A stretch of 64,000 bases of DNA from Paraburkholderia adhaesiva (GTDB lineage: Bacteria > Pseudomonadota > Gammaproteobacteria > Burkholderiales > Burkholderiaceae). How positions within the stretch are numbered: the first letter of the stretch is position 1; every line of letters begins with the position of its first letter. This document shows positions 1-64,000 of this stretch, one piece after another. Made by a program: the position numbers and the translations under genes. The notes beneath the pieces were generated by a model. That model saw only the letters and a program-made list of their open reading frames with translations. It ran no database searches and was not told the DNA's origin. The DNA lies in NCBI RefSeq assembly GCF_021390575.1, contig NZ_JAJEJQ010000001.1, positions 744,001 through 808,000 on the forward strand. The letters are read 5' to 3'.

Positions 1-1
1 C

Positions 2-649
2 GCCGCGAAAACCGTGCTTGCGCTGTTGTTTCCGTTGCTTGCGGCGATCTGGCTGTTCGGCTCGCCCACGTCGACCAGCACGCTCAATTTCACGGCGTTG
101 CTCGTCGCGCTCGGCGCGGTGGGTTATTACCTGCCGAACGTCATCGTCGCGCGTCGGGTCGAGGCGCGTCAGCGCACCATCTTCGAGGACTTTCCCGACG
201 CCATCGACCTGATGACCGTCTGCGTCGAAGCGGGCCTCGGCCTCGATGCCGCGCTGATGAAAGTGGCCGAGGAAGTGCGACTGCGCAGCCCCGCCGTGGC
301 GGACGAACTCGAACTGCTGTTGCTCGAAATCCGCTCGGGTTTCTCGAAGGAAAAGGCGCTGCGCAACTTTTCGCTGCGCACCGGCGTCGAGGACATCGAC
401 GCGTTTGCCACGATGCTGATTCAGGCCGAGCGCTTCGGCACGAGCATCGGCTCGTCGCTGCGTGTGCTCTCCGACACGCTGCGCGTGCGCAGACGCATGC
501 GCGCGGAAGAGCAGGCCGCGAAGATTGCGCTGAAGCTACTGTTTCCGCTGATGTTCTGCATTTTTCCCGCGCTGATGGTGGTGCTGATGGGGCCGGCGGC
601 ACTGCACATCTATCGGTCGCTGCTTCCTGCGATGGGTAGCGGCGGCTAG
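2..649 (+). CDS. tadC: TadC-like Flp pilus assembly inner-membrane protein (5' end outside window)
   Basis: The frame is open to the left edge of the window, so only the C-terminal 215 residues are visible; TadC proteins are usually about 300 residues. The visible part holds one GspF/T2SSF domain. It begins with EDFPDAIDLMTVCVEAGLGL and continues through a helical bundle rich in conserved Glu and Arg (EIRSGFSKEKALRNF, FGTSIGSSLRVLSD). It ends in a hydrophobic segment (LLFPLMFCIFPALMVVLMG). Known family role: TadB and TadC form the inner-membrane platform of the Tad (Flp) type IVc pilus and work with the TadA ATPase. The tadE-like and tadG-like genes follow directly, which supports a Tad locus extending to the left. 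Regulation cannot be seen. Confidence 0.88.
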   Translation, partial: AAKTVLALLFPLLAAIWLFGSPTSTSTLNFTALLVALGAVGYYLPNVIVARRVEARQRTIFEDFPDAIDLMTVCVEAGLGLDAALMKVAEEVRLRSPAVADELELLLLEIRSGFSKEKALRNFSLRTGVEDIDAFATMLIQAERFGTSIGSSLRVLSDTLRVRRRMRAEEQAAKIALKLLFPLMFCIFPALMVVLMGPAALHIYRSLLPAMGSGG

Positions 650-700
650 GCGGTGGCGGGAAGACACGACGGGAACATCGGCGATTCGATTGGGGGAGTC

Positions 701-1195
701 ATGGACACTGCAAAGACTGGCGCGCCGTCACTTCTGTTGCGCGCGGGACGGGGAGGACGGGGCGAAGCGAGCCTGCGGCTTCGACGCTGGCGGCGCGCGC
801 AGCGCGGCGTGGCTGCGGTCGAGCTTGCGATTGTGCTGCCGTTACTGCTGCTCGTGCTGTTCGGCATCGTTGAAATGGGCGTGCTCTTTTACGACAAGGC
901 CGTCATTACGAATGCCAGTCGGGAAGGCGCACGCGCAGGAGTCGTGCTCAAAAGCCCGAAGCCCACCACGAGCGACGTGCAAACGGTCGTGACGAACTAC
1001 ACGTCGAGCTATCTGATGACGTTCGGCACGCAGAACACACCGGCGGTCGTAACGTCTGGCGCCGGCGGCACTTTCGGTCAGCCGCTTTCGGTGACTGTCA
1101 CTTACCGGTACCAGGGAATGGCTTTGGGGCGGCTGATAGCGCCCATCACGGGTCCAATTACGCTGTCCGCCACTACCGTCATGAACAACGAATAG
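701..1195 (+). CDS. tadE: TadE-like pseudopilin / minor pilin
   Basis: This is a 164-residue protein from an ATG preceded by a GGGGGAG ribosome-binding site; a longer in-frame start at 653 lacks one. A 36-residue Arg-rich leader ends in Gly36. The next residues are VAAVE and a long hydrophobic helix (LAIVLPLLLLVLFGIVEMG), so Glu41 lies at +5 after the Gly. That is the prepilin-peptidase signature of TadE/TadF pseudopilins. The family motif NASREGAR follows, then a Thr/Ser-rich domain with predicted beta strands. It probably acts as a processed minor subunit in Tad pilus assembly at the inner membrane and periplasm. It sits 51 bp after tadC and 11 bp before the tadG-like gene, so the three are likely co-transcribed. 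Confidence 0.85.
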   Translation: MDTAKTGAPSLLLRAGRGGRGEASLRLRRWRRAQRGVAAVELAIVLPLLLLVLFGIVEMGVLFYDKAVITNASREGARAGVVLKSPKPTTSDVQTVVTNYTSSYLMTFGTQNTPAVVTSGAGGTFGQPLSVTVTYRYQGMALGRLIAPITGPITLSATTVMNNE

Positions 1196-1206
1196 AGGGG
1201 ACCATC

Positions 1207-2328
1207 ATGCGCAGCGGGAGCAGGGCGAAACAAAAAGGCGCAGTGGCCGTTACGGTCGCGCTGAGCATGGTGGCGATGCTTAGCTTCGCGGCGCTGGCCA
1301 TCGACATCGGCAATCTGATGGTCGCGCGCAACGAACTCCAGAATGCGGCTGACGCGGCCGCGTTGGCGGGTGCAGGGTGCCTGAAGCCGCGTAGCGAGTG
1401 CGGCAACAGCACCGCTACCCAGCCGGATTGGACGACCGCGGCAGCAAGAGCTTCAACGTTTTCCACGGCGACCACTTCCAATAAGGTCCAGGGTGCATAT
1501 CCGACTGCGAGTACTGTCGCGACCGGATACTGGAACGCTACGGGAACACCGTATGGCCTCGAGGCGCTGCCGTTCACGCCGGGCCCGAACGATCTGCCTG
1601 CCGTGCGGGTGACCATTCGCAAAGACGGCTCGGATTCGAACGGAGCCGTGCCGGTTTTTCTGGCTAGCGTGTTCGGCGCCACATTCCTGAAAGCCAGTGC
1701 GGTGGCGACGGCAGTGTTGTCCTCGCCAGGCAATGTGGGAGCGGGCGGGCTGTTTCCTTTAGCGATGTCGCAATGCTTGTTCAACACCTACTGGAATACG
1801 TCGACCGATTCGCCATCACTTTCACCCACCAGCGGCACGGTGACCGGTTTTTCGGACCCTCAGGTTGCGGGGCAGCCGTACATTTTCCGGATCGGATCCA
1901 GCTATCAATACAGCACCTGCCAGTCCGGCCAGTGGACGACTTTCGATTCCAATGACCAAAGTGCGAGCTTCGCCAAGAACCTGGTTACTAATGGCAACAC
2001 CACCACGTTTTCCGTCAATGGTTCGAATGGGACGTGGATCCAGTCCGGTGAGGAAAACTCGGTCTATAACACTGTCCACGCCTGTAGCGCTGCCGGCAAT
2101 GGGCAATGCGAGTGGGTAACGGTGGTCGTGGTGGCCGATCCGTCGGCGACAGGCTCGACTCAAACCGTCCAGGCATTTGCTTGCCTGCACATTCTTGATG
2201 CACAAAACGGCTCCAATCCCTATGTGGAAGCTCAGATGAGCAACGATATGAGCCACTGTGAGACAGACAATTCGGGAGGGGTCGGGCCGAGTTACGGCGC
2301 TTACACACCGCCGAGACTGGTGCAGTAA
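1207..2328 (+). CDS. TadG-like Flp pilus-associated protein
   Basis: This is a 373-residue protein. Near the N-terminus a basic stretch precedes a single hydrophobic helix (about residues 12-32), followed by AIDIGNLMVARNELQNAADA and AALAGA, the hallmark of the TadG N-terminal domain. The rest is Ser/Thr/Asn-rich with several cysteines (for example CLKPRSEC) and lacks an obvious von Willebrand factor A domain, so it is a short TadG relative. The start has a GAGGGG ribosome-binding site overlapping the tadE stop codon. Family role: an inner-membrane-anchored, periplasmic or pilus-associated protein needed for Tad pili in some species; its exact job is uncertain. It is the last tad-related gene before the LPS genes. 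Confidence 0.78.
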   Translation: MRSGSRAKQKGAVAVTVALSMVAMLSFAALAIDIGNLMVARNELQNAADAAALAGAGCLKPRSECGNSTATQPDWTTAAARASTFSTATTSNKVQGAYPTASTVATGYWNATGTPYGLEALPFTPGPNDLPAVRVTIRKDGSDSNGAVPVFLASVFGATFLKASAVATAVLSSPGNVGAGGLFPLAMSQCLFNTYWNTSTDSPSLSPTSGTVTGFSDPQVAGQPYIFRIGSSYQYSTCQSGQWTTFDSNDQSASFAKNLVTNGNTTTFSVNGSNGTWIQSGEENSVYNTVHACSAAGNGQCEWVTVVVVADPSATGSTQTVQAFACLHILDAQNGSNPYVEAQMSNDMSHCETDNSGGVGPSYGAYTPPRLVQ

Positions 2329-2585
2329 GGGCGTTCTGCCGCAGTGCACGCGTCTTGCGCGCCGCAACGCAACAGCCGCGTGCCGCGCGCTCTTGCACAC
2401 CGGACGCGAGCGCGCGTGCGACTCCACGATCGCGTTATTTCCTGCGCTGCCGGTTGCAGAGCGCTTTGATGCGTTTAGGGCGCCGATACGCGCGCCCATC
2501 TCAACACTTTCTTCGGGCTTTTTCGCTCAACTCCCTCCGGCGCGCTAAAATTGCGGACCTCGTAACCCGTCGGCCCGTTTCTGCC

Positions 2586-3587
2586 TTGAGCGTCCAAAAG
2601 ATCCTGATCGTGCGCGTATCGTCGCTTGGCGACGTCGTCCACAACATGCCCGCGATCGCCGACATCCGGCGGCGCCATCCCGATGCGCAGATCGACTGGC
2701 TCGTAGAGGAAAGTTTTAAGCCGCTCGTCGAACTCGTGCATGGCGTGCGCCGCGCGATCCCGTTTTCGCTGCGCCGCTGGCGCAAGAGCCTGCTCTCGGC
2801 GGCGAACTGGCGCGAGATCGGCGCATTCCGCCGCGCGCTCGCCGCCGAGAAGTACGACCTCGTCATCGACTGCCAGGGCCTCATCAAGACCGCGTGGGTC
2901 GCGAGCTGGGCCCATGGCCCGCTCGTCGGCCTCGGCAACCGCACCGACGGCGCGGGTTACGAATGGCCCGCGCGCTACTTCTACGACCGCTCGATCACCA
3001 TCGAGCCGCACACGCACGTCGTCGAGCGCACCCGGCAACTGGTCGCCGCCGCCCTGAACGAGCCGGCGCCGCAGCCCACCGACGAAATCGACTTCGGCCT
3101 CGATACGGGCCAGGCCGCCAAGGCGCTGGCGGGCGCGGGGCTGAATCTGCCCGTGCCTTACGTCGTGTTCGTGCACGCCACCTCGCGCGCCGACAAGCAA
3201 TGGCCCGACGCGAACTGGATCGAGCTGGGCCAGGCGCTGGTGCGGCGCGGCGTGTCGCTCGTGCTGCCGTGGGGCAGCGACGCCGAGCGCGCGACGAGCG
3301 AGCGTCTCGCGCGCGAGTTCGGCGAGGCGGCCATCGTGCCGCCGAGGCTGACGCTTCCAGCCGTCGTCGGTCTGATCGACGGCGCGGCGGCGACCGTGGG
3401 CGTCGACACGGGCCTCGTGCACATCGCGGCGGCGCTGAAGCGGCCTACCGTCGAGTTGTACAATTTCGCGACCGCCTGGCGCACAGGCGGCTACTGGTCG
3501 CCGGAAGTCGTCAATCTCGGCACGGCCGGTCAGCCGCCGACGCTCGCGCAAGTCAAGACCGCGCTGGCGGGTTTCGGGCTGCTGTAA
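2586..3587 (+). CDS. waaC: Lipopolysaccharide heptosyltransferase I
   Basis: This GT9-family enzyme adds the first L-glycero-D-manno-heptose to Kdo2-lipid A at the cytoplasmic face of the inner membrane. The N-terminus KILIVRVSSLGDVVHNMP is the typical start of WaaC. Also typical are the IDWLVEESF segment, the C-terminal ADP-heptose site with VGVDTGLVHIAAALKRPTV, and LYNFATAWRTGGYW. I chose TTG at 2586 (giving MSVQKILIV, 333 residues) because family members begin here. The reading frame stays open another 231 bp upstream, but that extension is Arg-rich and looks non-coding. kdoO and waaA follow on the same strand, forming an inner-core LPS cluster. A TTG start and an absent strong ribosome-binding site leave some doubt about the exact start. 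Confidence 0.93.
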   Translation: MSVQKILIVRVSSLGDVVHNMPAIADIRRRHPDAQIDWLVEESFKPLVELVHGVRRAIPFSLRRWRKSLLSAANWREIGAFRRALAAEKYDLVIDCQGLIKTAWVASWAHGPLVGLGNRTDGAGYEWPARYFYDRSITIEPHTHVVERTRQLVAAALNEPAPQPTDEIDFGLDTGQAAKALAGAGLNLPVPYVVFVHATSRADKQWPDANWIELGQALVRRGVSLVLPWGSDAERATSERLAREFGEAAIVPPRLTLPAVVGLIDGAAATVGVDTGLVHIAAALKRPTVELYNFATAWRTGGYWSPEVVNLGTAGQPPTLAQVKTALAGFGLL

Positions 3588-3798
3588 TACGGCGCACTGC
3601 CTTGACCCTTGACCCGCCGCACACTGCCGCCGGTCAAGGCGCCGAGCCGGGCCAACCGGTATAAGGATTGCCGCGCACGTGCGCGTGCCCTGCACGCCGT
3701 GCGCTCCCGGGAGCGGCCCGCCGCAATGCGCCCAGACGTGGCGCGCGAGGCGCGACTGCTTAGCTACGCAACCCGAACCATCGCTTTCAGGGGCGACC

Positions 3799-4683
3799 AT
3801 GACAGAATCCCAGATCATTGAAGTCACTTCCGCCGACTGGCACGGCCAGCAGCTCTCGCAGCCGCGCAAGGTGCTGCTCGACGGCGTCGAGCAGGGCAAG
3901 GTGCTCTATTTTCCGAACCTGGCGTTCGCGGTAGAAGGCGGCGAGCGCGCTTTGCTCGACCCGGCCATCGCCGATCCGAAGCGCAAGAACATCAGCCTCG
4001 ACCCGAACGGCGGCGCGCTGCACGGCGTGCTCGGCGACGCGGTCACGCAGTCCGCGGTGCGTGCGCTGGTCGCGCGTTACCAGGCCTGTGCGCGCACGCT
4101 CGTCGATGGTCTTTTCCCCGAGTACGTGGGCAAGCTGCGCGTCGCGCCGACGAGCCTGCGCCTGCGTCAGGTGGAGACGCGCCAGACGTCGTGGCGCAAG
4201 GACGATGCGCGCCTGCACGTCGACGCGTTTCCGTCGCGTCCGACTTACGGCGAGCGCATCCTGCGCGTCTTCACGAACGTGAACCCGAACGGCGTGCCGC
4301 GTGTGTGGCGCGTGGGCGAGCCGTTCGAGGACATGGCCAAACGCTTCTTGCCGAAGATCAAGCCGCAGGTGCCGGGCTCGGCGTGGCTGCAGAATCTCCT
4401 GCACATCACGAAGTCGCCGCGCAGCGCTTACGACCATCTGATGCTTCATCTGCATGACGAGATGAAAGCCGATCTCGACTATCAGAAGACGTCTCCGCAA
4501 GAGACCATCGGTTTTCCGCCGGGCAGCGTGTGGGTGTGCTTCTCCGATCACGCGTCGCACGCCGTGATGTCCGGCCAGTTCATGATGGAGCAGACGTTCT
4601 TCCTGCCCGTCAAGGACATGGTGCATCCGGACTGGGCGCCGCTCGGCATCCTCGAACGCCTCAAGGGCAAGGAACTGGTTTGA
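3799..4683 (+). CDS. kdoO: Kdo hydroxylase (Fe(II)/2-oxoglutarate dioxygenase)
   Basis: This 294-residue protein matches the Burkholderia Kdo 3-hydroxylase. That family converts the outer Kdo of Kdo2-lipid A to Ko (D-glycero-D-talo-oct-2-ulosonic acid) using Fe(II), O2 and 2-oxoglutarate. The iron-binding HxD is visible at His140-Val-Asp142 (RLHVDAF). A distal His is available in the segment FSDHASHAVMSGQF (His251 or His254). The start ATG follows CAGGGG with good spacing. Its position between waaC and waaA fits its lipid A-core substrate. The family assignment rests on recall of the Burkholderia enzyme and on gene context; the reaction itself cannot be confirmed from sequence alone. Confidence 0.85.
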   Translation: MTESQIIEVTSADWHGQQLSQPRKVLLDGVEQGKVLYFPNLAFAVEGGERALLDPAIADPKRKNISLDPNGGALHGVLGDAVTQSAVRALVARYQACARTLVDGLFPEYVGKLRVAPTSLRLRQVETRQTSWRKDDARLHVDAFPSRPTYGERILRVFTNVNPNGVPRVWRVGEPFEDMAKRFLPKIKPQVPGSAWLQNLLHITKSPRSAYDHLMLHLHDEMKADLDYQKTSPQETIGFPPGSVWVCFSDHASHAVMSGQFMMEQTFFLPVKDMVHPDWAPLGILERLKGKELV

Positions 4684-4765
4684 GCCTGGGCGTGTTGTCT
4701 CTGCGACCTTTTCCGCCGCTTTCTGCGCGGGTTTTCGCATCGCGTCGCGCGGTGGCGGAGGCGCG

Positions 4766-6130
4766 ATGCTGAGGGCCGTCTATCGTGCGGTCTGGTGGAT
4801 CGTCGCGCCGCTCGCGGTGCTGCGGCTCTTTATCCGTTCGCGTCGCGAGCGCGGCTATCGCGAGCATATCGGTGAGCGCTTCGGCTATTCGGCCGGGCGG
4901 CTGCCCGAGGATGACGCGCCGCTCATCTGGGTTCACGCCGTGTCGGTGGGCGAGACGCGGGCGGCTCAGCCGCTCGTCGATGCGCTTCTCGCCGCGCGTC
5001 CCGACGCACGCGTCCTTCTCACGCACATGACGCCGGGCGGGCGCGCGACGGGCGAGCAACTGTTCGGCGATCGTGTGCTGCGCTGCTATCTGCCCTACGA
5101 CATGCCGCACCTCGTGCGGCGTTTTCTGCGCGCATGGCGTCCGTCGCTCGGGCTTGTGATGGAGACCGAGGTATGGCCGACGCTCATCGACGAATGCCGT
5201 CGCGCCGACGTGCCGCTCGTGCTCACCAATGCACGCATGTCCGCGCGCTCGTTCAAGCGTGCGGCGAAGTTCGGCGCTGCTGCGAAAGAGGTGTTCGGCG
5301 GCTTTGCGCGCGTGCTGGCGCAGAGTCCATCGGATGCCGAAAGGCTCACGGCGCTCGGCGCGCGCAACGTCGCGGTGCTCGGCAATCTGAAGTTCGACAT
5401 GACGAGCCCGCCCGGGCTTATCGCGCGCGGACACGAATGGCGGCGCGTGATCGGTGCTCGGCCCGTCTGGGTCGCGGCGAGTACGCGCGAGGGCGAAGAG
5501 GAGCTTGTGCTGCAGGCTTTCGCGGCGCTCGGCGTGGACGACGCCCTGCTGATTCTCGTGCCGCGCCACCCGCAGCGTTTCGACGAAGTGGCGGCACTCG
5601 TTGCGCGCAGGAATCTCAAGCTCGTGCGTCGCTCGCAATGGGCCACGAGCGCCGCTGCGGGCGAAGCGGCGGGCGCGACCAGCGCCGCGGCCGCATCGGC
5701 GCACGCCGCGCCGCGTGCGTTGCCGCAGGATGTGAATGTGCTGCTCGGCGATTCGATGGGCGAGATGGGTGCGTATTACGCGGCGGCGGATCTCGCGTTC
5801 ATCGGCGGGAGCCTGTTGCCGCTCGGCGGCCAGAACCTGATCGAGGCGTGCGCCGTGGGCGTGCCCGTGCTGATCGGCCCGCACGTGTTCAACTTCACGC
5901 AGGCCACTGCCGATGCCGTCGCTGCTGGCGCTGCGCTGCAGGTGCCCGATCCTGCTGGTCTCGCGACGTCGTTGCGCGAACTCTTCAACGACAAGCCACG
6001 CCGCGTGGCAATGGGCGCTGCGGCGGCCGCGTTCGCGGCGCGCCATCGCGGGGCGACGGAGCGCACTGTCGATGTGCTGACGACGTTGCTGCCCGAATCC
6101 ACATCCTCTTCATCGACGCTCGACACCTGA
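4766..6130 (+). CDS. waaA: 3-deoxy-D-manno-octulosonic acid transferase (Kdo transferase)
   Basis: This 454-residue protein transfers Kdo from CMP-Kdo to the lipid IVA precursor. An N-terminal membrane anchor (VWWIVAPLAVLRLFI) is followed by REHIGERFG and the motif WVHAVSVGETRAAQPL, with the catalytic Glu in the usual position. METEVWPTLIDECRR and the C-terminal half with FIGGSLLPLGGQNLIEACA and GPHVFNF are all WaaA signatures. GGAGG lies nine bases before the ATG. A low-complexity Ala-rich insert (about residues 290-315) separates the two halves and looks lineage-specific. It ends the LPS core cluster; the accessory region begins just after it. Confidence 0.95.
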   Translation: MLRAVYRAVWWIVAPLAVLRLFIRSRRERGYREHIGERFGYSAGRLPEDDAPLIWVHAVSVGETRAAQPLVDALLAARPDARVLLTHMTPGGRATGEQLFGDRVLRCYLPYDMPHLVRRFLRAWRPSLGLVMETEVWPTLIDECRRADVPLVLTNARMSARSFKRAAKFGAAAKEVFGGFARVLAQSPSDAERLTALGARNVAVLGNLKFDMTSPPGLIARGHEWRRVIGARPVWVAASTREGEEELVLQAFAALGVDDALLILVPRHPQRFDEVAALVARRNLKLVRRSQWATSAAAGEAAGATSAAAASAHAAPRALPQDVNVLLGDSMGEMGAYYAAADLAFIGGSLLPLGGQNLIEACAVGVPVLIGPHVFNFTQATADAVAAGAALQVPDPAGLATSLRELFNDKPRRVAMGAAAAAFAARHRGATERTVDVLTTLLPESTSSSSTLDT

Positions 6131-6336
6131 GCGCACGACGTGGCGCGCGCTTCAGCCCGCCACGATCAACCCCCTTTTCTCGATAAACGTAACGAACTGA
6201 GCACGTCAGACGACGGACGGCAGGTACTTGACGGCACAACTGTCCTGTCGTGCGTCAACGTGGCGCAGTGCCGCGACTAGATCGTTGCGGCCGTGAGGGC
6301 GCAGGCCATGCGAGCGACATCCTCGTGTCCTGGCCA

Positions 6337-6450
6337 CTACTAATTCTGAGCATCGAAGCAGCCTTCGGCGATTTGCGTGATCCACGCAGCCGAATCCCTG
6401 CGCACGAACTGCAGAAAATGCTGGCGGTGGCGCAATTGCGTTGCCCCGGG
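6337..6450 (+). pseudogene. Possible ISAs1-type transposase N-terminal remnant
   Basis: A short open stretch encodes AFGDLRDPRSRIPAHELQKM followed by LAVA. This resembles the N-terminal region of ISAs1-family (H-repeat type) transposases, which has a DPR....H.L..+L.+A pattern. The similarity stops after about 25 residues and no catalytic region follows. The call is weak and made by eye. Confidence 0.22.
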
Positions 6451-6639
6451 ACAGGGATGCCAGATCCGACCAGGCTATGCCGGTGAACAGCGTCGGCACG
6501 CGACCGCACGCACCGGACAGCTTCATTGCCCGCATCGCCTTTTCGAGAATCCGCGAATCATGCGGACGCGCTCACGGTTGTATCAGCACATACAAATTAA
6601 TCCGGGTCGCGACGTAGTCAAGCTACGAATGTAGCGATA

Positions 6640-6728
6640 CCGGATCGGATTGTCTTCGCCGATCACGTCGTCGATTCGCTCCGGCGAAAGCGTTGACTCA
6701 TTGCGGGCCGCACCCTCGACAAATCGCC
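6640..6728 (-). pseudogene. IS1182-family transposase N-terminal remnant
   Basis: The minus strand encodes RFVEGAARNESTLSPERIDD followed by VIGEDNPIR. This closely follows the conserved start of IS1182-family transposases (FxEGxxRxQxTLxPExLDDxIGExNPVR). The match then ends and no downstream transposase sequence is present, so only about 29 codons of a dead insertion sequence remain. It indicates past IS activity at the left flank of the adhesin cluster. Confidence 0.5.
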
Positions 6729-7197
6729 ACCATCCTCTCCTGTCGCAACAAAAGGTTGCGCGGTCCACGTGATCGGGCACGTTTTTACATCCCCCGCCGA
6801 TCAGGGACGCAGAGTCTTCTGGGTCCCCGATGGTTGCCACCTCAACTTACTGTCCCCACTAAACGTTCGGAAGCAGGCGGCCATCCTGTTGCCGTCGATT
6901 TTCCAGGCTCGAATTCGGAGGTGCGGAATTGCGGCGTCAATTCCACCAGTGGCTGGTCATCTCGCGAATTCTGACAGTGCCCGATTTTTTTCAGAGCGAT
7001 GTCGGGCCGTCAGTCAGTTCAGAAAATTGATGAGGCCCAAAAACGAAGTCAGAAACGTCTTAATTTGACGATCTTTAGCGTTGTCGAATTGTGAGGCGGC
7101 CAGATAATCCCCTCCGAATACCTCGCGCACTCCGCCTGGACCATATCTCAATATTCCGCCATTTGGCACGCCGAATAAACACGAAGTTAGGATCACT

Positions 7198-10100
7198 ATG
7201 AACAAGGGACGATTCAGGAAGGTCTTCAGTAAGCGGTTGGGCATGCTTGTGGCCGTCGAGGAGACTGCAAAGAGTCAGGGCAAACAGCCGGGAGAAGGCG
7301 GCGGTATTGCGGTTCCCGTTGTCAAGTATGGCGCTGTCTCATTATTGACCTCGATTGCTCTCGCCTTTTTGCTTGTCGATCCAGCGACAGTTCTGGCGCA
7401 GTCGCTGCCTACGGGCGGGCAGGTCGTGGGCGGACAGATCGGCATCAGCGAAAGCGGCAACACGATGACGATCAACCAGACCACGCAGCGCGGTGCGATC
7501 AACTGGAACACGTTCAACATCGGTTCGGGCAACACGGTCCAGTTCAATCAGCCTAATTCCACGTCGCAGACACTGAACCGGGTCGTGGGCGGCGTGCCTT
7601 CGAATATTCAGGGCCAGCTGCTGGCCAACGGTCAGGTGCTGATCCAGAACGCGAACGGCATCCTGTTCGGCAGCGGCGCGGTGGTGAACGTGGGGTCACT
7701 GCTTGCGACGACAAAGAATATCGATCCGACCCAGTTCATGGCGGGCGACACGCTGAACCTGAGCTCGACGGGCATCAACGCCGGGATCGTCAACAACGGC
7801 ACGATCAACGCGCAAGGCTATGTCACGCTGATCGGCGACCAGGTGCGGAACTCGGGTTCGATCACGGCGCCGGGCGGCAATGTGGTGCTGGCCGCGGGGG
7901 ACAGCGCGACGGTGGCGCTGAATAACGGGCAGGGGATCTCAGTCACGCTGAACAATGCCACGGCCAACGCGCTGGTGGACAACAGCGGGAATATCCAGAC
8001 GGGCAACGGGACGGTGCTGCTGACTGCTCGCGGCGCCGATACGGTGCTTGAGACCGTGATCAACATGTCTGGCGTGGTCAAGGCGGGAACCGTGGTGGCC
8101 GACGCGGGCAACACGGGCGATGCGATCGTGACGGGCACAATCGACGCCTCGAACACGACGCCGGGTGGCGTGGGCGGCACGGTTGTCGTCACGGGTGACC
8201 GGGTTGGCGTGCTTGGAAACGCCAGCATCAACGTGAGCGGCGATGCCCAGGGCGGAACGGTGATCCTGGGCGGCGACTCCCTGAATCACGTGTCCAACAG
8301 CTCAGCCGCATCGCTGATCTCGCGCGTGAACTTTGCGAACCTGACCGTGGTGGGTGCAGGCGCAACGATCGACGCGGGATCGGCGCACGGTAATGGCGGT
8401 TTCGTGGAGACGTCGGGTCATGACCTGGACGTTGCGGGCACCATCACGGCGGCGGCGGCCAATGGTCGCGCGGGTGAGTGGCTGATCGACCCGACGAACG
8501 TGACCATCAGTACCGGGACGGACGCGAACTATTCCGGAAACCTGGGTGACGGCACGTTTAGTGGCGGCAGCAACACGACCGCGACAGTGAGTAGTGCCAC
8601 GATCAGCAACTCGCTGAGCGCCGGCACGAACGTGACGATCACGACGGCGAGCAGCGGCACTGCGACGGGCACCATTACGCAGCAGGCGGGTGCGGATATC
8701 GTTGACACCTGCACCAGTGAGACCGCGCTGACGATGCTGGCCAACGGCAGCATCACCCTCAACGGCAACATTACTGCTACGGGCGGCGGTGCGCTGGACC
8801 TGAACCTGATGGCCGATATCGGCAATAACGGTTCGGGCACAGTGACTACGTCCACAGGGACAAAGATCGATCTCGCTGGCGGTGCGCTCAATGTCTCGGG
8901 CAACACGACAAGCGGAAACGCCGTCAACCTCAGCGGTAACCTGACCAACATCGGCAGCGGCCTGGTCACCGGTAATGCGACCACCGGCACGGGTGTGCTG
9001 CTGGCGACAAATGTCGGTCTCCAGAACGACAGCAGCAGTCTGAACATTTCCGGCAACTCGACCAGCGGCGTTGGTGTGAATGTGTCTGCGTCGAACCTGG
9101 CGGTGGGCGTAGGCAGCCTGAACATCTGTGGCAGCTCGAATACCAGCAGCGGCGTTCAGGTGAATTCGAACCTGAACGTAAGCAACGGCTCGCTGAACAT
9201 CGTCGGAAACACGCGCAGTACCACTGCCGGGGCTGCAGGTGTGAACCTGTCCGGGAACATCACGGTAAATGAAGGCGGGACACTGAACATCAGTGGCGTG
9301 TCAAGTTGTACGAGTGCCGCCCAGGTGTCGGGTGTCTACGTCGGCGGAAGTTCGACGACCATTCTCGGCAACGCCGCGATCACTGGCAGCTCGAACTCAA
9401 CTTCGGAAGGTGCCTATGCCACCCTGTATGGCGTTGGTGTCGGCTTTAACACGGCCCTGACCGTCTCTGGCAATGGCTCGTTGACCGTGACGGGTACGGG
9501 AACCGGCACGGACGGCGTCGGCGTGGCGTGTCTGAGCGTTGTCAACGTCGCTGGCGGTGAGCTTGTCCTCAACGGGACGTCGAACTCCGGAATGGGGGTG
9601 CAGTCGCTTGGCACCGTGAACATTGGTGGCGGGGTGTTCAGCATCATCGGCCAGTCGCAGACAAGTTACGGTATCGGTCGGGCAGTAGCCGCTGGTTCGA
9701 GCCCGCTCAGCGTCACGGGCGGCACCGCGATATTCAATGGGACGACGAATACCGGCGGTGCGGGCGTGTGGTGGCGTGAGGACGGCACCACAAATGGCAC
9801 GACGGTATCCGGAAACGCCAGCCTGACCATCGTCGGGAGTGCGACAAATGGGACTGGCTACGGCGTGTGCGTCGGCGGCAACGTGGCCGTGGTGGGCGGT
9901 GGAAGCTTTACGGTTACGGGCACCGCGAGCAGCGGTACGGGTGTCAATGTACAGGGCGGCTCCATCAATATGCCGGGTAACGGCACGGTAAATATCACGG
10001 GTGTGTCGACTAACACGGCCGGAAGTGGCAGTGGCGTTTATCTGCAGAACTGCATCAGCACGAACGTCGGCACCGTCACCATCAACGGTACGGCCCAGGG

Positions 10101-13100
10101 TTCAGGTATCGGCCTGTGCCTGTCTTCCGGGGCAGCAGTTGGGGGTACCGGTAACCTGACGCTGATCGGCAGTTCGAACAGCCAGGTTGGCGTGTCCCTG
10201 AATAACGTGCAGATAACCGGCGGCACACTGGCTGTGAGCGGCCAGTCGAACAGCTCCTACGGTGTCTACACGGCCAGTGCGCTGAATATCTCCGGTGGTG
10301 CGCTGAATATCACGGGCGTATCGAATAGCTCGACGGGTTTTTACGACACCAGCACGGTGAGTGTGACCAATGGCGGTGTCGCGACGATCAGCGGTACGAC
10401 GAACGGCGGCAGCGCCGCTGGCGTGTGCACGACGGGTGCCGTGACGGTCGGTAACGCGAGTACGCTGACCATTACCGGTACGGCGAACAACGCCACCGGC
10501 AGCAGCGCTGGTGTCTATCTGGCTAGCGCAGTGAATGTGAGCGGTGGCGCATTGAATGTCGCCGGTACGTCGAACAGTTCCTACGGCGTGTACGGATGCA
10601 GCTCGGTGAACGTGACCAATGGTGGTGTCGCGACCATCAGCGGTACGACGAACGGCGGTAGTAGCGCTGGCGCGTACGTGGCTGGGACCGTTTCGGTCGG
10701 CAACGCGAGTTCGCTGAGCGTTACCGGTATTGCGAGCAATACGGCTGGTAGCGGAACTGGCGTGTACGTGGGCAACGCGCTGGCTGTGTCGGGCGGCTCC
10801 GTGACGCTCAACGGCACATCGGCTGGTTCTGGCACCAGTGTGGGCCTGGCCTCGGGTGCGACGGTCAGTGGTGCCGGCGTCCTGACGCTCATCGGCACGG
10901 CGAATACCGGCGTAGGCCTGAACATGTCGGGCGTATCGGTTACCGGCAACGGAACGTTGAACGCCACGGGTACCTCGAACGCGACCTACGGTGTTAGCGG
11001 ACTCGGTTCATCGCTGACTGTGAGCTCCGGCAATGTGACCATCAATGGCACGTCGCAAGGCGATGTCTCTGGTGTGAACCTGACGGGTCCGGTGGTAGTG
11101 AATGGCACCGGCAACCTGACGCTTACGGGTGCATCTGATAGTGGGACAGGTCTGGACCTGTCGCAAGGGGTCTCGGTTAGTGCCAATGGCACGCTGAACG
11201 TGATGGGCGAGTCCAACACGGGCGTTGGCCTTGGGCTTGTCGGCAGCAATGTCAGCCTGAACGTGACGGGCGGCAGTGCGAACCTGTCGGGTACGTCCAA
11301 TACGGGCTCAGGCGTGTACGTCAACGCGACCTTGAATGCCAGCGTTTCGGGCAATGGCACGCTGAACGTGACGGGTCAGTCCAACACGGGCGTTGGCCTT
11401 GAGCTTGCCGGCAGCAACGCCAACCTGAACGTGACGGGCGGCAATGCGAGCCTGTCGGGTACGTCGGATTCGAATTCTGGTGTTGACGTCAACACGACCT
11501 TGAATGCCAGCGTCTCGGGCAATGGCACGCTGAACGTGACGGGCGAGTCCAACACGGGTGTTGGACTTGGGCTTGTCGGCAGCAACGCCAACCTGAACGT
11601 GACGGGCGGCAATGCAAGCCTGTCGGGTACGTCCGATTCGAATTCTGGTGTTGACGTCAATACGGCCTTGAACGCCAGCGTTTCGGGCACTGGCACGCTG
11701 AACGTGACGGGCGCGTCCAACACGGGCGTTGGACTTGGGCTTGCCGGCAGCAACGCCAACCTGAACGTGACGGGCGGCAATGCAAGCCTGTCGGGTACGT
11801 CCGATTCCAATTCCGGTGTTGACGTCAATACGGCCTTGAATGCCAGCGTTTCGGGCAATGGCACGCTGAACGTGACGGGCGCGTCCAACACGGGTGTTGG
11901 ACTTGGGCTTGTCGGCAGCAACGCCAACCTGAACGTGGCGGGCGGCAAGGCAAGCCTGTCGGGTACGTCCGACGTGAATTCAGGCGTCTATGTCAATACG
12001 GCCTTGAATGTCGGCGTTTCGGGCACTGGCACGCTCAACGTGACGGGCGACTCCAACACGGGTGTTGGACTTGAGCTTGACGGCGGCAACGCCACCCTGA
12101 ACGTGACGGGCGGCAATGCCAGCCTGTCGGGTACGTCCGATTCGAATTCTGGTGTTGACGTCAACACGACCTTGAATGCCAGCGTCTCGGGCAATGGCAA
12201 GCTGAACGTGACGGGCGCGTCCAACACGGGTGTTGGACTTGAGCTTGCCGGCAGCAACGCCACCCTGAACGTGACGGGCGGCACTGCGACCCTGTCGGGT
12301 ACGTCTGATACGAATTCTGGCGTTGACATCGACACGGCCTTGAATGCAAGCGTCTCGGGCAATGGCACGCTGAACGTGACGGGCAATACGTCGACGGGCA
12401 TCGCGGTGGGTCAGGACGTCAATAGCACCCTGGACCTGAGCGGTAACGGCACGGTAACAGTCAATGGCACGGCGACGGGCAACGGGACGGGCGTGCGCCT
12501 GAACGGCAGCACGAACGTGTCGGACAACGCGACGCTGAACATCAATGGCAGTTCGGTGGACGGCATCGGGGTACTCGAGAGCATGACGCCGCACGCCACG
12601 ATGAACATCAGTGGCAATGGCGTGGTCAACGCGTTCGGCAGCTCGGTGAACGGCACGGGTAACGATTTCAACGGCGATACGCAGATCACGGGTAACGGTG
12701 CGCTGCACCTGGCAGGCACGTCGGTCAACGGCACCGCCGTGGAGCTGAGCGCGAACCTCAGTGCAACGGACAACGGCGCGATTACGGTTTCGGGTAATTC
12801 GACCAGTGGTACGGGCTTCCAGGAGGATGTGGGCAGCAGCCTGACGCTGGGTGGCAACGCGACGGCGAATATCTCGGGCAATTCGACCACGGGCGACGGC
12901 GTAGACCTGATTGGTAACACCACGTTGACGGGGAATGCCACCCTGATTGCCCAGGGCAGTTCGGATAGCGGCAATGGCCTCGGCCTGGGCGGGACGCTCA
13001 AGTCCGCGTCGGGCACGAACGTGTCGCTGGATGGTACGTCGAACACGGGTGCGGCGATCTACCTGGGCGCGGGCGATGGCCTGACGCTGGATGGCAACAC

Positions 13101-16100
13101 CACGATGAACATGGCGGGCAGCTCGAACGCGGGCACCGGCGTGGAACTCGGCAATGTCACGGTGACGGACACTGCGTCGCTGAACGTCACGGGCAGCACC
13201 GTGACGGGCGTTGGCGTGGGCCAGGACGCCAACGGGTCGCTGAATATCGGCAGCAACGGCACGGTAGCCCTCGATGGCACGGCGACGGGCAACGGGACGG
13301 GCGTGCGCCTGAACGGCAGCACGAACGTGTCGGACAACGCGACGCTGAACCTCAATGGCAGTTCGGTGGACGGCATCGGGGTACTCGAGAGCATGACGCC
13401 GCACGCCACGATGAACATCAGTGGCAATGGCGTGGTCAACGCGTTCGGCAGCTCGGTGAACGGCACGGGTAACGATTTCAACGGCGATACGCAGATCACG
13501 GGCAACGGTGCGCTTAACCTGGCGGGCACGTCGGTCAACGGCACCGCTGTGGAGCTGAGCGCGAACCTCAGCGCGACGGATAACGGCGCGATTACGGTTT
13601 CGGGGAGTTCGACCAGTGGTACGGGTTTCCAGGAGGATGCGGGCAGCAGCCTGACGCTGGGTGGCAACGCGACAGCGAACATCTCGGGCAATTCGACCAC
13701 GGGCGACGGCGTGGATCTGATGGGCAACAACACGCTCACAGGTAACGCGGCGCTCATGGTGCAGGGAAACTCGGACAGCGGCACGGGCCTGGATCTGGGC
13801 GGAACGCTGAACGCGACGTCGGGCACGACGATGTCGCTGAACGGTACATCGAACACGGGCGTGTCCATTCAGGTGGGCGTGGGCAGCGGCCTGACGCTGG
13901 AAGGCAACACGGCGCTGGACCTGGCGGGTTCGTCAAACGCAGGCATCGGCGTGGAACTCGGCAATGTCACGGTGACGGACACTGCGTCGCTGAACGTCAC
14001 GGGCAGCACCGTGACGGGCGTTGGTGTGGGGCAGGACGTCGACGGGTCGCTGAATATCGGCAGCAACGGCACGGTAACGCTCGATGGCACGGCGACGGGC
14101 AACGGGACGGGCGTGCGCCTGAACGGCAGCACGAACGTGTCGGACAACGCGACGCTGAACCTCAATGGCAGTTCGGTGGATGGCATCGGGGTACTGGAGA
14201 GCATGACGCCGCACGCCACGATGAACATCAGTGGCAACGGCGTGGTCAACGCGTTCGGCAGCTCCGTGAACGGCACGGGTAACGATTTCAACGGCGATAC
14301 GCAGATCACGGGTAACGGTGCGCTTAACCTGGCGGGCACGTCGGTCAACGGCACCGCTGTGGAGTTGAGCGCGAACCTCAGCGCAACGGACAACGGCGCG
14401 ATTACGGTTTCGGGTAATTCGACCAGTGGTACGGGTTTCCAGGAGGATGTGGGCAGCAGCCTGACGCTGGGTGGCAACGCGACGGCGGACATCTCTGGCA
14501 ACTCCAGCACGGGCATTGGCGCGGAACTGAACGGCACGACCAGTGCGTCGGGTAACGCCACGATTAACGTGTCGGGCGACTCGGGGACGAATACGGGCGT
14601 GGAGATCGGATCGAACGGTTCCACGGACGCAACCGAAAACGGCACGATCACGATCCAGGGTTATTCGACGAGCGGGACGGGCGTCGAAAACAACGGTTCG
14701 ATAAATACCGATAACGGTACAACCCATATTACGGGCAACTCGGCCAGTGGTACGGACGTTGCGAATAACGGCACGATCAATACGACCGGCAATGGCTCGA
14801 CGACCATCTCAGGCAATCTTACGAACGACGGTACGATCGACACCAGCAATGGCGGGATGACCGATGTCAACGGCAGCCTGTCGAACAACGGGACGGTGGC
14901 GACGGACAACGGCTCGCTGAACGTCAACGGCAGCGTGGACAACAGCGGCACGCTGAATACGACCGGTGACAACGGCACGACCAGCATCGGTGGTGACCTG
15001 AACAACAGCGGCAATGTCAGCACGACCGACAACGGCTCGCTGAACGTGGGCGGCAACGTCACGAACGACGCGAACGGCACGATCGACACCAGCAATGGCG
15101 GCACGACTGATGTTAACGGCAGCCTGTCGAACAACGGGACGGTGGCGACGGATAACGGTTCGCTGAACGTCAACGGCAGCGTGGACAACAACGGCACGCT
15201 GAATACGACCGGTGACAACGGCACGACCAGCATCGGTGGTGACCTGAACAACAGCGGCAATGTCAGCACGACCGACAACGGCTCGCTGAACGTGTCGGGT
15301 AACGTCACGAACGACGCGAACGGCACGATCGACACCAGCAATGGCGGCACGACTGATGTCAACGGCAGCCTGTCGAACAACGGGACGGTGGCGACGGACA
15401 ACGGCACGCTGAACGTCAACGGCAGCGTGGACAACAACGGCACGCTGAACACGACGGACAACGGCACGACCAGCATCGGTGGTGACCTGAACAACAGCGG
15501 CAACGTCAGCACGACCGACAATGGCTCGCTGAATGTCGGTGGCAACGTCACGAACAACGGGACGGTCGACACGGACAACGGTTCGCTGAACGTCAATGGC
15601 AGCGTAGACAACAACGGCACGCTGAACACGACCGGTGACAATGGCACGACCAGCATCGGCGGCGACCTGAACAACAGCGGCAATGTCAGCACGACCGACA
15701 ACGGCTCGCTGAACGTGTCGGGTAATGTCACGAACGACGCGAACGGCACGATCGACACGAGCAATGGCGGCACGACCGTTGTCAACGGCAGCCTGTCGAA
15801 CAACGGGACGGTGGCGACGGATAACGGTTCGCTGAACGTCAATGGCAGCGTGGACAACAACGGCACGCTGAACACGACCGGTGACAACGGCTCGACGAAC
15901 ATCGGTGGCGACCTGAACAACAGCGGCAATGTCAGCACGACCGACAACGGCTCGCTGAACGTGTCGGGTAACGTCACGAACGATGCGAACGGCACGATCG
16001 ACACGAGCAATGGCGGCACGACTGATGTCAACGGCAGCCTGTCGAACAACGGGACGGTGACGACGGATAACGGTTCGCTGAACGTCAACGGCAGCGTGGA

Positions 16101-19100
16101 CAACAACGGTACGCTGGACACGACCGGTGACAACGGTTCGACCAGCATCGCTGGTGACCTGAACAACAGCGGCAATGTCAGCACGACTGACAACGGCTCG
16201 CTGAACGTGGGCGGTAACGTCACGAACGACGCGAACGGCACGATCGACACGAGCAATGGCGGCACGACCGATGTCAACGGCAGCCTGTCGAACAACGGGA
16301 CGGTGGCGACGGATAACGGTTCGTTGAACGTCAACGGCAGCGTGGACAACAACGGCACGCTGAACACGACCGGTGACAACGGCACGACGAACATCGGTGG
16401 TGACCTGAACAACAGCGGCAATGTCAGCACGACCGACAACGGCTCGCTGAACGTGGGTGGCAACGTCACGAACGACGCGAACGGCACGATCGACACGAGC
16501 AATGGCGGCACGACTGATGTCAACGGCAGCCTGTCGAACAACGGAACGGTGACGACGGATAACGGTTCGCTGAACGTCAACGGCAGCGTGGACAACAACG
16601 GCACGCTGAATACGACCGGTGACAACGGCACGACCAGCATCGGTGGTGACCTGAACAACAGCGGCAATGTCAGCACGACCGACAACGGTTCGCTGAACGT
16701 GGCTGGCAACGTCACGAACGACGCGAACGGCACGATCGACACGAGCAATGGCGGCACGACCGATGTCAACGGCAGCCTGTCGAACAACGGGACGGTGACG
16801 ACGGATAACGGTTCGCTGAACGTCAACGGCAGCGTGGACAACAACGGCACGCTGAATACGACCGGTGACAACGGCACGACCAGCATCGGTGGTGACCTGA
16901 ACAACAGCGGCAATGTCAGCACGACCGACAACGGTTCGCTGAACGTGGCTGGCAACGTCACGAACGACGCGAACGGCACGATCGACACGAGCAATGGCGG
17001 CACGACCGATGTCAACGGCAGCCTGTCGAACAACGGGACGGTGACGACGGATAACGGTTCGCTGAACGTCAACGGCAGCGTGGACAACAACGGCACGCTG
17101 AACACGACCGGTGACAACGGCACGACCAGCATCGGCGGCGACCTGAACAACAGCGGCAATGTCAGCACGACCGACAACGGCACGCTGAACGTGGCTGGCA
17201 ACGTCACGAACGACGCGAACGGCACGATCGACACGAGCAATGGCGGCACGACCGATGTCAACGGCAGCCTGTCGAACAACGGGACGGTGGCGACGGATAA
17301 CGGTTCGTTGAACGTCAACGGCAGCGTGGACAACAACGGCACGCTGAATACGACCGGTGACAACGGCACGACCAGCATCGGTGGTGACCTGAACAACAGC
17401 GGCAATGTCAGCACGACCGACAACGGTTCGCTGAACGTGGCTGGCAACGTCACGAACGACGCGAACGGCACGATCGACACGAGCAATGGCGGCACGACCG
17501 ATGTCAACGGCAGCCTGTCGAACAACGGGACGGTGACGACGGATAACGGTTCGTTGAACGTCAACGGCAGCGTGGACAACAACGGCACGCTGAACACGAC
17601 CGGTGACAACGGCACGACCAGCATCGGTGGTGACCTGAACAACAGCGGCAATGTCAGCACGACCGACAACGGTTCGCTGAACGTGGCTGGCAACGTCACG
17701 AACGACGCGAACGGCACGATCGACACGAGCAATGGCGGCACGACCGATGTCAACGGCAGCCTGTCGAACAACGGGACGGTGACGACGGATAACGGTTCGC
17801 TGAACGTCAACGGCAGCGTGGACAACAACGGCACGCTGAACACGACCGGTGACAACGGCACGACCAGCATCGGTGGTGACCTGAACAACAGCGGCAATGT
17901 CAGCACGACCGACAACGGTTCGCTGAACGTGGCTGGCAACGTCACGAACGACGCGAACGGCACGATCGACACGAGCAATGGCGGCACGACCGATGTCAAC
18001 GGCAGCCTGTCGAACAACGGGACGGTGACGACGGATAACGGTTCGCTGAACGTCAACGGCAGCGTGGACAACAACGGCACGCTGAACACGACCGGTGACA
18101 ACGGCACGACCAGCATCGGCGGCGACCTGAACAACAGCGGCAATGTCAGCACGACCGACAACGGTTCGCTGAACGTGGGCGGTAACGTCACGAACGACGC
18201 GAACGGCACGATCGACACCAGCAATGGCGGCACGACCGATGTCAACGGCAGCCTGTCGAACAACGGGACGGTGACGACGGATAACGGTTCGCTGAACGTC
18301 AACGGTAGCGTGGACAACAACGGCACGCTGAACACGACCGGTGACAACGGCACGACCAGCATCGGTGGTGACCTGAACAACAGCGGCAATGTCAGCACGA
18401 CCGACAACGGCACGCTGAACGTGTCGGGTAACGTCACGAACAACGGTACGATCGACACGAGCAATGGCGGCACGACCGATGTCAACGGCAGCCTGTCGAA
18501 CAACGGGACGGTGACGACGGATAACGGATCGCTGAACGTCAACGGCAGCGTGGACAACAACGGCGCGCTGAATACGACAGACAACGGCACGACCAGCATC
18601 GGTGGTGACCTGAACAACAGCGGCAATGTCAGCACGACCGACAACGGCTCGCTGAACGTGGGTGGCAACGTCACGAACGATGTGAACGGCACGCTGGACA
18701 CCAGCAATGGTGGGGCGACGAACGTCAACGGCAGTGTTGATAACAACGGCACGATCGCCACGGACAACGGATCGCTGAACGTCAACGGCAGCGTGGACAA
18801 CAACGGCACGCTGAACACGACGGACAACGGCTCGACGAACATCGGTGGTGACCTGAACAACAGCGCCAATGTCAGCACGACCGACAACGGCTCGCTGAAC
18901 GTGGGCGGTAATGTCACGAACAACGGGACGGTCGACACGGATAACGGATCGCTGAACGTCAACGGCAGCGTAGACAACAACGGCACGCTGAACACGACCG
19001 GTGACAATGGCTCGACCAACATCGGTGGCGACCTGAACAACAGCGGCAATGTCAGCACGACGGACAACGGCTCGCTGAACGTGGGTGGCAACGTCACGAA

Positions 19101-22100
19101 CGACGGTACGATCGACACGAGCAATGGCGGCACGACCGATGTCAACGGCAGCCTTGCGAACGACGGGACGGTGGCGACGGACAACGGCACGCTGAACGTG
19201 TCGGGCAACGTCACGAACGACGCGAACGGCACGATCGACACCAGCAATGGCGGCACGACCGATGTCAATGGCAGCCTGTCGAACAACGGGACGGTGACGA
19301 CGGATAACGGTTCGCTGAACGTCAACGGCAGCGTGGACAACAACGGTACGCTGGACACGACCGGTGACAACGGCTCGACGAACATCGGTGGCGACCTGAA
19401 CAACAGCGGCAATGTCAGCACGACTGACAACGGCTCGCTGAACGTGGGTGGCAACGTCACGAACAACGGGACGGTCGACACGGATAACGGTTCGCTGAAC
19501 ATCAACGGTAGCGTGGACAACAACGGCACGCTGAATACGACCGGTGACAACGGCACGACCAGCATCGGTGGTGACCTGAACAACAGCGGCAATGTCAGCA
19601 CGACCGACAACGGTTCGCTGAACGTGGGCGGTAACGTCACGAACGACGCGAACGGCACGATCGACACGAGCAATGGCGGCACGACCGATGTCAACGGCAG
19701 CCTGTCGAACAACGGGACGGTCGACACGGATAACGGTTCGCTGAACGTCAACGGCAGCGTGGACAACAACGGCACGCTGAACACGACCGGTGACAATGGC
19801 ACGACCAATATCGGTGGTGACCTGAACAACAGCGGCAATGTCAGCACGACCGACAACGGCACGCTGAACGTGTCGGGTAACGTCACGAACAACGGTACGA
19901 TCGACACGAGCAATGGCGGCACGACCGATGTCAACGGCAGCCTGTCGAACAACGGAACGGTGACGACGGATAACGGTTCGCTGAACGTCAACGGCAGCGT
20001 GGACAACAACGGCACGCTGAATACGACCGGTGACAACGGCACGACCAGCATCGGTGGTGACCTGAACAACAGCGGCAACGTCAGCACGACCGACAACGGC
20101 TCGCTGAACGTGGGCGGCAACGTCACGAACGACGCGAACGGCACGATCGACACGAGCAATGGCGGCACGACCGATGTCAACGGCAGCCTGTCGAACAACG
20201 GGACGGTGACGACGGATAACGGTTCGCTGAACGTCAACGGCAGCGTGGACAACAACGGCACGCTGAATACGACCGGTGACAACGGCACGACCAGCATCGG
20301 CGGCGACCTGAACAACAGCGGCAATGTCAGCACGACCGACAACGGCTCGCTGAACGTGTCGGGTAACGTCACGAACGACGCGAACGGCACGATCGACACC
20401 AGCAATGGCGGCACGACCGATGTCAACGGCAGCCTGTCGAACAACGGGACGGTGGCGACGAATAACGGTTCGCTGAACGTCAACGGCAGCGTGGACAACA
20501 ACGGCACGCTGAACACGACCGGTGACAACGGCACGACCAGCATCGGTGGTGACCTGAACAACAGCGGCAATGTCAGCACGACCGACAACGGCTCGCTGAA
20601 CGTGTCGGGTAACGTCACGAACGATGCGAACGGCACGATCGACACCAGCAATGGCGGCACGACCGATGTCAACGGCAGCCTGTCGAACAACGGGACGGTG
20701 GCGACGGATAACGGCACGCTGAACGTCAACGGCAGCGTGGACAACAACGGCACGCTGAACACGACCGGCGACAACGGTACGACCAGCATCGGTGGTGACC
20801 TGAACAACAGCGGCAATGTCAGCACGACCGACAACGGTACGCTGAATCTCAGCGGTGACTTGGATAACGATGGAACAATTGACAACGACAACGTTTCGTT
20901 CAACGTTCCCGGGAACGTGACCAACAACGGCACGATTAATACAACCGGGGATGACGGTCACATGAATATTGGCGGCAATTTGACCAACAATGGTTCAATT
21001 GATACCACCAATAACGGCACGCTGAACGTGTCAGGTAATGTCACGAACGACGCGAACGGCACGATCGACACGAGCAATGGCGGCACGACCGATGTCAATG
21101 GCAGCCTGTCGAACAACGGGACGGTGGCGACGGATAACGGCACGCTGAACGTCAACGGCAGCGTGGACAACAACGGCACGCTGAACACGACCGGTGACAA
21201 CGGCACGACCAATATCGGTGGTGACCTGAACAACAGCGGCAACGTCAGCACGACCGACAATGGCTCGCTGAATGTCGGTGGCAACGTCACGAACAACGGG
21301 ACGGTCGACACGGACAACGGTTCGCTGAACGTCAACGGCAGCGTGGACAACAACGGCACGCTGAACACGACCGGTGACAACGGCACGACCAGCATCGGCG
21401 GCGACCTGAACAACAGCGGCAATGTCAGCACGACCGACAACGGCTCGCTGAACGTGGCTGGCAACGTCACGAACGACGCGAACGGCACGATCGACACGAG
21501 CAATGGCGGCACGACCGATGTCAACGGCAGCCTGTCGAACAACGGGACGGTGGCGACGGATAACGGTTCGCTGAACGTCAATGGCAGCGTGGACAACAAC
21601 GGCACGCTGAACACGACCGGTGACAACGGCTCGACGAACATCGGTGGCGACCTGAACAACAGCGGCAATGTCAGCACGACCGACAACGGCTCGCTGAACG
21701 TGGGCGGTAATGTCACGAACAACGGGACGGTCGACACGGACAACGGTTCGCTGAACGTCAATGGCAGCGTGGACAACAACGGCACGCTGAACACGACCGG
21801 TGACAATGGCTCGACCAACATCGGTGGTGACCTGAACAACAGCGGCAACGTCAGCACGACCGACAATGGCTCGCTGAACGTCGGTGGCAACGTCACGAAC
21901 AACGGGACGGTCGACACGGATAACGGATCGCTGAACGTCAACGGCAGCGTAGACAACAACGGCACGCTGAACACGACCGGTGACAACGGCACGACGAACA
22001 TCGGTGGTGACCTGAACAACAGCGGCAACGTCAGCACGACCGACAATGGCTCGCTGAACGTCGGTGGCAACGTCACGAACAACGGGACGGTCGACACGGA

Positions 22101-25100
22101 TAACGGCACGCTGAACGTCAACGGCAGCGTGGACAACAACGGCACGCTGAACACGACCGGTGACAACGGCACGACGAACATCGGTGGTGACCTGAACAAC
22201 AGCGGCAATGTCAGCACGACCGACAACGGCTCGCTGAACGTGTCGGGTAACGTCACGAACGACGCGAACGGCACGATCGACACCAGCAATGGCGGCACGA
22301 CTGATGTCAACGGCAGCCTGTCGAACAACGGGACGATGGCGACGGATAACGGCACGCTGAACGTCAACGGCAGCGTGGACAACAACGGCACGCTGAACAC
22401 GACGGACAACGGCACGACCAGCATCGGTGGTGACCTGAACAACAGCGGCAACGTCAGCACGACCGACAATGGCTCGCTGAATGTCGGTGGCAACGTCACG
22501 AACGACGGGACGGTCGACACGGACAACGGTTCGCTGAACGTCAACGGCAGCGTGGACAACAACGGCACGCTGAACACGACCGGTGACAACGGCACGACCA
22601 GCATCGGCGGCGACCTGAACAACAGCGGCAATGTCAGCACGACCGACAACGGCTCGCTGAACGTGTCGGGTAACGTCACGAACGACGCGAACGGCACGAT
22701 CGACACGAGCAATGGCGGCACGACCGATGTCAACGGCAGCCTGTCGAACAACGGGACGGTGACGACGGACAACGGTTCGCTGAACGTCAACGGCAGCGTG
22801 GACAACAACGGCACGCTGAACACGACCGGTGACAACGGCACGACCAGCATCGGTGGCGACCTGAACAACAGCGGCAATGTCAGCACGACCGACAACGGCT
22901 CGCTGAACGTGGCTGGCAACGTCACGAACGACGCGAACGGCACGATCGACACGAGCAATGGCGGCACGACCGATGTCAACGGCAGCCTGTCGAACAACGG
23001 GACGGTGGCGACGGATAACGGCACGCTGAACGTCAACGGCAGCGTGGACAACAACGGCACGCTGAACACGACCGGTGACAACGGCACGACGAACATCGGT
23101 GGCGACCTGAACAACAGCGGCAACGTCAGCACGACCGACAACGGCTCGCTGAACGTGGCTGGCAACGTCACGAACGACGCGAACGGCACGATCGACACGA
23201 GCAATGGCGGCACGACCGATGTCAACGGCAGCCTGTCGAACAACGGGACGGTGGCGACGGACAACGGTTCGCTGAACGTCAACGGCAGCGTGGACAACAA
23301 CGGCACGCTGAACACGACCGGTGACAACGGCACGACGAACATCGGTGGTGACCTGAACAACAGCGGCAATGTCAGCACGACCGACAACGGTTCGCTGAAC
23401 GTGTCGGGCAACGTCACGAACAACGGCACGATCGACACGAGCAATGGCGGCACGACCGATGTCAACGGCAGCCTGTCGAACAACGGGACGGTGGCGACGG
23501 ATAACGGCTCGCTGAACGTCAACGGCAGCGTGGACAACAACGGCACGCTGAATACGACCGGTGACAATGGCACGACCAGCATCGGCGGCGACCTGAACAA
23601 CAGCGGCAATGTCAGCACGACCGACAACGGCTCGCTGAACGTGTCGGGTAATGTCACGAACGACGCGAACGGCACGATCGACACGAGCAATGGCGGCACG
23701 ACCGATGTCAACGGCAGCCTGTCGAACAACGGGACGGTGGCGACGGACAACGGCTCGCTGAACGTCAATGGCAGCGTGGACAACAGCGGCACGCTGGACA
23801 CGACCGGTGACAACGGTTCGACCAGCATCGCTGGTGACCTGAACAACAGCGGCAATGTCAGCACGACCGACAACGGCTCGCTGAACGTGGGCGGTAACGT
23901 CACGAACGACGCGAACGGCACGATCGACACCAGCAATGGCGGCACGACCGATGTCAACGGCAGCCTGTCGAACAACGGAACGGTGACGACGGACAATGGC
24001 TCGCTGAACGTCAACGGCAGCGTGGACAACAACGGCACGCTGGACACGACCGGTGACAACGGCACGACGAACATCGGTGGTGACCTGAACAACAGCGGCA
24101 ATGTCAGCACGACCGACAACGGTTCGCTGAACGTCGCTGGCAACGTCACGAACGACGCGAACGGCACGATCGACACGAGCAATGGCGGCACGACCGATGT
24201 CAACGGTAGCCTGTCGAACAACGGGACGGTGGCGACGGATAACGGCTCGCTGAACGTGTCGGGCAACGTCACGAACAACGGTACGATCGACACGAGCAAT
24301 GGCGGCACGACTGATGTCAACGGCAGCCTGTCGAACAACGGGACGGTGGCGACGGATAACGGCTCGCTGAACGTCAACGGCAGCGTGGACAACAACGGCA
24401 CGCTGAATACGACCGGTGACAACGGTTCGACGAACATCGCTGGTGACCTGAACAACAGCGGCAATGTCAGCACGACCGACAACGGCTCGCTGAATGTGGG
24501 TGGCAACGTCACGAACGACGGGACGGTCGACACGGACAACGGCTCGCTGAACGTCAATGGCAGCGTGGACAACAACGGCACGCTGAATACGACCGGTGAC
24601 AACGGCACGACCAGCATCGGCGGCGACCTGAACAACAGCGGCAATGTCAGCACGACTGACAACGGCTCGCTGAACGTGGGCGGCAACGTCACGAACGACG
24701 GGACGGTCGACACGGACAACGGTTCGCTGAACGTCACCGGCAGCGTGGACAACAACGGCACGCTGAACACGACCGGTGACAACGGCACGACGAACATCGG
24801 TGGTGACCTGAACAACAGCGGCAATGTCAGCACGACCGACAACGGCTCGCTGAACGTGGCTGGCAACGTCACGAACGACGGGACGGTCGACACGGACAAC
24901 GGTTCGCTGAACGTCAACGGCAGCGTGGACAACAACGGCACGCTAAACACGACCGGTGACAACGGCACGACCAACATCGGTGGCGACCTGAACAACAGCG
25001 GCAATGTCAGCACGACCGACAACGGCTCGCTGAACGTGGGCGGTAACGTCACGAACGACGCGAACGGCACGATCGACACCAGCAATGGCGGCACGACTGA

Positions 25101-28100
25101 TGTCAACGGCAGCCTGTCGAACAACGGGACGGTGGCGACGGACAACGGTTCGCTGAACGTCAACGGCAGCGTGGACAACAACGGCACGCTGAACACGACC
25201 GGTGACAACGGCACGACGAACATCGGTGGCGACCTGAACAACAGCGGCAACGTCAGCACGACCGACAACGGCTCGCTGAATGTGGGTAGCAACGTCACGA
25301 ACGACGGGACGGTCGACACGGACAACGGTTCGCTGAACGTCAACGGCAGCGTGGACAACAGCGGCACGCTGAACACAACCGGTGACAACGGCACGACCAA
25401 CATCGGTGGCGACCTGAACAACAGCGGCAATGTCAGCACGACTGACAACGGCTCGCTGAACGTGGGTGGCAACGTCACGAACGACGGGACGGTCGACACG
25501 GACAACGGTTCGCTGAACGTCAACGGCAGCGTGGACAACAACGGCACGCTGAACACGACCGGTGACAACGGTTCGACCAGCATCGGTGGTGACCTGAACA
25601 ACAGCGGCAATGTCAGCACGACCGACAACGGCTCGCTGAATGTGGGTGGCAACGTCACGAACGACGGGACGGTCGACACGGACAACGGTTCGCTGAACGT
25701 CAACGGCAGCGTGGACAACAACGGCACGCTGAACACGACCGGTGACAACGGCACGACGAACATCGCTGGTGACCTGAACAACAGCGGCAATGTCAGCACG
25801 ACCGACAACGGCTCGCTGAACGTGGGCGGTAACGTCACGAACGACGCGAACGGCACGATCGACACCAGCAATGGCGGCACGACTGATGTCAACGGCAGCC
25901 TGTCGAACAACGGGACGGTCGACACGGACAACGGTTCGCTGAACGTCAACGGCAGCGTGGACAACAACGGCACGCTGAACACGACCGGTGACAACGGCTC
26001 GACGAACATCGCTGGTGACCTGAACAACAGCGGCAATGTCAGCACGACCGACAACGGTTCGCTGAACGTGGGTGGCAACGTCACGAACGACGGGACGGTC
26101 GACACGGACAACGGTTCGCTGAACGTCAACGGCAGCGTGGACAACAACGGCACGCTGAACACGACCGGTGACAACGGCACGACGAACATCGGTGGTGACC
26201 TGAACAACAGCGGCAATGTCAGCACGACCGACAACGGCTCGCTGAACGTGGGCGGTAACGTCACGAACGATGCGAACGGCACGATCGACACCAGCAATGG
26301 CGGCACGACTGATGTCAACGGCAGCCTGTCGAACAACGGGACGGTCGACACGGATAACGGTTCGCTGAACGTCAACGGCAGCGTGGACAACAACGGCACG
26401 CTGAACACGTCCGGTGACAACGGCACGACCAACATCGGTGGTGACCTGAACAACAGCGGCAACGTCAGCACGACCGACAACGGCTCGCTGAATGTGGGTG
26501 GCAACGTCACGAACGACGGGACGGTCGACACGGACAACGGTTCGCTGAACGTCAACGGCAGCGTGGACAACAACGGCACGCTGAATACGACCGGTGACAA
26601 CGGTTCGACGAACATCGCTGGTGACCTGAACAACAGCGGCAATGTCAGCACGACCGACAACGGCTCGCTGAACGTGTCGGGCAACGTCACGAACAACGGC
26701 ACGATCGACACGAGCAATGGCGGCACGACCGATGTCAACGGCAGCCTGTCGAACAACGGGACGGTGGCGACGGATAACGGTTCGCTGAACGTCAACGGCA
26801 GCGTGGACAACAACGGCACGCTGAACACGACCGGTGACAACGGCACGACGAACATCGGTGGTGACCTGAACAACAGCGGCAATGTCAGCACGACCGACAA
26901 CGGCTCGCTGAACGTGGGTGGCAACGTCACGAACGACGGGACGGTCGACACGGACAACGGTTCGCTGAACGTCAACGGCAGCGTGGACAACAACGGCACG
27001 CTGAATACGACCGGTGACAACGGTTCGACGAACATCGCTGGTGACCTGAACAACAGCGGCAATGTCAGCACGACCGACAACGGCTCGCTGAACGTGGGTG
27101 GCAACGTCACGAACGACGGGACGGTCGACACGGACAACGGTTCGCTGAACGTCAACGGCAGCGTGGACAACAACGGCACGCTGAATACGACCGGTGACAA
27201 CGGTTCGACGAACATCGCTGGTGACCTGAACAACAGCGGCAATGTCAGCACGACCGACAACGGCTCGCTGAACGTGTCGGGCAACGTCACGAACAACGGC
27301 ACGATCGACACGAGCAATGGCGGCACGACCGATGTCAACGGCAGCCTGTCGAACAACGGGACGGTGGCGACGGATAACGGCTCGCTGAACGTCAATGGCA
27401 GCGTGGACAACAACGGCACGCTGAACACGACCGGTGACAACGGCACGACGAACATCGCTGGTGACCTGAACAACAGCGGCAATGTCAGCACGACTGACAA
27501 CGGCTCGCTGAACGTGGGCGGCAACGTCACGAACGACGGGACGGTCGACACGGACAACGGTTCGCTGAACGTCAACGGCAGCGTGGACAACAACGGCACG
27601 CTGAACACGACCGGTGACAACGGCACGACGAACATCGGTGGTGACCTGAACAACAGCGGCAATGTCAGCACGACCGACAACGGCTCGCTGAACGTGGGTG
27701 GCAACGTCACGAACGACGGGACGGTCGACACGGACAACGGTTCGCTGAACGTCAACGGCAGCGTGGACAACAACGGCACGCTGAATACGACCGGTGACAA
27801 CGGTTCGACGAACATCGCTGGTGACCTGAACAACAGCGGCAATGTCAGCACGACCGACAACGGCTCGCTGAATGTGGGTGGCAACGTCACGAACGACGGG
27901 ACGGTCGACACGGACAACGGCTCGCTGAACGTCAATGGCAGCGTGGACAACAACGGCACGCTGAACACGACCGGTGACAACGGCACGACGAACATCGGTG
28001 GTGACCTGAACAACAGCGGCAATGTCAGCACGACTGACAACGGCTCGCTGAACGTGGGCGGCAACGTCACGAACGACGGGACGGTCGACACGGACAACGG

Positions 28101-31100
28101 TTCGCTGAACGTCAACGGCAGCGTGGACAACAACGGCACGCTGAACACGACCGGTGACAACGGCACGACGAACATCGGTGGTGACCTGAACAACAGCGGC
28201 AATGTCAGCACGACCGACAACGGCTCGCTGAACGTGGGTGGCAACGTCACGAACGACGGGACGGTCGACACGGACAACGGTTCGCTGAACGTCAACGGCA
28301 GCGTGGACAACAACGGCACGCTGAACACGACCGGTGACAACGGCACGACCAACATCGGTGGTGACCTGAACAACAGCGGCAATGTCAGCACGACGGACAA
28401 CGGCTCGCTGAACGTGGGTGGCAACGTCACGAACGACGGGACGGTCGACACGGACAACGGTTCGCTGAACGTCAACGGCAGCGTGGACAACAACGGCACG
28501 CTGAACACGACCGGTGACAACGGCACGACCAACATCGGTGGCGACCTGAACAACAGCGGCAATGTCAGCACGACTGACAACGGCTCGCTGAACGTGGGTG
28601 GCAACGTCACGAACGACGGGACGGTCGACACGGACAACGGTTCGCTGAACGTCAACGGCAGCGTGGACAACAACGGCACGCTGAACACGACCGGTGACAA
28701 CGGCACGACCAACATCGGTGGTGACCTGAACAACAGCGGCAATGTCAGCACGACGGACAACGGCTCGCTGAACGTGGGTGGCAACGTCACGAACGATGCG
28801 AACGGCACGCTGGACACGACAGACAACGGCTCGACCAGCATCGGTGGCGACCTGAACAACAGCGGCAACGTCAGCACGACTGACAACGGCTCGCTGAACG
28901 TGGGCGGTAACGTCACGAACGACGCGAACGGCACGATCGACACCAGCAATGGCGGCACGACTGATGTCAACGGCAGCCTGTCGAACAACGGGACGGTCGA
29001 CACGGATAACGGTTCGCTGAACGTCAACGGCAGCGTGGACAACAACGGCACGCTGGCCACGACCGGTGACAACGGCACGACGAACATCGGTGGTGACCTG
29101 AACAACAGCGGCAATGTCAGCACGACCGACAACGGTTCGCTGAACGTGGGTGGCAACGTCACGAACGACGGGACGGTCGACACGGACAACGGTTCGCTGA
29201 ACGTCAACGGCAGCGTGGACAACAACGGCACGCTGAACACGACCGGTGACAACGGCACGACGAACATCGGTGGTGACCTGAACAACAGCGGCAATGTCAG
29301 CACGACCGACAACGGCTCGCTGAACGTGGGTGGCAACGTCACGAACGACGGGACGGTCGACACGGACAACGGTTCGCTGAACGTCAACGGCAGCGTGGAC
29401 AACAACGGCACGCTGAACACGACCGGTGACAACGGCACGACGAACATCGGTGGTGACCTGAACAACAGCGGCAATGTCAGCACGACCGACAACGGCTCGC
29501 TGAACGTGGGTGGCAACGTCACGAACGACGGGACGGTCGACACGGACAACGGTTCGCTGAACGTCAACGGCAGCGTGGACAACAGCGGCACGCTGAACAC
29601 GACCGGTGACAACGGCACGACCAACATCGGTGGTGACCTGAACAACAGCGGCAATGTCAGCACGACCGACAACGGCTCGCTGAACGTGGGTGGCAACGTC
29701 ACGAACGACGGGACGGTCGACACGGACAACGGTTCGCTGAACGTCAACGGCAGCGTGGACAACAACGGCACGCTGAACACGACCGGTGACAACGGCACGA
29801 CGAACATCGGTGGCGACCTGAACAACAGCGGCAATGTCAGCACGACTGACAACGGCTCGCTGAACGTGGGTGGCAACGTCACGAACGACGGGACGGTCGA
29901 CACGGACAACGGTTCGCTGAACGTCAACGGCAGCGTGGACAACAACGGCACGCTGAACACGACCGGTGACAACGGCACGACGAACATCGGTGGCGACCTG
30001 AACAACAGCGGCAATGTCAGCACGACCGACAACGGTTCGCTGAACGTCGCTGGCAACGTCACGAACGACGCGAACGGCACGATCGACACCAGCAATGGCG
30101 GCACGACTGATGTCAACGGCAGCCTGTCGAACAACGGGACGGTCGACACGGACAACGGTTCGCTGAACGTCAACGGCAGCGTGGACAACAACGGCACGCT
30201 GAACACGACCGGTGACAACGGCTCGACGAACATCGGTGGTGACCTGAACAACAGCGGCAATGTCAGCACGACCGACAACGGCTCGCTGAACGTGGGTGGC
30301 AACGTCACGAACGACGGGACGGTCGACACGGACAACGGTTCGCTGAACGTCAACGGCAGCGTGGACAACAACGGCACGTTGAACACGACCGGTGACAACG
30401 GCACGACGAACATCGGTGGTGACCTGAACAACAGCGGCAATGTCAGCACGACCGACAACGGTTCGCTGAACGTGGGTGGCAACGTCACGAACGACGGGAC
30501 GGTCGACACGGACAACGGTTCGCTGAACGTCAACGGCAGCGTGGACAACAACGGCACGCTGAACACGACCGGTGACAACGGCACGACGAACATCGGTGGC
30601 GACCTGAACAACAGCGGCAATGTCAGCACGACCGACAACGGCTCGCTGAACGTATCGGGTAACGTCACGAACGACGCGAACGGCACGATCGACACCAGCA
30701 ATGGCGGCACGACTGATGTCAACGGCAGCCTGTCGAACAACGGGACGGTCGACACGGACAACGGTTCGCTGAACGTCAACGGCAGCGTGGACAACAACGG
30801 CACGCTGAACACGACCGGTGACAACGGCTCGACGAACATCGGTGGTGACCTGAACAACAGCGGCAATGTCAGCACGACCGACAACGGCTCGCTGAACGTG
30901 TCGGGTAACGTCACGAACGACGCGAACGGCACGATCGACACCAGCAATGGCGGCACGACTGATGTCAACGGCAGCCTGTCGAACAACGGGACGGTCGACA
31001 CGGACAACGGTTCGCTGAACGTCAACGGCAGCGTGGACAACAGCGGCACGCTGAACACGACCGGTGACAACGGCACGACCAACATCGGTGGTGACCTGAA

Positions 31101-34100
31101 CAACAGCGGCAATGTCAGCACGACCGACAACGGCTCGCTGAACGTGGGTGGCAACGTCACGAACGACGGGACGGTCGACACGGACAACGGTTCGCTGAAC
31201 GTCAACGGCAGCGTGGACAACAACGGCACGCTGAACACGACCGGTGACAACGGCACGACCAACATCGGTGGTGACCTGAACAACAGCGGCAATGTCAGCA
31301 CGACGGACAACGGCTCGCTGAACGTGGGTGGCAACGTCACGAACGACGGGACGGTCGACACGGACAACGGTTCGCTGAACGTCAACGGCAGCGTGGACAA
31401 CAACGGCACGCTGAATACGACCGGTGACAACGGTTCGACCAGCATCGGTGGTGACCTGAACAACAGCGGCAATGTCAGCACGACCGACAGCGGCTCGCTG
31501 AACGTGGGTGGCAACGTCACGAACGATGCGAACGGCACGCTGGACACGACAGACAACGGCTCGACCAGCATCGTTGGCGACCTGAACAACAGCGGCAACG
31601 TCAGCACGACTGACAACGGCTCGCTGAACGTGGGCGGTAACGTCACGAACGACGCGAACGGCACGATCGACACCAGCAATGGCGGCACGACTGATGTCAA
31701 CGGCAGCCTGTCGAACAACGGGACGGTCGACACGGATAACGGTTCGCTGAACGTCAACGGCAGCGTGGACAACAGCGGCACGCTGAACACGACCGGTGAC
31801 AACGGCTCGACCAGCATCGGTGGTGACCTGAACAACAGCGGTAACGTCAGCACGACCGACAACGGCTCGCTGAACGTGGGTGGCAACGTCACGAACGACG
31901 GGACGGTCGACACGGACAACGGTTCGCTGAACGTCAACGGCAGCGTGGACAACAACGGCACGCTGAACACGACCGGTGACAACGGCACGACCAACATCGG
32001 TGGTGACCTGAACAACAGCGGCAATGTCAGCACGACCGACAACGGTTCGCTGAACGTCGCTGGCAACGTCACGAACGACGCGAACGGCACGATCGACACC
32101 AGCAATGGCGGCACGACTGATGTCAACGGCAGCCTGTCGAACAACGGGACGGTCGACACGGACAACGGTTCGCTGAACGTCAACGGCAGCGTGGACAACA
32201 ACGGCACGCTGAACACGACCGGTGACAACGGCACGACCAACATCGGTGGTGACCTGAACAACAGCGGCAATGTCAGCACGACCGACAACGGCTCGCTGAA
32301 CGTGGGTGGCAACGTCACGAACGACGGGACGGTCGACACGGACAACGGTTCGCTGAACGTCAACGGCAGCGTGGACAACAGCGGCACGCTGAACACGACC
32401 GGTGACAACGGCTCGACCAGCATCGGTGGTGACCTGAACAACAGCGGTAACGTCAGCACGACCGACAACGGCTCGCTGAACGTGGGTGGCAACGTCACGA
32501 ACGACGGGACGGTCGACACGGACAACGGTTCGCTGAACGTCAACGGCAGCGTGGACAACAACGGCACGCTGAACACGACCGGTGACAACGGCACGACCAA
32601 CATCGGTGGTGACCTGAACAACAGCGGCAATGTCAGCACGACCGACAACGGTTCGCTGAACGTCGCTGGCAACGTCACGAACGACGCGAACGGCACGATC
32701 GACACCAGCAATGGCGGCACGACTGATGTCAACGGCAGCCTGTCGAACAACGGGACGGTCGACACGGACAACGGTTCGCTGAACGTCAACGGCAGCGTGG
32801 ACAACAACGGCACGCTGAACACGACCGGTGACAACGGCACGACCAACATCGGTGGTGACCTGAACAACAGCGGCAATGTCAGCACGACCGACAACGGCTC
32901 GCTGAACGTGGGTGGCAACGTCACGAACGACGGGACGGTCGACACGGACAACGGTTCGCTGAACGTCAACGGCAGCGTGGACAACAACGGCACGTTGAAC
33001 ACGACCGGTGACAACGGTTCGACGAACATCGGTGGTGACCTGAACAACAGCGGCAATGTCAGCACGACCGACAACGGCTCGCTGAACGTGGGTGGCAATG
33101 TCACGAACGACGGGACGGTCGACACGGACAACGGTTCGCTGAACGTCAACGGCAGCGTGGACAACAACGGCACGCTGAACACGACCGGTGACAACGGCAC
33201 GACCAACATCGGTGGCGACCTGAACAACAGCGGCAACGTCAGCACGACCGACAACGGCTCGCTGAACGTGGGTGGCAACGTCACGAACGACGGGACGGTC
33301 GACACGGACAACGGTTCGCTGAACGTCAACGGCAGCGTGGACAACAACGGCACGCTGAACACGACCGGTGACAACGGCACGACCAACATCGGTGGTGACC
33401 TGAACAACAGCGGCAATGTCAGCACGACGGACAACGGCTCGCTGAACGTGGGTGGCAACGTCACGAACGACGGGACGGTCGACACGGACAACGGTTCGCT
33501 GAACGTCAACGGCAGCGTGGACAACAACGGCACGCTGAATACGACCGGTGACAACGGCTCGACCGACATCGGTGGTGACCTGAACAACAGCGGCAACGTC
33601 AGCACGACCGACAACGGCTCGCTGAATGTGGGTGGCAACGTCACGAACGACGGGACGGTCGACACGGACAACGGTTCGCTGAACGTCAACGGCAGCGTGG
33701 ACAACAACGGCACGCTGAATACGACCGGTGACAACGGTTCGACGAACATCGCTGGTGACCTGAACAACAGCGGCAATGTCAGCACGACCGACAACGGCTC
33801 GCTGAACGTGGGTGGCAACGTCACGAACGATGCGAACGGCACGCTGGACACGACAGACAACGGCTCGACCAGCATCGGTGGCGACCTGAACAACAGCGGC
33901 AACGTCAGCACGACGGACAACGGCTCGCTGAACGTGGGTGGCAACGTCACGAACGACGGGACGGTCGACACGGACAACGGTTCGCTGAACGTCAACGGCA
34001 GCGTGGACAACAACGGCACGTTGAACACGACCGGTGACAACGGCACGACGAACATCGGTGGTGACCTGAACAACAGCGGCAATGTCAGCACGACCGACAA

Positions 34101-35211
34101 CGGCTCGCTGAACGTGTCGGGTAACGTCACGAACGATGCGAACGGCACGCTGGACACGGCGGACAACGGCTCGACCAGCATCGGTGGTGACCTGAACAAC
34201 AGCGGCAATGTCAGCACGACCGACAACGGCTCGCTGAACGTGTCGGGCAACGTCACGAACGATGCAAACGGCACGCTGGACACGACGAACAACGGCTCCA
34301 CGACCATCGGTGGTGACCTGAACAACAGCGGCAATGTCAGCACGACCGACAACAGCACGCTGAACGTCGGTGGCAACGTCACGAACAACGGGACGATCGA
34401 CACGGATAACAGCACGACCAACATCGTTGGCGACCTGAACAACAGCGGCAATGTCAGCACGACCGACAACAGCACGCTGAACGTGGGTGGCAACGTCACG
34501 AACGACGGAACGATCGACACGGACAACAGTTCGCTGAACGTCGACGGCAGTGTGGAAAATAACGGCACGCTGAACACGAACGGCGACAACGGTTCGACGA
34601 ACATCGGTGGCGACCTGACCGGCAGCGGCAACGTCAGCACGACCGACAACGGCTCGCTGAACGTGGGTGGCAACATCACCTGCACCGGGGAAATCAATGG
34701 GGTGAGTTGTGCGAATAACTCCAATGAAGATTCCGGTGCCCACGGCAACGGTTCAGGTGGCAGCTCCAGTGGAGGTACCAGTACCGCTGGCGCGGTTGGG
34801 GGCGGTATCGGTGCAGGCCTGCTTGGTGGCCTGGCTGGTCTGCTCTGGTACGACTCGACTCACGCCTGGATCCTTGAAAGTCCGCAGGCGCTGACGGTAG
34901 ATGTGGGAGACCCGACGTTGTGGGCGGACGCTACCGTGGATCACGTGGAGGTTGACGCGCTCGAGCACCGTGCGATTGTCAGCCTGCACACGAGAGCTGG
35001 GCTTGTCGAACGTCGGCTCGCCTTCAAGGACCGTGCGGACGGAGTGGATCACTTCGAGGCGAACGACCAGGCGACAAAGATGCACTCGGTACTCTCGTTC
35101 AATCATCAAACCCGCGAGTACTTCTTTGAGGAAAGTGGCGTGAAGGATGGCAAGCCGTACACCGTCAAGGCACACGGCTGGCTGAACCCGCGTGCAGCGC
35201 TGGCGCGATAG
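7198..35211 (+). CDS. Giant two-partner-secretion (HMW1/FHA-like) adhesin, 9,337 residues, sequon-saturated
   Basis: The protein starts with an extended signal peptide (MNKGRFRKVFSKRLGMLVAV; hydrophobic core about 44-60; likely cleavage after VLA at 67). The TPS/haemagglutination domain spans about residues 69-330, with INWNTFNIGSGNTVQF, IQGQLLANGQVLIQNANG and VNVGSLLATT. Asn/Gly/Ser/Thr-rich solenoid follows: an irregular part to about 1330, seven 56-residue repeats, 2.6 copies of a 270-residue repeat, then about 93 repeats of 42, 60 or 82 residues (about 2540-9160). NX(S/T) sequons occur at 9 per 60 or 12 per 82 residues in the last array. The C-terminus has a Cys pair (9162, 9171), a Ser/Gly linker, a Gly-rich hydrophobic segment (GGGIGAGLLGGLAGLLW) and a mixed-composition domain of about 110 residues. 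The TpsB partner and an HMW1C-type glycosyltransferase lie downstream. Predicted role: secreted surface fibre or adhesin, N-glycosylated in the cytoplasm before export. A weak ribosome-binding site (TAGGA) precedes the ATG. Confidence 0.93.
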   Translation: MNKGRFRKVFSKRLGMLVAVEETAKSQGKQPGEGGGIAVPVVKYGAVSLLTSIALAFLLVDPATVLAQSLPTGGQVVGGQIGISESGNTMTINQTTQRGAINWNTFNIGSGNTVQFNQPNSTSQTLNRVVGGVPSNIQGQLLANGQVLIQNANGILFGSGAVVNVGSLLATTKNIDPTQFMAGDTLNLSSTGINAGIVNNGTINAQGYVTLIGDQVRNSGSITAPGGNVVLAAGDSATVALNNGQGISVTLNNATANALVDNSGNIQTGNGTVLLTARGADTVLETVINMSGVVKAGTVVADAGNTGDAIVTGTIDASNTTPGGVGGTVVVTGDRVGVLGNASINVSGDAQGGTVILGGDSLNHVSNSSAASLISRVNFANLTVVGAGATIDAGSAHGNGGFVETSGHDLDVAGTITAAAANGRAGEWLIDPTNVTISTGTDANYSGNLGDGTFSGGSNTTATVSSATISNSLSAGTNVTITTASSGTATGTITQQAGADIVDTCTSETALTMLANGSITLNGNITATGGGALDLNLMADIGNNGSGTVTTSTGTKIDLAGGALNVSGNTTSGNAVNLSGNLTNIGSGLVTGNATTGTGVLLATNVGLQNDSSSLNISGNSTSGVGVNVSASNLAVGVGSLNICGSSNTSSGVQVNSNLNVSNGSLNIVGNTRSTTAGAAGVNLSGNITVNEGGTLNISGVSSCTSAAQVSGVYVGGSSTTILGNAAITGSSNSTSEGAYATLYGVGVGFNTALTVSGNGSLTVTGTGTGTDGVGVACLSVVNVAGGELVLNGTSNSGMGVQSLGTVNIGGGVFSIIGQSQTSYGIGRAVAAGSSPLSVTGGTAIFNGTTNTGGAGVWWREDGTTNGTTVSGNASLTIVGSATNGTGYGVCVGGNVAVVGGGSFTVTGTASSGTGVNVQGGSINMPGNGTVNITGVSTNTAGSGSGVYLQNCISTNVGTVTINGTAQGSGIGLCLSSGAAVGGTGNLTLIGSSNSQVGVSLNNVQITGGTLAVSGQSNSSYGVYTASALNISGGALNITGVSNSSTGFYDTSTVSVTNGGVATISGTTNGGSAAGVCTTGAVTVGNASTLTITGTANNATGSSAGVYLASAVNVSGGALNVAGTSNSSYGVYGCSSVNVTNGGVATISGTTNGGSSAGAYVAGTVSVGNASSLSVTGIASNTAGSGTGVYVGNALAVSGGSVTLNGTSAGSGTSVGLASGATVSGAGVLTLIGTANTGVGLNMSGVSVTGNGTLNATGTSNATYGVSGLGSSLTVSSGNVTINGTSQGDVSGVNLTGPVVVNGTGNLTLTGASDSGTGLDLSQGVSVSANGTLNVMGESNTGVGLGLVGSNVSLNVTGGSANLSGTSNTGSGVYVNATLNASVSGNGTLNVTGQSNTGVGLELAGSNANLNVTGGNASLSGTSDSNSGVDVNTTLNASVSGNGTLNVTGESNTGVGLGLVGSNANLNVTGGNASLSGTSDSNSGVDVNTALNASVSGTGTLNVTGASNTGVGLGLAGSNANLNVTGGNASLSGTSDSNSGVDVNTALNASVSGNGTLNVTGASNTGVGLGLVGSNANLNVAGGKASLSGTSDVNSGVYVNTALNVGVSGTGTLNVTGDSNTGVGLELDGGNATLNVTGGNASLSGTSDSNSGVDVNTTLNASVSGNGKLNVTGASNTGVGLELAGSNATLNVTGGTATLSGTSDTNSGVDIDTALNASVSGNGTLNVTGNTSTGIAVGQDVNSTLDLSGNGTVTVNGTATGNGTGVRLNGSTNVSDNATLNINGSSVDGIGVLESMTPHATMNISGNGVVNAFGSSVNGTGNDFNGDTQITGNGALHLAGTSVNGTAVELSANLSATDNGAITVSGNSTSGTGFQEDVGSSLTLGGNATANISGNSTTGDGVDLIGNTTLTGNATLIAQGSSDSGNGLGLGGTLKSASGTNVSLDGTSNTGAAIYLGAGDGLTLDGNTTMNMAGSSNAGTGVELGNVTVTDTASLNVTGSTVTGVGVGQDANGSLNIGSNGTVALDGTATGNGTGVRLNGSTNVSDNATLNLNGSSVDGIGVLESMTPHATMNISGNGVVNAFGSSVNGTGNDFNGDTQITGNGALNLAGTSVNGTAVELSANLSATDNGAITVSGSSTSGTGFQEDAGSSLTLGGNATANISGNSTTGDGVDLMGNNTLTGNAALMVQGNSDSGTGLDLGGTLNATSGTTMSLNGTSNTGVSIQVGVGSGLTLEGNTALDLAGSSNAGIGVELGNVTVTDTASLNVTGSTVTGVGVGQDVDGSLNIGSNGTVTLDGTATGNGTGVRLNGSTNVSDNATLNLNGSSVDGIGVLESMTPHATMNISGNGVVNAFGSSVNGTGNDFNGDTQITGNGALNLAGTSVNGTAVELSANLSATDNGAITVSGNSTSGTGFQEDVGSSLTLGGNATADISGNSSTGIGAELNGTTSASGNATINVSGDSGTNTGVEIGSNGSTDATENGTITIQGYSTSGTGVENNGSINTDNGTTHITGNSASGTDVANNGTINTTGNGSTTISGNLTNDGTIDTSNGGMTDVNGSLSNNGTVATDNGSLNVNGSVDNSGTLNTTGDNGTTSIGGDLNNSGNVSTTDNGSLNVGGNVTNDANGTIDTSNGGTTDVNGSLSNNGTVATDNGSLNVNGSVDNNGTLNTTGDNGTTSIGGDLNNSGNVSTTDNGSLNVSGNVTNDANGTIDTSNGGTTDVNGSLSNNGTVATDNGTLNVNGSVDNNGTLNTTDNGTTSIGGDLNNSGNVSTTDNGSLNVGGNVTNNGTVDTDNGSLNVNGSVDNNGTLNTTGDNGTTSIGGDLNNSGNVSTTDNGSLNVSGNVTNDANGTIDTSNGGTTVVNGSLSNNGTVATDNGSLNVNGSVDNNGTLNTTGDNGSTNIGGDLNNSGNVSTTDNGSLNVSGNVTNDANGTIDTSNGGTTDVNGSLSNNGTVTTDNGSLNVNGSVDNNGTLDTTGDNGSTSIAGDLNNSGNVSTTDNGSLNVGGNVTNDANGTIDTSNGGTTDVNGSLSNNGTVATDNGSLNVNGSVDNNGTLNTTGDNGTTNIGGDLNNSGNVSTTDNGSLNVGGNVTNDANGTIDTSNGGTTDVNGSLSNNGTVTTDNGSLNVNGSVDNNGTLNTTGDNGTTSIGGDLNNSGNVSTTDNGSLNVAGNVTNDANGTIDTSNGGTTDVNGSLSNNGTVTTDNGSLNVNGSVDNNGTLNTTGDNGTTSIGGDLNNSGNVSTTDNGSLNVAGNVTNDANGTIDTSNGGTTDVNGSLSNNGTVTTDNGSLNVNGSVDNNGTLNTTGDNGTTSIGGDLNNSGNVSTTDNGTLNVAGNVTNDANGTIDTSNGGTTDVNGSLSNNGTVATDNGSLNVNGSVDNNGTLNTTGDNGTTSIGGDLNNSGNVSTTDNGSLNVAGNVTNDANGTIDTSNGGTTDVNGSLSNNGTVTTDNGSLNVNGSVDNNGTLNTTGDNGTTSIGGDLNNSGNVSTTDNGSLNVAGNVTNDANGTIDTSNGGTTDVNGSLSNNGTVTTDNGSLNVNGSVDNNGTLNTTGDNGTTSIGGDLNNSGNVSTTDNGSLNVAGNVTNDANGTIDTSNGGTTDVNGSLSNNGTVTTDNGSLNVNGSVDNNGTLNTTGDNGTTSIGGDLNNSGNVSTTDNGSLNVGGNVTNDANGTIDTSNGGTTDVNGSLSNNGTVTTDNGSLNVNGSVDNNGTLNTTGDNGTTSIGGDLNNSGNVSTTDNGTLNVSGNVTNNGTIDTSNGGTTDVNGSLSNNGTVTTDNGSLNVNGSVDNNGALNTTDNGTTSIGGDLNNSGNVSTTDNGSLNVGGNVTNDVNGTLDTSNGGATNVNGSVDNNGTIATDNGSLNVNGSVDNNGTLNTTDNGSTNIGGDLNNSANVSTTDNGSLNVGGNVTNNGTVDTDNGSLNVNGSVDNNGTLNTTGDNGSTNIGGDLNNSGNVSTTDNGSLNVGGNVTNDGTIDTSNGGTTDVNGSLANDGTVATDNGTLNVSGNVTNDANGTIDTSNGGTTDVNGSLSNNGTVTTDNGSLNVNGSVDNNGTLDTTGDNGSTNIGGDLNNSGNVSTTDNGSLNVGGNVTNNGTVDTDNGSLNINGSVDNNGTLNTTGDNGTTSIGGDLNNSGNVSTTDNGSLNVGGNVTNDANGTIDTSNGGTTDVNGSLSNNGTVDTDNGSLNVNGSVDNNGTLNTTGDNGTTNIGGDLNNSGNVSTTDNGTLNVSGNVTNNGTIDTSNGGTTDVNGSLSNNGTVTTDNGSLNVNGSVDNNGTLNTTGDNGTTSIGGDLNNSGNVSTTDNGSLNVGGNVTNDANGTIDTSNGGTTDVNGSLSNNGTVTTDNGSLNVNGSVDNNGTLNTTGDNGTTSIGGDLNNSGNVSTTDNGSLNVSGNVTNDANGTIDTSNGGTTDVNGSLSNNGTVATNNGSLNVNGSVDNNGTLNTTGDNGTTSIGGDLNNSGNVSTTDNGSLNVSGNVTNDANGTIDTSNGGTTDVNGSLSNNGTVATDNGTLNVNGSVDNNGTLNTTGDNGTTSIGGDLNNSGNVSTTDNGTLNLSGDLDNDGTIDNDNVSFNVPGNVTNNGTINTTGDDGHMNIGGNLTNNGSIDTTNNGTLNVSGNVTNDANGTIDTSNGGTTDVNGSLSNNGTVATDNGTLNVNGSVDNNGTLNTTGDNGTTNIGGDLNNSGNVSTTDNGSLNVGGNVTNNGTVDTDNGSLNVNGSVDNNGTLNTTGDNGTTSIGGDLNNSGNVSTTDNGSLNVAGNVTNDANGTIDTSNGGTTDVNGSLSNNGTVATDNGSLNVNGSVDNNGTLNTTGDNGSTNIGGDLNNSGNVSTTDNGSLNVGGNVTNNGTVDTDNGSLNVNGSVDNNGTLNTTGDNGSTNIGGDLNNSGNVSTTDNGSLNVGGNVTNNGTVDTDNGSLNVNGSVDNNGTLNTTGDNGTTNIGGDLNNSGNVSTTDNGSLNVGGNVTNNGTVDTDNGTLNVNGSVDNNGTLNTTGDNGTTNIGGDLNNSGNVSTTDNGSLNVSGNVTNDANGTIDTSNGGTTDVNGSLSNNGTMATDNGTLNVNGSVDNNGTLNTTDNGTTSIGGDLNNSGNVSTTDNGSLNVGGNVTNDGTVDTDNGSLNVNGSVDNNGTLNTTGDNGTTSIGGDLNNSGNVSTTDNGSLNVSGNVTNDANGTIDTSNGGTTDVNGSLSNNGTVTTDNGSLNVNGSVDNNGTLNTTGDNGTTSIGGDLNNSGNVSTTDNGSLNVAGNVTNDANGTIDTSNGGTTDVNGSLSNNGTVATDNGTLNVNGSVDNNGTLNTTGDNGTTNIGGDLNNSGNVSTTDNGSLNVAGNVTNDANGTIDTSNGGTTDVNGSLSNNGTVATDNGSLNVNGSVDNNGTLNTTGDNGTTNIGGDLNNSGNVSTTDNGSLNVSGNVTNNGTIDTSNGGTTDVNGSLSNNGTVATDNGSLNVNGSVDNNGTLNTTGDNGTTSIGGDLNNSGNVSTTDNGSLNVSGNVTNDANGTIDTSNGGTTDVNGSLSNNGTVATDNGSLNVNGSVDNSGTLDTTGDNGSTSIAGDLNNSGNVSTTDNGSLNVGGNVTNDANGTIDTSNGGTTDVNGSLSNNGTVTTDNGSLNVNGSVDNNGTLDTTGDNGTTNIGGDLNNSGNVSTTDNGSLNVAGNVTNDANGTIDTSNGGTTDVNGSLSNNGTVATDNGSLNVSGNVTNNGTIDTSNGGTTDVNGSLSNNGTVATDNGSLNVNGSVDNNGTLNTTGDNGSTNIAGDLNNSGNVSTTDNGSLNVGGNVTNDGTVDTDNGSLNVNGSVDNNGTLNTTGDNGTTSIGGDLNNSGNVSTTDNGSLNVGGNVTNDGTVDTDNGSLNVTGSVDNNGTLNTTGDNGTTNIGGDLNNSGNVSTTDNGSLNVAGNVTNDGTVDTDNGSLNVNGSVDNNGTLNTTGDNGTTNIGGDLNNSGNVSTTDNGSLNVGGNVTNDANGTIDTSNGGTTDVNGSLSNNGTVATDNGSLNVNGSVDNNGTLNTTGDNGTTNIGGDLNNSGNVSTTDNGSLNVGSNVTNDGTVDTDNGSLNVNGSVDNSGTLNTTGDNGTTNIGGDLNNSGNVSTTDNGSLNVGGNVTNDGTVDTDNGSLNVNGSVDNNGTLNTTGDNGSTSIGGDLNNSGNVSTTDNGSLNVGGNVTNDGTVDTDNGSLNVNGSVDNNGTLNTTGDNGTTNIAGDLNNSGNVSTTDNGSLNVGGNVTNDANGTIDTSNGGTTDVNGSLSNNGTVDTDNGSLNVNGSVDNNGTLNTTGDNGSTNIAGDLNNSGNVSTTDNGSLNVGGNVTNDGTVDTDNGSLNVNGSVDNNGTLNTTGDNGTTNIGGDLNNSGNVSTTDNGSLNVGGNVTNDANGTIDTSNGGTTDVNGSLSNNGTVDTDNGSLNVNGSVDNNGTLNTSGDNGTTNIGGDLNNSGNVSTTDNGSLNVGGNVTNDGTVDTDNGSLNVNGSVDNNGTLNTTGDNGSTNIAGDLNNSGNVSTTDNGSLNVSGNVTNNGTIDTSNGGTTDVNGSLSNNGTVATDNGSLNVNGSVDNNGTLNTTGDNGTTNIGGDLNNSGNVSTTDNGSLNVGGNVTNDGTVDTDNGSLNVNGSVDNNGTLNTTGDNGSTNIAGDLNNSGNVSTTDNGSLNVGGNVTNDGTVDTDNGSLNVNGSVDNNGTLNTTGDNGSTNIAGDLNNSGNVSTTDNGSLNVSGNVTNNGTIDTSNGGTTDVNGSLSNNGTVATDNGSLNVNGSVDNNGTLNTTGDNGTTNIAGDLNNSGNVSTTDNGSLNVGGNVTNDGTVDTDNGSLNVNGSVDNNGTLNTTGDNGTTNIGGDLNNSGNVSTTDNGSLNVGGNVTNDGTVDTDNGSLNVNGSVDNNGTLNTTGDNGSTNIAGDLNNSGNVSTTDNGSLNVGGNVTNDGTVDTDNGSLNVNGSVDNNGTLNTTGDNGTTNIGGDLNNSGNVSTTDNGSLNVGGNVTNDGTVDTDNGSLNVNGSVDNNGTLNTTGDNGTTNIGGDLNNSGNVSTTDNGSLNVGGNVTNDGTVDTDNGSLNVNGSVDNNGTLNTTGDNGTTNIGGDLNNSGNVSTTDNGSLNVGGNVTNDGTVDTDNGSLNVNGSVDNNGTLNTTGDNGTTNIGGDLNNSGNVSTTDNGSLNVGGNVTNDGTVDTDNGSLNVNGSVDNNGTLNTTGDNGTTNIGGDLNNSGNVSTTDNGSLNVGGNVTNDANGTLDTTDNGSTSIGGDLNNSGNVSTTDNGSLNVGGNVTNDANGTIDTSNGGTTDVNGSLSNNGTVDTDNGSLNVNGSVDNNGTLATTGDNGTTNIGGDLNNSGNVSTTDNGSLNVGGNVTNDGTVDTDNGSLNVNGSVDNNGTLNTTGDNGTTNIGGDLNNSGNVSTTDNGSLNVGGNVTNDGTVDTDNGSLNVNGSVDNNGTLNTTGDNGTTNIGGDLNNSGNVSTTDNGSLNVGGNVTNDGTVDTDNGSLNVNGSVDNSGTLNTTGDNGTTNIGGDLNNSGNVSTTDNGSLNVGGNVTNDGTVDTDNGSLNVNGSVDNNGTLNTTGDNGTTNIGGDLNNSGNVSTTDNGSLNVGGNVTNDGTVDTDNGSLNVNGSVDNNGTLNTTGDNGTTNIGGDLNNSGNVSTTDNGSLNVAGNVTNDANGTIDTSNGGTTDVNGSLSNNGTVDTDNGSLNVNGSVDNNGTLNTTGDNGSTNIGGDLNNSGNVSTTDNGSLNVGGNVTNDGTVDTDNGSLNVNGSVDNNGTLNTTGDNGTTNIGGDLNNSGNVSTTDNGSLNVGGNVTNDGTVDTDNGSLNVNGSVDNNGTLNTTGDNGTTNIGGDLNNSGNVSTTDNGSLNVSGNVTNDANGTIDTSNGGTTDVNGSLSNNGTVDTDNGSLNVNGSVDNNGTLNTTGDNGSTNIGGDLNNSGNVSTTDNGSLNVSGNVTNDANGTIDTSNGGTTDVNGSLSNNGTVDTDNGSLNVNGSVDNSGTLNTTGDNGTTNIGGDLNNSGNVSTTDNGSLNVGGNVTNDGTVDTDNGSLNVNGSVDNNGTLNTTGDNGTTNIGGDLNNSGNVSTTDNGSLNVGGNVTNDGTVDTDNGSLNVNGSVDNNGTLNTTGDNGSTSIGGDLNNSGNVSTTDSGSLNVGGNVTNDANGTLDTTDNGSTSIVGDLNNSGNVSTTDNGSLNVGGNVTNDANGTIDTSNGGTTDVNGSLSNNGTVDTDNGSLNVNGSVDNSGTLNTTGDNGSTSIGGDLNNSGNVSTTDNGSLNVGGNVTNDGTVDTDNGSLNVNGSVDNNGTLNTTGDNGTTNIGGDLNNSGNVSTTDNGSLNVAGNVTNDANGTIDTSNGGTTDVNGSLSNNGTVDTDNGSLNVNGSVDNNGTLNTTGDNGTTNIGGDLNNSGNVSTTDNGSLNVGGNVTNDGTVDTDNGSLNVNGSVDNSGTLNTTGDNGSTSIGGDLNNSGNVSTTDNGSLNVGGNVTNDGTVDTDNGSLNVNGSVDNNGTLNTTGDNGTTNIGGDLNNSGNVSTTDNGSLNVAGNVTNDANGTIDTSNGGTTDVNGSLSNNGTVDTDNGSLNVNGSVDNNGTLNTTGDNGTTNIGGDLNNSGNVSTTDNGSLNVGGNVTNDGTVDTDNGSLNVNGSVDNNGTLNTTGDNGSTNIGGDLNNSGNVSTTDNGSLNVGGNVTNDGTVDTDNGSLNVNGSVDNNGTLNTTGDNGTTNIGGDLNNSGNVSTTDNGSLNVGGNVTNDGTVDTDNGSLNVNGSVDNNGTLNTTGDNGTTNIGGDLNNSGNVSTTDNGSLNVGGNVTNDGTVDTDNGSLNVNGSVDNNGTLNTTGDNGSTDIGGDLNNSGNVSTTDNGSLNVGGNVTNDGTVDTDNGSLNVNGSVDNNGTLNTTGDNGSTNIAGDLNNSGNVSTTDNGSLNVGGNVTNDANGTLDTTDNGSTSIGGDLNNSGNVSTTDNGSLNVGGNVTNDGTVDTDNGSLNVNGSVDNNGTLNTTGDNGTTNIGGDLNNSGNVSTTDNGSLNVSGNVTNDANGTLDTADNGSTSIGGDLNNSGNVSTTDNGSLNVSGNVTNDANGTLDTTNNGSTTIGGDLNNSGNVSTTDNSTLNVGGNVTNNGTIDTDNSTTNIVGDLNNSGNVSTTDNSTLNVGGNVTNDGTIDTDNSSLNVDGSVENNGTLNTNGDNGSTNIGGDLTGSGNVSTTDNGSLNVGGNITCTGEINGVSCANNSNEDSGAHGNGSGGSSSGGTSTAGAVGGGIGAGLLGGLAGLLWYDSTHAWILESPQALTVDVGDPTLWADATVDHVEVDALEHRAIVSLHTRAGLVERRLAFKDRADGVDHFEANDQATKMHSVLSFNHQTREYFFEESGVKDGKPYTVKAHGWLNPRAALAR
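11185..12360 (+). repeat. Seven tandem 168-bp (56-residue) repeats in the adhesin
   Basis: The segment encoding NGTLNVTG recurs at 11185, 11353, 11521, 11689, 11857, 12025, 12193 and 12361, an exact 168-bp period. Each unit reads about NGTLNVTGxSNTGVGLxL, then GSNANLNVTGGNASLSGTS and DSNSGVDVNTxLNASVSG. It is rich in NGT, NVT, NAS and NTG. Copies differ at few positions, so this array is probably younger than the irregular region before it. Confidence 0.9.
12400..14490 (+). repeat. 2.6 copies of an 810-bp (270-residue) repeat in the adhesin
   Basis: The sequence encoding GTATGNGTGVRLNGSTNVSD occurs at about 12466, 13276 and 14086, exactly 810 bp apart. The third copy diverges near 14490. Within each unit are many NGT, NGS, NAT, NVT, NIS and NLS sequons. 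R2307 in the third copy is the last Lys or Arg before the C-terminal domain. Confidence 0.9.
14821..34670 (+). repeat. About 20-kb near-identical coil array (units of 126, 180 and about 246 bp)
   Basis: By manual count the core DLNNSGNVSTTDN recurs about 93 times. Three unit lengths exist. The 60-residue unit has three coils starting DNGSLNVNG, DNGTTNIGG and DNGSLNVGG. The 82-residue (sometimes 80) unit adds the coil NGGTTDVNGSLSNNGTVAT. The 42-residue unit has two coils (seen near 28800, 31530 and 33840). Long units dominate to about 24.4 kb and short units afterwards. The residues are almost only D, N, G, S, T, L, V, I and A. Copies are nearly identical in DNA, so copy number may vary or be mis-assembled. 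Confidence 0.92.
20848..21030 (+). other. Divergent island inside the adhesin repeat array
   Basis: Between otherwise homogeneous units lies a stretch encoding LSGDLDNDGTIDNDNVSFNV, then PGNVTNNGTINTTGDDGHMN and IGGNLTNNGSIDTTNN. It keeps the coil spacing and sequons but uses different codons. It contains the only Phe, Pro and His I saw in the array. It therefore appears not to have been homogenised with its neighbours. Confidence 0.8.
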
Positions 35212-35222
35212 TGGCGAGTTCG

Positions 35223-35262
35223 CTGTACCGGTTGCAGGGCAACGCGCCCTGCACCGGTACAG
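35223..35262. terminator. Strong stem-loop just after the adhesin stop codon
   Basis: CTGTACCGGT, one extra T, then GCAGGGC pairs across a short loop with GCCCTGC then ACCGGTACAG. The stem starts 11 bp after the stop codon. There is no T-run because the IS3-family element begins exactly at the base of the 3' arm. It could be a terminator or attenuator between adhesin and TpsB genes; the call is by structure only. Confidence 0.55.
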
Positions 35263-35349
35263 AGAGGTGGCCGCGCAAATTCGGACAGTCGGATAAGTGG
35301 TTTGGCCGGGGCCTGAGCCAGCGATAATGCTGGCAAAGGAACCGAGGAA

Positions 35350-35658
35350 ATGACGAAGAGAACCCGACGGACGCACTCAGCGGCGTTCAAAGCGAAAGTG
35401 GCACTGGCAGCGGTCAAAGGTGAGCGCACGCTGGCCGAACTGGCACAGCAGTTTGATGTACATCCGAACCAGATCACGGAATGGAAGCGGCAGTTGCAGG
35501 AGCGTGCGGCAGACGTGTTTGGTGCGACAGGTGCACCGTCGAGCGATCCGCCGGTGGACGTGAAAACGCTGCACGCGAAGATCGGGCAGTTGACGCTGGA
35601 GAACGATTTTTTGTCAGGAGCGCTCGGCAAAGCCGGACTGCTGAGCGCAAAGCGATGA
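35350..35658 (+). CDS. IS3-family transposase OrfA
   Basis: This 102-residue protein starts [20 protein letters not shown] and has a helix-turn-helix ([20 protein letters not shown], about residues 30-50) for binding the IS ends. A leucine-zipper-like tail ([20 protein letters not shown]) follows. This is the standard layout of the IS3-family first frame. It overlaps the OrfB frame, and a slippery heptamer lies near its end. GAGGAA lies six bases before the ATG. It is inferred to act in transposition, alone as a regulator and fused to OrfB as the transposase. Confidence 0.92.
35607..35613 (+). promoter_or_regulatory. Candidate -1 frameshift slippery heptamer T TTT TTG
   Basis: In the OrfA frame the codons are GAT TTT TTG, so the heptamer T TTT TTG sits correctly phased for a -1 slip. 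OrfB is in the -1 frame relative to OrfA and is open across this point. A slip would give an OrfAB fusion joining ENDF to FVRSARQ. Programmed -1 frameshifting is the rule for IS3-family elements. Confidence 0.6.
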
Positions 35659-36485
35659 TTGACTGTACGCATGCGCTGCCGGTTTCGCGACAGACGCGAC
35701 TGGTTGGCATCGCGAGATCGAGCGCATATTACCGGGCGCAGCCGGTCAGCGAGGTCGATCAGTTGCTGATGCGGCGAATCGACGAACTGCACATGGAGTT
35801 CCCATTTGCAGGGGCGCGGATGCTGGCGCGCCTGTTGCGCCGGGAAGGCCATGAGGTGGGTCGCCGTCGCGTACGCACGCTGATGAAGCGCATGGGCGTC
35901 GAGGCGCTGTACTGCAAGCCGAACACGAGCCGCCGCAACGCGCAGCACAAGATCTGGCCGTACCTGCTGCGCGGCATGAAGATCGAGCGTGCCAATCAGG
36001 TGTTCGCCCTCGACACGACGTACATTCCGATGGCGCGCGGCTTCGTGTACCTGACGGCAGTGGTGGACTGGGCGAGCCGCAAGATTCTCGCGTACCGGGT
36101 CGCCATCACGCTGGAAGCCACGCACGCCGTCGAGGCGCTGGAAGAGGCGTTCGCCCGCTACGGACTGCCCGACATCGTGAACACCGATCAGGGTAGCCAG
36201 TTCACGGCGGGCGCGTTCACCGAGGCGGTGCTGAGCCGGGGCGTGCGGCTGTCGATGGACGGCAAAGGGGCCTGGCGCGACAACGTGTTCGTCGAACGGG
36301 TGTGGCGCAGCATCAAGTACGAAGAGGTCTACCTGAAAGCGTACGAGTCGGTCAGCCATGCCCGGCGCTCCATCGGCGAATACGTCGAGCTGTACAACCG
36401 GAAACGGCCCCATTCGAGCCTGGCGGATCAGACCCCGGATGAGGCATACTTCGCGACGCTGCCTGCGATCAAATCGGCAGCATGA
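35655..36485 (+). CDS. IS3-family transposase OrfB (rve integrase core)
   Basis: This is the catalytic part of the transposase, 276 residues from ATG 35655. That ATG overlaps the OrfA stop region, and the frame continues upstream for the OrfAB fusion. The HTH_21-like region ([20 protein letters not shown]) precedes an RNase-H-fold integrase core. The DDE triad is visible as Asp120 (FALDTTYIP), Asp178 (VNTDQGSQF) and Glu214 (DNVFVERVW), giving DD(35)E spacing. The C-terminus has [19 protein letters not shown], typical of the family. No frameshift or stop is seen, so the element looks functional. Confidence 0.93.
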
Positions 36486-36547
36486 TTGCCTCGGACGTTC
36501 CACTTAAAAATCTCAGATGACTGTCCGAACGAGTGAGGCCACCTCTC

Positions 36548-37135
36548 AGCGACGTTTTGCCGTCAACCGCTACCGCACCGAACGGGGATAGAGACGTCGT
36601 TCCACGAAAGTTCCGCGCGCACTGCTTGCCAGTGCTTGTCAACGAATTGCTCCGCAGTACGTGGAAATTCGGACATGTCCTAGCGGCAGCGTGATCGATG
36701 TGCGGAGCCAATTTCCAAACGAGGGTGGACGCCGCAATCGCAAAATTGACGACCGTCAGTTTTAGTGCCGACTATCGAGATGGGGTCGTTTCATATGGTT
36801 GTGCCTGCATGCTTGGCAGGGCAACCTATAAGCACGCCGTCAGATACGGGGACCAGTGAGCATTTCAGTGGTAGTGGCCCTTGTAGCGCTGCGCAAGCAG
36901 CATGATCGATCGAAGCCAGGATTCCAGTGCCGCATGAGGCGATGGCAACGGTGCAGCCAGGTGGCAGGTTCTGGTTGCGCGTGCATCCCTTCGACCAGCT
37001 TGAACGGTCGGAGATTTAACACTTGATGAGTACTGCAATGGTGTTGTGCCGGAACGGCAAGCATTTTTGATAGTAGTTGTCTGCTTTGATTGGCGTTTTG
37101 GTATGTGCCAGTCCGTCCGGGTAGGTTAATAAGTC
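36548..37135. other. Gene-free stretch between the IS3 element and tpsB
   Basis: This is about 590 bp with no convincing coding potential. At about 36663-36678 it contains AAATTCGGACATGTCC. That shares 11 bases (AAATTCGGACA) with the left inverted repeat of the neighbouring IS and might be a relic end or chance. The region before 37136 is AT-richer and must supply tpsB with a promoter if the IS blocks read-through from the adhesin gene. No strong -35/-10 pair stood out. Confidence 0.5.
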
Positions 37136-38845
37136 ATGCGTGCAATCAAACGACGCGAATTGGGTTGGACTCGGGCTCGACAGTGGTTTGTTCAGGCTGG
37201 AGTCTGGACGGCAGCAGGGCTTTGCGGCGCGCTGACCGACCCTGGCGTACAGGCTGCCGAGCCTGCGACCTCTTCCGCCAGCGCGGTCACGAACGCTCCC
37301 GTCACGGTACATGTATTTCCATCCGGCAGTGCGCAGGATGCGGCCGTTCAGGCGGCGCTGCGCGATGCCTTGCAGCAGAGCACGTTGCCAACAACGTTGC
37401 AGGAGGTCGACCAGTGGTCGACACGTCTCACTGCCGACTTGCGCAAGGGGGGATTCCCTCTTGGTCAGGTGCTGATGACGCAGCAGGATTGGGAAGCTCG
37501 CTCCAAGACGGGACAGTTGGTGTTCACGGCCTTCCCGGGCCGCGTAAGCGAGATCGTCATCCATAACAAGTCACGTGTGGCGGACGACCGGCTCCGGAGC
37601 ATTGTGACGCACGCATTGTGCGGGAGCGCGACGCTCGGCGAGGATTGTCTGTTCCAGACCTCGCGTTTTGAGCGGACCACTCAACTGCTGCAAGATCTCC
37701 CGGGCGTGGCGCTCGACGGTGCTCCGCAGTTCGCGCCAGGCACCGGCACGGGTACGGTGAGGGTCGAGTTCCCGGTGACGGAGAAGGGAAAGCCCGTCTC
37801 GGTGAGCGCGTCGATCGATAACAACGGGATTGAGACGACAGGGCGCACGCGCGCCGGAGTGAGCGTCTCCGCCAATAACTACTTCGGGCTCGGAGAAGAT
37901 TACGCGTTCACGATCATGGGTACCGACAAGCGGATGTGGACCGGGTCGGTGGCCGGAAGTATTCCGATCTTCTCCGACGGTCTACGGCTGACTGCTGGCT
38001 TCACCCGGCAGCAATATTCCGTTCTGGCCAGCGGAACGCCTCTGGCCGGTGTAGCCAACACGGTCTCCGCGGGTTTTCTTTACCCCTTTACGCGAGGCCT
38101 CGACAGGAACGTCTGGGGGGGGCTGTCGCTGCTGCATACCAACACGTCCGTCGAGTTTAGCGATTACGGTGTCGGGACACGCAGCAAGCTCGACTCAGTG
38201 CAACTCTCGCTGACGGCCAATAACGGCGATCGCGCACAGCAGTTGCGTACCAACGTATGGAGTGCTCAGAGTGCGTTGACCGTAGGTCACCAGCGTAACG
38301 ATGACCCCAGCGATTCCGTAACTCAGCGCGGAGGGACTTACGTCAAGGCGACGGGCACCGGCTTTGGCACCTATGCGCTGGACCGCGCAGGCAACCTGTT
38401 CCTGAGTGGACGCATCACGGGCCAGTTGGCGGACCGGAACCTGGATTCGAGCGAGCAGCTCATGCTCGGCGGCCCGACGGCTGTCCGCGCGTACCGCCCC
38501 GACGAGCCGTCAGCCGACGAAGGCATTGTTGCGAATGTGGGGCTGTACCGGCGGTTTTCTGTAGCCGCGGGCCACCAGATCCAGCCCGGAGTTTTTGTCG
38601 ACTACGCGATCGCCCGCATGAACCACAGCCCATGGACGAACTGGGCGTCCAGCTACCCCGGGGTGCCCAACGTAAAAAATCGCCGGAATCTCGCCGGTTA
38701 CGGAGTGAGCGTGGACTGGCTCACCCCCTACGGTGCAACTGTTTCGGCATCTGTCGCAAAGCCATTTGGTTTCTCGGATGGCTCATGGGTTGAGCCGGGC
38801 CGCAAGCCCGTGCAGTTCTGGCTCGGTGTCACCTGGAATCACTGA
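37136..38845 (+). CDS. TpsB outer-membrane transporter (HMW1B/FhaC/ShlB family)
   Basis: This 569-residue protein secretes the adhesin across the outer membrane. It has a Sec signal peptide (about residues 1-41, ending VQA) and POTRA domains at about 55-215, including GQLVFTAFPGRVSEIVIHN. A C-terminal 16-strand barrel follows. The conserved loop-6 motif appears as LGGPTAVRAYRPDE, with VRAY at 450-453 in place of the usual VRGY/F. Cys162 and Cys171 form a C-x8-C pair in the POTRA region. The last residue region FWLGVTWNH ends in aromatic strands as expected for a barrel. It is 29 bp upstream of the N-glycosyltransferase gene and probably co-transcribed with it. The IS element separates it from its adhesin. 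No strong ribosome-binding site is visible. Confidence 0.93.
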   Translation: MRAIKRRELGWTRARQWFVQAGVWTAAGLCGALTDPGVQAAEPATSSASAVTNAPVTVHVFPSGSAQDAAVQAALRDALQQSTLPTTLQEVDQWSTRLTADLRKGGFPLGQVLMTQQDWEARSKTGQLVFTAFPGRVSEIVIHNKSRVADDRLRSIVTHALCGSATLGEDCLFQTSRFERTTQLLQDLPGVALDGAPQFAPGTGTGTVRVEFPVTEKGKPVSVSASIDNNGIETTGRTRAGVSVSANNYFGLGEDYAFTIMGTDKRMWTGSVAGSIPIFSDGLRLTAGFTRQQYSVLASGTPLAGVANTVSAGFLYPFTRGLDRNVWGGLSLLHTNTSVEFSDYGVGTRSKLDSVQLSLTANNGDRAQQLRTNVWSAQSALTVGHQRNDDPSDSVTQRGGTYVKATGTGFGTYALDRAGNLFLSGRITGQLADRNLDSSEQLMLGGPTAVRAYRPDEPSADEGIVANVGLYRRFSVAAGHQIQPGVFVDYAIARMNHSPWTNWASSYPGVPNVKNRRNLAGYGVSVDWLTPYGATVSASVAKPFGFSDGSWVEPGRKPVQFWLGVTWNH

Positions 38846-38874
38846 TAGCTCCGTCTTTACTTTGTGAATACATC

Positions 38875-40815
38875 ATGGCAGACAAGTTTCCACTGAACGA
38901 ATTCGAATACCACGCCTACCGGCGCGACCGCGAGCAGGCTGCGCGCACGCTGATCCGGCTTCTCGAGATCGTCGACGCCAACTACGGCGTGCTGATGGAC
39001 ATCGATACGTGGGCGCAGTCAGAATCGGCCCGCGACATCATGGATGATCACCTGCTTACGCGGCTTACGAGCGCGGTCACCACCCTTGCAACGGACCCCG
39101 AATTCTCGGTCTCGGACTTCGGCGTAGCCCGCCTGGCGTTGTTTCACCGGTGGTTGTCGGCGCTCTTTTCGGCGAGCCCTTTCCGTAACGCGGATCACAT
39201 CCTCCGTTCGCTAGGCACGGAGTCGGACGCCAAGAATATCCTGCAGCTGCGCAACGCCGAATCGCGGAAGTTCCAGCTCTTTTACCTGACCGACTCCGAG
39301 GTGCGGCTCGACTGGGATGTTTTCTGGGAATTCGACAAGGTGCGTGCGGCCAACCTTGCTATTTCCATTCTTTCCACTCGGCTGATGGCATCGCCTGCGG
39401 CTCACGAAAAGCGGGAAATGCTGCTGCGCTGGTTGCCGCCACGCTTGCCCGAGCTGGAGTGGGATCAGTTGCCCGGCGGCGTCATCCACGATGCCTACAT
39501 GCACTGCTCGTATGCCGACTTGCCCAGCAAGCACGACATCAAGCGCTCCATCAACAAGCTGATCGAGCGGAAACTCGAAAGTCTGGAGATGTTCGACGTG
39601 ACCCGTCCGGCACAGCCGCCGGCACACGGCGAAAAACCGGTCATGCTGGTCGTGCTGGAGTGGTTTTCCAAGAATCACTCGATCTACCGGACCCACTCGC
39701 AGACGATGGTGGCCATGCGTGACAAGTTCCACTTGGTCGGCATGGGCTACGAGAACCGGGTTGACGACGTCGGCAGGGAAGTGTTCGACGAGTTTATCCC
39801 GCTGAAGGGCGCTCACCTCTGGGAGCATGCAGCCCACGTGCGTGAGGTGAGTGAGACTCGCAACGCACAGGTTATGTACATGCCCAGCGTTGGGATGTTC
39901 CCGATCACGATGGTTCTTGCATGCTTGCGCGTCGCGCCACTGCAAATGATGGCGCTGGGCCATCCGGCGACGACCCATGGACACGCGATGGATTACGTCG
40001 TCGTGGAAGAGGACTACGTGGGTGACGAGGCATGCTTCAGCGAGAAGCTGCTGAAACTTCCCCGCGATGGGATGCCATACCGTCCGCCGGCAGCGATGAC
40101 GCAGTTGAAGCTCGAGCAAGGGCACCTCGGGGCGCGTTCGACCCCGGATACGGTCCGAATTGCGGTGGCGGCTACCATCATCAAGCTGAACCCGGGGTTC
40201 CTGCGCATGTGCGGACAGATCGTGCGCGAGGCGAAGGTGCCCGTCGAGTTCCACTTCCTGGTGGGCCAGGCCAGCGGGATCACCTATCCGCAGCTTTGCC
40301 ACATTATCCGGCGTCTGGTGGGCAAGGAAGCTGTCACGCACAAGCACCAGAACTATGAAAGCTACATGAAGGTGATCGCCGACTGCGACATGTTCATGAA
40401 TCCGTTCCCGTTCGGCAATACCAACGGGATTGTGGATACTGTCTGGGCAGGGCTCGTGGGCGTGTGCAAGACCGGACCGGAAGTGAATGAGCACATCGAC
40501 GAGGGTATGTTCAGGCGGCTCGGTTTCCCGGAGTGGACGATTGCTGACACGCATGAGGACTACAAGGCGGCCGCATTGCGGATGATCCACAACGTTGAGG
40601 AACGTCACCAGCTTGCTGCGGAGCTGGCCGGCCCGCAGGCGATCGAGAAACTGATCTTCAAGGGGCGTCCAGAAATTCTGGGCGAGCGGATCGTGGCGCT
40701 GTGGCGAGGACGCTTTGCTGCTGCCGTTCCGACCGATACGGGCAAGTCCGATACCGGCAAGTCCGATTTCGGCAAACGCAAGAAGAAGCGGGGTAGAACG
40801 CCAGTAGCCGCGTGA
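38875..40815 (+). CDS. HMW1C-type cytoplasmic N-glycosyltransferase (GT41-related)
   Basis: Known family role: transfer of glucose (or galactose) from UDP-sugar to Asn in NX(S/T) sequons of a partner adhesin in the cytoplasm. The 646-residue protein is co-linear with Actinobacillus NGT and Haemophilus HMW1C. It has an N-terminal all-alpha domain, HDAYMHCSY (205-213), HSIYRTHS (268-275), GHPATTH (362-368), KLNPGFL (Lys437), NPFPFGNTNGIVD (509-521) and GLVGVCKTGPEVNEHIDEGM. Lys437, Asn517 and Asp521 correspond to the Actinobacillus residues Lys441, Asn521 and Asp525 as I recall them. A 28-residue C-terminal extension has two TGKSD motifs and then KRKKKRGR, absent from the roughly 620-residue prototypes. 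The adjacent adhesin is saturated with NX(S/T). It starts 29 bp after tpsB and its stop overlaps the next gene's ribosome-binding site. It lacks the TPR repeats of ordinary O-GlcNAc transferases. Confidence 0.92.
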   Translation: MADKFPLNEFEYHAYRRDREQAARTLIRLLEIVDANYGVLMDIDTWAQSESARDIMDDHLLTRLTSAVTTLATDPEFSVSDFGVARLALFHRWLSALFSASPFRNADHILRSLGTESDAKNILQLRNAESRKFQLFYLTDSEVRLDWDVFWEFDKVRAANLAISILSTRLMASPAAHEKREMLLRWLPPRLPELEWDQLPGGVIHDAYMHCSYADLPSKHDIKRSINKLIERKLESLEMFDVTRPAQPPAHGEKPVMLVVLEWFSKNHSIYRTHSQTMVAMRDKFHLVGMGYENRVDDVGREVFDEFIPLKGAHLWEHAAHVREVSETRNAQVMYMPSVGMFPITMVLACLRVAPLQMMALGHPATTHGHAMDYVVVEEDYVGDEACFSEKLLKLPRDGMPYRPPAAMTQLKLEQGHLGARSTPDTVRIAVAATIIKLNPGFLRMCGQIVREAKVPVEFHFLVGQASGITYPQLCHIIRRLVGKEAVTHKHQNYESYMKVIADCDMFMNPFPFGNTNGIVDTVWAGLVGVCKTGPEVNEHIDEGMFRRLGFPEWTIADTHEDYKAAALRMIHNVEERHQLAAELAGPQAIEKLIFKGRPEILGERIVALWRGRFAAAVPTDTGKSDTGKSDFGKRKKKRGRTPVAA

Positions 40816-40822
40816 GGAGCCC

Positions 40823-41767
40823 ATGGCCCGGATCATCTATCTAGCCTATGGGGTGCCGAGGACTGGCGGGGATTTCGTGAACATCGAACACGTGTGTGCA
40901 CTGAACGCCATGGGGTTCGACGCGACTCTCGCGTATTTCGACGATGGCGTCGACCCAAGCCAGATCGCCTGTCGTTCAGCACATTTCAATGACGTGCGGT
41001 ACAAGCCGGATGACGTCGTGGTGTGCTTCGAGGATAACCGTGAGGCGCTGGAACGGGCCGCGCGATTGTCCTGCCGCAAGGTGTTGCATAACCAGAATAC
41101 CTGGCTGCTGATGCAGGCACTGCAGTCGCTCGAAGAGATCGGGGCGATGGGATTCGAGTCGGTTATCTGCCCATCGCGTTACGGAATCGAGATGATGCAG
41201 GAGGCGGGCTACGACGGGCCCGTCGAACTGATCAGCCCCTATGTTCCGGATTTTTTCGCGCCACAGGAGAAATCGCTGGCCATTGCATGGTCGCCGAGGA
41301 AGCGACCACTTGAAGCGGCCTACGTGCGCACAGCGTTCCGGTCAAAGTATCCGCAGCACCGGGACGTGCCCTGGATACTGATTCAGCATATGCCGCGCGA
41401 GGAGGTTGGCCGGGTGCTCGGCACGGCGGCTATTTACGCCAGTTTCGCGAAACACGAGTCGGTCTGCCTGTCGGTGCTCGAAGCGATGAGATCTGGCTGC
41501 ATCGTCGTGGGCGACCACGGCGGAGCCGGGCTGGAGTATGCGGACGTGACCAACGGCCTGTGGCTGCGTGAACACGAGTACGAGCTGTTTGCTGATGCGC
41601 TGAATCACGCGGTGGAGATTTTCCGGTGCGGCGGGGCCGACAACGCATTCTCGCTTGCCGCGAGGAAGACGGCCCGTCGCTACAGCGAGAGTGATTTCGG
41701 CGCGATGCTTGAGCGTTACTGGAGCGGCCACGGGCTCAGTCGAAGCGGAAGAGCAATCCATGCATGA
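40823..41767 (+). CDS. GT4-like glycosyltransferase, probable glycan-extending partner
   Basis: This is a 314-residue GT-B glycosyltransferase. The N-terminal half (ARIIYLAYGVPRTGGDFVN) has acceptor-domain character. The C-terminal half has ASFAKHESVCLSVLEAMRSG, which gives the E-x7-E nucleotide-sugar motif (Glu212, Glu220), followed by VVGDHGGAGLEY. GAGGAG overlaps the stop of the N-glycosyltransferase gene eight bases upstream, so the two are translationally linked. In Actinobacillus an NGT is paired with an alpha-6-glucosyltransferase that elongates the Asn-linked glucose; by analogy this gene may extend the adhesin's N-glycans. Sugar and linkage cannot be read from the sequence. It could instead act on another surface glycan. 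Confidence 0.8.
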   Translation: MARIIYLAYGVPRTGGDFVNIEHVCALNAMGFDATLAYFDDGVDPSQIACRSAHFNDVRYKPDDVVVCFEDNREALERAARLSCRKVLHNQNTWLLMQALQSLEEIGAMGFESVICPSRYGIEMMQEAGYDGPVELISPYVPDFFAPQEKSLAIAWSPRKRPLEAAYVRTAFRSKYPQHRDVPWILIQHMPREEVGRVLGTAAIYASFAKHESVCLSVLEAMRSGCIVVGDHGGAGLEYADVTNGLWLREHEYELFADALNHAVEIFRCGGADNAFSLAARKTARRYSESDFGAMLERYWSGHGLSRSGRAIHA

Positions 41768-41888
41768 AACCCGTAAGTCAGCGGTTCGCTGGGTGCACGA
41801 ACCCGCATTCGTCGACCACCATTTCCGCGGCGACGGTATCGACGTCCGGACAGGCGATGATCCGCTGCGCAGTTACGCGCACATGTAG
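41760..41888 (+). pseudogene. N-terminal remnant of a SAM-dependent methyltransferase
   Basis: A 42-residue frame starts at an ATG overlapping the previous gene by 8 bp. It encodes MHETRKSAVRWVHEPAFVDH and then HFRGDGIDVRTGDDPLRSYA. The segment FRGDGID...GDDPL matches the first glycine-rich motif region of class I methyltransferases often found in glycosylation clusters. The frame stops at 41888 and no downstream methyltransferase motifs exist. It appears to be the stump of a deleted gene that was once coupled to the glycosyltransferase. Confidence 0.5.
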
Positions 41889-41896
41889 CTGCGGCG

Positions 41897-42130
41897 ATGG
41901 ACAAGCCCGTCCGGCTGATGCTGCAGTTGATCTGTGACTGGCGCTGGCATGACCTGCGAAAGGATAACCGCTGGTATCCGACGCTATAGGTATTCCACAC
42001 CAGCTGGAATCGCAGCAGCCGGGACTGGAATGGTGTGGTTGGCCGGATACGACGCGAGTCGCAGGTGTGGCGAATCTGGCTGACGTATCGGGCGGATCCC
42101 GGCGAACGCACCGCGGCCGATTGGGTATGA
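41897..42130 (+). pseudogene. C-terminal remnant of a TPR/glycosyltransferase-associated protein
   Basis: The frame from 41897 reads LICDWRWHDLRKDNRWYPTL, an in-frame TAG at 41987-41989, then VFHTSWNRSSRDWNGVVGRI and RRES. It resembles the tail of TPR-containing SPINDLY-like proteins, which end in WRW..D..WYPT.R.FR....DW..V..R+. The stop replaces the expected Arg. No N-terminal part is present. Together with the methyltransferase stump just before it, this suggests one deletion fused two neighbouring genes. The call rests on recalled patterns. Confidence 0.4.
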
Positions 42131-42170
42131 CGAAGGCATTGGACGGATTTACGACTTCAGGACCAACATC

Positions 42171-42488
42171 ATGTTCAACAATTCAACAGACCGGCTCGTT
42201 TCGGGCGCCATCACCGGCGCGTTGCTCACGGCGGCTATCGTCATCCTGGCGATCTGGCTGGATTTCCCTTCGCGGCGCTATGCCGACTCGTTTGTACGCC
42301 TCGCGGTGCCGGTGATGATTTCGGCGGCGGTGCTGTTTCCGCGGCCGCTGCTGCTACGCACGATATGGAACGGCCGACGCCAGCCATGGGTCCTCGACGA
42401 GGACCTCGACCAGCTTATGCGGGGTCGCACAGTCGGGCTGATCGGCGGGGTTCTCATCGGCATTACGATGGCCGGGCAGATGTTCTGA
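42171..42488 (+). CDS. Small hypothetical membrane protein
   Basis: This 105-residue protein starts MFNNSTDRLVSGAITGALLT, with CAGGA about eight bases before the ATG. It has three hydrophobic segments: about 11-31, 43-62 (VRLAVPVMISAAVLFPRPLL) and 87-104 (RTVGLIGGVLIGITMAG). I do not recognise the family. The codon composition and membrane pattern look like a real gene, but its only neighbours are decayed genes. No function is proposed. Confidence 0.5.
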   Translation: MFNNSTDRLVSGAITGALLTAAIVILAIWLDFPSRRYADSFVRLAVPVMISAAVLFPRPLLLRTIWNGRRQPWVLDEDLDQLMRGRTVGLIGGVLIGITMAGQMF

Positions 42489-43816
42489 GAAAGACCGTGT
42501 CACGGATGCATCATGGCGATGCAGGGCAGTTGGTTGTAGCGAAAGCAAACGGTAGCCGGTTTCCGCAGGTTCGACGACAGCAACCGTAATGTTGTGCTTC
42601 CCGCTCGGCGACTTTCCTTCTATCGTTGGTAGCGCTGGCCCGATGCCATTTGCACCCCATGGGCGTGTGGGCAATGGACTTACGTTTGTTTCTGAATGAC
42701 GGTGGGCTAAAGGCGCTGATCGCCCCGATCAGGCGCAATATTGGGGCAGGTCACTTGTAGCGCGAGCATGAGGCGTACAACAACGCCGGGCGTATTTCAA
42801 ACGATGTCGATCGATTTTGTAGACGACAGCAACTTTGCGTGCTTCGCTGGGCAGTGACGTCTGAATCTGGAACGACAAATTGCGGGATGCTGGTGTGAAT
42901 GAAGTAGTGTGAGACTGGCACGCCGCAGGCTGTGACTTGTAGCATGGGGTTGGAGACCGAGCCTTGCTGCGGCGCGAATTGAGATGCCGCGACATGTCCG
43001 GGATTGCGGGATGACACATTGAGACGGGGCGGCGATGATGCCACCATGGGGCAAGGGACGATTCAAACTGTTCTTCGGTGCAAAGGGGACCGTGGTCCGC
43101 GTGACTACCGTCCAGAGCACTGGCAGCGCTGAACGCGACAAGGAATGCATCGCGTATTGCTGGAACCGCACCGTTCCGCTGCCTAAGAAGGGAGTGCGGA
43201 CTAACGCGCAGTGGTTCATCCTCGACATTGACGCAAATGCGGTACTGGACGCGCCGCCACGGTGACGAAGTAGCCTGGATCTTAGCCGGCAGGGAAGCGT
43301 GATCGACCGGATGGTTTTCTGCGTCAGGACAGATCGGGAGCGCCGCGCAAGCGACGGCTTGCGGTTTTCTAACGCTGCCTCGCATTGCGGCTACGGACTA
43401 CGCCATCTGTGCCAATGCGAGCCAAAAACAATAAATACACCGAACGACTCAGGAACGGAAAATCATTCGTGGCAAGGCATGCATGCCAGAACTGGATCGG
43501 CAAAGTCAGCCAGGTGCCTGCCGCCTGGTGGTTTTTTCGCGTCGCGGTCTCGGTCTGCCATCCAGGTATCGCGCTTTCTCCCCCCACGCGAAATACGGGT
43601 ATGAATCGCGCGGTGAAGCGGTTGTCGGCTAGTGGCAAGGCGCCGGACATGAGATTGCCTGCACGAGGTTTCAGATAATCCTCCGGCGCGAAGGGACAAA
43701 CGCCGTTCAGCGTGGGCGTTCCACTGCGGTACGGGGCCTGGACGCTGCGGGGAAGGTCGGCAAGGTACGGTTGCATTCGCAGCGATGGCTGCGGACACAT
43801 CACGAAAGGGAACAAC
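42489..43816. other. Gene-poor stretch
   Basis: This is about 1.3 kb with only short or overlapping open frames on both strands. The sole frame with a hint of identity is a TonB-like one at 43047-43265 (separate entry). A 159-codon open frame on the minus strand (43369-43848) shows no recognisable motif. The composition is less GC-biased than the flanking urease genes. It looks like decayed accessory DNA. Confidence 0.5.
43047..43265 (+). CDS. Short ORF with a possible TonB-C-like domain
   Basis: This 72-residue frame encodes GKGRFKLFFGAKGTVVRVTT and then VQSTGSAERDKECIAYCWN. The pattern G-x-V-x-x-V-x(4)-S/T-G-S-A-E-x-D resembles the C-terminal domain of TonB-family energy transducers. It lacks a membrane anchor, a Pro-rich linker and a good ribosome-binding site. 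It may be a fragment or chance similarity. Confidence 0.22.
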   Translation, partial: WGKGRFKLFFGAKGTVVRVTTVQSTGSAERDKECIAYCWNRTVPLPKKGVRTNAQWFILDIDANAVLDAPPR

Positions 43817-44161
43817 ATGAGGCGTCGTATTGCAGTAGTAGGCGACACGCTGGACGGCGGCGGCGAAATTCTCGCTGGTGATCAAGGGACCGGTTTCCGC
43901 GCGCACGGTCACGTGGCCGCGCTGATTGGCAGCAAAGCATACTGCAGCGTGTGCGAGAGCACTGGCGTGATTGCAAAAGCGGGTGGTCCGCATCGCCCCG
44001 TTTATGGAGGCTCGCGGGAAATTGCGTTAGATGGCGATATCGTGTGCTGCAATTGCTCGACGCCCCGCCGTGTCGTCGCCACCCTTGCGGGCGAAACATG
44101 GCACGACGATCTCGCTGAACGCCAGGACGGAAAGGCAGTCGCGAAGCCCAAAGCGAGTTAG
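43817..44161 (+). CDS. PAAR-like domain protein (orphan T6SS spike tip)
   Basis: This 114-residue protein has AAAGGG six bases before the ATG. It starts MRRRIAVVGDTLDGGGEILA and carries AALIGSKAYCSVCESTGVIA. AGGPHRPVYGG and the Cys-rich DIVCCNCSTPR follow. These features match small PAAR/PAAR-like proteins common in Burkholderia, which cap the VgrG spike of type VI secretion systems and recruit effectors. The Cys and His residues probably bind zinc at the cone tip. No vgrG, effector or immunity gene is visible nearby; decayed DNA surrounds it. It is therefore an orphan. Confidence 0.7.
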   Translation: MRRRIAVVGDTLDGGGEILAGDQGTGFRAHGHVAALIGSKAYCSVCESTGVIAKAGGPHRPVYGGSREIALDGDIVCCNCSTPRRVVATLAGETWHDDLAERQDGKAVAKPKAS

Positions 44162-44473
44162 GCATTTTTCGCAAGTCGTGGGAAATAGACGGTATCCGGA
44201 ATTTCGTGTGTGAGGCTCGATGACGGTATCAGGCCACCAAACTCGTCGATCAGATACCACTGTCAACAGGTGACTCCATGCAGATCGCCGATTGTGTCGA
44301 ACTGCACTTTCAGGTGTCGCGCCACTGCGCTGGGTGTTCGTTTGCGTTGTTGGAGCCGTGCCAGTGTCTGTGAGAGCTCAATGCCGGAGCTTGCAGCTTC
44401 TCCGTCGGGTCTTCCTGGCGCTTCCGCCGTGAAGATCGTGAACATGGTCTGAGCCCATGGCGTCGCACGACCC
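44162..44473. other. Intergenic stretch between the PAAR gene and ureG
   Basis: This is about 310 bp with no recognised gene. A minus-strand frame (about 44268-44447) of 60 residues containing LSQTLARLQQRKRTPSAVAR has protein-like composition but no known family. No clear rho-independent terminator for the urease operon was found here. Confidence 0.4.
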
Positions 44474-45118
44474 TCATCGCGCCACGAGCAAACCCTTTTC
44501 CTCGATGAACGCAACGACCTGATCGAGGCCATCCAGGGCCTTCAGGTTGCACATCACGAACGGCCGCTCGCCGCGCATCTTCTTCGCATCCGATGCCATG
44601 ACGTCGAGGTTCGCGCCCACGAGCGGCGCGAGGTCGGTCTTGTTGATGACGAGCAGGTCCGACTTCGTGATGCCGGGGCCGCCCTTGCGCGGAATCTTCT
44701 CGCCGCCCGCGACGTCGATCACGTAGATCGTGAGATCCGAAAGCTCGGGGCTGAACGTGGCCGCGAGATTGTCGCCGCCCGATTCGATGAACACGATGTC
44801 CGCCTCGGGAAAGCGCGTGAGCATCTGGTCGACGGCTTCGAGGTTGATCGATGCGTCCTCACGAATCGCCGTGTGCGGACAGCCGCCGGTCTCGACGCCC
44901 ATGATGCGCTCGGCGGGCAGCGCGCCCGCTACGGTCAGGAGACGCTGGTCCTCCTTGGTGTAGATGTCGTTGGTGATGGCGACGAGGTCGTAGCGCTCGC
45001 GCATCGCCTTGCAGAGCATTTCGAGCAGCGTGGTCTTGCCGGAGCCAACCGGCCCGCCGACGCCGACACGCAGCGCCGGCAGCTTCTTCGTTCGCTTCTT
45101 CGTCTGTATCGTGTTCAT
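44474..45118 (-). CDS. ureG: Urease accessory GTPase UreG
   Basis: This 214-residue SIMIBI-class GTPase delivers nickel to apo-urease with UreE, UreF and UreD. The P-loop [15 protein letters not shown] is at about residues 19-33. The nickel-binding Cys-Pro-His motif is in [30 protein letters not shown] is the switch/metal region, and NKTD gives guanine specificity. Length and motifs are complete. It is the last gene of the urease operon and lies 13 bp after ureF. Confidence 0.97.
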
Positions 45119-45131
45119 GTCGCTTGGGCAC

Positions 45132-45821
45132 CTAGGAGCGGAAAAGCCGCGAGTATTGCGATTCGTGCCGCGCCGAGAGAATCCCGAGTTGCGGCGCGAA
45201 TGTATTGAGTGCGTCGGGTGGCGTGGCGAGCGCGCGCGCGACAGCCTTTTCGATCAGCGGACGCAGCGCGACGATGATGCGCGCGCCCGCTAGCTGGCCG
45301 AGCGGTACCGCTTTGAGCGCCGCGGCCGTCTGGTTTTCGACCCAGCTGAACGCGTAGGCCGCAAGCGCCGATTCGGCGGCGGCGTCGTGAGTAGAGGCCG
45401 CGAACGCAAAGGCGCTGGGGTGAGCCACGGGCGACATGCGATCGAGCGTGGCGCGCCGTGCGGCGTCGCCCCATTCGAGCTGCGTGCAAAGCTGGCGCAG
45501 CGACCAGCCCATCTGTGCTGTTTCGCGTCGCAGTTCCGCCGATTCGCGGCTCGCGATGAATTGCGCGTTTGTTTCGATCAACGCTTGTGCGTCGTGTTCA
45601 TCGTGAGTGCGCCAGCGCGCCATCTGATGAGCCACGAACGGCAGTTCGCCCGGCGCGAGCACGGTCGCGAGTCCGCTTTCGATCCAGCGCGCGCAGTCGT
45701 CGGCGTTCGTGACCAGTTGGGCGTCGATGGCCGCTTCGAGCCCCTGCGAATAGCTGAATGCGCCGACCGGCAGCGCCGGCGAGGCGAGATGCAGCAGCGC
45801 GGTGAGTTCAGCGATGTGCAT
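45132..45821 (-). CDS. ureF: Urease accessory protein UreF
   Basis: This is a 229-residue protein from the ATG at 45821. The open frame extends further upstream but that part is a frame shadow of the His-rich ureE tail. It begins [20 protein letters not shown], followed by [11 protein letters not shown], the standard UreF start. The helical core ends with [18 protein letters not shown], the conserved C-terminal segment with the Arg needed for UreG regulation. UreF forms a complex with UreD and UreG on apo-urease and gates GTP hydrolysis. It overlaps ureE by 14 bp, indicating translational coupling. Confidence 0.95.
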
Positions 45822-46383
45822 GGCCGTGGCCGTGATCGTGGTTGTGGCCATGTTCGTGCGGATGCTCGTGGCCGTGATGCTCGTCGAAGACGCGCTGCGC
45901 CAGTGCGTAGTCGTCCGCGTAGGTGTCGTCGTGGCCGTGTCTGTGCCCGCCGCCGTAGGCGCCCGTTTCGGGCTGAAACGGCAGCGTCGCATGCTCCACC
46001 TGAACGCCGAGGCGCTTGAGCATGTCTTCGAGCACGGGGTCCGCTTCGAGCTTGAGTTCGTCCGTGCCCACCTCGACCGGCGTGTGCCGGTTGCCGAGGT
46101 GATACGCGGCCCGTGTGAGCGTGATGGGCTCGCTCGCGCGCACGAGCAGCACGCTTTGCGCGGCGGCGATCACGCGCACGAGGCCGCCGTCGTCGGCGAC
46201 CAGCATGTCGCCGTCGCGCAGCACCGTGCCGCGCGGCAGCACGACGCCCACGTCTTCGCCCGTATCGAGCGTAGCCGCGAAGCGGCTCTTGCAGCGCGCC
46301 TCAAAGGGCAGCGTGAGCGTCGGCGCACGCCGGATCAGCACCGCTGCGAGCTTCGTGTTGAGTCGTTTGTCGATCGTGCGCAT
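45808..46383 (-). CDS. ureE: Urease nickel metallochaperone UreE
   Basis: This 191-residue protein starts [20 protein letters not shown]. The N-terminal peptide-binding domain is followed by the metal-binding domain with [15 protein letters not shown], in which the second His is the dimer-interface nickel ligand. The C-terminus is very His-rich ([27 protein letters not shown]) and can store several nickel ions. UreE delivers Ni(II) to UreG. It lies between ureC and ureF. Confidence 0.96.
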
Positions 46384-46413
46384 GTCAGTACTCGCCGGGC
46401 CCGGAGCTTCAAC

Positions 46414-48120
<1,707 letters not shown>

Positions 48121-48158
48121 ATCGGATTCCTGATGAATGTGGGGCGCGTCGTCGGCGC

Positions 48159-48464
48159 TCAGAGCGGGCCCATGATCTTGCCGTTGAAGCCGTAGACGGC
48201 ACGATCGCCCGCGAGTGCGACCAGTTCGACGGTGCGCTCCTGGCCGGGCTCGAAGCGCACGGCCGTGCCCGCCGCGATGTTCAGGCGGAAGCCGCGCGCG
48301 GCGTCGCGGTCGAACGCCAGCGCTTCGTTGACTTCGTGGAAGTGGTAGTGCGATCCGACCTGCACCGGACGATCACCCTTATTGGCCACCGTCACAGTGA
48401 CGGTCGGGCGGCCCGCGTTCAGTTCGATTTCACCGTCTTCGATCAGCATTTCGCCGGGGATCAT
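48159..48464 (-). CDS. ureB: Urease beta subunit
   Basis: This 101-residue subunit starts [16 protein letters not shown], the family-standard start; an in-frame ATG four codons upstream is possible. It contains [18 protein letters not shown] and [16 protein letters not shown], both typical. The C-terminus YGFNGKIMG is conserved. It packs between UreA and UreC. It is 38 bp before ureC and 20 bp after ureA. Confidence 0.97.
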
Positions 48465-48484
48465 GCGCGGCCCCATTCACAGGT

Positions 48485-48787
48485 TCACGGAATCGGATGA
48501 TGGACGGTGACGAGCTTCGTGCCGTCCGGGAAGGTTGCTTCGACCTGGATGTCGGGGATCATCTCCGGCACGCCCTCCATCACATCCTCGCGCGTGAGCA
48601 GCGTGGTGCCGTAGTGCATGACCTCGGCGACTGTCTTGCCGTCGCGGGCCGCTTCCATGAGCGCGGCGCTGATGAACGCGACCGCCTCCGGATAGTTGAG
48701 CTTGAGGCCGCGTGCCCGGCGCCTTTCGGCAAGCAGCGCGGCGGTGAAGATCAGAAGCTTGTCTTTTTCGCGTGGCGTGAGCTTCAT
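48485..48787 (-). CDS. ureA: Urease gamma subunit
   Basis: This 100-residue protein starts [20 protein letters not shown], the canonical start; the open frame upstream of this ATG is non-coding. It contains [20 protein letters not shown] and the C-terminal [20 protein letters not shown]. It is the smallest urease subunit and is complete. A 242-bp gap with no visible gene separates it from ureD. Confidence 0.97.
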
Positions 48788-49029
48788 TGTTCGGAGTCGG
48801 TTGGGACGGGCGGCGCGCAAATTTGCGCCGCGCCGCAGCGTAAAAGAGCCCGGTTGCGGTCGCTTTGCAGCACGCGAACCCTCAGCAAGGCCCATGCCAG
48901 TGATGGGGACAGCCTGGATGCACCATCTTCATGATGTCGATGCACCACAATGCACCGCGATGGCGTTGCTGCGCCGCGATGCGGTGCGTGAGGATTCCGT
49001 GATGGTGCGTGCGCTGCGGATCAGGTGGA

Positions 49030-49938
49030 TCAGGTGGTCCAGAGGCGCAGCGGCGTGGCGTCGACGCCGTGGATTGTGTGACGCAATGCCGTCCAGCAGC
49101 GCGTGAGCGTTTGTTGCAACGGCTCCATCGATCGCGCGAGCACGCGCACTAGCAGGACGCCGGGGCAGACGCAGGTCACGCCGCCGCGCAGCGCGTCGCC
49201 AAACGGTAGCGAGGCGGCGAGTTGCTGCGCGAGCGCGTCGTCGCAGGCGGGGCTCACAGCCCACAGCACGCCAAACGCCGGATAGCCCGCGAGGCCTTGC
49301 GGTGCATCGCGCAACGGATCGTCGGCGTCGAGCAGCGTGCGTTCGAACCAGAGCAGATCGGCAGGCTCGTCGTGGTTCTGCGCGGCTCGCTCGACGCGTG
49401 TCAGCGAGCGCAGCATGCCCGCCGACCAGCGTTCGCCTGCGGCCTGGCGTCCCAACTGCACGGCGTCCCAGCCGATGGCCGTCGCGTTCGCGCCAAGCGT
49501 CAGCGAGAACTCCAGCTCGGCGTGGGCGTGATCGAAGATCAGGTTGTTTTGCGGCAGCCAGTCGAGCTTCGCGCCGTCGCCGAGGTGGAGCGCAATGCGC
49601 TGGCGCGCCACGCGTCCGTTCGACTTGTACCATTTCGTCGCGCCGGGCGTGGTCAGTACGGCGTGCGCGTGGTCGCCGACGCTCACGTCGATGTCGAGCC
49701 TGTCGCCGCCTGCAATCCCCGCGGGTGGATGCACGATCACCGCATGGCAGATCGCATCGCCTTCGGGATAGAGCGGCCGTTGAACGCGCAGCGGCCCCAC
49801 GTGACGCCGATGTGCGAGCACCGTGCGCGCGCCTTGACGTTCGAAGCCAAGTTCGAGGCGCGCCGGCCATTCCTGCGCGGTGGCGCAACGAGACTGGAGA
49901 GCCGCGGCAAGCGCGGCGTGGTCTTCGTGAAGCGACAT
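49030..49938 (-). CDS. ureD: Urease accessory protein UreD
   Basis: This is a 302-residue protein from ATG 49938 (MSLHEDH), chosen because Burkholderia homologues begin MSxHE. A GTG at 49989 with GAGGA upstream is an alternative that adds 17 residues. Core motifs are [48 protein letters not shown] and [10 protein letters not shown], all diagnostic. UreD is the scaffold that binds apo-urease and UreF/UreG. It follows urtE by 67 bp. Confidence 0.95.
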
Positions 49939-50005
49939 GCTGGGGACAGGAGGGGGGCAGGTGGCGTCGAGGATAGCACGCGCGTTCACGCCGGATGATC
50001 CTCGT

Positions 50006-50701
50006 TCAAACCGCGATCAGGGCGCGTACGCCATCGGCGTCCATATTCGCGCCATCGCCGCCCGCGACGATTTCTCCGCGGCTCATGACCCAGTAGTGGT
50101 CCGCGATGGCCTTCGCGAAATCGTAGTACTGCTCGACGAGCAGCACCGTCATGTGCATCTCCTCGACCAACGCACGCAATGTTCGCCCGATGTCCTGAAT
50201 GATCGAAGGCTGGATGCCCTCGGTGGGCTCGTCGAGAATCAGCAGTTGCGGCTCGCTCATCAGCGCGCGGCCAATCGCAAGCTGCTGCTGCTGGCCGCCG
50301 GAGAGATCGCCGCCGCGCCGCGCCCTCATGTCCTTGAGCACGGGAAAGAGCGTGTAGATGTGATCGGGAACGCGCGCGGGCGCGCGCTTTTTGCTCGCGG
50401 CGCCAACCAGCAGATTCTCCTCGACGGTAAGCCGCCCGAAGATGTCGCGGCCCTGCGGCACATAGGCAAGGCCATTGGCGACACGCGACCACGTCGGCAG
50501 TTTCGTGAGGACCCGGTCGTTCCACGCGATCGAGCCGCTTTTCGCGGGCACGATGCCCATCAGGCAGCGCAGCAACGTGGTCTTGCCCACGCCATTGCGC
50601 CCGAGCAGCACGGTGAGCTTGCCCTCCGGTACGGTCATCGAGACATCGCGCAGGATGTGGCTGCCGCCGTAGTACTGGTTCAACGATTCAATTGTCAGCA
50701 T
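50006..50701 (-). CDS. urtE: Urea ABC transporter ATPase UrtE
   Basis: This 231-residue LivF-type ATPase starts [20 protein letters not shown]. Walker A is GRNGVGKTT, the signature is [15 protein letters not shown] and Walker B is [14 protein letters not shown], with the H-loop replaced by the usual VEQYYDFA of this family. The TEGIQPS wording distinguishes UrtE from generic LivF. It energises urea import with UrtD. Confidence 0.95.
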
Positions 50702-50722
50702 GTCGATGCCTGTCGTGTACGC

Positions 50723-50751
50723 GGGGTGGACTCGGGGTGGACTCGGGGTGT
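50723..50751. repeat. Short direct repeat in the urtD-urtE spacer
   Basis: GGGGTGGACTC occurs twice in tandem and is followed by a partial third copy (GGGGTG). It lies in the 54-bp gap between urtD and urtE. No function is evident. Confidence 0.5.
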
Positions 50752-50755
50752 ACTG

Positions 50756-51628
50756 TCACCGGCCAAGATACGATTCGATCACCGCCTCTTCGCGCTTCAC
50801 ATCTTCGAGCGTGCCATCGGCAAGCACGCTGCCTTCTGCCATCACGGTCACGCGGCCGGTTGCGCCCGCCAGTGCCGCGACGAATTCCATGTCGTGCTCG
50901 ACCACCATCATCGAGCAGCTGCCGCGCAGGCGGTTCAGCAGGGCGGCGAGTTCCATCGTCTCGTCGTCGGTCATGCCCGCGGCGGGCTCGTCGAGCAGCA
51001 GGAGCGCCGGGCGCTGCATCAGCAGCATGCCGATTTCGAGCCGCTGCTTCTGGCCGTGCGAAAGTTCGCCTGCGAGCCGACGCGCGTCGCTTTCCAGACG
51101 GATCACTTCGAGCGTCTCTTCGATCTTCGCCTGCGCCTCGCGGTCGAGCCTCGCGCGCAGCGTGGCGAACCAGCCCTTGTCGGCCTTCATGGCAAGTTCG
51201 AGGTTCTCCCACACGGGATGCTGCTCGAACACGGTCGGTTTCTGGAACTTGCGCCCGATGCCCGCGCGCGCGATGGCTGGTTCGTTCATGCGCGTGAGGT
51301 CGAGCGTCTGGCCGAGAAATACCTTGCCCGAGTCGGGCTCGGTCTTGCCGGTGATGACGTCCATCATCGTCGTCTTGCCCGCGCCGTTCGGGCCGATCAC
51401 GCAGCGCAGTTCGCCTACGTCGATCGAGAGCGTGAGCTTGTTGAGCGCGCGAAAGCCATCGAAGCTCACCGTCACGTCCTCCAGATAGAGGATCGTGCCG
51501 TGCGATGTGTCGATCACGCCCGGCTCGACGACGTGGCCCATTTTCGCCACGCCGGAGAGCGTCGGCCGGTCGAAGTCGTCGGATGAATCGGCGTTGAGCG
51601 GGGCGCTTGGTTGGGCGTTTGCGTTCAT
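50756..51628 (-). CDS. urtD: Urea ABC transporter ATPase UrtD
   Basis: This 290-residue LivG-type ATPase runs from ATG 51628. The start overlaps the urtC stop by 4 bp (ATGA), so the longer open frame upstream is rejected. A Ser/Asp-rich leader of about 45 residues precedes the ABC core. Walker A is GPNGAGKTTMMD. The signature reads LSHGQKQRLEIG, with His in place of the second Ser/Gly of the usual LSGGQ, a known UrtD variant. Walker B is LLLLDEPAAGMTDDET and EHDMEFV carries the H-loop His. Confidence 0.95.
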   Translation of the reverse strand: MNANAQPSAPLNADSSDDFDRPTLSGVAKMGHVVEPGVIDTSHGTILYLEDVTVSFDGFRALNKLTLSIDVGELRCVIGPNGAGKTTMMDVITGKTEPDSGKVFLGQTLDLTRMNEPAIARAGIGRKFQKPTVFEQHPVWENLELAMKADKGWFATLRARLDREAQAKIEETLEVIRLESDARRLAGELSHGQKQRLEIGMLLMQRPALLLLDEPAAGMTDDETMELAALLNRLRGSCSMMVVEHDMEFVAALAGATGRVTVMAEGSVLADGTLEDVKREEAVIESYLGR

Positions 51629-52809
51629 TCGCGCTTCTCTCGCTTCGTGACGAGTTCGATGAGGCCCATGATGCCGCCCGGCAGCAACAGCGGCACGAGC
51701 ACGAAGATGAGGCCGAGGAAGAAGAGCCAGTACTCCGCGAAATACGCGGTGAAAAAGCTCTTCGCACCGTTCACGGCGAACGCGCCGATGATGGGGCCGA
51801 TCAGCGTGCCGCGTCCGCCCACGGCCACCCAGATCGCCATTTCGATCGAGTTGCCCGGCGACATCTCGCTCGGGTTGATGATGCCGACCTGCGGCACATA
51901 GAGTGCGCCCGCGATGCCGCACAGGATCGCCGAGACGGTCCACACGAACAGCTTGTAGCCGAGCGGGCTGTAGCCGAGAAACATGAGCCGCGTTTCGCCG
52001 TCGCGCACGGCGGTGACGACGCGGCCGAGCTTCGACGTGACGATCGCGCGCGCCGCGAGAAACGCGAGCACGAGCGTGGCGAAGGTCATGAGAAAGAGCA
52101 CGGTGCGCGTGCCTGGGTGCGTGATCGGAAATCCGGCAATGCGCTTGAAATCGGTGAACCCGTTATTGCCGCCGAAGCCCGTTTCGTTGCGATAGAAGAG
52201 CAGCATCGCGGCGAACGTCATGGCTTGCGTGATGATCGAGAGATACACGCCCTTCACGCGCGAGCGGAACGTGAAGAAGCCGAACACCCACGCGAGCACC
52301 GCGGGCAAGAGCACGACGAGCGTGAGCGCGTAGGCGAGATGCTGCGTGCCGTGCCAGTACCACGGCAGTTGATGCCAGTCGAGGAACACCATGAAGTCGG
52401 GCAGGTCGCTGCCGTACTTGCCCTCATGGCCGATCTCGCGCATCAGGTACATGCCGATCGCGTAGCCGCCCAGCGCGAAGAAGAGGCCGTGGCCGAGACT
52501 CAGGATGCCGCAGTAGCCCCACACGAGATCGAGCGCGAGCGCCGCAATTGCATAGCACATCAGCTTGCCGGCGAGCGTCAATGCGTAGGCAGAGAGATGG
52601 AACGCGCTCGACTGCGGCAGCACGAGCGCGCACAGCGGCACGCCCGCGCCGATGGCGAGAATCAGCGCGATCAGTGCGTACCAGGCGCGCCGTGTGAGCA
52701 GCGGCGCACGCGCGGGCAGGCCGAGCGCGAAGGTTTCGGGGCCGTCGCCGCTGGGCGGCGCGGGCGGACCATACGTGGTGCGCGGGGGCGTCGAGGTGAT
52801 GGTGGTCAT
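51625..52809 (-). CDS. urtC: Urea ABC transporter permease UrtC
   Basis: This 394-residue LivM-type permease has a 37-residue polar N-terminus followed by about eight to ten membrane helices. Characteristic pieces include LDLVWGYCGILSLGHGLFFA, FFTFRSRVKGVYLSIITQA and AVGGRGTLIGPIIGAFAVNG. The position between urtB and urtD, and the long periplasmic loop with LDWHQLPWYWHG, are typical of UrtC. It is translationally coupled to urtD. Confidence 0.95.
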   Translation of the reverse strand: MTTITSTPPRTTYGPPAPPSGDGPETFALGLPARAPLLTRRAWYALIALILAIGAGVPLCALVLPQSSAFHLSAYALTLAGKLMCYAIAALALDLVWGYCGILSLGHGLFFALGGYAIGMYLMREIGHEGKYGSDLPDFMVFLDWHQLPWYWHGTQHLAYALTLVVLLPAVLAWVFGFFTFRSRVKGVYLSIITQAMTFAAMLLFYRNETGFGGNNGFTDFKRIAGFPITHPGTRTVLFLMTFATLVLAFLAARAIVTSKLGRVVTAVRDGETRLMFLGYSPLGYKLFVWTVSAILCGIAGALYVPQVGIINPSEMSPGNSIEMAIWVAVGGRGTLIGPIIGAFAVNGAKSFFTAYFAEYWLFFLGLIFVLVPLLLPGGIMGLIELVTKREKRE

Positions 52810-52860
52810 GTCAGTACTCGCCGGGCCACGACCGAAGGGCGCATGGGGGTCGTTTCATTT

Positions 52861-54498
52861 TTATGCCTCAGCGCTACGGCCCTTCAGGGCAAAGAGCCCC
52901 TGCGGACGCTTCTGGATGAACAGCACGATCAGCACGAGCACGGCGATCTTGGCGAGGACCGCGCCCCAGAACGGCTCGATTGCCTTGCTGACGAGCCCGA
53001 GACCGAAGCCGCCGATAACAGTGCCCGCGATCTGGCCGACGCCGCCCAGCACGACGGCCATGAACGAATCGATGATGTAGTTCTGGCCGAGATCGGGGCC
53101 GACATTGCCGATCTGCGAGAGCGCGCAGCCGCCGAGGCCCGCGACGCCCGCACCGAACGCGAACGCCCAGGCATCGACGCGCGCGGTCCGCACGCCGACG
53201 CACGCGGCCATGCGGCGGTTCTGCGTGACGGCGCGCACGAAGAGGCCCAGGCGCGTCTTCGTGAGCACGGCCCACGCGATGCCCACGACGATCAGCGAGA
53301 ACGCCAGGATCGCGAGGCGGTTGTACGGGAGGATGAGGTTGGGCATGACGGTGAGTCCGCCGCTCATCCACGCGGGGTTTTCGACTTGCACGTTCTGCGC
53401 GCCGAAGATCGTCCGCGTGACCTGAATGAGGATCAGGCTGATGCCGAACGTGGTGAGCAGGGTTTCGAGCGGGCGTCCATAGAGATGGCGGATCACGAGC
53501 CGCTCGATGATGGCGCCCACGAGCGCGGCGGCAACGAACGAGGCGGGAACCGCGAACAGCGGATACCAGTTGAACGCGCCCGGCGCGTAGTGCTGCACGA
53601 GCGTCTGCACGACATACGTCGCGTACGCACCGATCATCAGAAACTCACCGTGCGCCATGTTGATGACGCCGATGAGGCCATATGTGATCGCGAGCCCGAG
53701 CGCGGCGAGCAGCAGCACGCTGCCGAGCGAGAGCCCGGCGAACAGCGTGCCCGCGATGGCGCTGCGGCGCTGGATCGCGTCGAGTGCGGCGATGCCTTCC
53801 TGGGCGGCGGCGCGCACCTGCGCATCGGGTTCGGCCCACGCGCCCGTTGAAGTCTTCGCGACGAGCGGGCGGAGCAGTTCGTACATGTCGAGGTCGTGCC
53901 GCGACGCGACGAGCTTCGCGGCTTCGCGGCGCGCGGCCGCGTCGGGGTCGTGCAGCGCGCTCATCGCCCAGAGGACGTCGAGGCGGCGCTTGAGCGCCGG
54001 GTCGGTTTCCTTCGCGCGCGCGGCGTCGATCATCGGCTTCATCGCCGGGTCTGGATTCTTCAACAGTCCTGCGATGGCCGCGCGACGCGTTTCGATATCG
54101 GGCGATGCGAGTTGCAGGCCGGACACCGCGCCCGCCACTTTCGAGCGCAGCAGGTTGTTGAGCGTGACAGGCTGCGCGTTGCCCGCGACTTCGGCGGAGA
54201 CGGGCTTGCCGGTGATCGCGTCGCGTGCGCTTTGTGCATCCGCGCCGTCCTGCACGAGCACAACGCCTGAATCGGTCGCCGTGACGTTGTTGTCGGAGAG
54301 CGCCTTGAGGAACGCGAGCGAGGCGGCGTCGTGCGCCGCGATGAGTCTGTCGATGGCCGCGGACTTCGCGTCGAAGTCGTCGCCGCCGAGCGGTGTCACG
54401 TCGGCGGCGTCGAGTGCGTGCGCGCTTTGGCACAGCATGGCGAACAGCACCGGCAACAGCGCGCAAGCTCGGGCCAACCTCTGGAGAGAGTGCACCAT
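52861..54498 (-). CDS. urtB: Urea ABC transporter permease UrtB
   Basis: This 545-residue protein has a signal peptide (LLPVLFAMLCQSAHA) and an N-terminal periplasmic domain of about 220 residues that is characteristic of long UrtB proteins. A LivH-type permease follows, with YGLIGVINMAHGEFLMIGAY, RPLETLLTTFGISLILIQ, VRAVTQNRRMAACVGVRT and VVLGGVGQIAGTVIGGF. The extra domain's role is unknown. It pairs with UrtC in the inner membrane. Confidence 0.95.
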   Translation of the reverse strand: MVHSLQRLARACALLPVLFAMLCQSAHALDAADVTPLGGDDFDAKSAAIDRLIAAHDAASLAFLKALSDNNVTATDSGVVLVQDGADAQSARDAITGKPVSAEVAGNAQPVTLNNLLRSKVAGAVSGLQLASPDIETRRAAIAGLLKNPDPAMKPMIDAARAKETDPALKRRLDVLWAMSALHDPDAAARREAAKLVASRHDLDMYELLRPLVAKTSTGAWAEPDAQVRAAAQEGIAALDAIQRRSAIAGTLFAGLSLGSVLLLAALGLAITYGLIGVINMAHGEFLMIGAYATYVVQTLVQHYAPGAFNWYPLFAVPASFVAAALVGAIIERLVIRHLYGRPLETLLTTFGISLILIQVTRTIFGAQNVQVENPAWMSGGLTVMPNLILPYNRLAILAFSLIVVGIAWAVLTKTRLGLFVRAVTQNRRMAACVGVRTARVDAWAFAFGAGVAGLGGCALSQIGNVGPDLGQNYIIDSFMAVVLGGVGQIAGTVIGGFGLGLVSKAIEPFWGAVLAKIAVLVLIVLFIQKRPQGLFALKGRSAEA

Positions 54499-54632
54499 GG
54501 TCGCTCTTTATCGAAGGGGGAGCCGCCGCGTAATGCCGCGCGGCGGCAGGTCTGGCCTGGACTGGCCCGGTGTGACTCAAGCGCCACGCACCGCGCCCAC
54601 GAGGCGCGCGGCGCGAGCGTTGCGTCAATGGG

Positions 54633-55931
54633 TCAGGCCACGCGCGAGCGGCGCAGGAAGTCGGGCAGCACGGTCGAGCTGACCACGTCCGGCTTGCCCT
54701 CGTTTCCGGAGATGAACGGGCTCCACGGCTGCGCGCGGATCGCCTTGTTCGTCTTCCAGACCACGTTGAACTGACCGTCCGCGCGAATTTCGCCGATCAT
54801 CACGGGCTTGTGCAGGTGATGGTTGCCGTCCATCGTGAGCGTGAAGCCCGAAGGCGCCGCGACGGTTTGCCCGATCATCGCCATGCGCACCTTGTCGACG
54901 TCCGTGCTCTTCGCCTTTTCGACCGCCTGTTTCCACATGTGGATACCGACGAGGGTCGCTTCCATCGGATCATTGGTTACGCGTTTGGCGCCGCCCGGCA
55001 GATTCTGCGTCTGCACCCAGTTGGCGAACTGATCCCTGAACTTCGTGTTCGCCGGACCCTTCACCGACATGAAGTAATTCCAGGCCGCGAGGTGGCCGAC
55101 GAGCGGCTTGGTGTCGATGCCACGCAGTTCCTCTTCGCCCACCGAGAACGCGACGACCGGCACGTCGGTGGCTTTGAGCCCCTGGTTGCCGAGTTCCTTG
55201 TAGAACGGAACGTTCGAGTCGCCGTTGATCGTCGAGATGACCGTGGTCTTGCCGCCCTGCGAGAAAGTCTTGATGTTCGCGACGATGGTCTGATAGTCGC
55301 TGTGTCCGAACGGTGTGTAGACCTCCTGAATGTCCGCATCCTGAACGCCCTTCGAATGGAGGAAGGCGCGCAGGATCTTGTTGGTCGTGCGCGGATAGAC
55401 ATAGTCAGTGCCGAGCAGGAAGAAGCGCTTCGCGCCGCCGCCTTCGGCGCTCATCAGGTACTCGACGGCAGGAATCGCCTGCTGGTTCGGCGCGGCGCCC
55501 GTGTAGAACACGTTGCGCGACATTTCCTCGCCTTCGTACTGCACCGGGTAGTAGAGCAGGCCGTTGAGTTCCTCGAACACCGGCAGCACCGACTTGCGCG
55601 ACACCGACGTCCAGCAGCCGAATACACATGCCACCTTGTCCTGGGTGAGGAGCTGGCGCGCCTTTTCGGCGAAGAGCGGCCAGTTGGAGGCCGGATCGAC
55701 CACGACCGGCTGGATCTGGCGGCCCATCACGCCGCCGTTCTTGTTGATGTCGGCGATCGTCATCAACGCGGTGTCTTTCAGTGAGGTCTCCGAAATCGCC
55801 ATCGTGCCCGATAGCGAGTGCAGGATGCCAACCTTGATCGGGCCGGTGTCCGCGTGGGCGAACGGTACGCGCCCCGCAGCAGCAAGCGCCGCCGACATCG
55901 TCCCGAGTTTCAACAGACTTCGACGTTTCAT
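54633..55931 (-). CDS. urtA: Urea ABC transporter substrate-binding protein UrtA
   Basis: This 432-residue periplasmic protein runs from ATG 55931 (MKRRSLLKLGTMSAALAAAG). The signal peptide has a twin-arginine-like KRRSLLKLG start and ends FAHA. The binding domain contains KVGILHSLSGTMAISETSLK, VVDPASNWPLFAEKARQLL and ACVFGCWTSVSRKSVLPVFE, the UrtA wording of type-1 periplasmic binding proteins. It is the first gene of the operon. A near-consensus sigma-54 promoter lies about 100 bp upstream, suggesting control by nitrogen limitation. Confidence 0.96.
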   Translation of the reverse strand: MKRRSLLKLGTMSAALAAAGRVPFAHADTGPIKVGILHSLSGTMAISETSLKDTALMTIADINKNGGVMGRQIQPVVVDPASNWPLFAEKARQLLTQDKVACVFGCWTSVSRKSVLPVFEELNGLLYYPVQYEGEEMSRNVFYTGAAPNQQAIPAVEYLMSAEGGGAKRFFLLGTDYVYPRTTNKILRAFLHSKGVQDADIQEVYTPFGHSDYQTIVANIKTFSQGGKTTVISTINGDSNVPFYKELGNQGLKATDVPVVAFSVGEEELRGIDTKPLVGHLAAWNYFMSVKGPANTKFRDQFANWVQTQNLPGGAKRVTNDPMEATLVGIHMWKQAVEKAKSTDVDKVRMAMIGQTVAAPSGFTLTMDGNHHLHKPVMIGEIRADGQFNVVWKTNKAIRAQPWSPFISGNEGKPDVVSSTVLPDFLRRSRVA

Positions 55932-56027
55932 GCTTTTCCCCTTCACGGTGGGATGGTTGAAATCGTGAGCCCGGCGCATGTGGGTACGCGCCGCCCATTG
56001 AGTGGCCTGTCTTGCGAGCAGTGCTAC

Positions 56028-56043
56028 TGCAAGCGTCGTGCCA
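56028..56043 (-). promoter_or_regulatory. Sigma-54 (RpoN) promoter of the urt-ure operon
   Basis: On the minus strand the sequence is TGGCACG, ACGC, TTGCA, preceded by C. This matches the consensus YTGGCACG-N4-TTGCW without a mismatch in the conserved positions. Transcription would start near 56017-56018, about 87 bases before the urtA ATG. RpoN promoters need an enhancer-binding activator; NtrC is the expected one for urea uptake and urease. Confidence 0.8.
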
Positions 56044-56117
56044 GTGGGGCGCTTGTGCGCGATGCTTGTGGAATAAGGCCCGCGACGTCACGCTGTGGTT
56101 GTCCCGGCGGATGGATG

Positions 56118-56134
56118 TGGTGCACCAGGTTGCA
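56118..56134. promoter_or_regulatory. Candidate NtrC-type enhancer site
   Basis: TGGTGCACCA is a perfect 10-bp palindrome, and the overlapping TGCACCAGGTTGCA resembles NtrC half-sites (TGCACC...GGTGCA) with shortened spacing. It lies about 100 bp upstream of the predicted RpoN start, a usual distance for an enhancer. The spacing is not canonical, so the call is tentative. Confidence 0.35.
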
Positions 56135-56378
56135 TGTTCGGGCGCAGTGCATCGTCGCAGTGCGTCGTTGCATCGATGCGTGCGCTAACATGCAGCGCGC
56201 GTCACGCGAGGCGTTCCTGGTAGTGCAAAGGGGTCCGGCGATGCGGTTTGTGCTGCATTGCTGTGCATGCACGGCACGGTGCCTGGGCTGGATTTCGCCG
56301 TCGAGCATCGTCGATGAGGCGCGGATCGGGGAAATCTTCTCGACGGTGGCGCTTGTTCTGCGCGAAGTGGCGTAAACG

Positions 56379-56407
56379 AAAAAGGCGCGGCATGCGCCGC
56401 GCCTTTC
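56379..56407 (-). terminator. Rho-independent terminator after the rhodanese gene
   Basis: AAAGGCGCGGC pairs with GCCGCGCCTTT around a 4-base loop. On the minus strand the stem is followed by TTTTTCGTTT, giving a classic terminator 52 bp after the rhodanese stop codon. Confidence 0.85.
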
Positions 56408-56458
56408 ATCGACTGCGAGTCTGGCGGCAAAGCTTGGTGCCGCGCCGCCCGCGATCCA

Positions 56459-56782
56459 TCAATAAGTCGGCACCTTGGGGTCGACCTGGCGCGACCACGC
56501 GTCGATGCCGCCCTGCAGGTTGAACACCTTCGTGAAGCCGCGCGATTCGAGGAACATCGCGACATTGGCGCTGCGCGCGCCATGGTGGCACACGCAGACG
56601 ATCTGCGCTTCGTCGTCCAGTTCCTCGCTGCGTGCGGGGATCTCGCGCATCGGAATCGACACGCTGCCTGCGATCTTCGCCGTCTCGATTTCCCACGGCT
56701 CGCGCACGTCGAGCAGCACGGGGGCCGCGCGTGAGTTATCGGCGAGCCATTCGGCGAGGGCGGGAGCGGTCAGATTCTGCAT
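56459..56782 (-). CDS. Single-domain rhodanese (sulfurtransferase-like)
   Basis: This 107-residue protein runs from ATG 56782 (MQNLTAPALAEWL). It is a single rhodanese domain: LLDVREPWE (CH2A), then SIPMREIP. The active-site loop is CHHGAR, with the catalytic Cys after IVCV. The tail FNLQGGIDAWSRQVDPKVPTY is the usual GlpE/PspE-like ending. It probably carries persulfide sulfur in the cytoplasm; the acceptor is unknown. It sits after the pcm-like gene but is separated from it by a terminator. Confidence 0.9.
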   Translation of the reverse strand: MQNLTAPALAEWLADNSRAAPVLLDVREPWEIETAKIAGSVSIPMREIPARSEELDDEAQIVCVCHHGARSANVAMFLESRGFTKVFNLQGGIDAWSRQVDPKVPTY

Positions 56783-56809
56783 GAAAAACCCGGTCGGATA
56801 AAAAGCCAC

Positions 56810-56829
56810 GCCGGGCCATGGGGCCCGGC
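56810..56829 (-). terminator. Terminator between the pcm-like gene and the rhodanese gene
   Basis: GCCGGGCC pairs with GGCCCGGC around a 4-base loop. On the minus strand the stem is followed after five bases by TTTTT. It would terminate the methyltransferase transcript. Confidence 0.65.
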
Positions 56830-56877
56830 GCGCGTAGTACGTCAAAATCGGCGTCAAATTCGGCGTCGAAGCCGGCG

Positions 56878-57531
56878 TCAGAACTTGAAGCGCGACGGCT
56901 GGACGGCGTTCTTCAGCGGCTCGACATACGTCTCGAACACGCTGGCGATGCGGTATTGCTTGTCGTCGATGCGGGTGATGATCTGCGCTTCCATCACCGG
57001 CGCGGTGCCGACGAACGCGGCGAGACGCCCGCCCACCTTCAGTTGCTCGAGCAGTTGCTGCGGCAGGACCGGCAGGCCGCCCGAGACGCAGATCACATCA
57101 TACGGCGCATTGGCGGGCCAGCCGTTCGCGCCGTCACCGAGCGCGACTTCGGCGTTGAGCACACCGTTCTTCGCCAGGTTGGCGCGCGCGAATTCCGCGA
57201 GTTCTGCGTCGATTTCGACGGTCAGCACCTGCTGTGCGCGATTCGCGAGCAGCGCCGCCATATAGCCCGAACCGGCGCCGATTTCGAGCACGCTCTCGTG
57301 CTTCTTGATCGCAAGCTCCTGCAGCACGCGTGCTTCGACACGCGGTGCGAGCATGTGCTGGCCGTTGGGCAGCGGAATTTCGAGGTCGGCGAACGCGATG
57401 TCTGCATAGGCCGCGGGGACGAATTGCTCACGCTTGACGATCGAAAGCAGGTTCAGCACGTCCTGGTCCAGCACTTCCCAGGGGCGAATCTGCTGCTCGA
57501 TCATGTTAAAACGCGCTTGTTCGATGTTCAT
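56878..57531 (-). CDS. Protein-L-isoaspartate O-methyltransferase family protein
   Basis: This 217-residue class I methyltransferase starts MNIEQARFNMIEQQIRPWEV. SAM motif I is VLEIGAGSGYMAALLA. The upstream segment LPNGQHMLAPRVEARVLQEL resembles the Pcm substrate region, though the canonical Pcm TISQPY motif is replaced. The protein is shorter than some Pcm enzymes but typical for the beta-proteobacterial paralogue. It may repair isoaspartyl damage, but activity is not certain because of that changed motif. The start has no strong ribosome-binding site. Confidence 0.82.
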   Translation of the reverse strand: MNIEQARFNMIEQQIRPWEVLDQDVLNLLSIVKREQFVPAAYADIAFADLEIPLPNGQHMLAPRVEARVLQELAIKKHESVLEIGAGSGYMAALLANRAQQVLTVEIDAELAEFARANLAKNGVLNAEVALGDGANGWPANAPYDVICVSGGLPVLPQQLLEQLKVGGRLAAFVGTAPVMEAQIITRIDDKQYRIASVFETYVEPLKNAVQPSRFKF

Positions 57532-57680
57532 GGTGACTCGGCGTTGTGGTTCGATTTCGGAACGGACAGCCCGGCCTGAACAGCTGATGCGCGGGGTCCG
57601 CGCGGCCGCTGGAAAACGGTGCCAGGCAACCGCAGGATTGTACCAAAGCGCCTCGCGTCGGCATTGTCCCGGATTCAGCC

Positions 57681-57720
57681 GGGCGCCTCCGTGTCGCGCG
57701 GGCGCCGCATCGAGGCGCCC
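57681..57720. terminator. Possible stem-loop downstream of the substrate-binding-protein gene
   Basis: GGGCGCCTC pairs with GAGGCGCCC across a 22-base GC-rich loop. It lies 57 bp after the stop codon of the minus-strand gene at 57777-58949. There is no T-run, so termination is uncertain. Confidence 0.3.
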
Positions 57721-57776
57721 CCGGGGGCCACGCCGGCATGCATTGCAAACTGGCGCGGCGAGGCGCTAGCGCCGCC

Positions 57777-58949
57777 TCACCGCGCGAGATAGACGAACTT
57801 GCCGCCGCGAATCGTGCCCATCACGCTCGCGCGCTGGTCGAGGCCGACGTGGTCGGTCGCGCTCGTGTTCACGACGCCGTTCGGCACCACCAGCTCATGT
57901 GCGTGCTCAAGCTCGCCGCGCAACGCGACGCGGAACGCTTCCGTTCCCGGCTGCGCGGTCTTCAGTGCGTGAGTTACAGCATCCTGCAGGCGGGCATAGA
58001 CGCCCGCGGCATCGCCCGCGAACTGCGTGACCGTATCGGCGCCGTACTTTGCCTCGTAGGCGTCGACAAACGCGAGCGCCGCCTTCTGGGCCGGCTGGTC
58101 GGCGGGCAGCGTACGCGCGACGACGACCGGCTGCGTCGGGAACAGCGTGCCTTCCACGTCCTTGCCGCCGAGCTTGATGAACTCGGGCGTTGCGATGCCG
58201 TGCGTCTGATAGATCACGCCCTTGTAGCCGTACCCGGCCAGCGTGCGCTGCGGCAGCACGCTCGGCGTGCCTGCTCCTGCGATCAGCACGGCGTCGGGCT
58301 TCGCCGCGATCAGCTTGAGCACCTGGCCGGTGACGCTCGCGTCGGTGCGGTTATAGCGCTCGGTCGCCACGATCTCGATGTGGCGCGCCCCGGCCGCCTT
58401 CGTGAATTCCTTGAGCCAGCTGTCGCCGTAGCTGTCCGCGAAGCCGATGAAGCCCACCGTCTTCACGTTGTGCGCCGCCATGTAACGGGTCATCACGTCG
58501 GCCATGGCGGCGTCGGTTTGCGCCATCTTGAACGCCCACACGCGAGCGCCTTCCTGCGGTTCGACCACCGATCCCGACCCGACCAGCGTAATCATCGGCG
58601 TTTTGCCCTCCGACACGGGATCGAGCGCCGCGAGCGCAGCCGGCGTGATGTTCGGTCCGACGATCACGTCGACATGGTTCTCGTTGATGAGCTTGCGGAT
58701 ATTGCGCACCGCCACGCCCGGATCGGAGCCATCGTCGAGCACGATGTAGTCGGTTTTCTGGCCCGCGATCATGGCGGGCCACATCAACATCGCGTTCTTG
58801 CTCGTGATGCCGATCGCGGCGGCGGGGCCGGTGCTCGACAGGTCGATGCCCACTTTCAGGTCGGCGTGGGCGCTGGGTGCGGCCGTCGCGGCGATGAGCG
58901 CGGCCGTCGCCGTGACGGCGAGCGGGCGCAGGAACGGGTGCGACTTCAT
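57777..58949 (-). CDS. Orphan branched-chain amino acid-type ABC substrate-binding protein
   Basis: This 390-residue periplasmic protein has a Sec signal peptide (LAVTATAALIAATAAPSAHA) followed by DLKVGIDLSSTGPAAAIGI. It has the type-1 periplasmic-binding (Leu/Ile/Val or amide) fold, with VDVIVGPNITPAALAALDP, GFIGFADSYGDSWLKEF and DAVLIAGAGTPSVLPQ. No permease or ATPase gene is adjacent, so it must share a transporter encoded elsewhere or act as a sensor component. The ligand cannot be told from sequence. A 207-bp gap separates it from cysB. Confidence 0.85.
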   Translation of the reverse strand: MKSHPFLRPLAVTATAALIAATAAPSAHADLKVGIDLSSTGPAAAIGITSKNAMLMWPAMIAGQKTDYIVLDDGSDPGVAVRNIRKLINENHVDVIVGPNITPAALAALDPVSEGKTPMITLVGSGSVVEPQEGARVWAFKMAQTDAAMADVMTRYMAAHNVKTVGFIGFADSYGDSWLKEFTKAAGARHIEIVATERYNRTDASVTGQVLKLIAAKPDAVLIAGAGTPSVLPQRTLAGYGYKGVIYQTHGIATPEFIKLGGKDVEGTLFPTQPVVVARTLPADQPAQKAALAFVDAYEAKYGADTVTQFAGDAAGVYARLQDAVTHALKTAQPGTEAFRVALRGELEHAHELVVPNGVVNTSATDHVGLDQRASVMGTIRGGKFVYLAR

Positions 58950-59034
58950 GCGATGAGTCTCCAGCGTTAAAGCTGCATGCGACCGGATTGGGCCGGAGTC
59001 TGGGCTAAAGGGCCTGACTCCGGCTGGCGAGCGC

Positions 59035-59046
59035 GTAAGCGCTTAC
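59035..59046. other. Perfect 12-bp palindrome between cysB and the SBP gene
   Basis: GTAAGCGCTTAC is a perfect inverted repeat in the 207-bp gap, about 90 bp upstream of the substrate-binding-protein start. Nearby, CCGGAGTC and GACTCCGG (58993-59023) form a second inverted pair. Either could be an operator or the cysB terminator. No function is established. Confidence 0.35.
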
Positions 59047-59156
59047 TCACGCTTGCTCCAATCGACGGCCACTAGTTGTCGTTGTGATGCGCCTTGTCCT
59101 GCTGTGCTTCGGGTCTTGCTCACTAATGTGAAGCTCCGAAGTGAAGCGCCGAAGCA

Positions 59157-60098
59157 TTAAAGCTCGTAAGTCTCGTGTTCGCCCTTGAGCGCCTGCTCGA
59201 TGAGCTTGCGGTTCAGGGTCGGCGAAAGCAGCTCGACGAGCGTGTACACATAGCCGCGCAGATACGCGCCTTGCTTGAGTGCGACACGCGTGACGTTGCT
59301 GCCGAACAGATGCCCGACCGGCACCGCGCGCAGGTGGCGGTCGCGTTCGGCGTTGAAGGCGATGTCGGCCATGATGCCCACGCCGAGGCCCAGCTCGACG
59401 TAGGTCTTGATGACGTCGGCGTCGATGGCCTCCAGCACGATGTCGGGCGTGAGGCCGCGCAGGCGGAATGCCTCGTTGATCTTCGTGCGGCCCGCGAACG
59501 CGTTGTCATAGGTGATCAGCGGAAATTGGGCCAGATCGTCGAGCGAGAGCGGCTTGCGCTCCAGCAGCGTGTGATCGTCGGGCATGACCGCCACATGGTG
59601 CCAGGTGAAGCAGGGCAGCGACACCAGTTCCTTATAGCCGGAGATCGCTTCCGTCGCGATGGCGAGGTCGGCCTGGTCGTGGAGCACCATTTCCGCGACC
59701 TGGGTCGGGCTGCCTTGCAGGATCGACAGGTGGACCTTCGGGAAGCGCCGCTTGAATTCGGCGATCGCCGTCGGCAGCGAGTAACGCGCCTGGGTGTGCG
59801 TGGCGGCGATGACCAGGTTGCCCTGATCCTGCGCGGCGTAGTCCTTGCCGACGCGCTTCAGGCTCTCGACCTCCTGCAGGATGCGCTCCACCGAGGCGAG
59901 GATAAGCCGCCCCGGCTCGGTGAGCGAGCGCACGCGCTTGCCGTGCCGCTTGAAGATTTCGACCCCAAGCTCGTCCTCCAGCTCGATGATCGCCTTCGAG
60001 ACACCTGGCTGACTTGTATACAGCGCCTTGGCGGCATCGGTGAGATTGAAGTTCTGCCGAACAGCTTCGCGCACGAACCGGAACTGGTGCAGGTTCAT
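59157..60098 (-). CDS. cysB: LysR-type regulator CysB
   Basis: This 313-residue regulator starts MNLHQFRFVREAVRQNFNLT, with AAGGGG seven bases before the ATG. The winged-helix domain includes AAKALYTSQPGVSKAIIELE. The effector domain begins with TTHTQARY-like IAATHTQARYSLP, the CysB/Cbl signature, and continues with YDNAFAGRTKINEAFRLRGL. It is expected to activate sulfate-assimilation genes with N-acetylserine or a related effector. It is divergent from cysI, the usual arrangement for a regulator controlling its neighbour and itself. Confidence 0.95.
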   Translation of the reverse strand: MNLHQFRFVREAVRQNFNLTDAAKALYTSQPGVSKAIIELEDELGVEIFKRHGKRVRSLTEPGRLILASVERILQEVESLKRVGKDYAAQDQGNLVIAATHTQARYSLPTAIAEFKRRFPKVHLSILQGSPTQVAEMVLHDQADLAIATEAISGYKELVSLPCFTWHHVAVMPDDHTLLERKPLSLDDLAQFPLITYDNAFAGRTKINEAFRLRGLTPDIVLEAIDADVIKTYVELGLGVGIMADIAFNAERDRHLRAVPVGHLFGSNVTRVALKQGAYLRGYVYTLVELLSPTLNRKLIEQALKGEHETYEL

Positions 60099-60369
60099 AT
60101 ATAACCCCTTGGCATATAAACCTAATTTTTAAGTCGTTTGAAATATAAAGCCAGTTTATTACGATTCCCTCAACTTTTCCAATATGGATATCTGTTTTGG
60201 TCATAAGCACATGACTGGCGGCACTAAAAGCGCCGGTGGTGAGCGATGACTGGAACGCAGTCGAAGTCGGAGTGCGCGGCGTAACAGGAGAGCTGCAGGA
60301 AAACCGCAGGAAAGCTGCGGGAACACTGCAGGAAACGCCGCGATCGAGCCAAACCCCTGGGGTCCCCGA
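60099..60369. promoter_or_regulatory. Divergent cysB-cysI regulatory region
   Basis: This is 271 bp between two divergent starts. The cysB-proximal 110 bp are strikingly AT-rich (several ATATAAA and TTTAT stretches), unlike the GC-rich surroundings. CysB boxes are AT-rich and weakly conserved, so this is the expected place for CysB binding and both promoters. No exact site is claimed. The cysI-proximal part contains repeated GCAGGAAA motifs (60295-60335). Confidence 0.5.
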
Positions 60370-62049
60370 ATGTACCAATACGACCAGTACGACCAGACTA
60401 TCGTCGACGAACGCGTCGCTCAGTTCCGCGACCAGGTTCGCCGCCGCCTGTCGGGCGAATTGACCGAAGACGAATTCCGCCCGCTTCGCCTGCAGAACGG
60501 CCTGTACATGCAGCGCCACGCGTACATGCACCGCATCGCGATTCCGTACGGCAACCTTCGCAGCGACCAGTTGCGCATGCTGGGGCGCATCGCGCGCGAG
60601 CATGATCGCGGCTACGGCCACTTCTCGACGCGCACGAACATCCAGTACAACTGGATCAAGCTCGAAGAAACGCCGGAGATCCTCGCGAAGCTCGCGTCGG
60701 TGCAGATGCACGGCATCCAGACCTCGGGCAACGACATCCGCAACATCACCGCCGACCAGTTCGCGGGCGTCGCGCCCGACGAGATCATCGACCCGCGTCC
60801 GTGGGCCGAAATCCTGCGTCAGTGGTCGACGTTCCACCCCGAATTCTCGTGGCTGCCCCGCAAGTTCAAGATTGCCGTGTCCGGTTCGAAGGAGGACCGC
60901 GTGGCCGTGCAGATCCACGACCTCGGTGTCTATCTCGATCGCAATGAAAACGGCGAAATCGTCGCGAGCATCCTCGCTGGCGGCGGGCTCGGCCGCACGC
61001 CGATCGTCGGCGCGATCATCAGGCGTGATCTGCCGTGGCAGCATCTGCTGACCTACTGCGAAGCCGTGCTGCGGGTGTACAACCGCTACGGCCGACGCGA
61101 CAACCTCTACAAGGCGCGCATCAAGATCCTCGTGAAGGCGCTCTCGCCCGCGAAGTTCGCGCAGCAAGTGGAAGAGGAGTGGCAGCACCTGAAGAACGGC
61201 CCGTCGACGCTCACGCAGGCCGAAGTGGACCGCGTGTCGCAACACTTCGTGCCGCCCGCGTATGAGAAGCTCGCCGACACCGACGCCTCTTACGAAACGC
61301 ACCTGCTGGAGAACCGCGCTTTTGCGCGCTGGGTCGAGCGTAACGTGCGCACGCATCGCGTGTCGGGCTACGCGTCGGTGACGCTCTCGCTCAAGCCGCA
61401 CGGCATCGCCCCCGGCGACGCCACCGACAAGCAGATGGAAGCCGTGGCCGACTGGGCCGACGAATACGCGTTCGGCTATATCCGCGTGTCGCACGAGCAG
61501 AACCTGATCCTCGCCGACGTCAAGAAGCGTGATCTTTTCGCGCTTTGGGAAAAGGCAAAGGCGGTGGGTTTTGCGACGCCGAACATCGGCTTGCTGACTG
61601 ATATTATCGCGTGCCCGGGCGGCGACTTCTGCTCGCTCGCGAATGCGAAGTCGATTCCCATCGCGACGGCCATCCAGGCACGTTTCGACGATCTCGACTA
61701 CGTCCACGACCTGGGCGACCTGTCGCTCAACATCTCGGGCTGCATGAATTCGTGCGGTCACCATCACGTCGGCAACATCGGCGTGCTCGGCGTCGATAAG
61801 GACGGCGCCGAGTGGTATCAGGTCTCGCTCGGCGGCGAGCAGGGCACGGGCGCAAACGGTACGCGTCTTGGCCGCGTGATCGGCCCGTCGTTCTCGGCCG
61901 AAGAAATGCCGGACGTCGTGGAGAAGGTGATCGCCACGTTCGTTGCGAACCGCATCAACGGTGAGCGCTTTATCGACACCTATGACCGCATCGGCATCGC
62001 GCCCTTCAAGGAACGCGTGTACGCATCGCGCCAGCCGGCCCACGCCTGA
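60370..62049 (+). CDS. cysI: Sulfite/nitrite reductase hemoprotein (CysI type)
   Basis: This 559-residue siroheme and [4Fe-4S] protein catalyses the six-electron reduction of sulfite to sulfide. The cluster/siroheme cysteines are Cys415 and Cys421 (ACPGGDFCSLANAKS) and Cys458 and Cys462 (ISGCMNSCGHHHVG). The ferredoxin-like half-domain with RGYGHFSTRTNIQYNWIKLE gives siroheme contacts. No separate CysJ flavoprotein is seen, so electrons may come from ferredoxin or another donor. Context with cysH and cysD supports sulfite over nitrite. It begins the plus-strand cys operon. Confidence 0.93.
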   Translation: MYQYDQYDQTIVDERVAQFRDQVRRRLSGELTEDEFRPLRLQNGLYMQRHAYMHRIAIPYGNLRSDQLRMLGRIAREHDRGYGHFSTRTNIQYNWIKLEETPEILAKLASVQMHGIQTSGNDIRNITADQFAGVAPDEIIDPRPWAEILRQWSTFHPEFSWLPRKFKIAVSGSKEDRVAVQIHDLGVYLDRNENGEIVASILAGGGLGRTPIVGAIIRRDLPWQHLLTYCEAVLRVYNRYGRRDNLYKARIKILVKALSPAKFAQQVEEEWQHLKNGPSTLTQAEVDRVSQHFVPPAYEKLADTDASYETHLLENRAFARWVERNVRTHRVSGYASVTLSLKPHGIAPGDATDKQMEAVADWADEYAFGYIRVSHEQNLILADVKKRDLFALWEKAKAVGFATPNIGLLTDIIACPGGDFCSLANAKSIPIATAIQARFDDLDYVHDLGDLSLNISGCMNSCGHHHVGNIGVLGVDKDGAEWYQVSLGGEQGTGANGTRLGRVIGPSFSAEEMPDVVEKVIATFVANRINGERFIDTYDRIGIAPFKERVYASRQPAHA

Positions 62050-62081
62050 ACCGAACCGCACGAAAACGAGGATTGAGTTTC

Positions 62082-62627
62082 ATGACGCTGATTATCAAGA
62101 ACCGCGCGGTCGTCGAGGACAACTGGACGGTCGTGCGTCCCGCCGAAGACGGCGCGCTGCCTGAAGTCGCCGCGCTGCCCGCCGGCAAGGTCATTGTGCC
62201 GCTGGCGCTGTGGCAGTCTTCGCGCGAGGCGCTTGTCGCCGAGAAGTCGCGCGATGAACTCGGCGTGTGGCTCGCGCCCGATAGCGAACCCGCCGACATC
62301 GCCGCGGACTTCGACAAGCTCGCGCTGATCGCCGTCGATTTCCCGGTGTTCCGCGATGGCCGCGGCTATTCGACTGCGCGTCTGTTGCGCGAGCGCTTTG
62401 GCTACAAGGGCGAGCTGCGCGCGATTGGTGACGTGCTGCGCGACCAGTTGTACTTCTACGAACGCTGCGGCTTCGACGCCTACGCTGTGCGCGCCGACAA
62501 GGACATCCACGACGCGCTGAAAGCATTCACGGAATTCACCGTGCAGTACCAGGGCGCGTTCGACGAACCGTCGCCGCTCTTTCGCCGCCGCGCCGCACAG
62601 CAGGCACAAACCGGTAGCGCAGCATGA
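62082..62627 (+). CDS. DUF934 protein linked to sulfite reduction
   Basis: This 181-residue protein runs from ATG 62082, with ACGAGGA nine bases upstream; a TTG three codons earlier is less likely. It contains VIVPLALWQSSREALVAE, DFPVFRDGRGYSTARLLRER and ELRAIGDVLRDQLYFYERCG. These are the conserved blocks of DUF934, found next to cysI in proteobacteria. Its biochemical role is not established; a supporting role in sulfite reduction is inferred from constant linkage. It overlaps cysH by 4 bp (ATGA). Confidence 0.88.
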   Translation: MTLIIKNRAVVEDNWTVVRPAEDGALPEVAALPAGKVIVPLALWQSSREALVAEKSRDELGVWLAPDSEPADIAADFDKLALIAVDFPVFRDGRGYSTARLLRERFGYKGELRAIGDVLRDQLYFYERCGFDAYAVRADKDIHDALKAFTEFTVQYQGAFDEPSPLFRRRAAQQAQTGSAA

Positions 62628-63379
62628 GCACCGTCGCTGACGAAATCACGCCTGAGCTGCAGACGAAGATCGCGCGGCTCGACGCGCTGCTCGGTTCGAT
62701 CGCGGCACGCCACGCGAGCGTGAAGTTCGCGAGCAGTCTCGCCGCCGAGGACATGCTGCTCACGCACGCAATCCTGTCGCGGTCGGTTGCGATCGGCATC
62801 TTCTCGCTGAACACCGGACGTCTCCATGCGGAAACGCTCGGCATGTTCGACCGCGTGCGCGAGCGTTATGGCTACGAGATCGAGCAGCTTCACCCGCAGC
62901 AGGACGCCGTTGACGAATACGTTGCGCAGCACGGTCTGAATGCGTTCTACGAGAGCGTCGATCTGCGCAAGCGCTGCTGCGAAATTCGCAAGGTCGAGCC
63001 GCTGAACCGCGCGCTCGCCGGTGTGTCGGCCTGGGTGACGGGCCAGCGCCGCGAACAGTCGGTCACGCGCGCGGAACTGCACGAGGAAGAGCGCGACGAC
63101 GCGCGCGGTATCGCCAAGTTCAATCCGCTCACCGACTGGACCGAAGCCGAAGTGTGGGCGTATCTGCGCGCCTTCGACGTGCCGGTGAACCCGCTGCACG
63201 CGCGCGGCTATCCGAGCATCGGCTGCGAACCCTGCACGCGTGCCGTGCGCCCCGGTGAAGACAGCCGCGCGGGCCGTTGGTGGTGGGAGTCGCGCGACAC
63301 GAAGGAATGCGGGCTGCATATCACGGCGTTGTCAGCGATTCCGGTCGTCGAAATGCGGCAATCGGAACGCGAGAGCTAA
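62624..63379 (+). CDS. cysH: Adenylylsulfate (APS) reductase, assimilatory
   Basis: This 251-residue protein reduces APS to sulfite with thioredoxin. A PP-loop-like start (VKFASSLAAEDMLLTHAI) is followed by the two iron-sulfur cysteine pairs, Cys118-Cys119 (KRCCEIRKVEPL) and Cys201-x2-Cys204 (GCEPCTRAV). The catalytic Cys229 is in the ECGLH tail. The paired cysteines indicate a [4Fe-4S] APS reductase and not a cluster-free PAPS reductase. It is translationally coupled to the DUF934 gene and 113 bp before cysD. Confidence 0.95.
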   Translation: MSTVADEITPELQTKIARLDALLGSIAARHASVKFASSLAAEDMLLTHAILSRSVAIGIFSLNTGRLHAETLGMFDRVRERYGYEIEQLHPQQDAVDEYVAQHGLNAFYESVDLRKRCCEIRKVEPLNRALAGVSAWVTGQRREQSVTRAELHEEERDDARGIAKFNPLTDWTEAEVWAYLRAFDVPVNPLHARGYPSIGCEPCTRAVRPGEDSRAGRWWWESRDTKECGLHITALSAIPVVEMRQSERES

Positions 63380-63492
63380 TATCAAGGTCTGGTGCGTGAG
63401 TTTGATCTGCGGATTTGAACCGCAGCATGCGCCAGAGTAGAGCAAGCATTCCGTGCCCCTGATGGCGGCACGGAACAACGAAGGACCTCAAT

Positions 63493-64000
63493 ATGAGCAC
63501 GACGCTCGATTCCACCGTGAACGCTCCACAACAAGTCACCGCGAACCGCATTGACCACCTCGACTGGCTCGAAGCCGAGTCGATCCACATCCTGCGCGAA
63601 CTGGTCGCCGAATGCAGCAAGCCCGCGCTGCTGTTCTCGGGCGGCAAGGATTCCGTGGTCGTGCTCGCGCTCGCCCTGAAGGCATTCGGCCTCGGCGCGA
63701 ACCGCAAGACCTCGCTGCCGTTTCCGCTCGTGCATATCGACACGGGACACAACTACGAAGAAGTGATCGACTTCCGCGACCGCCGCGCTGCCGAAATCGG
63801 CGCGCAGCTCGTGGTCGGCCACGTCGAGGATTCGATCAAGCGCGGCACCGTGCGTCTGCGCCGCGAAACGGATTCGCGCAACGCCGCGCAAGCGGTCACG
63901 CTGCTCGAAACCATCGAGCAACATGGTTACACGGCGATGATCGGCGGCGCGCGTCGCGATGAAGAGAAGGCTCGCGCGAAGGAGCGCATTTTCTCGTTCC
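63493..64000 (+). CDS. cysD: Sulfate adenylyltransferase subunit 2 (3' end outside window)
   Basis: The first 169 residues are visible, running off the right edge; CysD is usually about 300-320. The PP-loop motif is LLFSGGKDSVVVLALALKAF. Also typical are PFPLVHIDTGHNYEEVIDFR and IGGARRDEEKARAKERIFSF. With CysN it activates sulfate to APS, the substrate of CysH. AAGGA precedes the ATG. Confidence 0.95.
   Translation, partial: MSTTLDSTVNAPQQVTANRIDHLDWLEAESIHILRELVAECSKPALLFSGGKDSVVVLALALKAFGLGANRKTSLPFPLVHIDTGHNYEEVIDFRDRRAAEIGAQLVVGHVEDSIKRGTVRLRRETDSRNAAQAVTLLETIEQHGYTAMIGGARRDEEKARAKERIFSF

Follow-up and report, generated by a model that had tools for sequence, protein, structure and literature searches.

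A giant sequon-rich two-partner secretion exoprotein encoded together with a candidate N-glycosyltransferase in Paraburkholderia adhaesiva

Described systems and the organization of the locus

The HMW1A/HMW1B/HMW1C system of Haemophilus influenzae encodes a TpsA exoprotein with NX(S/T) sites (sequons), a TpsB transporter and an HMW1C-type enzyme together. According to the passages of PMC3983070 on site use, HMW1 carries sugar on only part of its NX(S/T) sites, and at least 31 sites are modified, compared with 1,153 sequons in the TpsA described here. EtpA, from the EtpA/EtpB/EtpC system of enterotoxigenic E. coli, folds as a beta-helix that is densely decorated with Asn-linked hexose, the sugars stacking on adjacent strands; by the relevant part of PMC11463764, 96 of the 166 Asn analysed were canonical sites and a molecule has ~61 glycans on average, so that our TpsA has ~12 times the sites. 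In Actinobacillus pleuropneumoniae, the rimO-ngt-agt locus likewise has an NGT gene followed by an Agt/AmGGT-family glucosyltransferase gene, but as laid out in the passages of PMC5303269 on this locus it encodes no adhesin and no transporter. HMW1C-like genes beside two-partner secretion (TPS) genes were listed in Burkholderia in 2014, where it was hypothesised that their products act on the neighbouring TpsA (section on homologues in PMC3983070), and TpsA proteins were described in 2017 as about 100-650 kDa (size range as given in PMC5422565). In the open-licence literature we found no report of an N-glycosyltransferase-linked TPS adhesin in Paraburkholderia, and none joining HMW1C, a glucose polymer and two-partner secretion. 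Within that literature, what is new is the scale, the graded sequon excess measured against controls, the K/R-free arrays, the four-giant genome and the joining of a TPS adhesin operon with an Agt-like gene. By the passages cited above, the HMW1 and EtpA substrates have tens up to about a hundred sites, whereas this TpsA has over a thousand sequons.

The P. adhaesiva genome comprises 6.97 Mb on five contigs, and the window analysed is a stretch of 64,000 nucleotides at positions 744001-808000 of contig C1. It encodes the TpsA giant, a TpsB, an HMW1C-like enzyme and an Agt-like enzyme (Table 1), and we consider it likely that the HMW1C-like enzyme glucosylates many Asn of TpsA in the cytoplasm before export as a predicted beta-helical fibre. 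The initial annotation had proposed an HMW1ABC-type system far larger than the prototypes, with TpsB, an HMW1C-type enzyme and a second glycosyltransferase downstream of a TPS adhesin. All three downstream genes were found in that order on the + strand, and the adhesin call is borne out by the ESPR and TPS domains. Gene order, TPS homology, enzyme residues and a sequon excess in linked but not unlinked TPS proteins together support a putative system of this type.

Table 1. Features of the locus, with positions counted from the first letter of the window
Feature	Position	Strand	Evidence or remark
TpsA, filamentous-haemagglutinin-type exoprotein	7198..35211	+	open frame, 9,337 aa, 897 kDa, pI 4.05
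Extended signal peptide ESPR (PF13018), aa 1-43	7198..7326	+	profile match, 45.6 bits
TPS secretion domain (PF05860), aa 67-306, 7 sequons	7396..8115	+	119.3 bits
First tandem array, 168-base (56-aa) unit x 7.1 copies, bears sequons	11184..12384	+	
K/R-free stretch, 6,950 aa (aa 2308-9257), 1,009 sequons	14119..34968	+	
Main array, 19-22-aa rungs, mostly 19-21 (60- and 82-aa units)	14828..34679	+	~3.0 sequons per rung
C-terminal domain, ~130 aa, Gly-rich hydrophobic start	34810..35208	+	common to four paralogues of the genome
IS3-family element between tpsA and tpsB	~35263..36547	.	100% identical to copy on contig C3
TpsB transporter (ShlB/FhaC, PF03865)	37136..38845	+	59.3 bits, cut-off 22.7
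HMW1C-like N-glycosyltransferase (GT41), basic C-terminal tail	38875..40815	+	PF18071, PF18254, PF13844 above cut-off
GT4 enzyme, AmGGT (PDB 8xsg) homologue, Agt family	40823..41767	+	8xsg_A, E 1.6e-39
Remnant (two end pieces) of methyltransferase + GT9-like gene	41760..42052	+	

The closest solved TPS domain is that of EtpA, which was the best PDB match for the TPS domain of TpsA (8vba, E 1.5e-57), and homology was also found to the HMW1 secretion domain. From its position, TpsB probably serves this TpsA; a single-sequence PDB search with TpsB gave no match. Unlike HMW1, the window TpsA has a K/R-free array, a ~130-aa C-terminal domain, for which a PDB search gave no match, and a GT4 gene in its locus. 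HMW1, though not the EtpA-type members, has its Cys pair, a tether, in the last 20 residues, while the pair in the window TpsA (Cys 9162/9171 of 9,337) lies outside them, ~170 residues before the C-terminus. A Cys pair near the C-terminus was present in just 4 of 26 distinct C-termini, all four from the P. adhaesiva genome, and its role as a general tether was dropped. The IS3 element had been overlooked in the first reading of the locus.

Variation among the repeats bears on whether the frame is real. Pooling the rungs of the four giants in this genome (1,437 of 1,447 rungs assigned to six types), we found 106 distinct variant codons at third positions against 53 and 36 at the other positions, and 79 synonymous against 77 non-synonymous. 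The third-position excess is what a translated frame would be expected to give. On this excess and the paralogues, we rejected the idea that stop-poor repeats had produced the giant frame as an artefact, and the long antisense frames look incidental. The same evidence weighs on the possibility that the locus is decaying and the system is not made, as the splitting of tpsA from tpsB by IS3 and the remnant state of the methyltransferase/GT9 gene could suggest. No sigma-70-like promoter was found in 35150-37300 by a scan that is limited to one promoter type. However, all four main frames (TpsA, TpsB, HMW1C-like and GT4) are open, the repeat codons show the third-position and synonymous excess, the C4 paralogue still has ~0.7 kb between tpsA and tpsB while lacking this IS3, and the genome has three HMW1C-like enzyme copies. 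Decay is, in our judgement, quite unlikely.

Sequon excess in TpsA and its controls

The window TpsA contains 1,153 sequons, or 12.3 per 100 aa, with 61% of all Asn used, compared with 508 +/- 17 (maximum 551) in 200 composition shuffles. The initial annotation had extrapolated about a thousand sequons from the repeats, and its observation as a whole holds more strongly than it was stated. Its figure of 9 sequons per 60 residues is correct, and that of 12 per 82 stands for the stretch checked (36 in 246), although a unit assembled from the commonest rungs counts 13; across 323 parsed rungs the mean is 3.0. The remark on GGNVT, which the initial annotation placed in each unit and likened to Gly-flanked sequons favoured by Actinobacillus NGT, is partly right: this sequon is found 60 times (GNVT 98 times) and thus not in every unit, but ApNGT did put glucose on an Asn-Val-Thr peptide (peptide data in PMC12159676). 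The added mass had been put at about 150 kDa, whereas one hexose per sequon would come to 187 kDa on the 897-kDa chain. Since HMW1 is partially decorated (PMC3983070) and EtpA averages ~61 glycans (PMC11463764), as far as these accounts go, full sequon occupancy is unlikely. Lys and Arg outside the K/R-free stretch number 17 and 24, respectively; the main array has neither and is therefore uncuttable by trypsin, which could explain poor detection of such proteins by trypsin-based proteomics.

When Asn-to-Ser/Thr spacings were scanned from -6 to +6, the peak fell at +2 in all four giants (2.2-2.4x), compared with 0.9-1.1 at this spacing in the remaining four TPS proteins of the genome. The second highest value in the giants was at -2 (1.7-1.8x), and the reversed motif [ST]xN occurs 889 times in the window TpsA (1.75x). 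Since [ST]xN is raised too, part of the sequon excess comes from the alternating repeat pattern. This favours the explanation that Asn/Gly/Ser/Thr-rich beta-helix repeats were amplified for structure and brought the sequons along as a by-product, few of which the enzyme modifies. The same explanation draws on the predicted fold. The main array is predicted to form a beta-helix with three sides, each turn bearing about three sequons, and 27 of the 36 sequon Asn in the modelled repeat stretch lie in predicted turns; Asn-Gly favours turns. AlphaFold2 over-calls beta-solenoids on repeats, and a Foldseek search with the predicted repeat structure gave no match at E <= 0.001. It is also conceivable, but very improbable, that Asp-Asn-Gly turns bind calcium in a solenoid of the kind seen in the antifreeze domain MpAFP, with sugars incidental.

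Repeat variation speaks on both sides of the structural explanation. Recent duplication has made the arrays uniform (in the 9,576-aa paralogue, 84 units share one DNA sequence), and the repeat copies and rung cells are therefore mutually dependent. Sequon +2 places are more variable than other Ser/Thr places (9.9% vs 2.8% of cells), as amplification for structure would allow. Against it, variants at the +2 place retain Ser/Thr in 308 of 432 cells (124 lose it) but in only 1 of 97 at other Ser/Thr places, and sequon Asn vary in 1.4% of cells compared with 6.8% for other Asn, in all cases among cells that are not independent.

To place these counts, we compared TPS proteins with and without an enzyme neighbour. 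The unlinked controls (n=24) comprised four TPS proteins of this genome and 20 of the genus, the latter chosen for length (2.7-4.4 kaa) and all not beside an HMW1C-like gene. The linked set (n=57) comprised 56 distinct frames of at least 250 aa with a TPS or C-terminal-domain match from the fetched enzyme loci and the TPS frame of G121; it excludes L059, L063, L065 and L073, where the frames lie on another contig or 20 kb away, and counts L058/L092, a single gene, once. Sequon density in the 20 genus controls was 1.5-2.3 per 100 aa, and enrichment across all 24 unlinked proteins was 0.85-1.30x (median 1.00), compared with a median of 1.81x in the 57 linked frames (Mann-Whitney p 2e-10, a value that ignores relatedness). 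Sequon richness as a general trait of genus TPS proteins was thus rejected, as the 24 unlinked proteins have no excess. Among the linked frames, 48 of 56 exceed 1.29x, and the remaining eight are mostly fragments or antisense pieces but include L162 and L169, each an ordinary 1,318-aa TpsA at 1.28x and 1.24x, respectively. The TPS frame of G121, 4,665 aa long and ~3 kb behind its enzyme, shows no clear excess, with 1.6 sequons per 100 aa and 1.35x in the part of the frame that was read. The enzyme-linked frames are mutually related, and some are fragmentary.

Density in linked TpsA frames is graded; Pseudomonas lies at the low end with ~2 per 100 aa, Cupriavidus and Paraburkholderia reach ~13, and the overall series runs from ~2 to 14. 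At the P. phenoliruptrix locus L064, which has 54-aa units, the densest 246-aa window has 50 sequons for 50 Asn. These repeats are built differently, and such high density was likely reached by convergence. Both the unlinked controls and the excess in differently built repeats argue against sequons as a mere structural by-product, which we consider unlikely. The natural density series could also be used to test site choice by the enzyme, a question that PMC3983070 leaves open in the passages concerned.

The glycosyltransferases and a proposed pathway

The HMW1C-like enzyme has AAD and GT-B parts, and the AaNGT and ApNGT chains match it at 525-543 bits over residues 9-608 and 9-604. Using 15 AaNGT residues that contact the UDP-sugar ligand or the sequon (Ser/Thr +2), taken from the residue descriptions in PMC10507012, we found 14 conserved in the window enzyme, in agreement with the earlier view that its UDP-sugar-binding motifs are intact. 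The exception is S495 of AaNGT, replaced by a Gln that is invariant in 15 aligned sequences. A profile search for the NGT domain, proposed with the initial annotation, gave three Pfam matches above cut-off (Table 1) but 636.9 bits for the NCBIfam NGT equivalog NF049992, below its cut-off of 1000, and the enzyme is therefore filed as HMW1C-like rather than as that equivalog. Its tail has a net charge of +8 over the last 44 residues. The C4 enzyme has a basic tail as well, as does one of two P. antibiotica copies, whereas the C3 copy and three others inspected lack it; our guess is that the tail docks the enzyme onto the acidic chain.

The second glycosyltransferase, not identified earlier, belongs to the Agt/AmGGT kind and shares 39% identity with AmGGT (102 of 261 residues). 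Five of six AmGGT donor-site residues (N100, K171, Y201, R203, E223 and E231) are conserved, with Y201 replaced by Met. At the ApAgt acceptor-site positions C18, T19, V80 and M81 it has R13, T14, D71 and N72, of which one of four (T14) is like ApAgt and none is like AmGGT. Homology and position therefore point to a putative role in sugar extension. With NGT and Agt both acting, chains of as many as 29 repeat units were built on a sequon in E. coli (engineering results in PMC5303269), while glycopeptides were not used by AmGGT in the assays excerpted from PMC12159676. This GT4 family is rare, with 20 database proteins at E <= 1e-5 and carriers in 3 of 398 family genomes; a search for NGT in the two other carrier genomes gave no match. 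GT4 is full length beside the enzyme in the window only and shortened in the C4 paralogue, and no match was found in the other enzyme loci fetched. This rarity and absence weaken GT4 as a conserved partner.

The tailoring gene differs per locus, with GT4 in the window and methyltransferase/GT9 on C4; behind the C3 enzyme, a search for both gave no match. The methyltransferase + GT9-like gene comes after the enzyme in most kin loci; among the 15 class I loci described below it gave 12 long matches, one fragment and two without a match. TibA/TibC differs in being a hyperglycosylated autotransporter system with heptose on Ser. A GT9-like companion gene is found in kin loci and the C4 paralogue, and as a remnant in the window.

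In the pathway that we favour, the HMW1C-like enzyme would meet the acidic TpsA chain in the cytoplasm and transfer glucose, presumably from UDP-glucose, to many sequons. The glucosylated TpsA would then cross Sec followed by TpsB and, once outside the cell, form a fibre clad in glucose. With the sequons predicted at about three per turn and mostly at corners, the glucose would lie in ladders along the fibre. The Agt-like GT4 may lengthen some of these glucoses. The sugar coat would keep the K/R-free, acidic, Asn-rich solenoid soluble and protease-resistant, and may serve adhesion or matrix formation; by the precedent of HMW1 and EtpA, as presented in the passages of PMC3983070 and PMC11463764 on sugar function, the sugars would contribute to stability, retention or function. 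More speculative, and on balance doubtful, is a glucan bottlebrush made by one operon, in which the NGT would prime about a thousand Asn and the Agt-like enzyme would grow alpha-1,6-glucan chains before export. If this were true, the cell would spin a protein-cored polysaccharide fibre, and the giants, the largest paralogue having 17,080 aa and 2,206 sequons, would be a family of sugar-coated fibres with main arrays invisible to trypsin-based proteomics. A real Agt-like step would mean that protein secretion and glucan fibre making are united in one operon.

Paralogues and distribution

Three further giants of 4,648, 9,576 and 17,080 aa, with 447, 1,268 and 2,206 sequons, respectively, are encoded in the genome, and the four giants range from 443 to 1,644 kDa. 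In the remaining four TPS proteins of this genome there are 10 to 58 sequons each, and no excess. The 17,080-aa paralogue has a K/R-free stretch of 13,966 aa and showed no TpsB or NGT match in its fetched flanks (13 kb below and 15 kb above); this orphan may borrow TpsB and an enzyme from other loci.

Of the 144 genomes of the genus, 87 contain HMW1C-like genes, which fall into two classes. Class I, with at least 57% identity to the window copy, occurs in 16 genomes, including that of the window. Other genomes contributed 15 fetched class I loci, of which 11 match the window TpsB and 12 the window TpsA, and two of the three loci without TpsA begin at contig ends. Class II, with about 40-49% identity, had no TpsA, TpsB or C-terminal-domain match in any of 12 loci. 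The C-terminal domain of the window TpsA was present in 13 of 144 genus genomes, 12 of them within the class I set and the thirteenth, G101, as a short remnant; across the family, it was present in 21 of 299 genomes and 5 of 25 genera. A wider survey took the best 80 of 279 enzyme matches, corresponding to 79 named loci. Within these best matches, 43 loci match the window TpsA, 39 match TpsB, 36 match both and 33 match neither, and 12 of these 33 hold another sequon-dense frame.

Fusions involving the enzyme

Our comparison revealed that the HMW1C-like enzyme is joined in frame to parts of its partner system in four chimeras, two at fetched loci (L070 and L074) and two as protein records (P0067 and P0074). 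Each comprises the extended signal peptide (ESPR) and the initial part of the TPS secretion domain, followed by the enzyme from about residue 159, and the junction position is common to all four. The chimeras retain the sequon-binding residues while missing the first all-alpha part of the enzyme, and it is possible that they represent a secreted enzyme. A frame at L076, open from the contig start, has a sequon-dense part followed by the enzyme from residue 215 (4.1 sequons per 100 aa overall) and is perhaps another fusion. In addition, HMW1C-like P0006 (~840 aa) carries a C-terminal FkbM-type methyltransferase domain, and precomputed domains place one in P0007-P0010, also HMW1C-like and ~840 aa.

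Coordinates of paralogues, fusions and a neighbouring gene (G000, source genome; C4, contig; L, fetched loci)
Feature	Position	Strand	Remarks
17,080-aa TpsA, orphan	G000:C4:173050-224382	-	L016-L019; 1.64 MDa, 2,206 sequons
9,576-aa TpsA paralogue	G000:C4:389288-418018	+	L020-L021
ESPR/TPS-enzyme chimera	L070:6626-8674	-	in-frame
ESPR/TPS-enzyme chimera	L074:6505-8382	-	in-frame
Sequon-dense frame with enzyme	L076:2-2470
BapA-like protein	L024:15636-20000		runs past fetched end

Giant TpsA paralogues

The 17,080-aa TpsA shares 91% identity with the window TpsA across the first 330 residues, and we found no TpsB or enzyme match in its fetched flanks (13 kb below and 15 kb above). In the 9,576-aa paralogue, a 246-base unit occurs in 84 copies that are identical in DNA, and therefore either was amplified very recently or is an effect of the assembly. 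Downstream of the paralogue on contig C3 lies a BapA-like protein with many bacterial Ig domains.

Enzyme copies and loci in other taxa

The window enzyme ends in a basic C-terminal tail containing a 15-base repeat (40700-40815), and a basic tail is also seen on the C4 enzyme copy and one P. antibiotica copy. In P. antibiotica (L092/L058), one TpsB is followed by two tandem enzyme genes, with 84 and 80% identity to the window copy. For several enzymes, P0004, P0005, P0021 and P0022 among them, public records give the name "peptide transporter", which is likely a misannotation.

In Polynucleobacter (L128, L131, L137 and L141), the enzyme is adjoined by long sequon-rich frames (4.8-5.6 per 100 aa), and the longest TPS frames in these genomes reach 6,796 aa. 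A record labelled as an Akkermansia MAG (L121), possibly a misbinned contig, holds a TPS-TpsB-enzyme locus resembling those of Burkholderiales.
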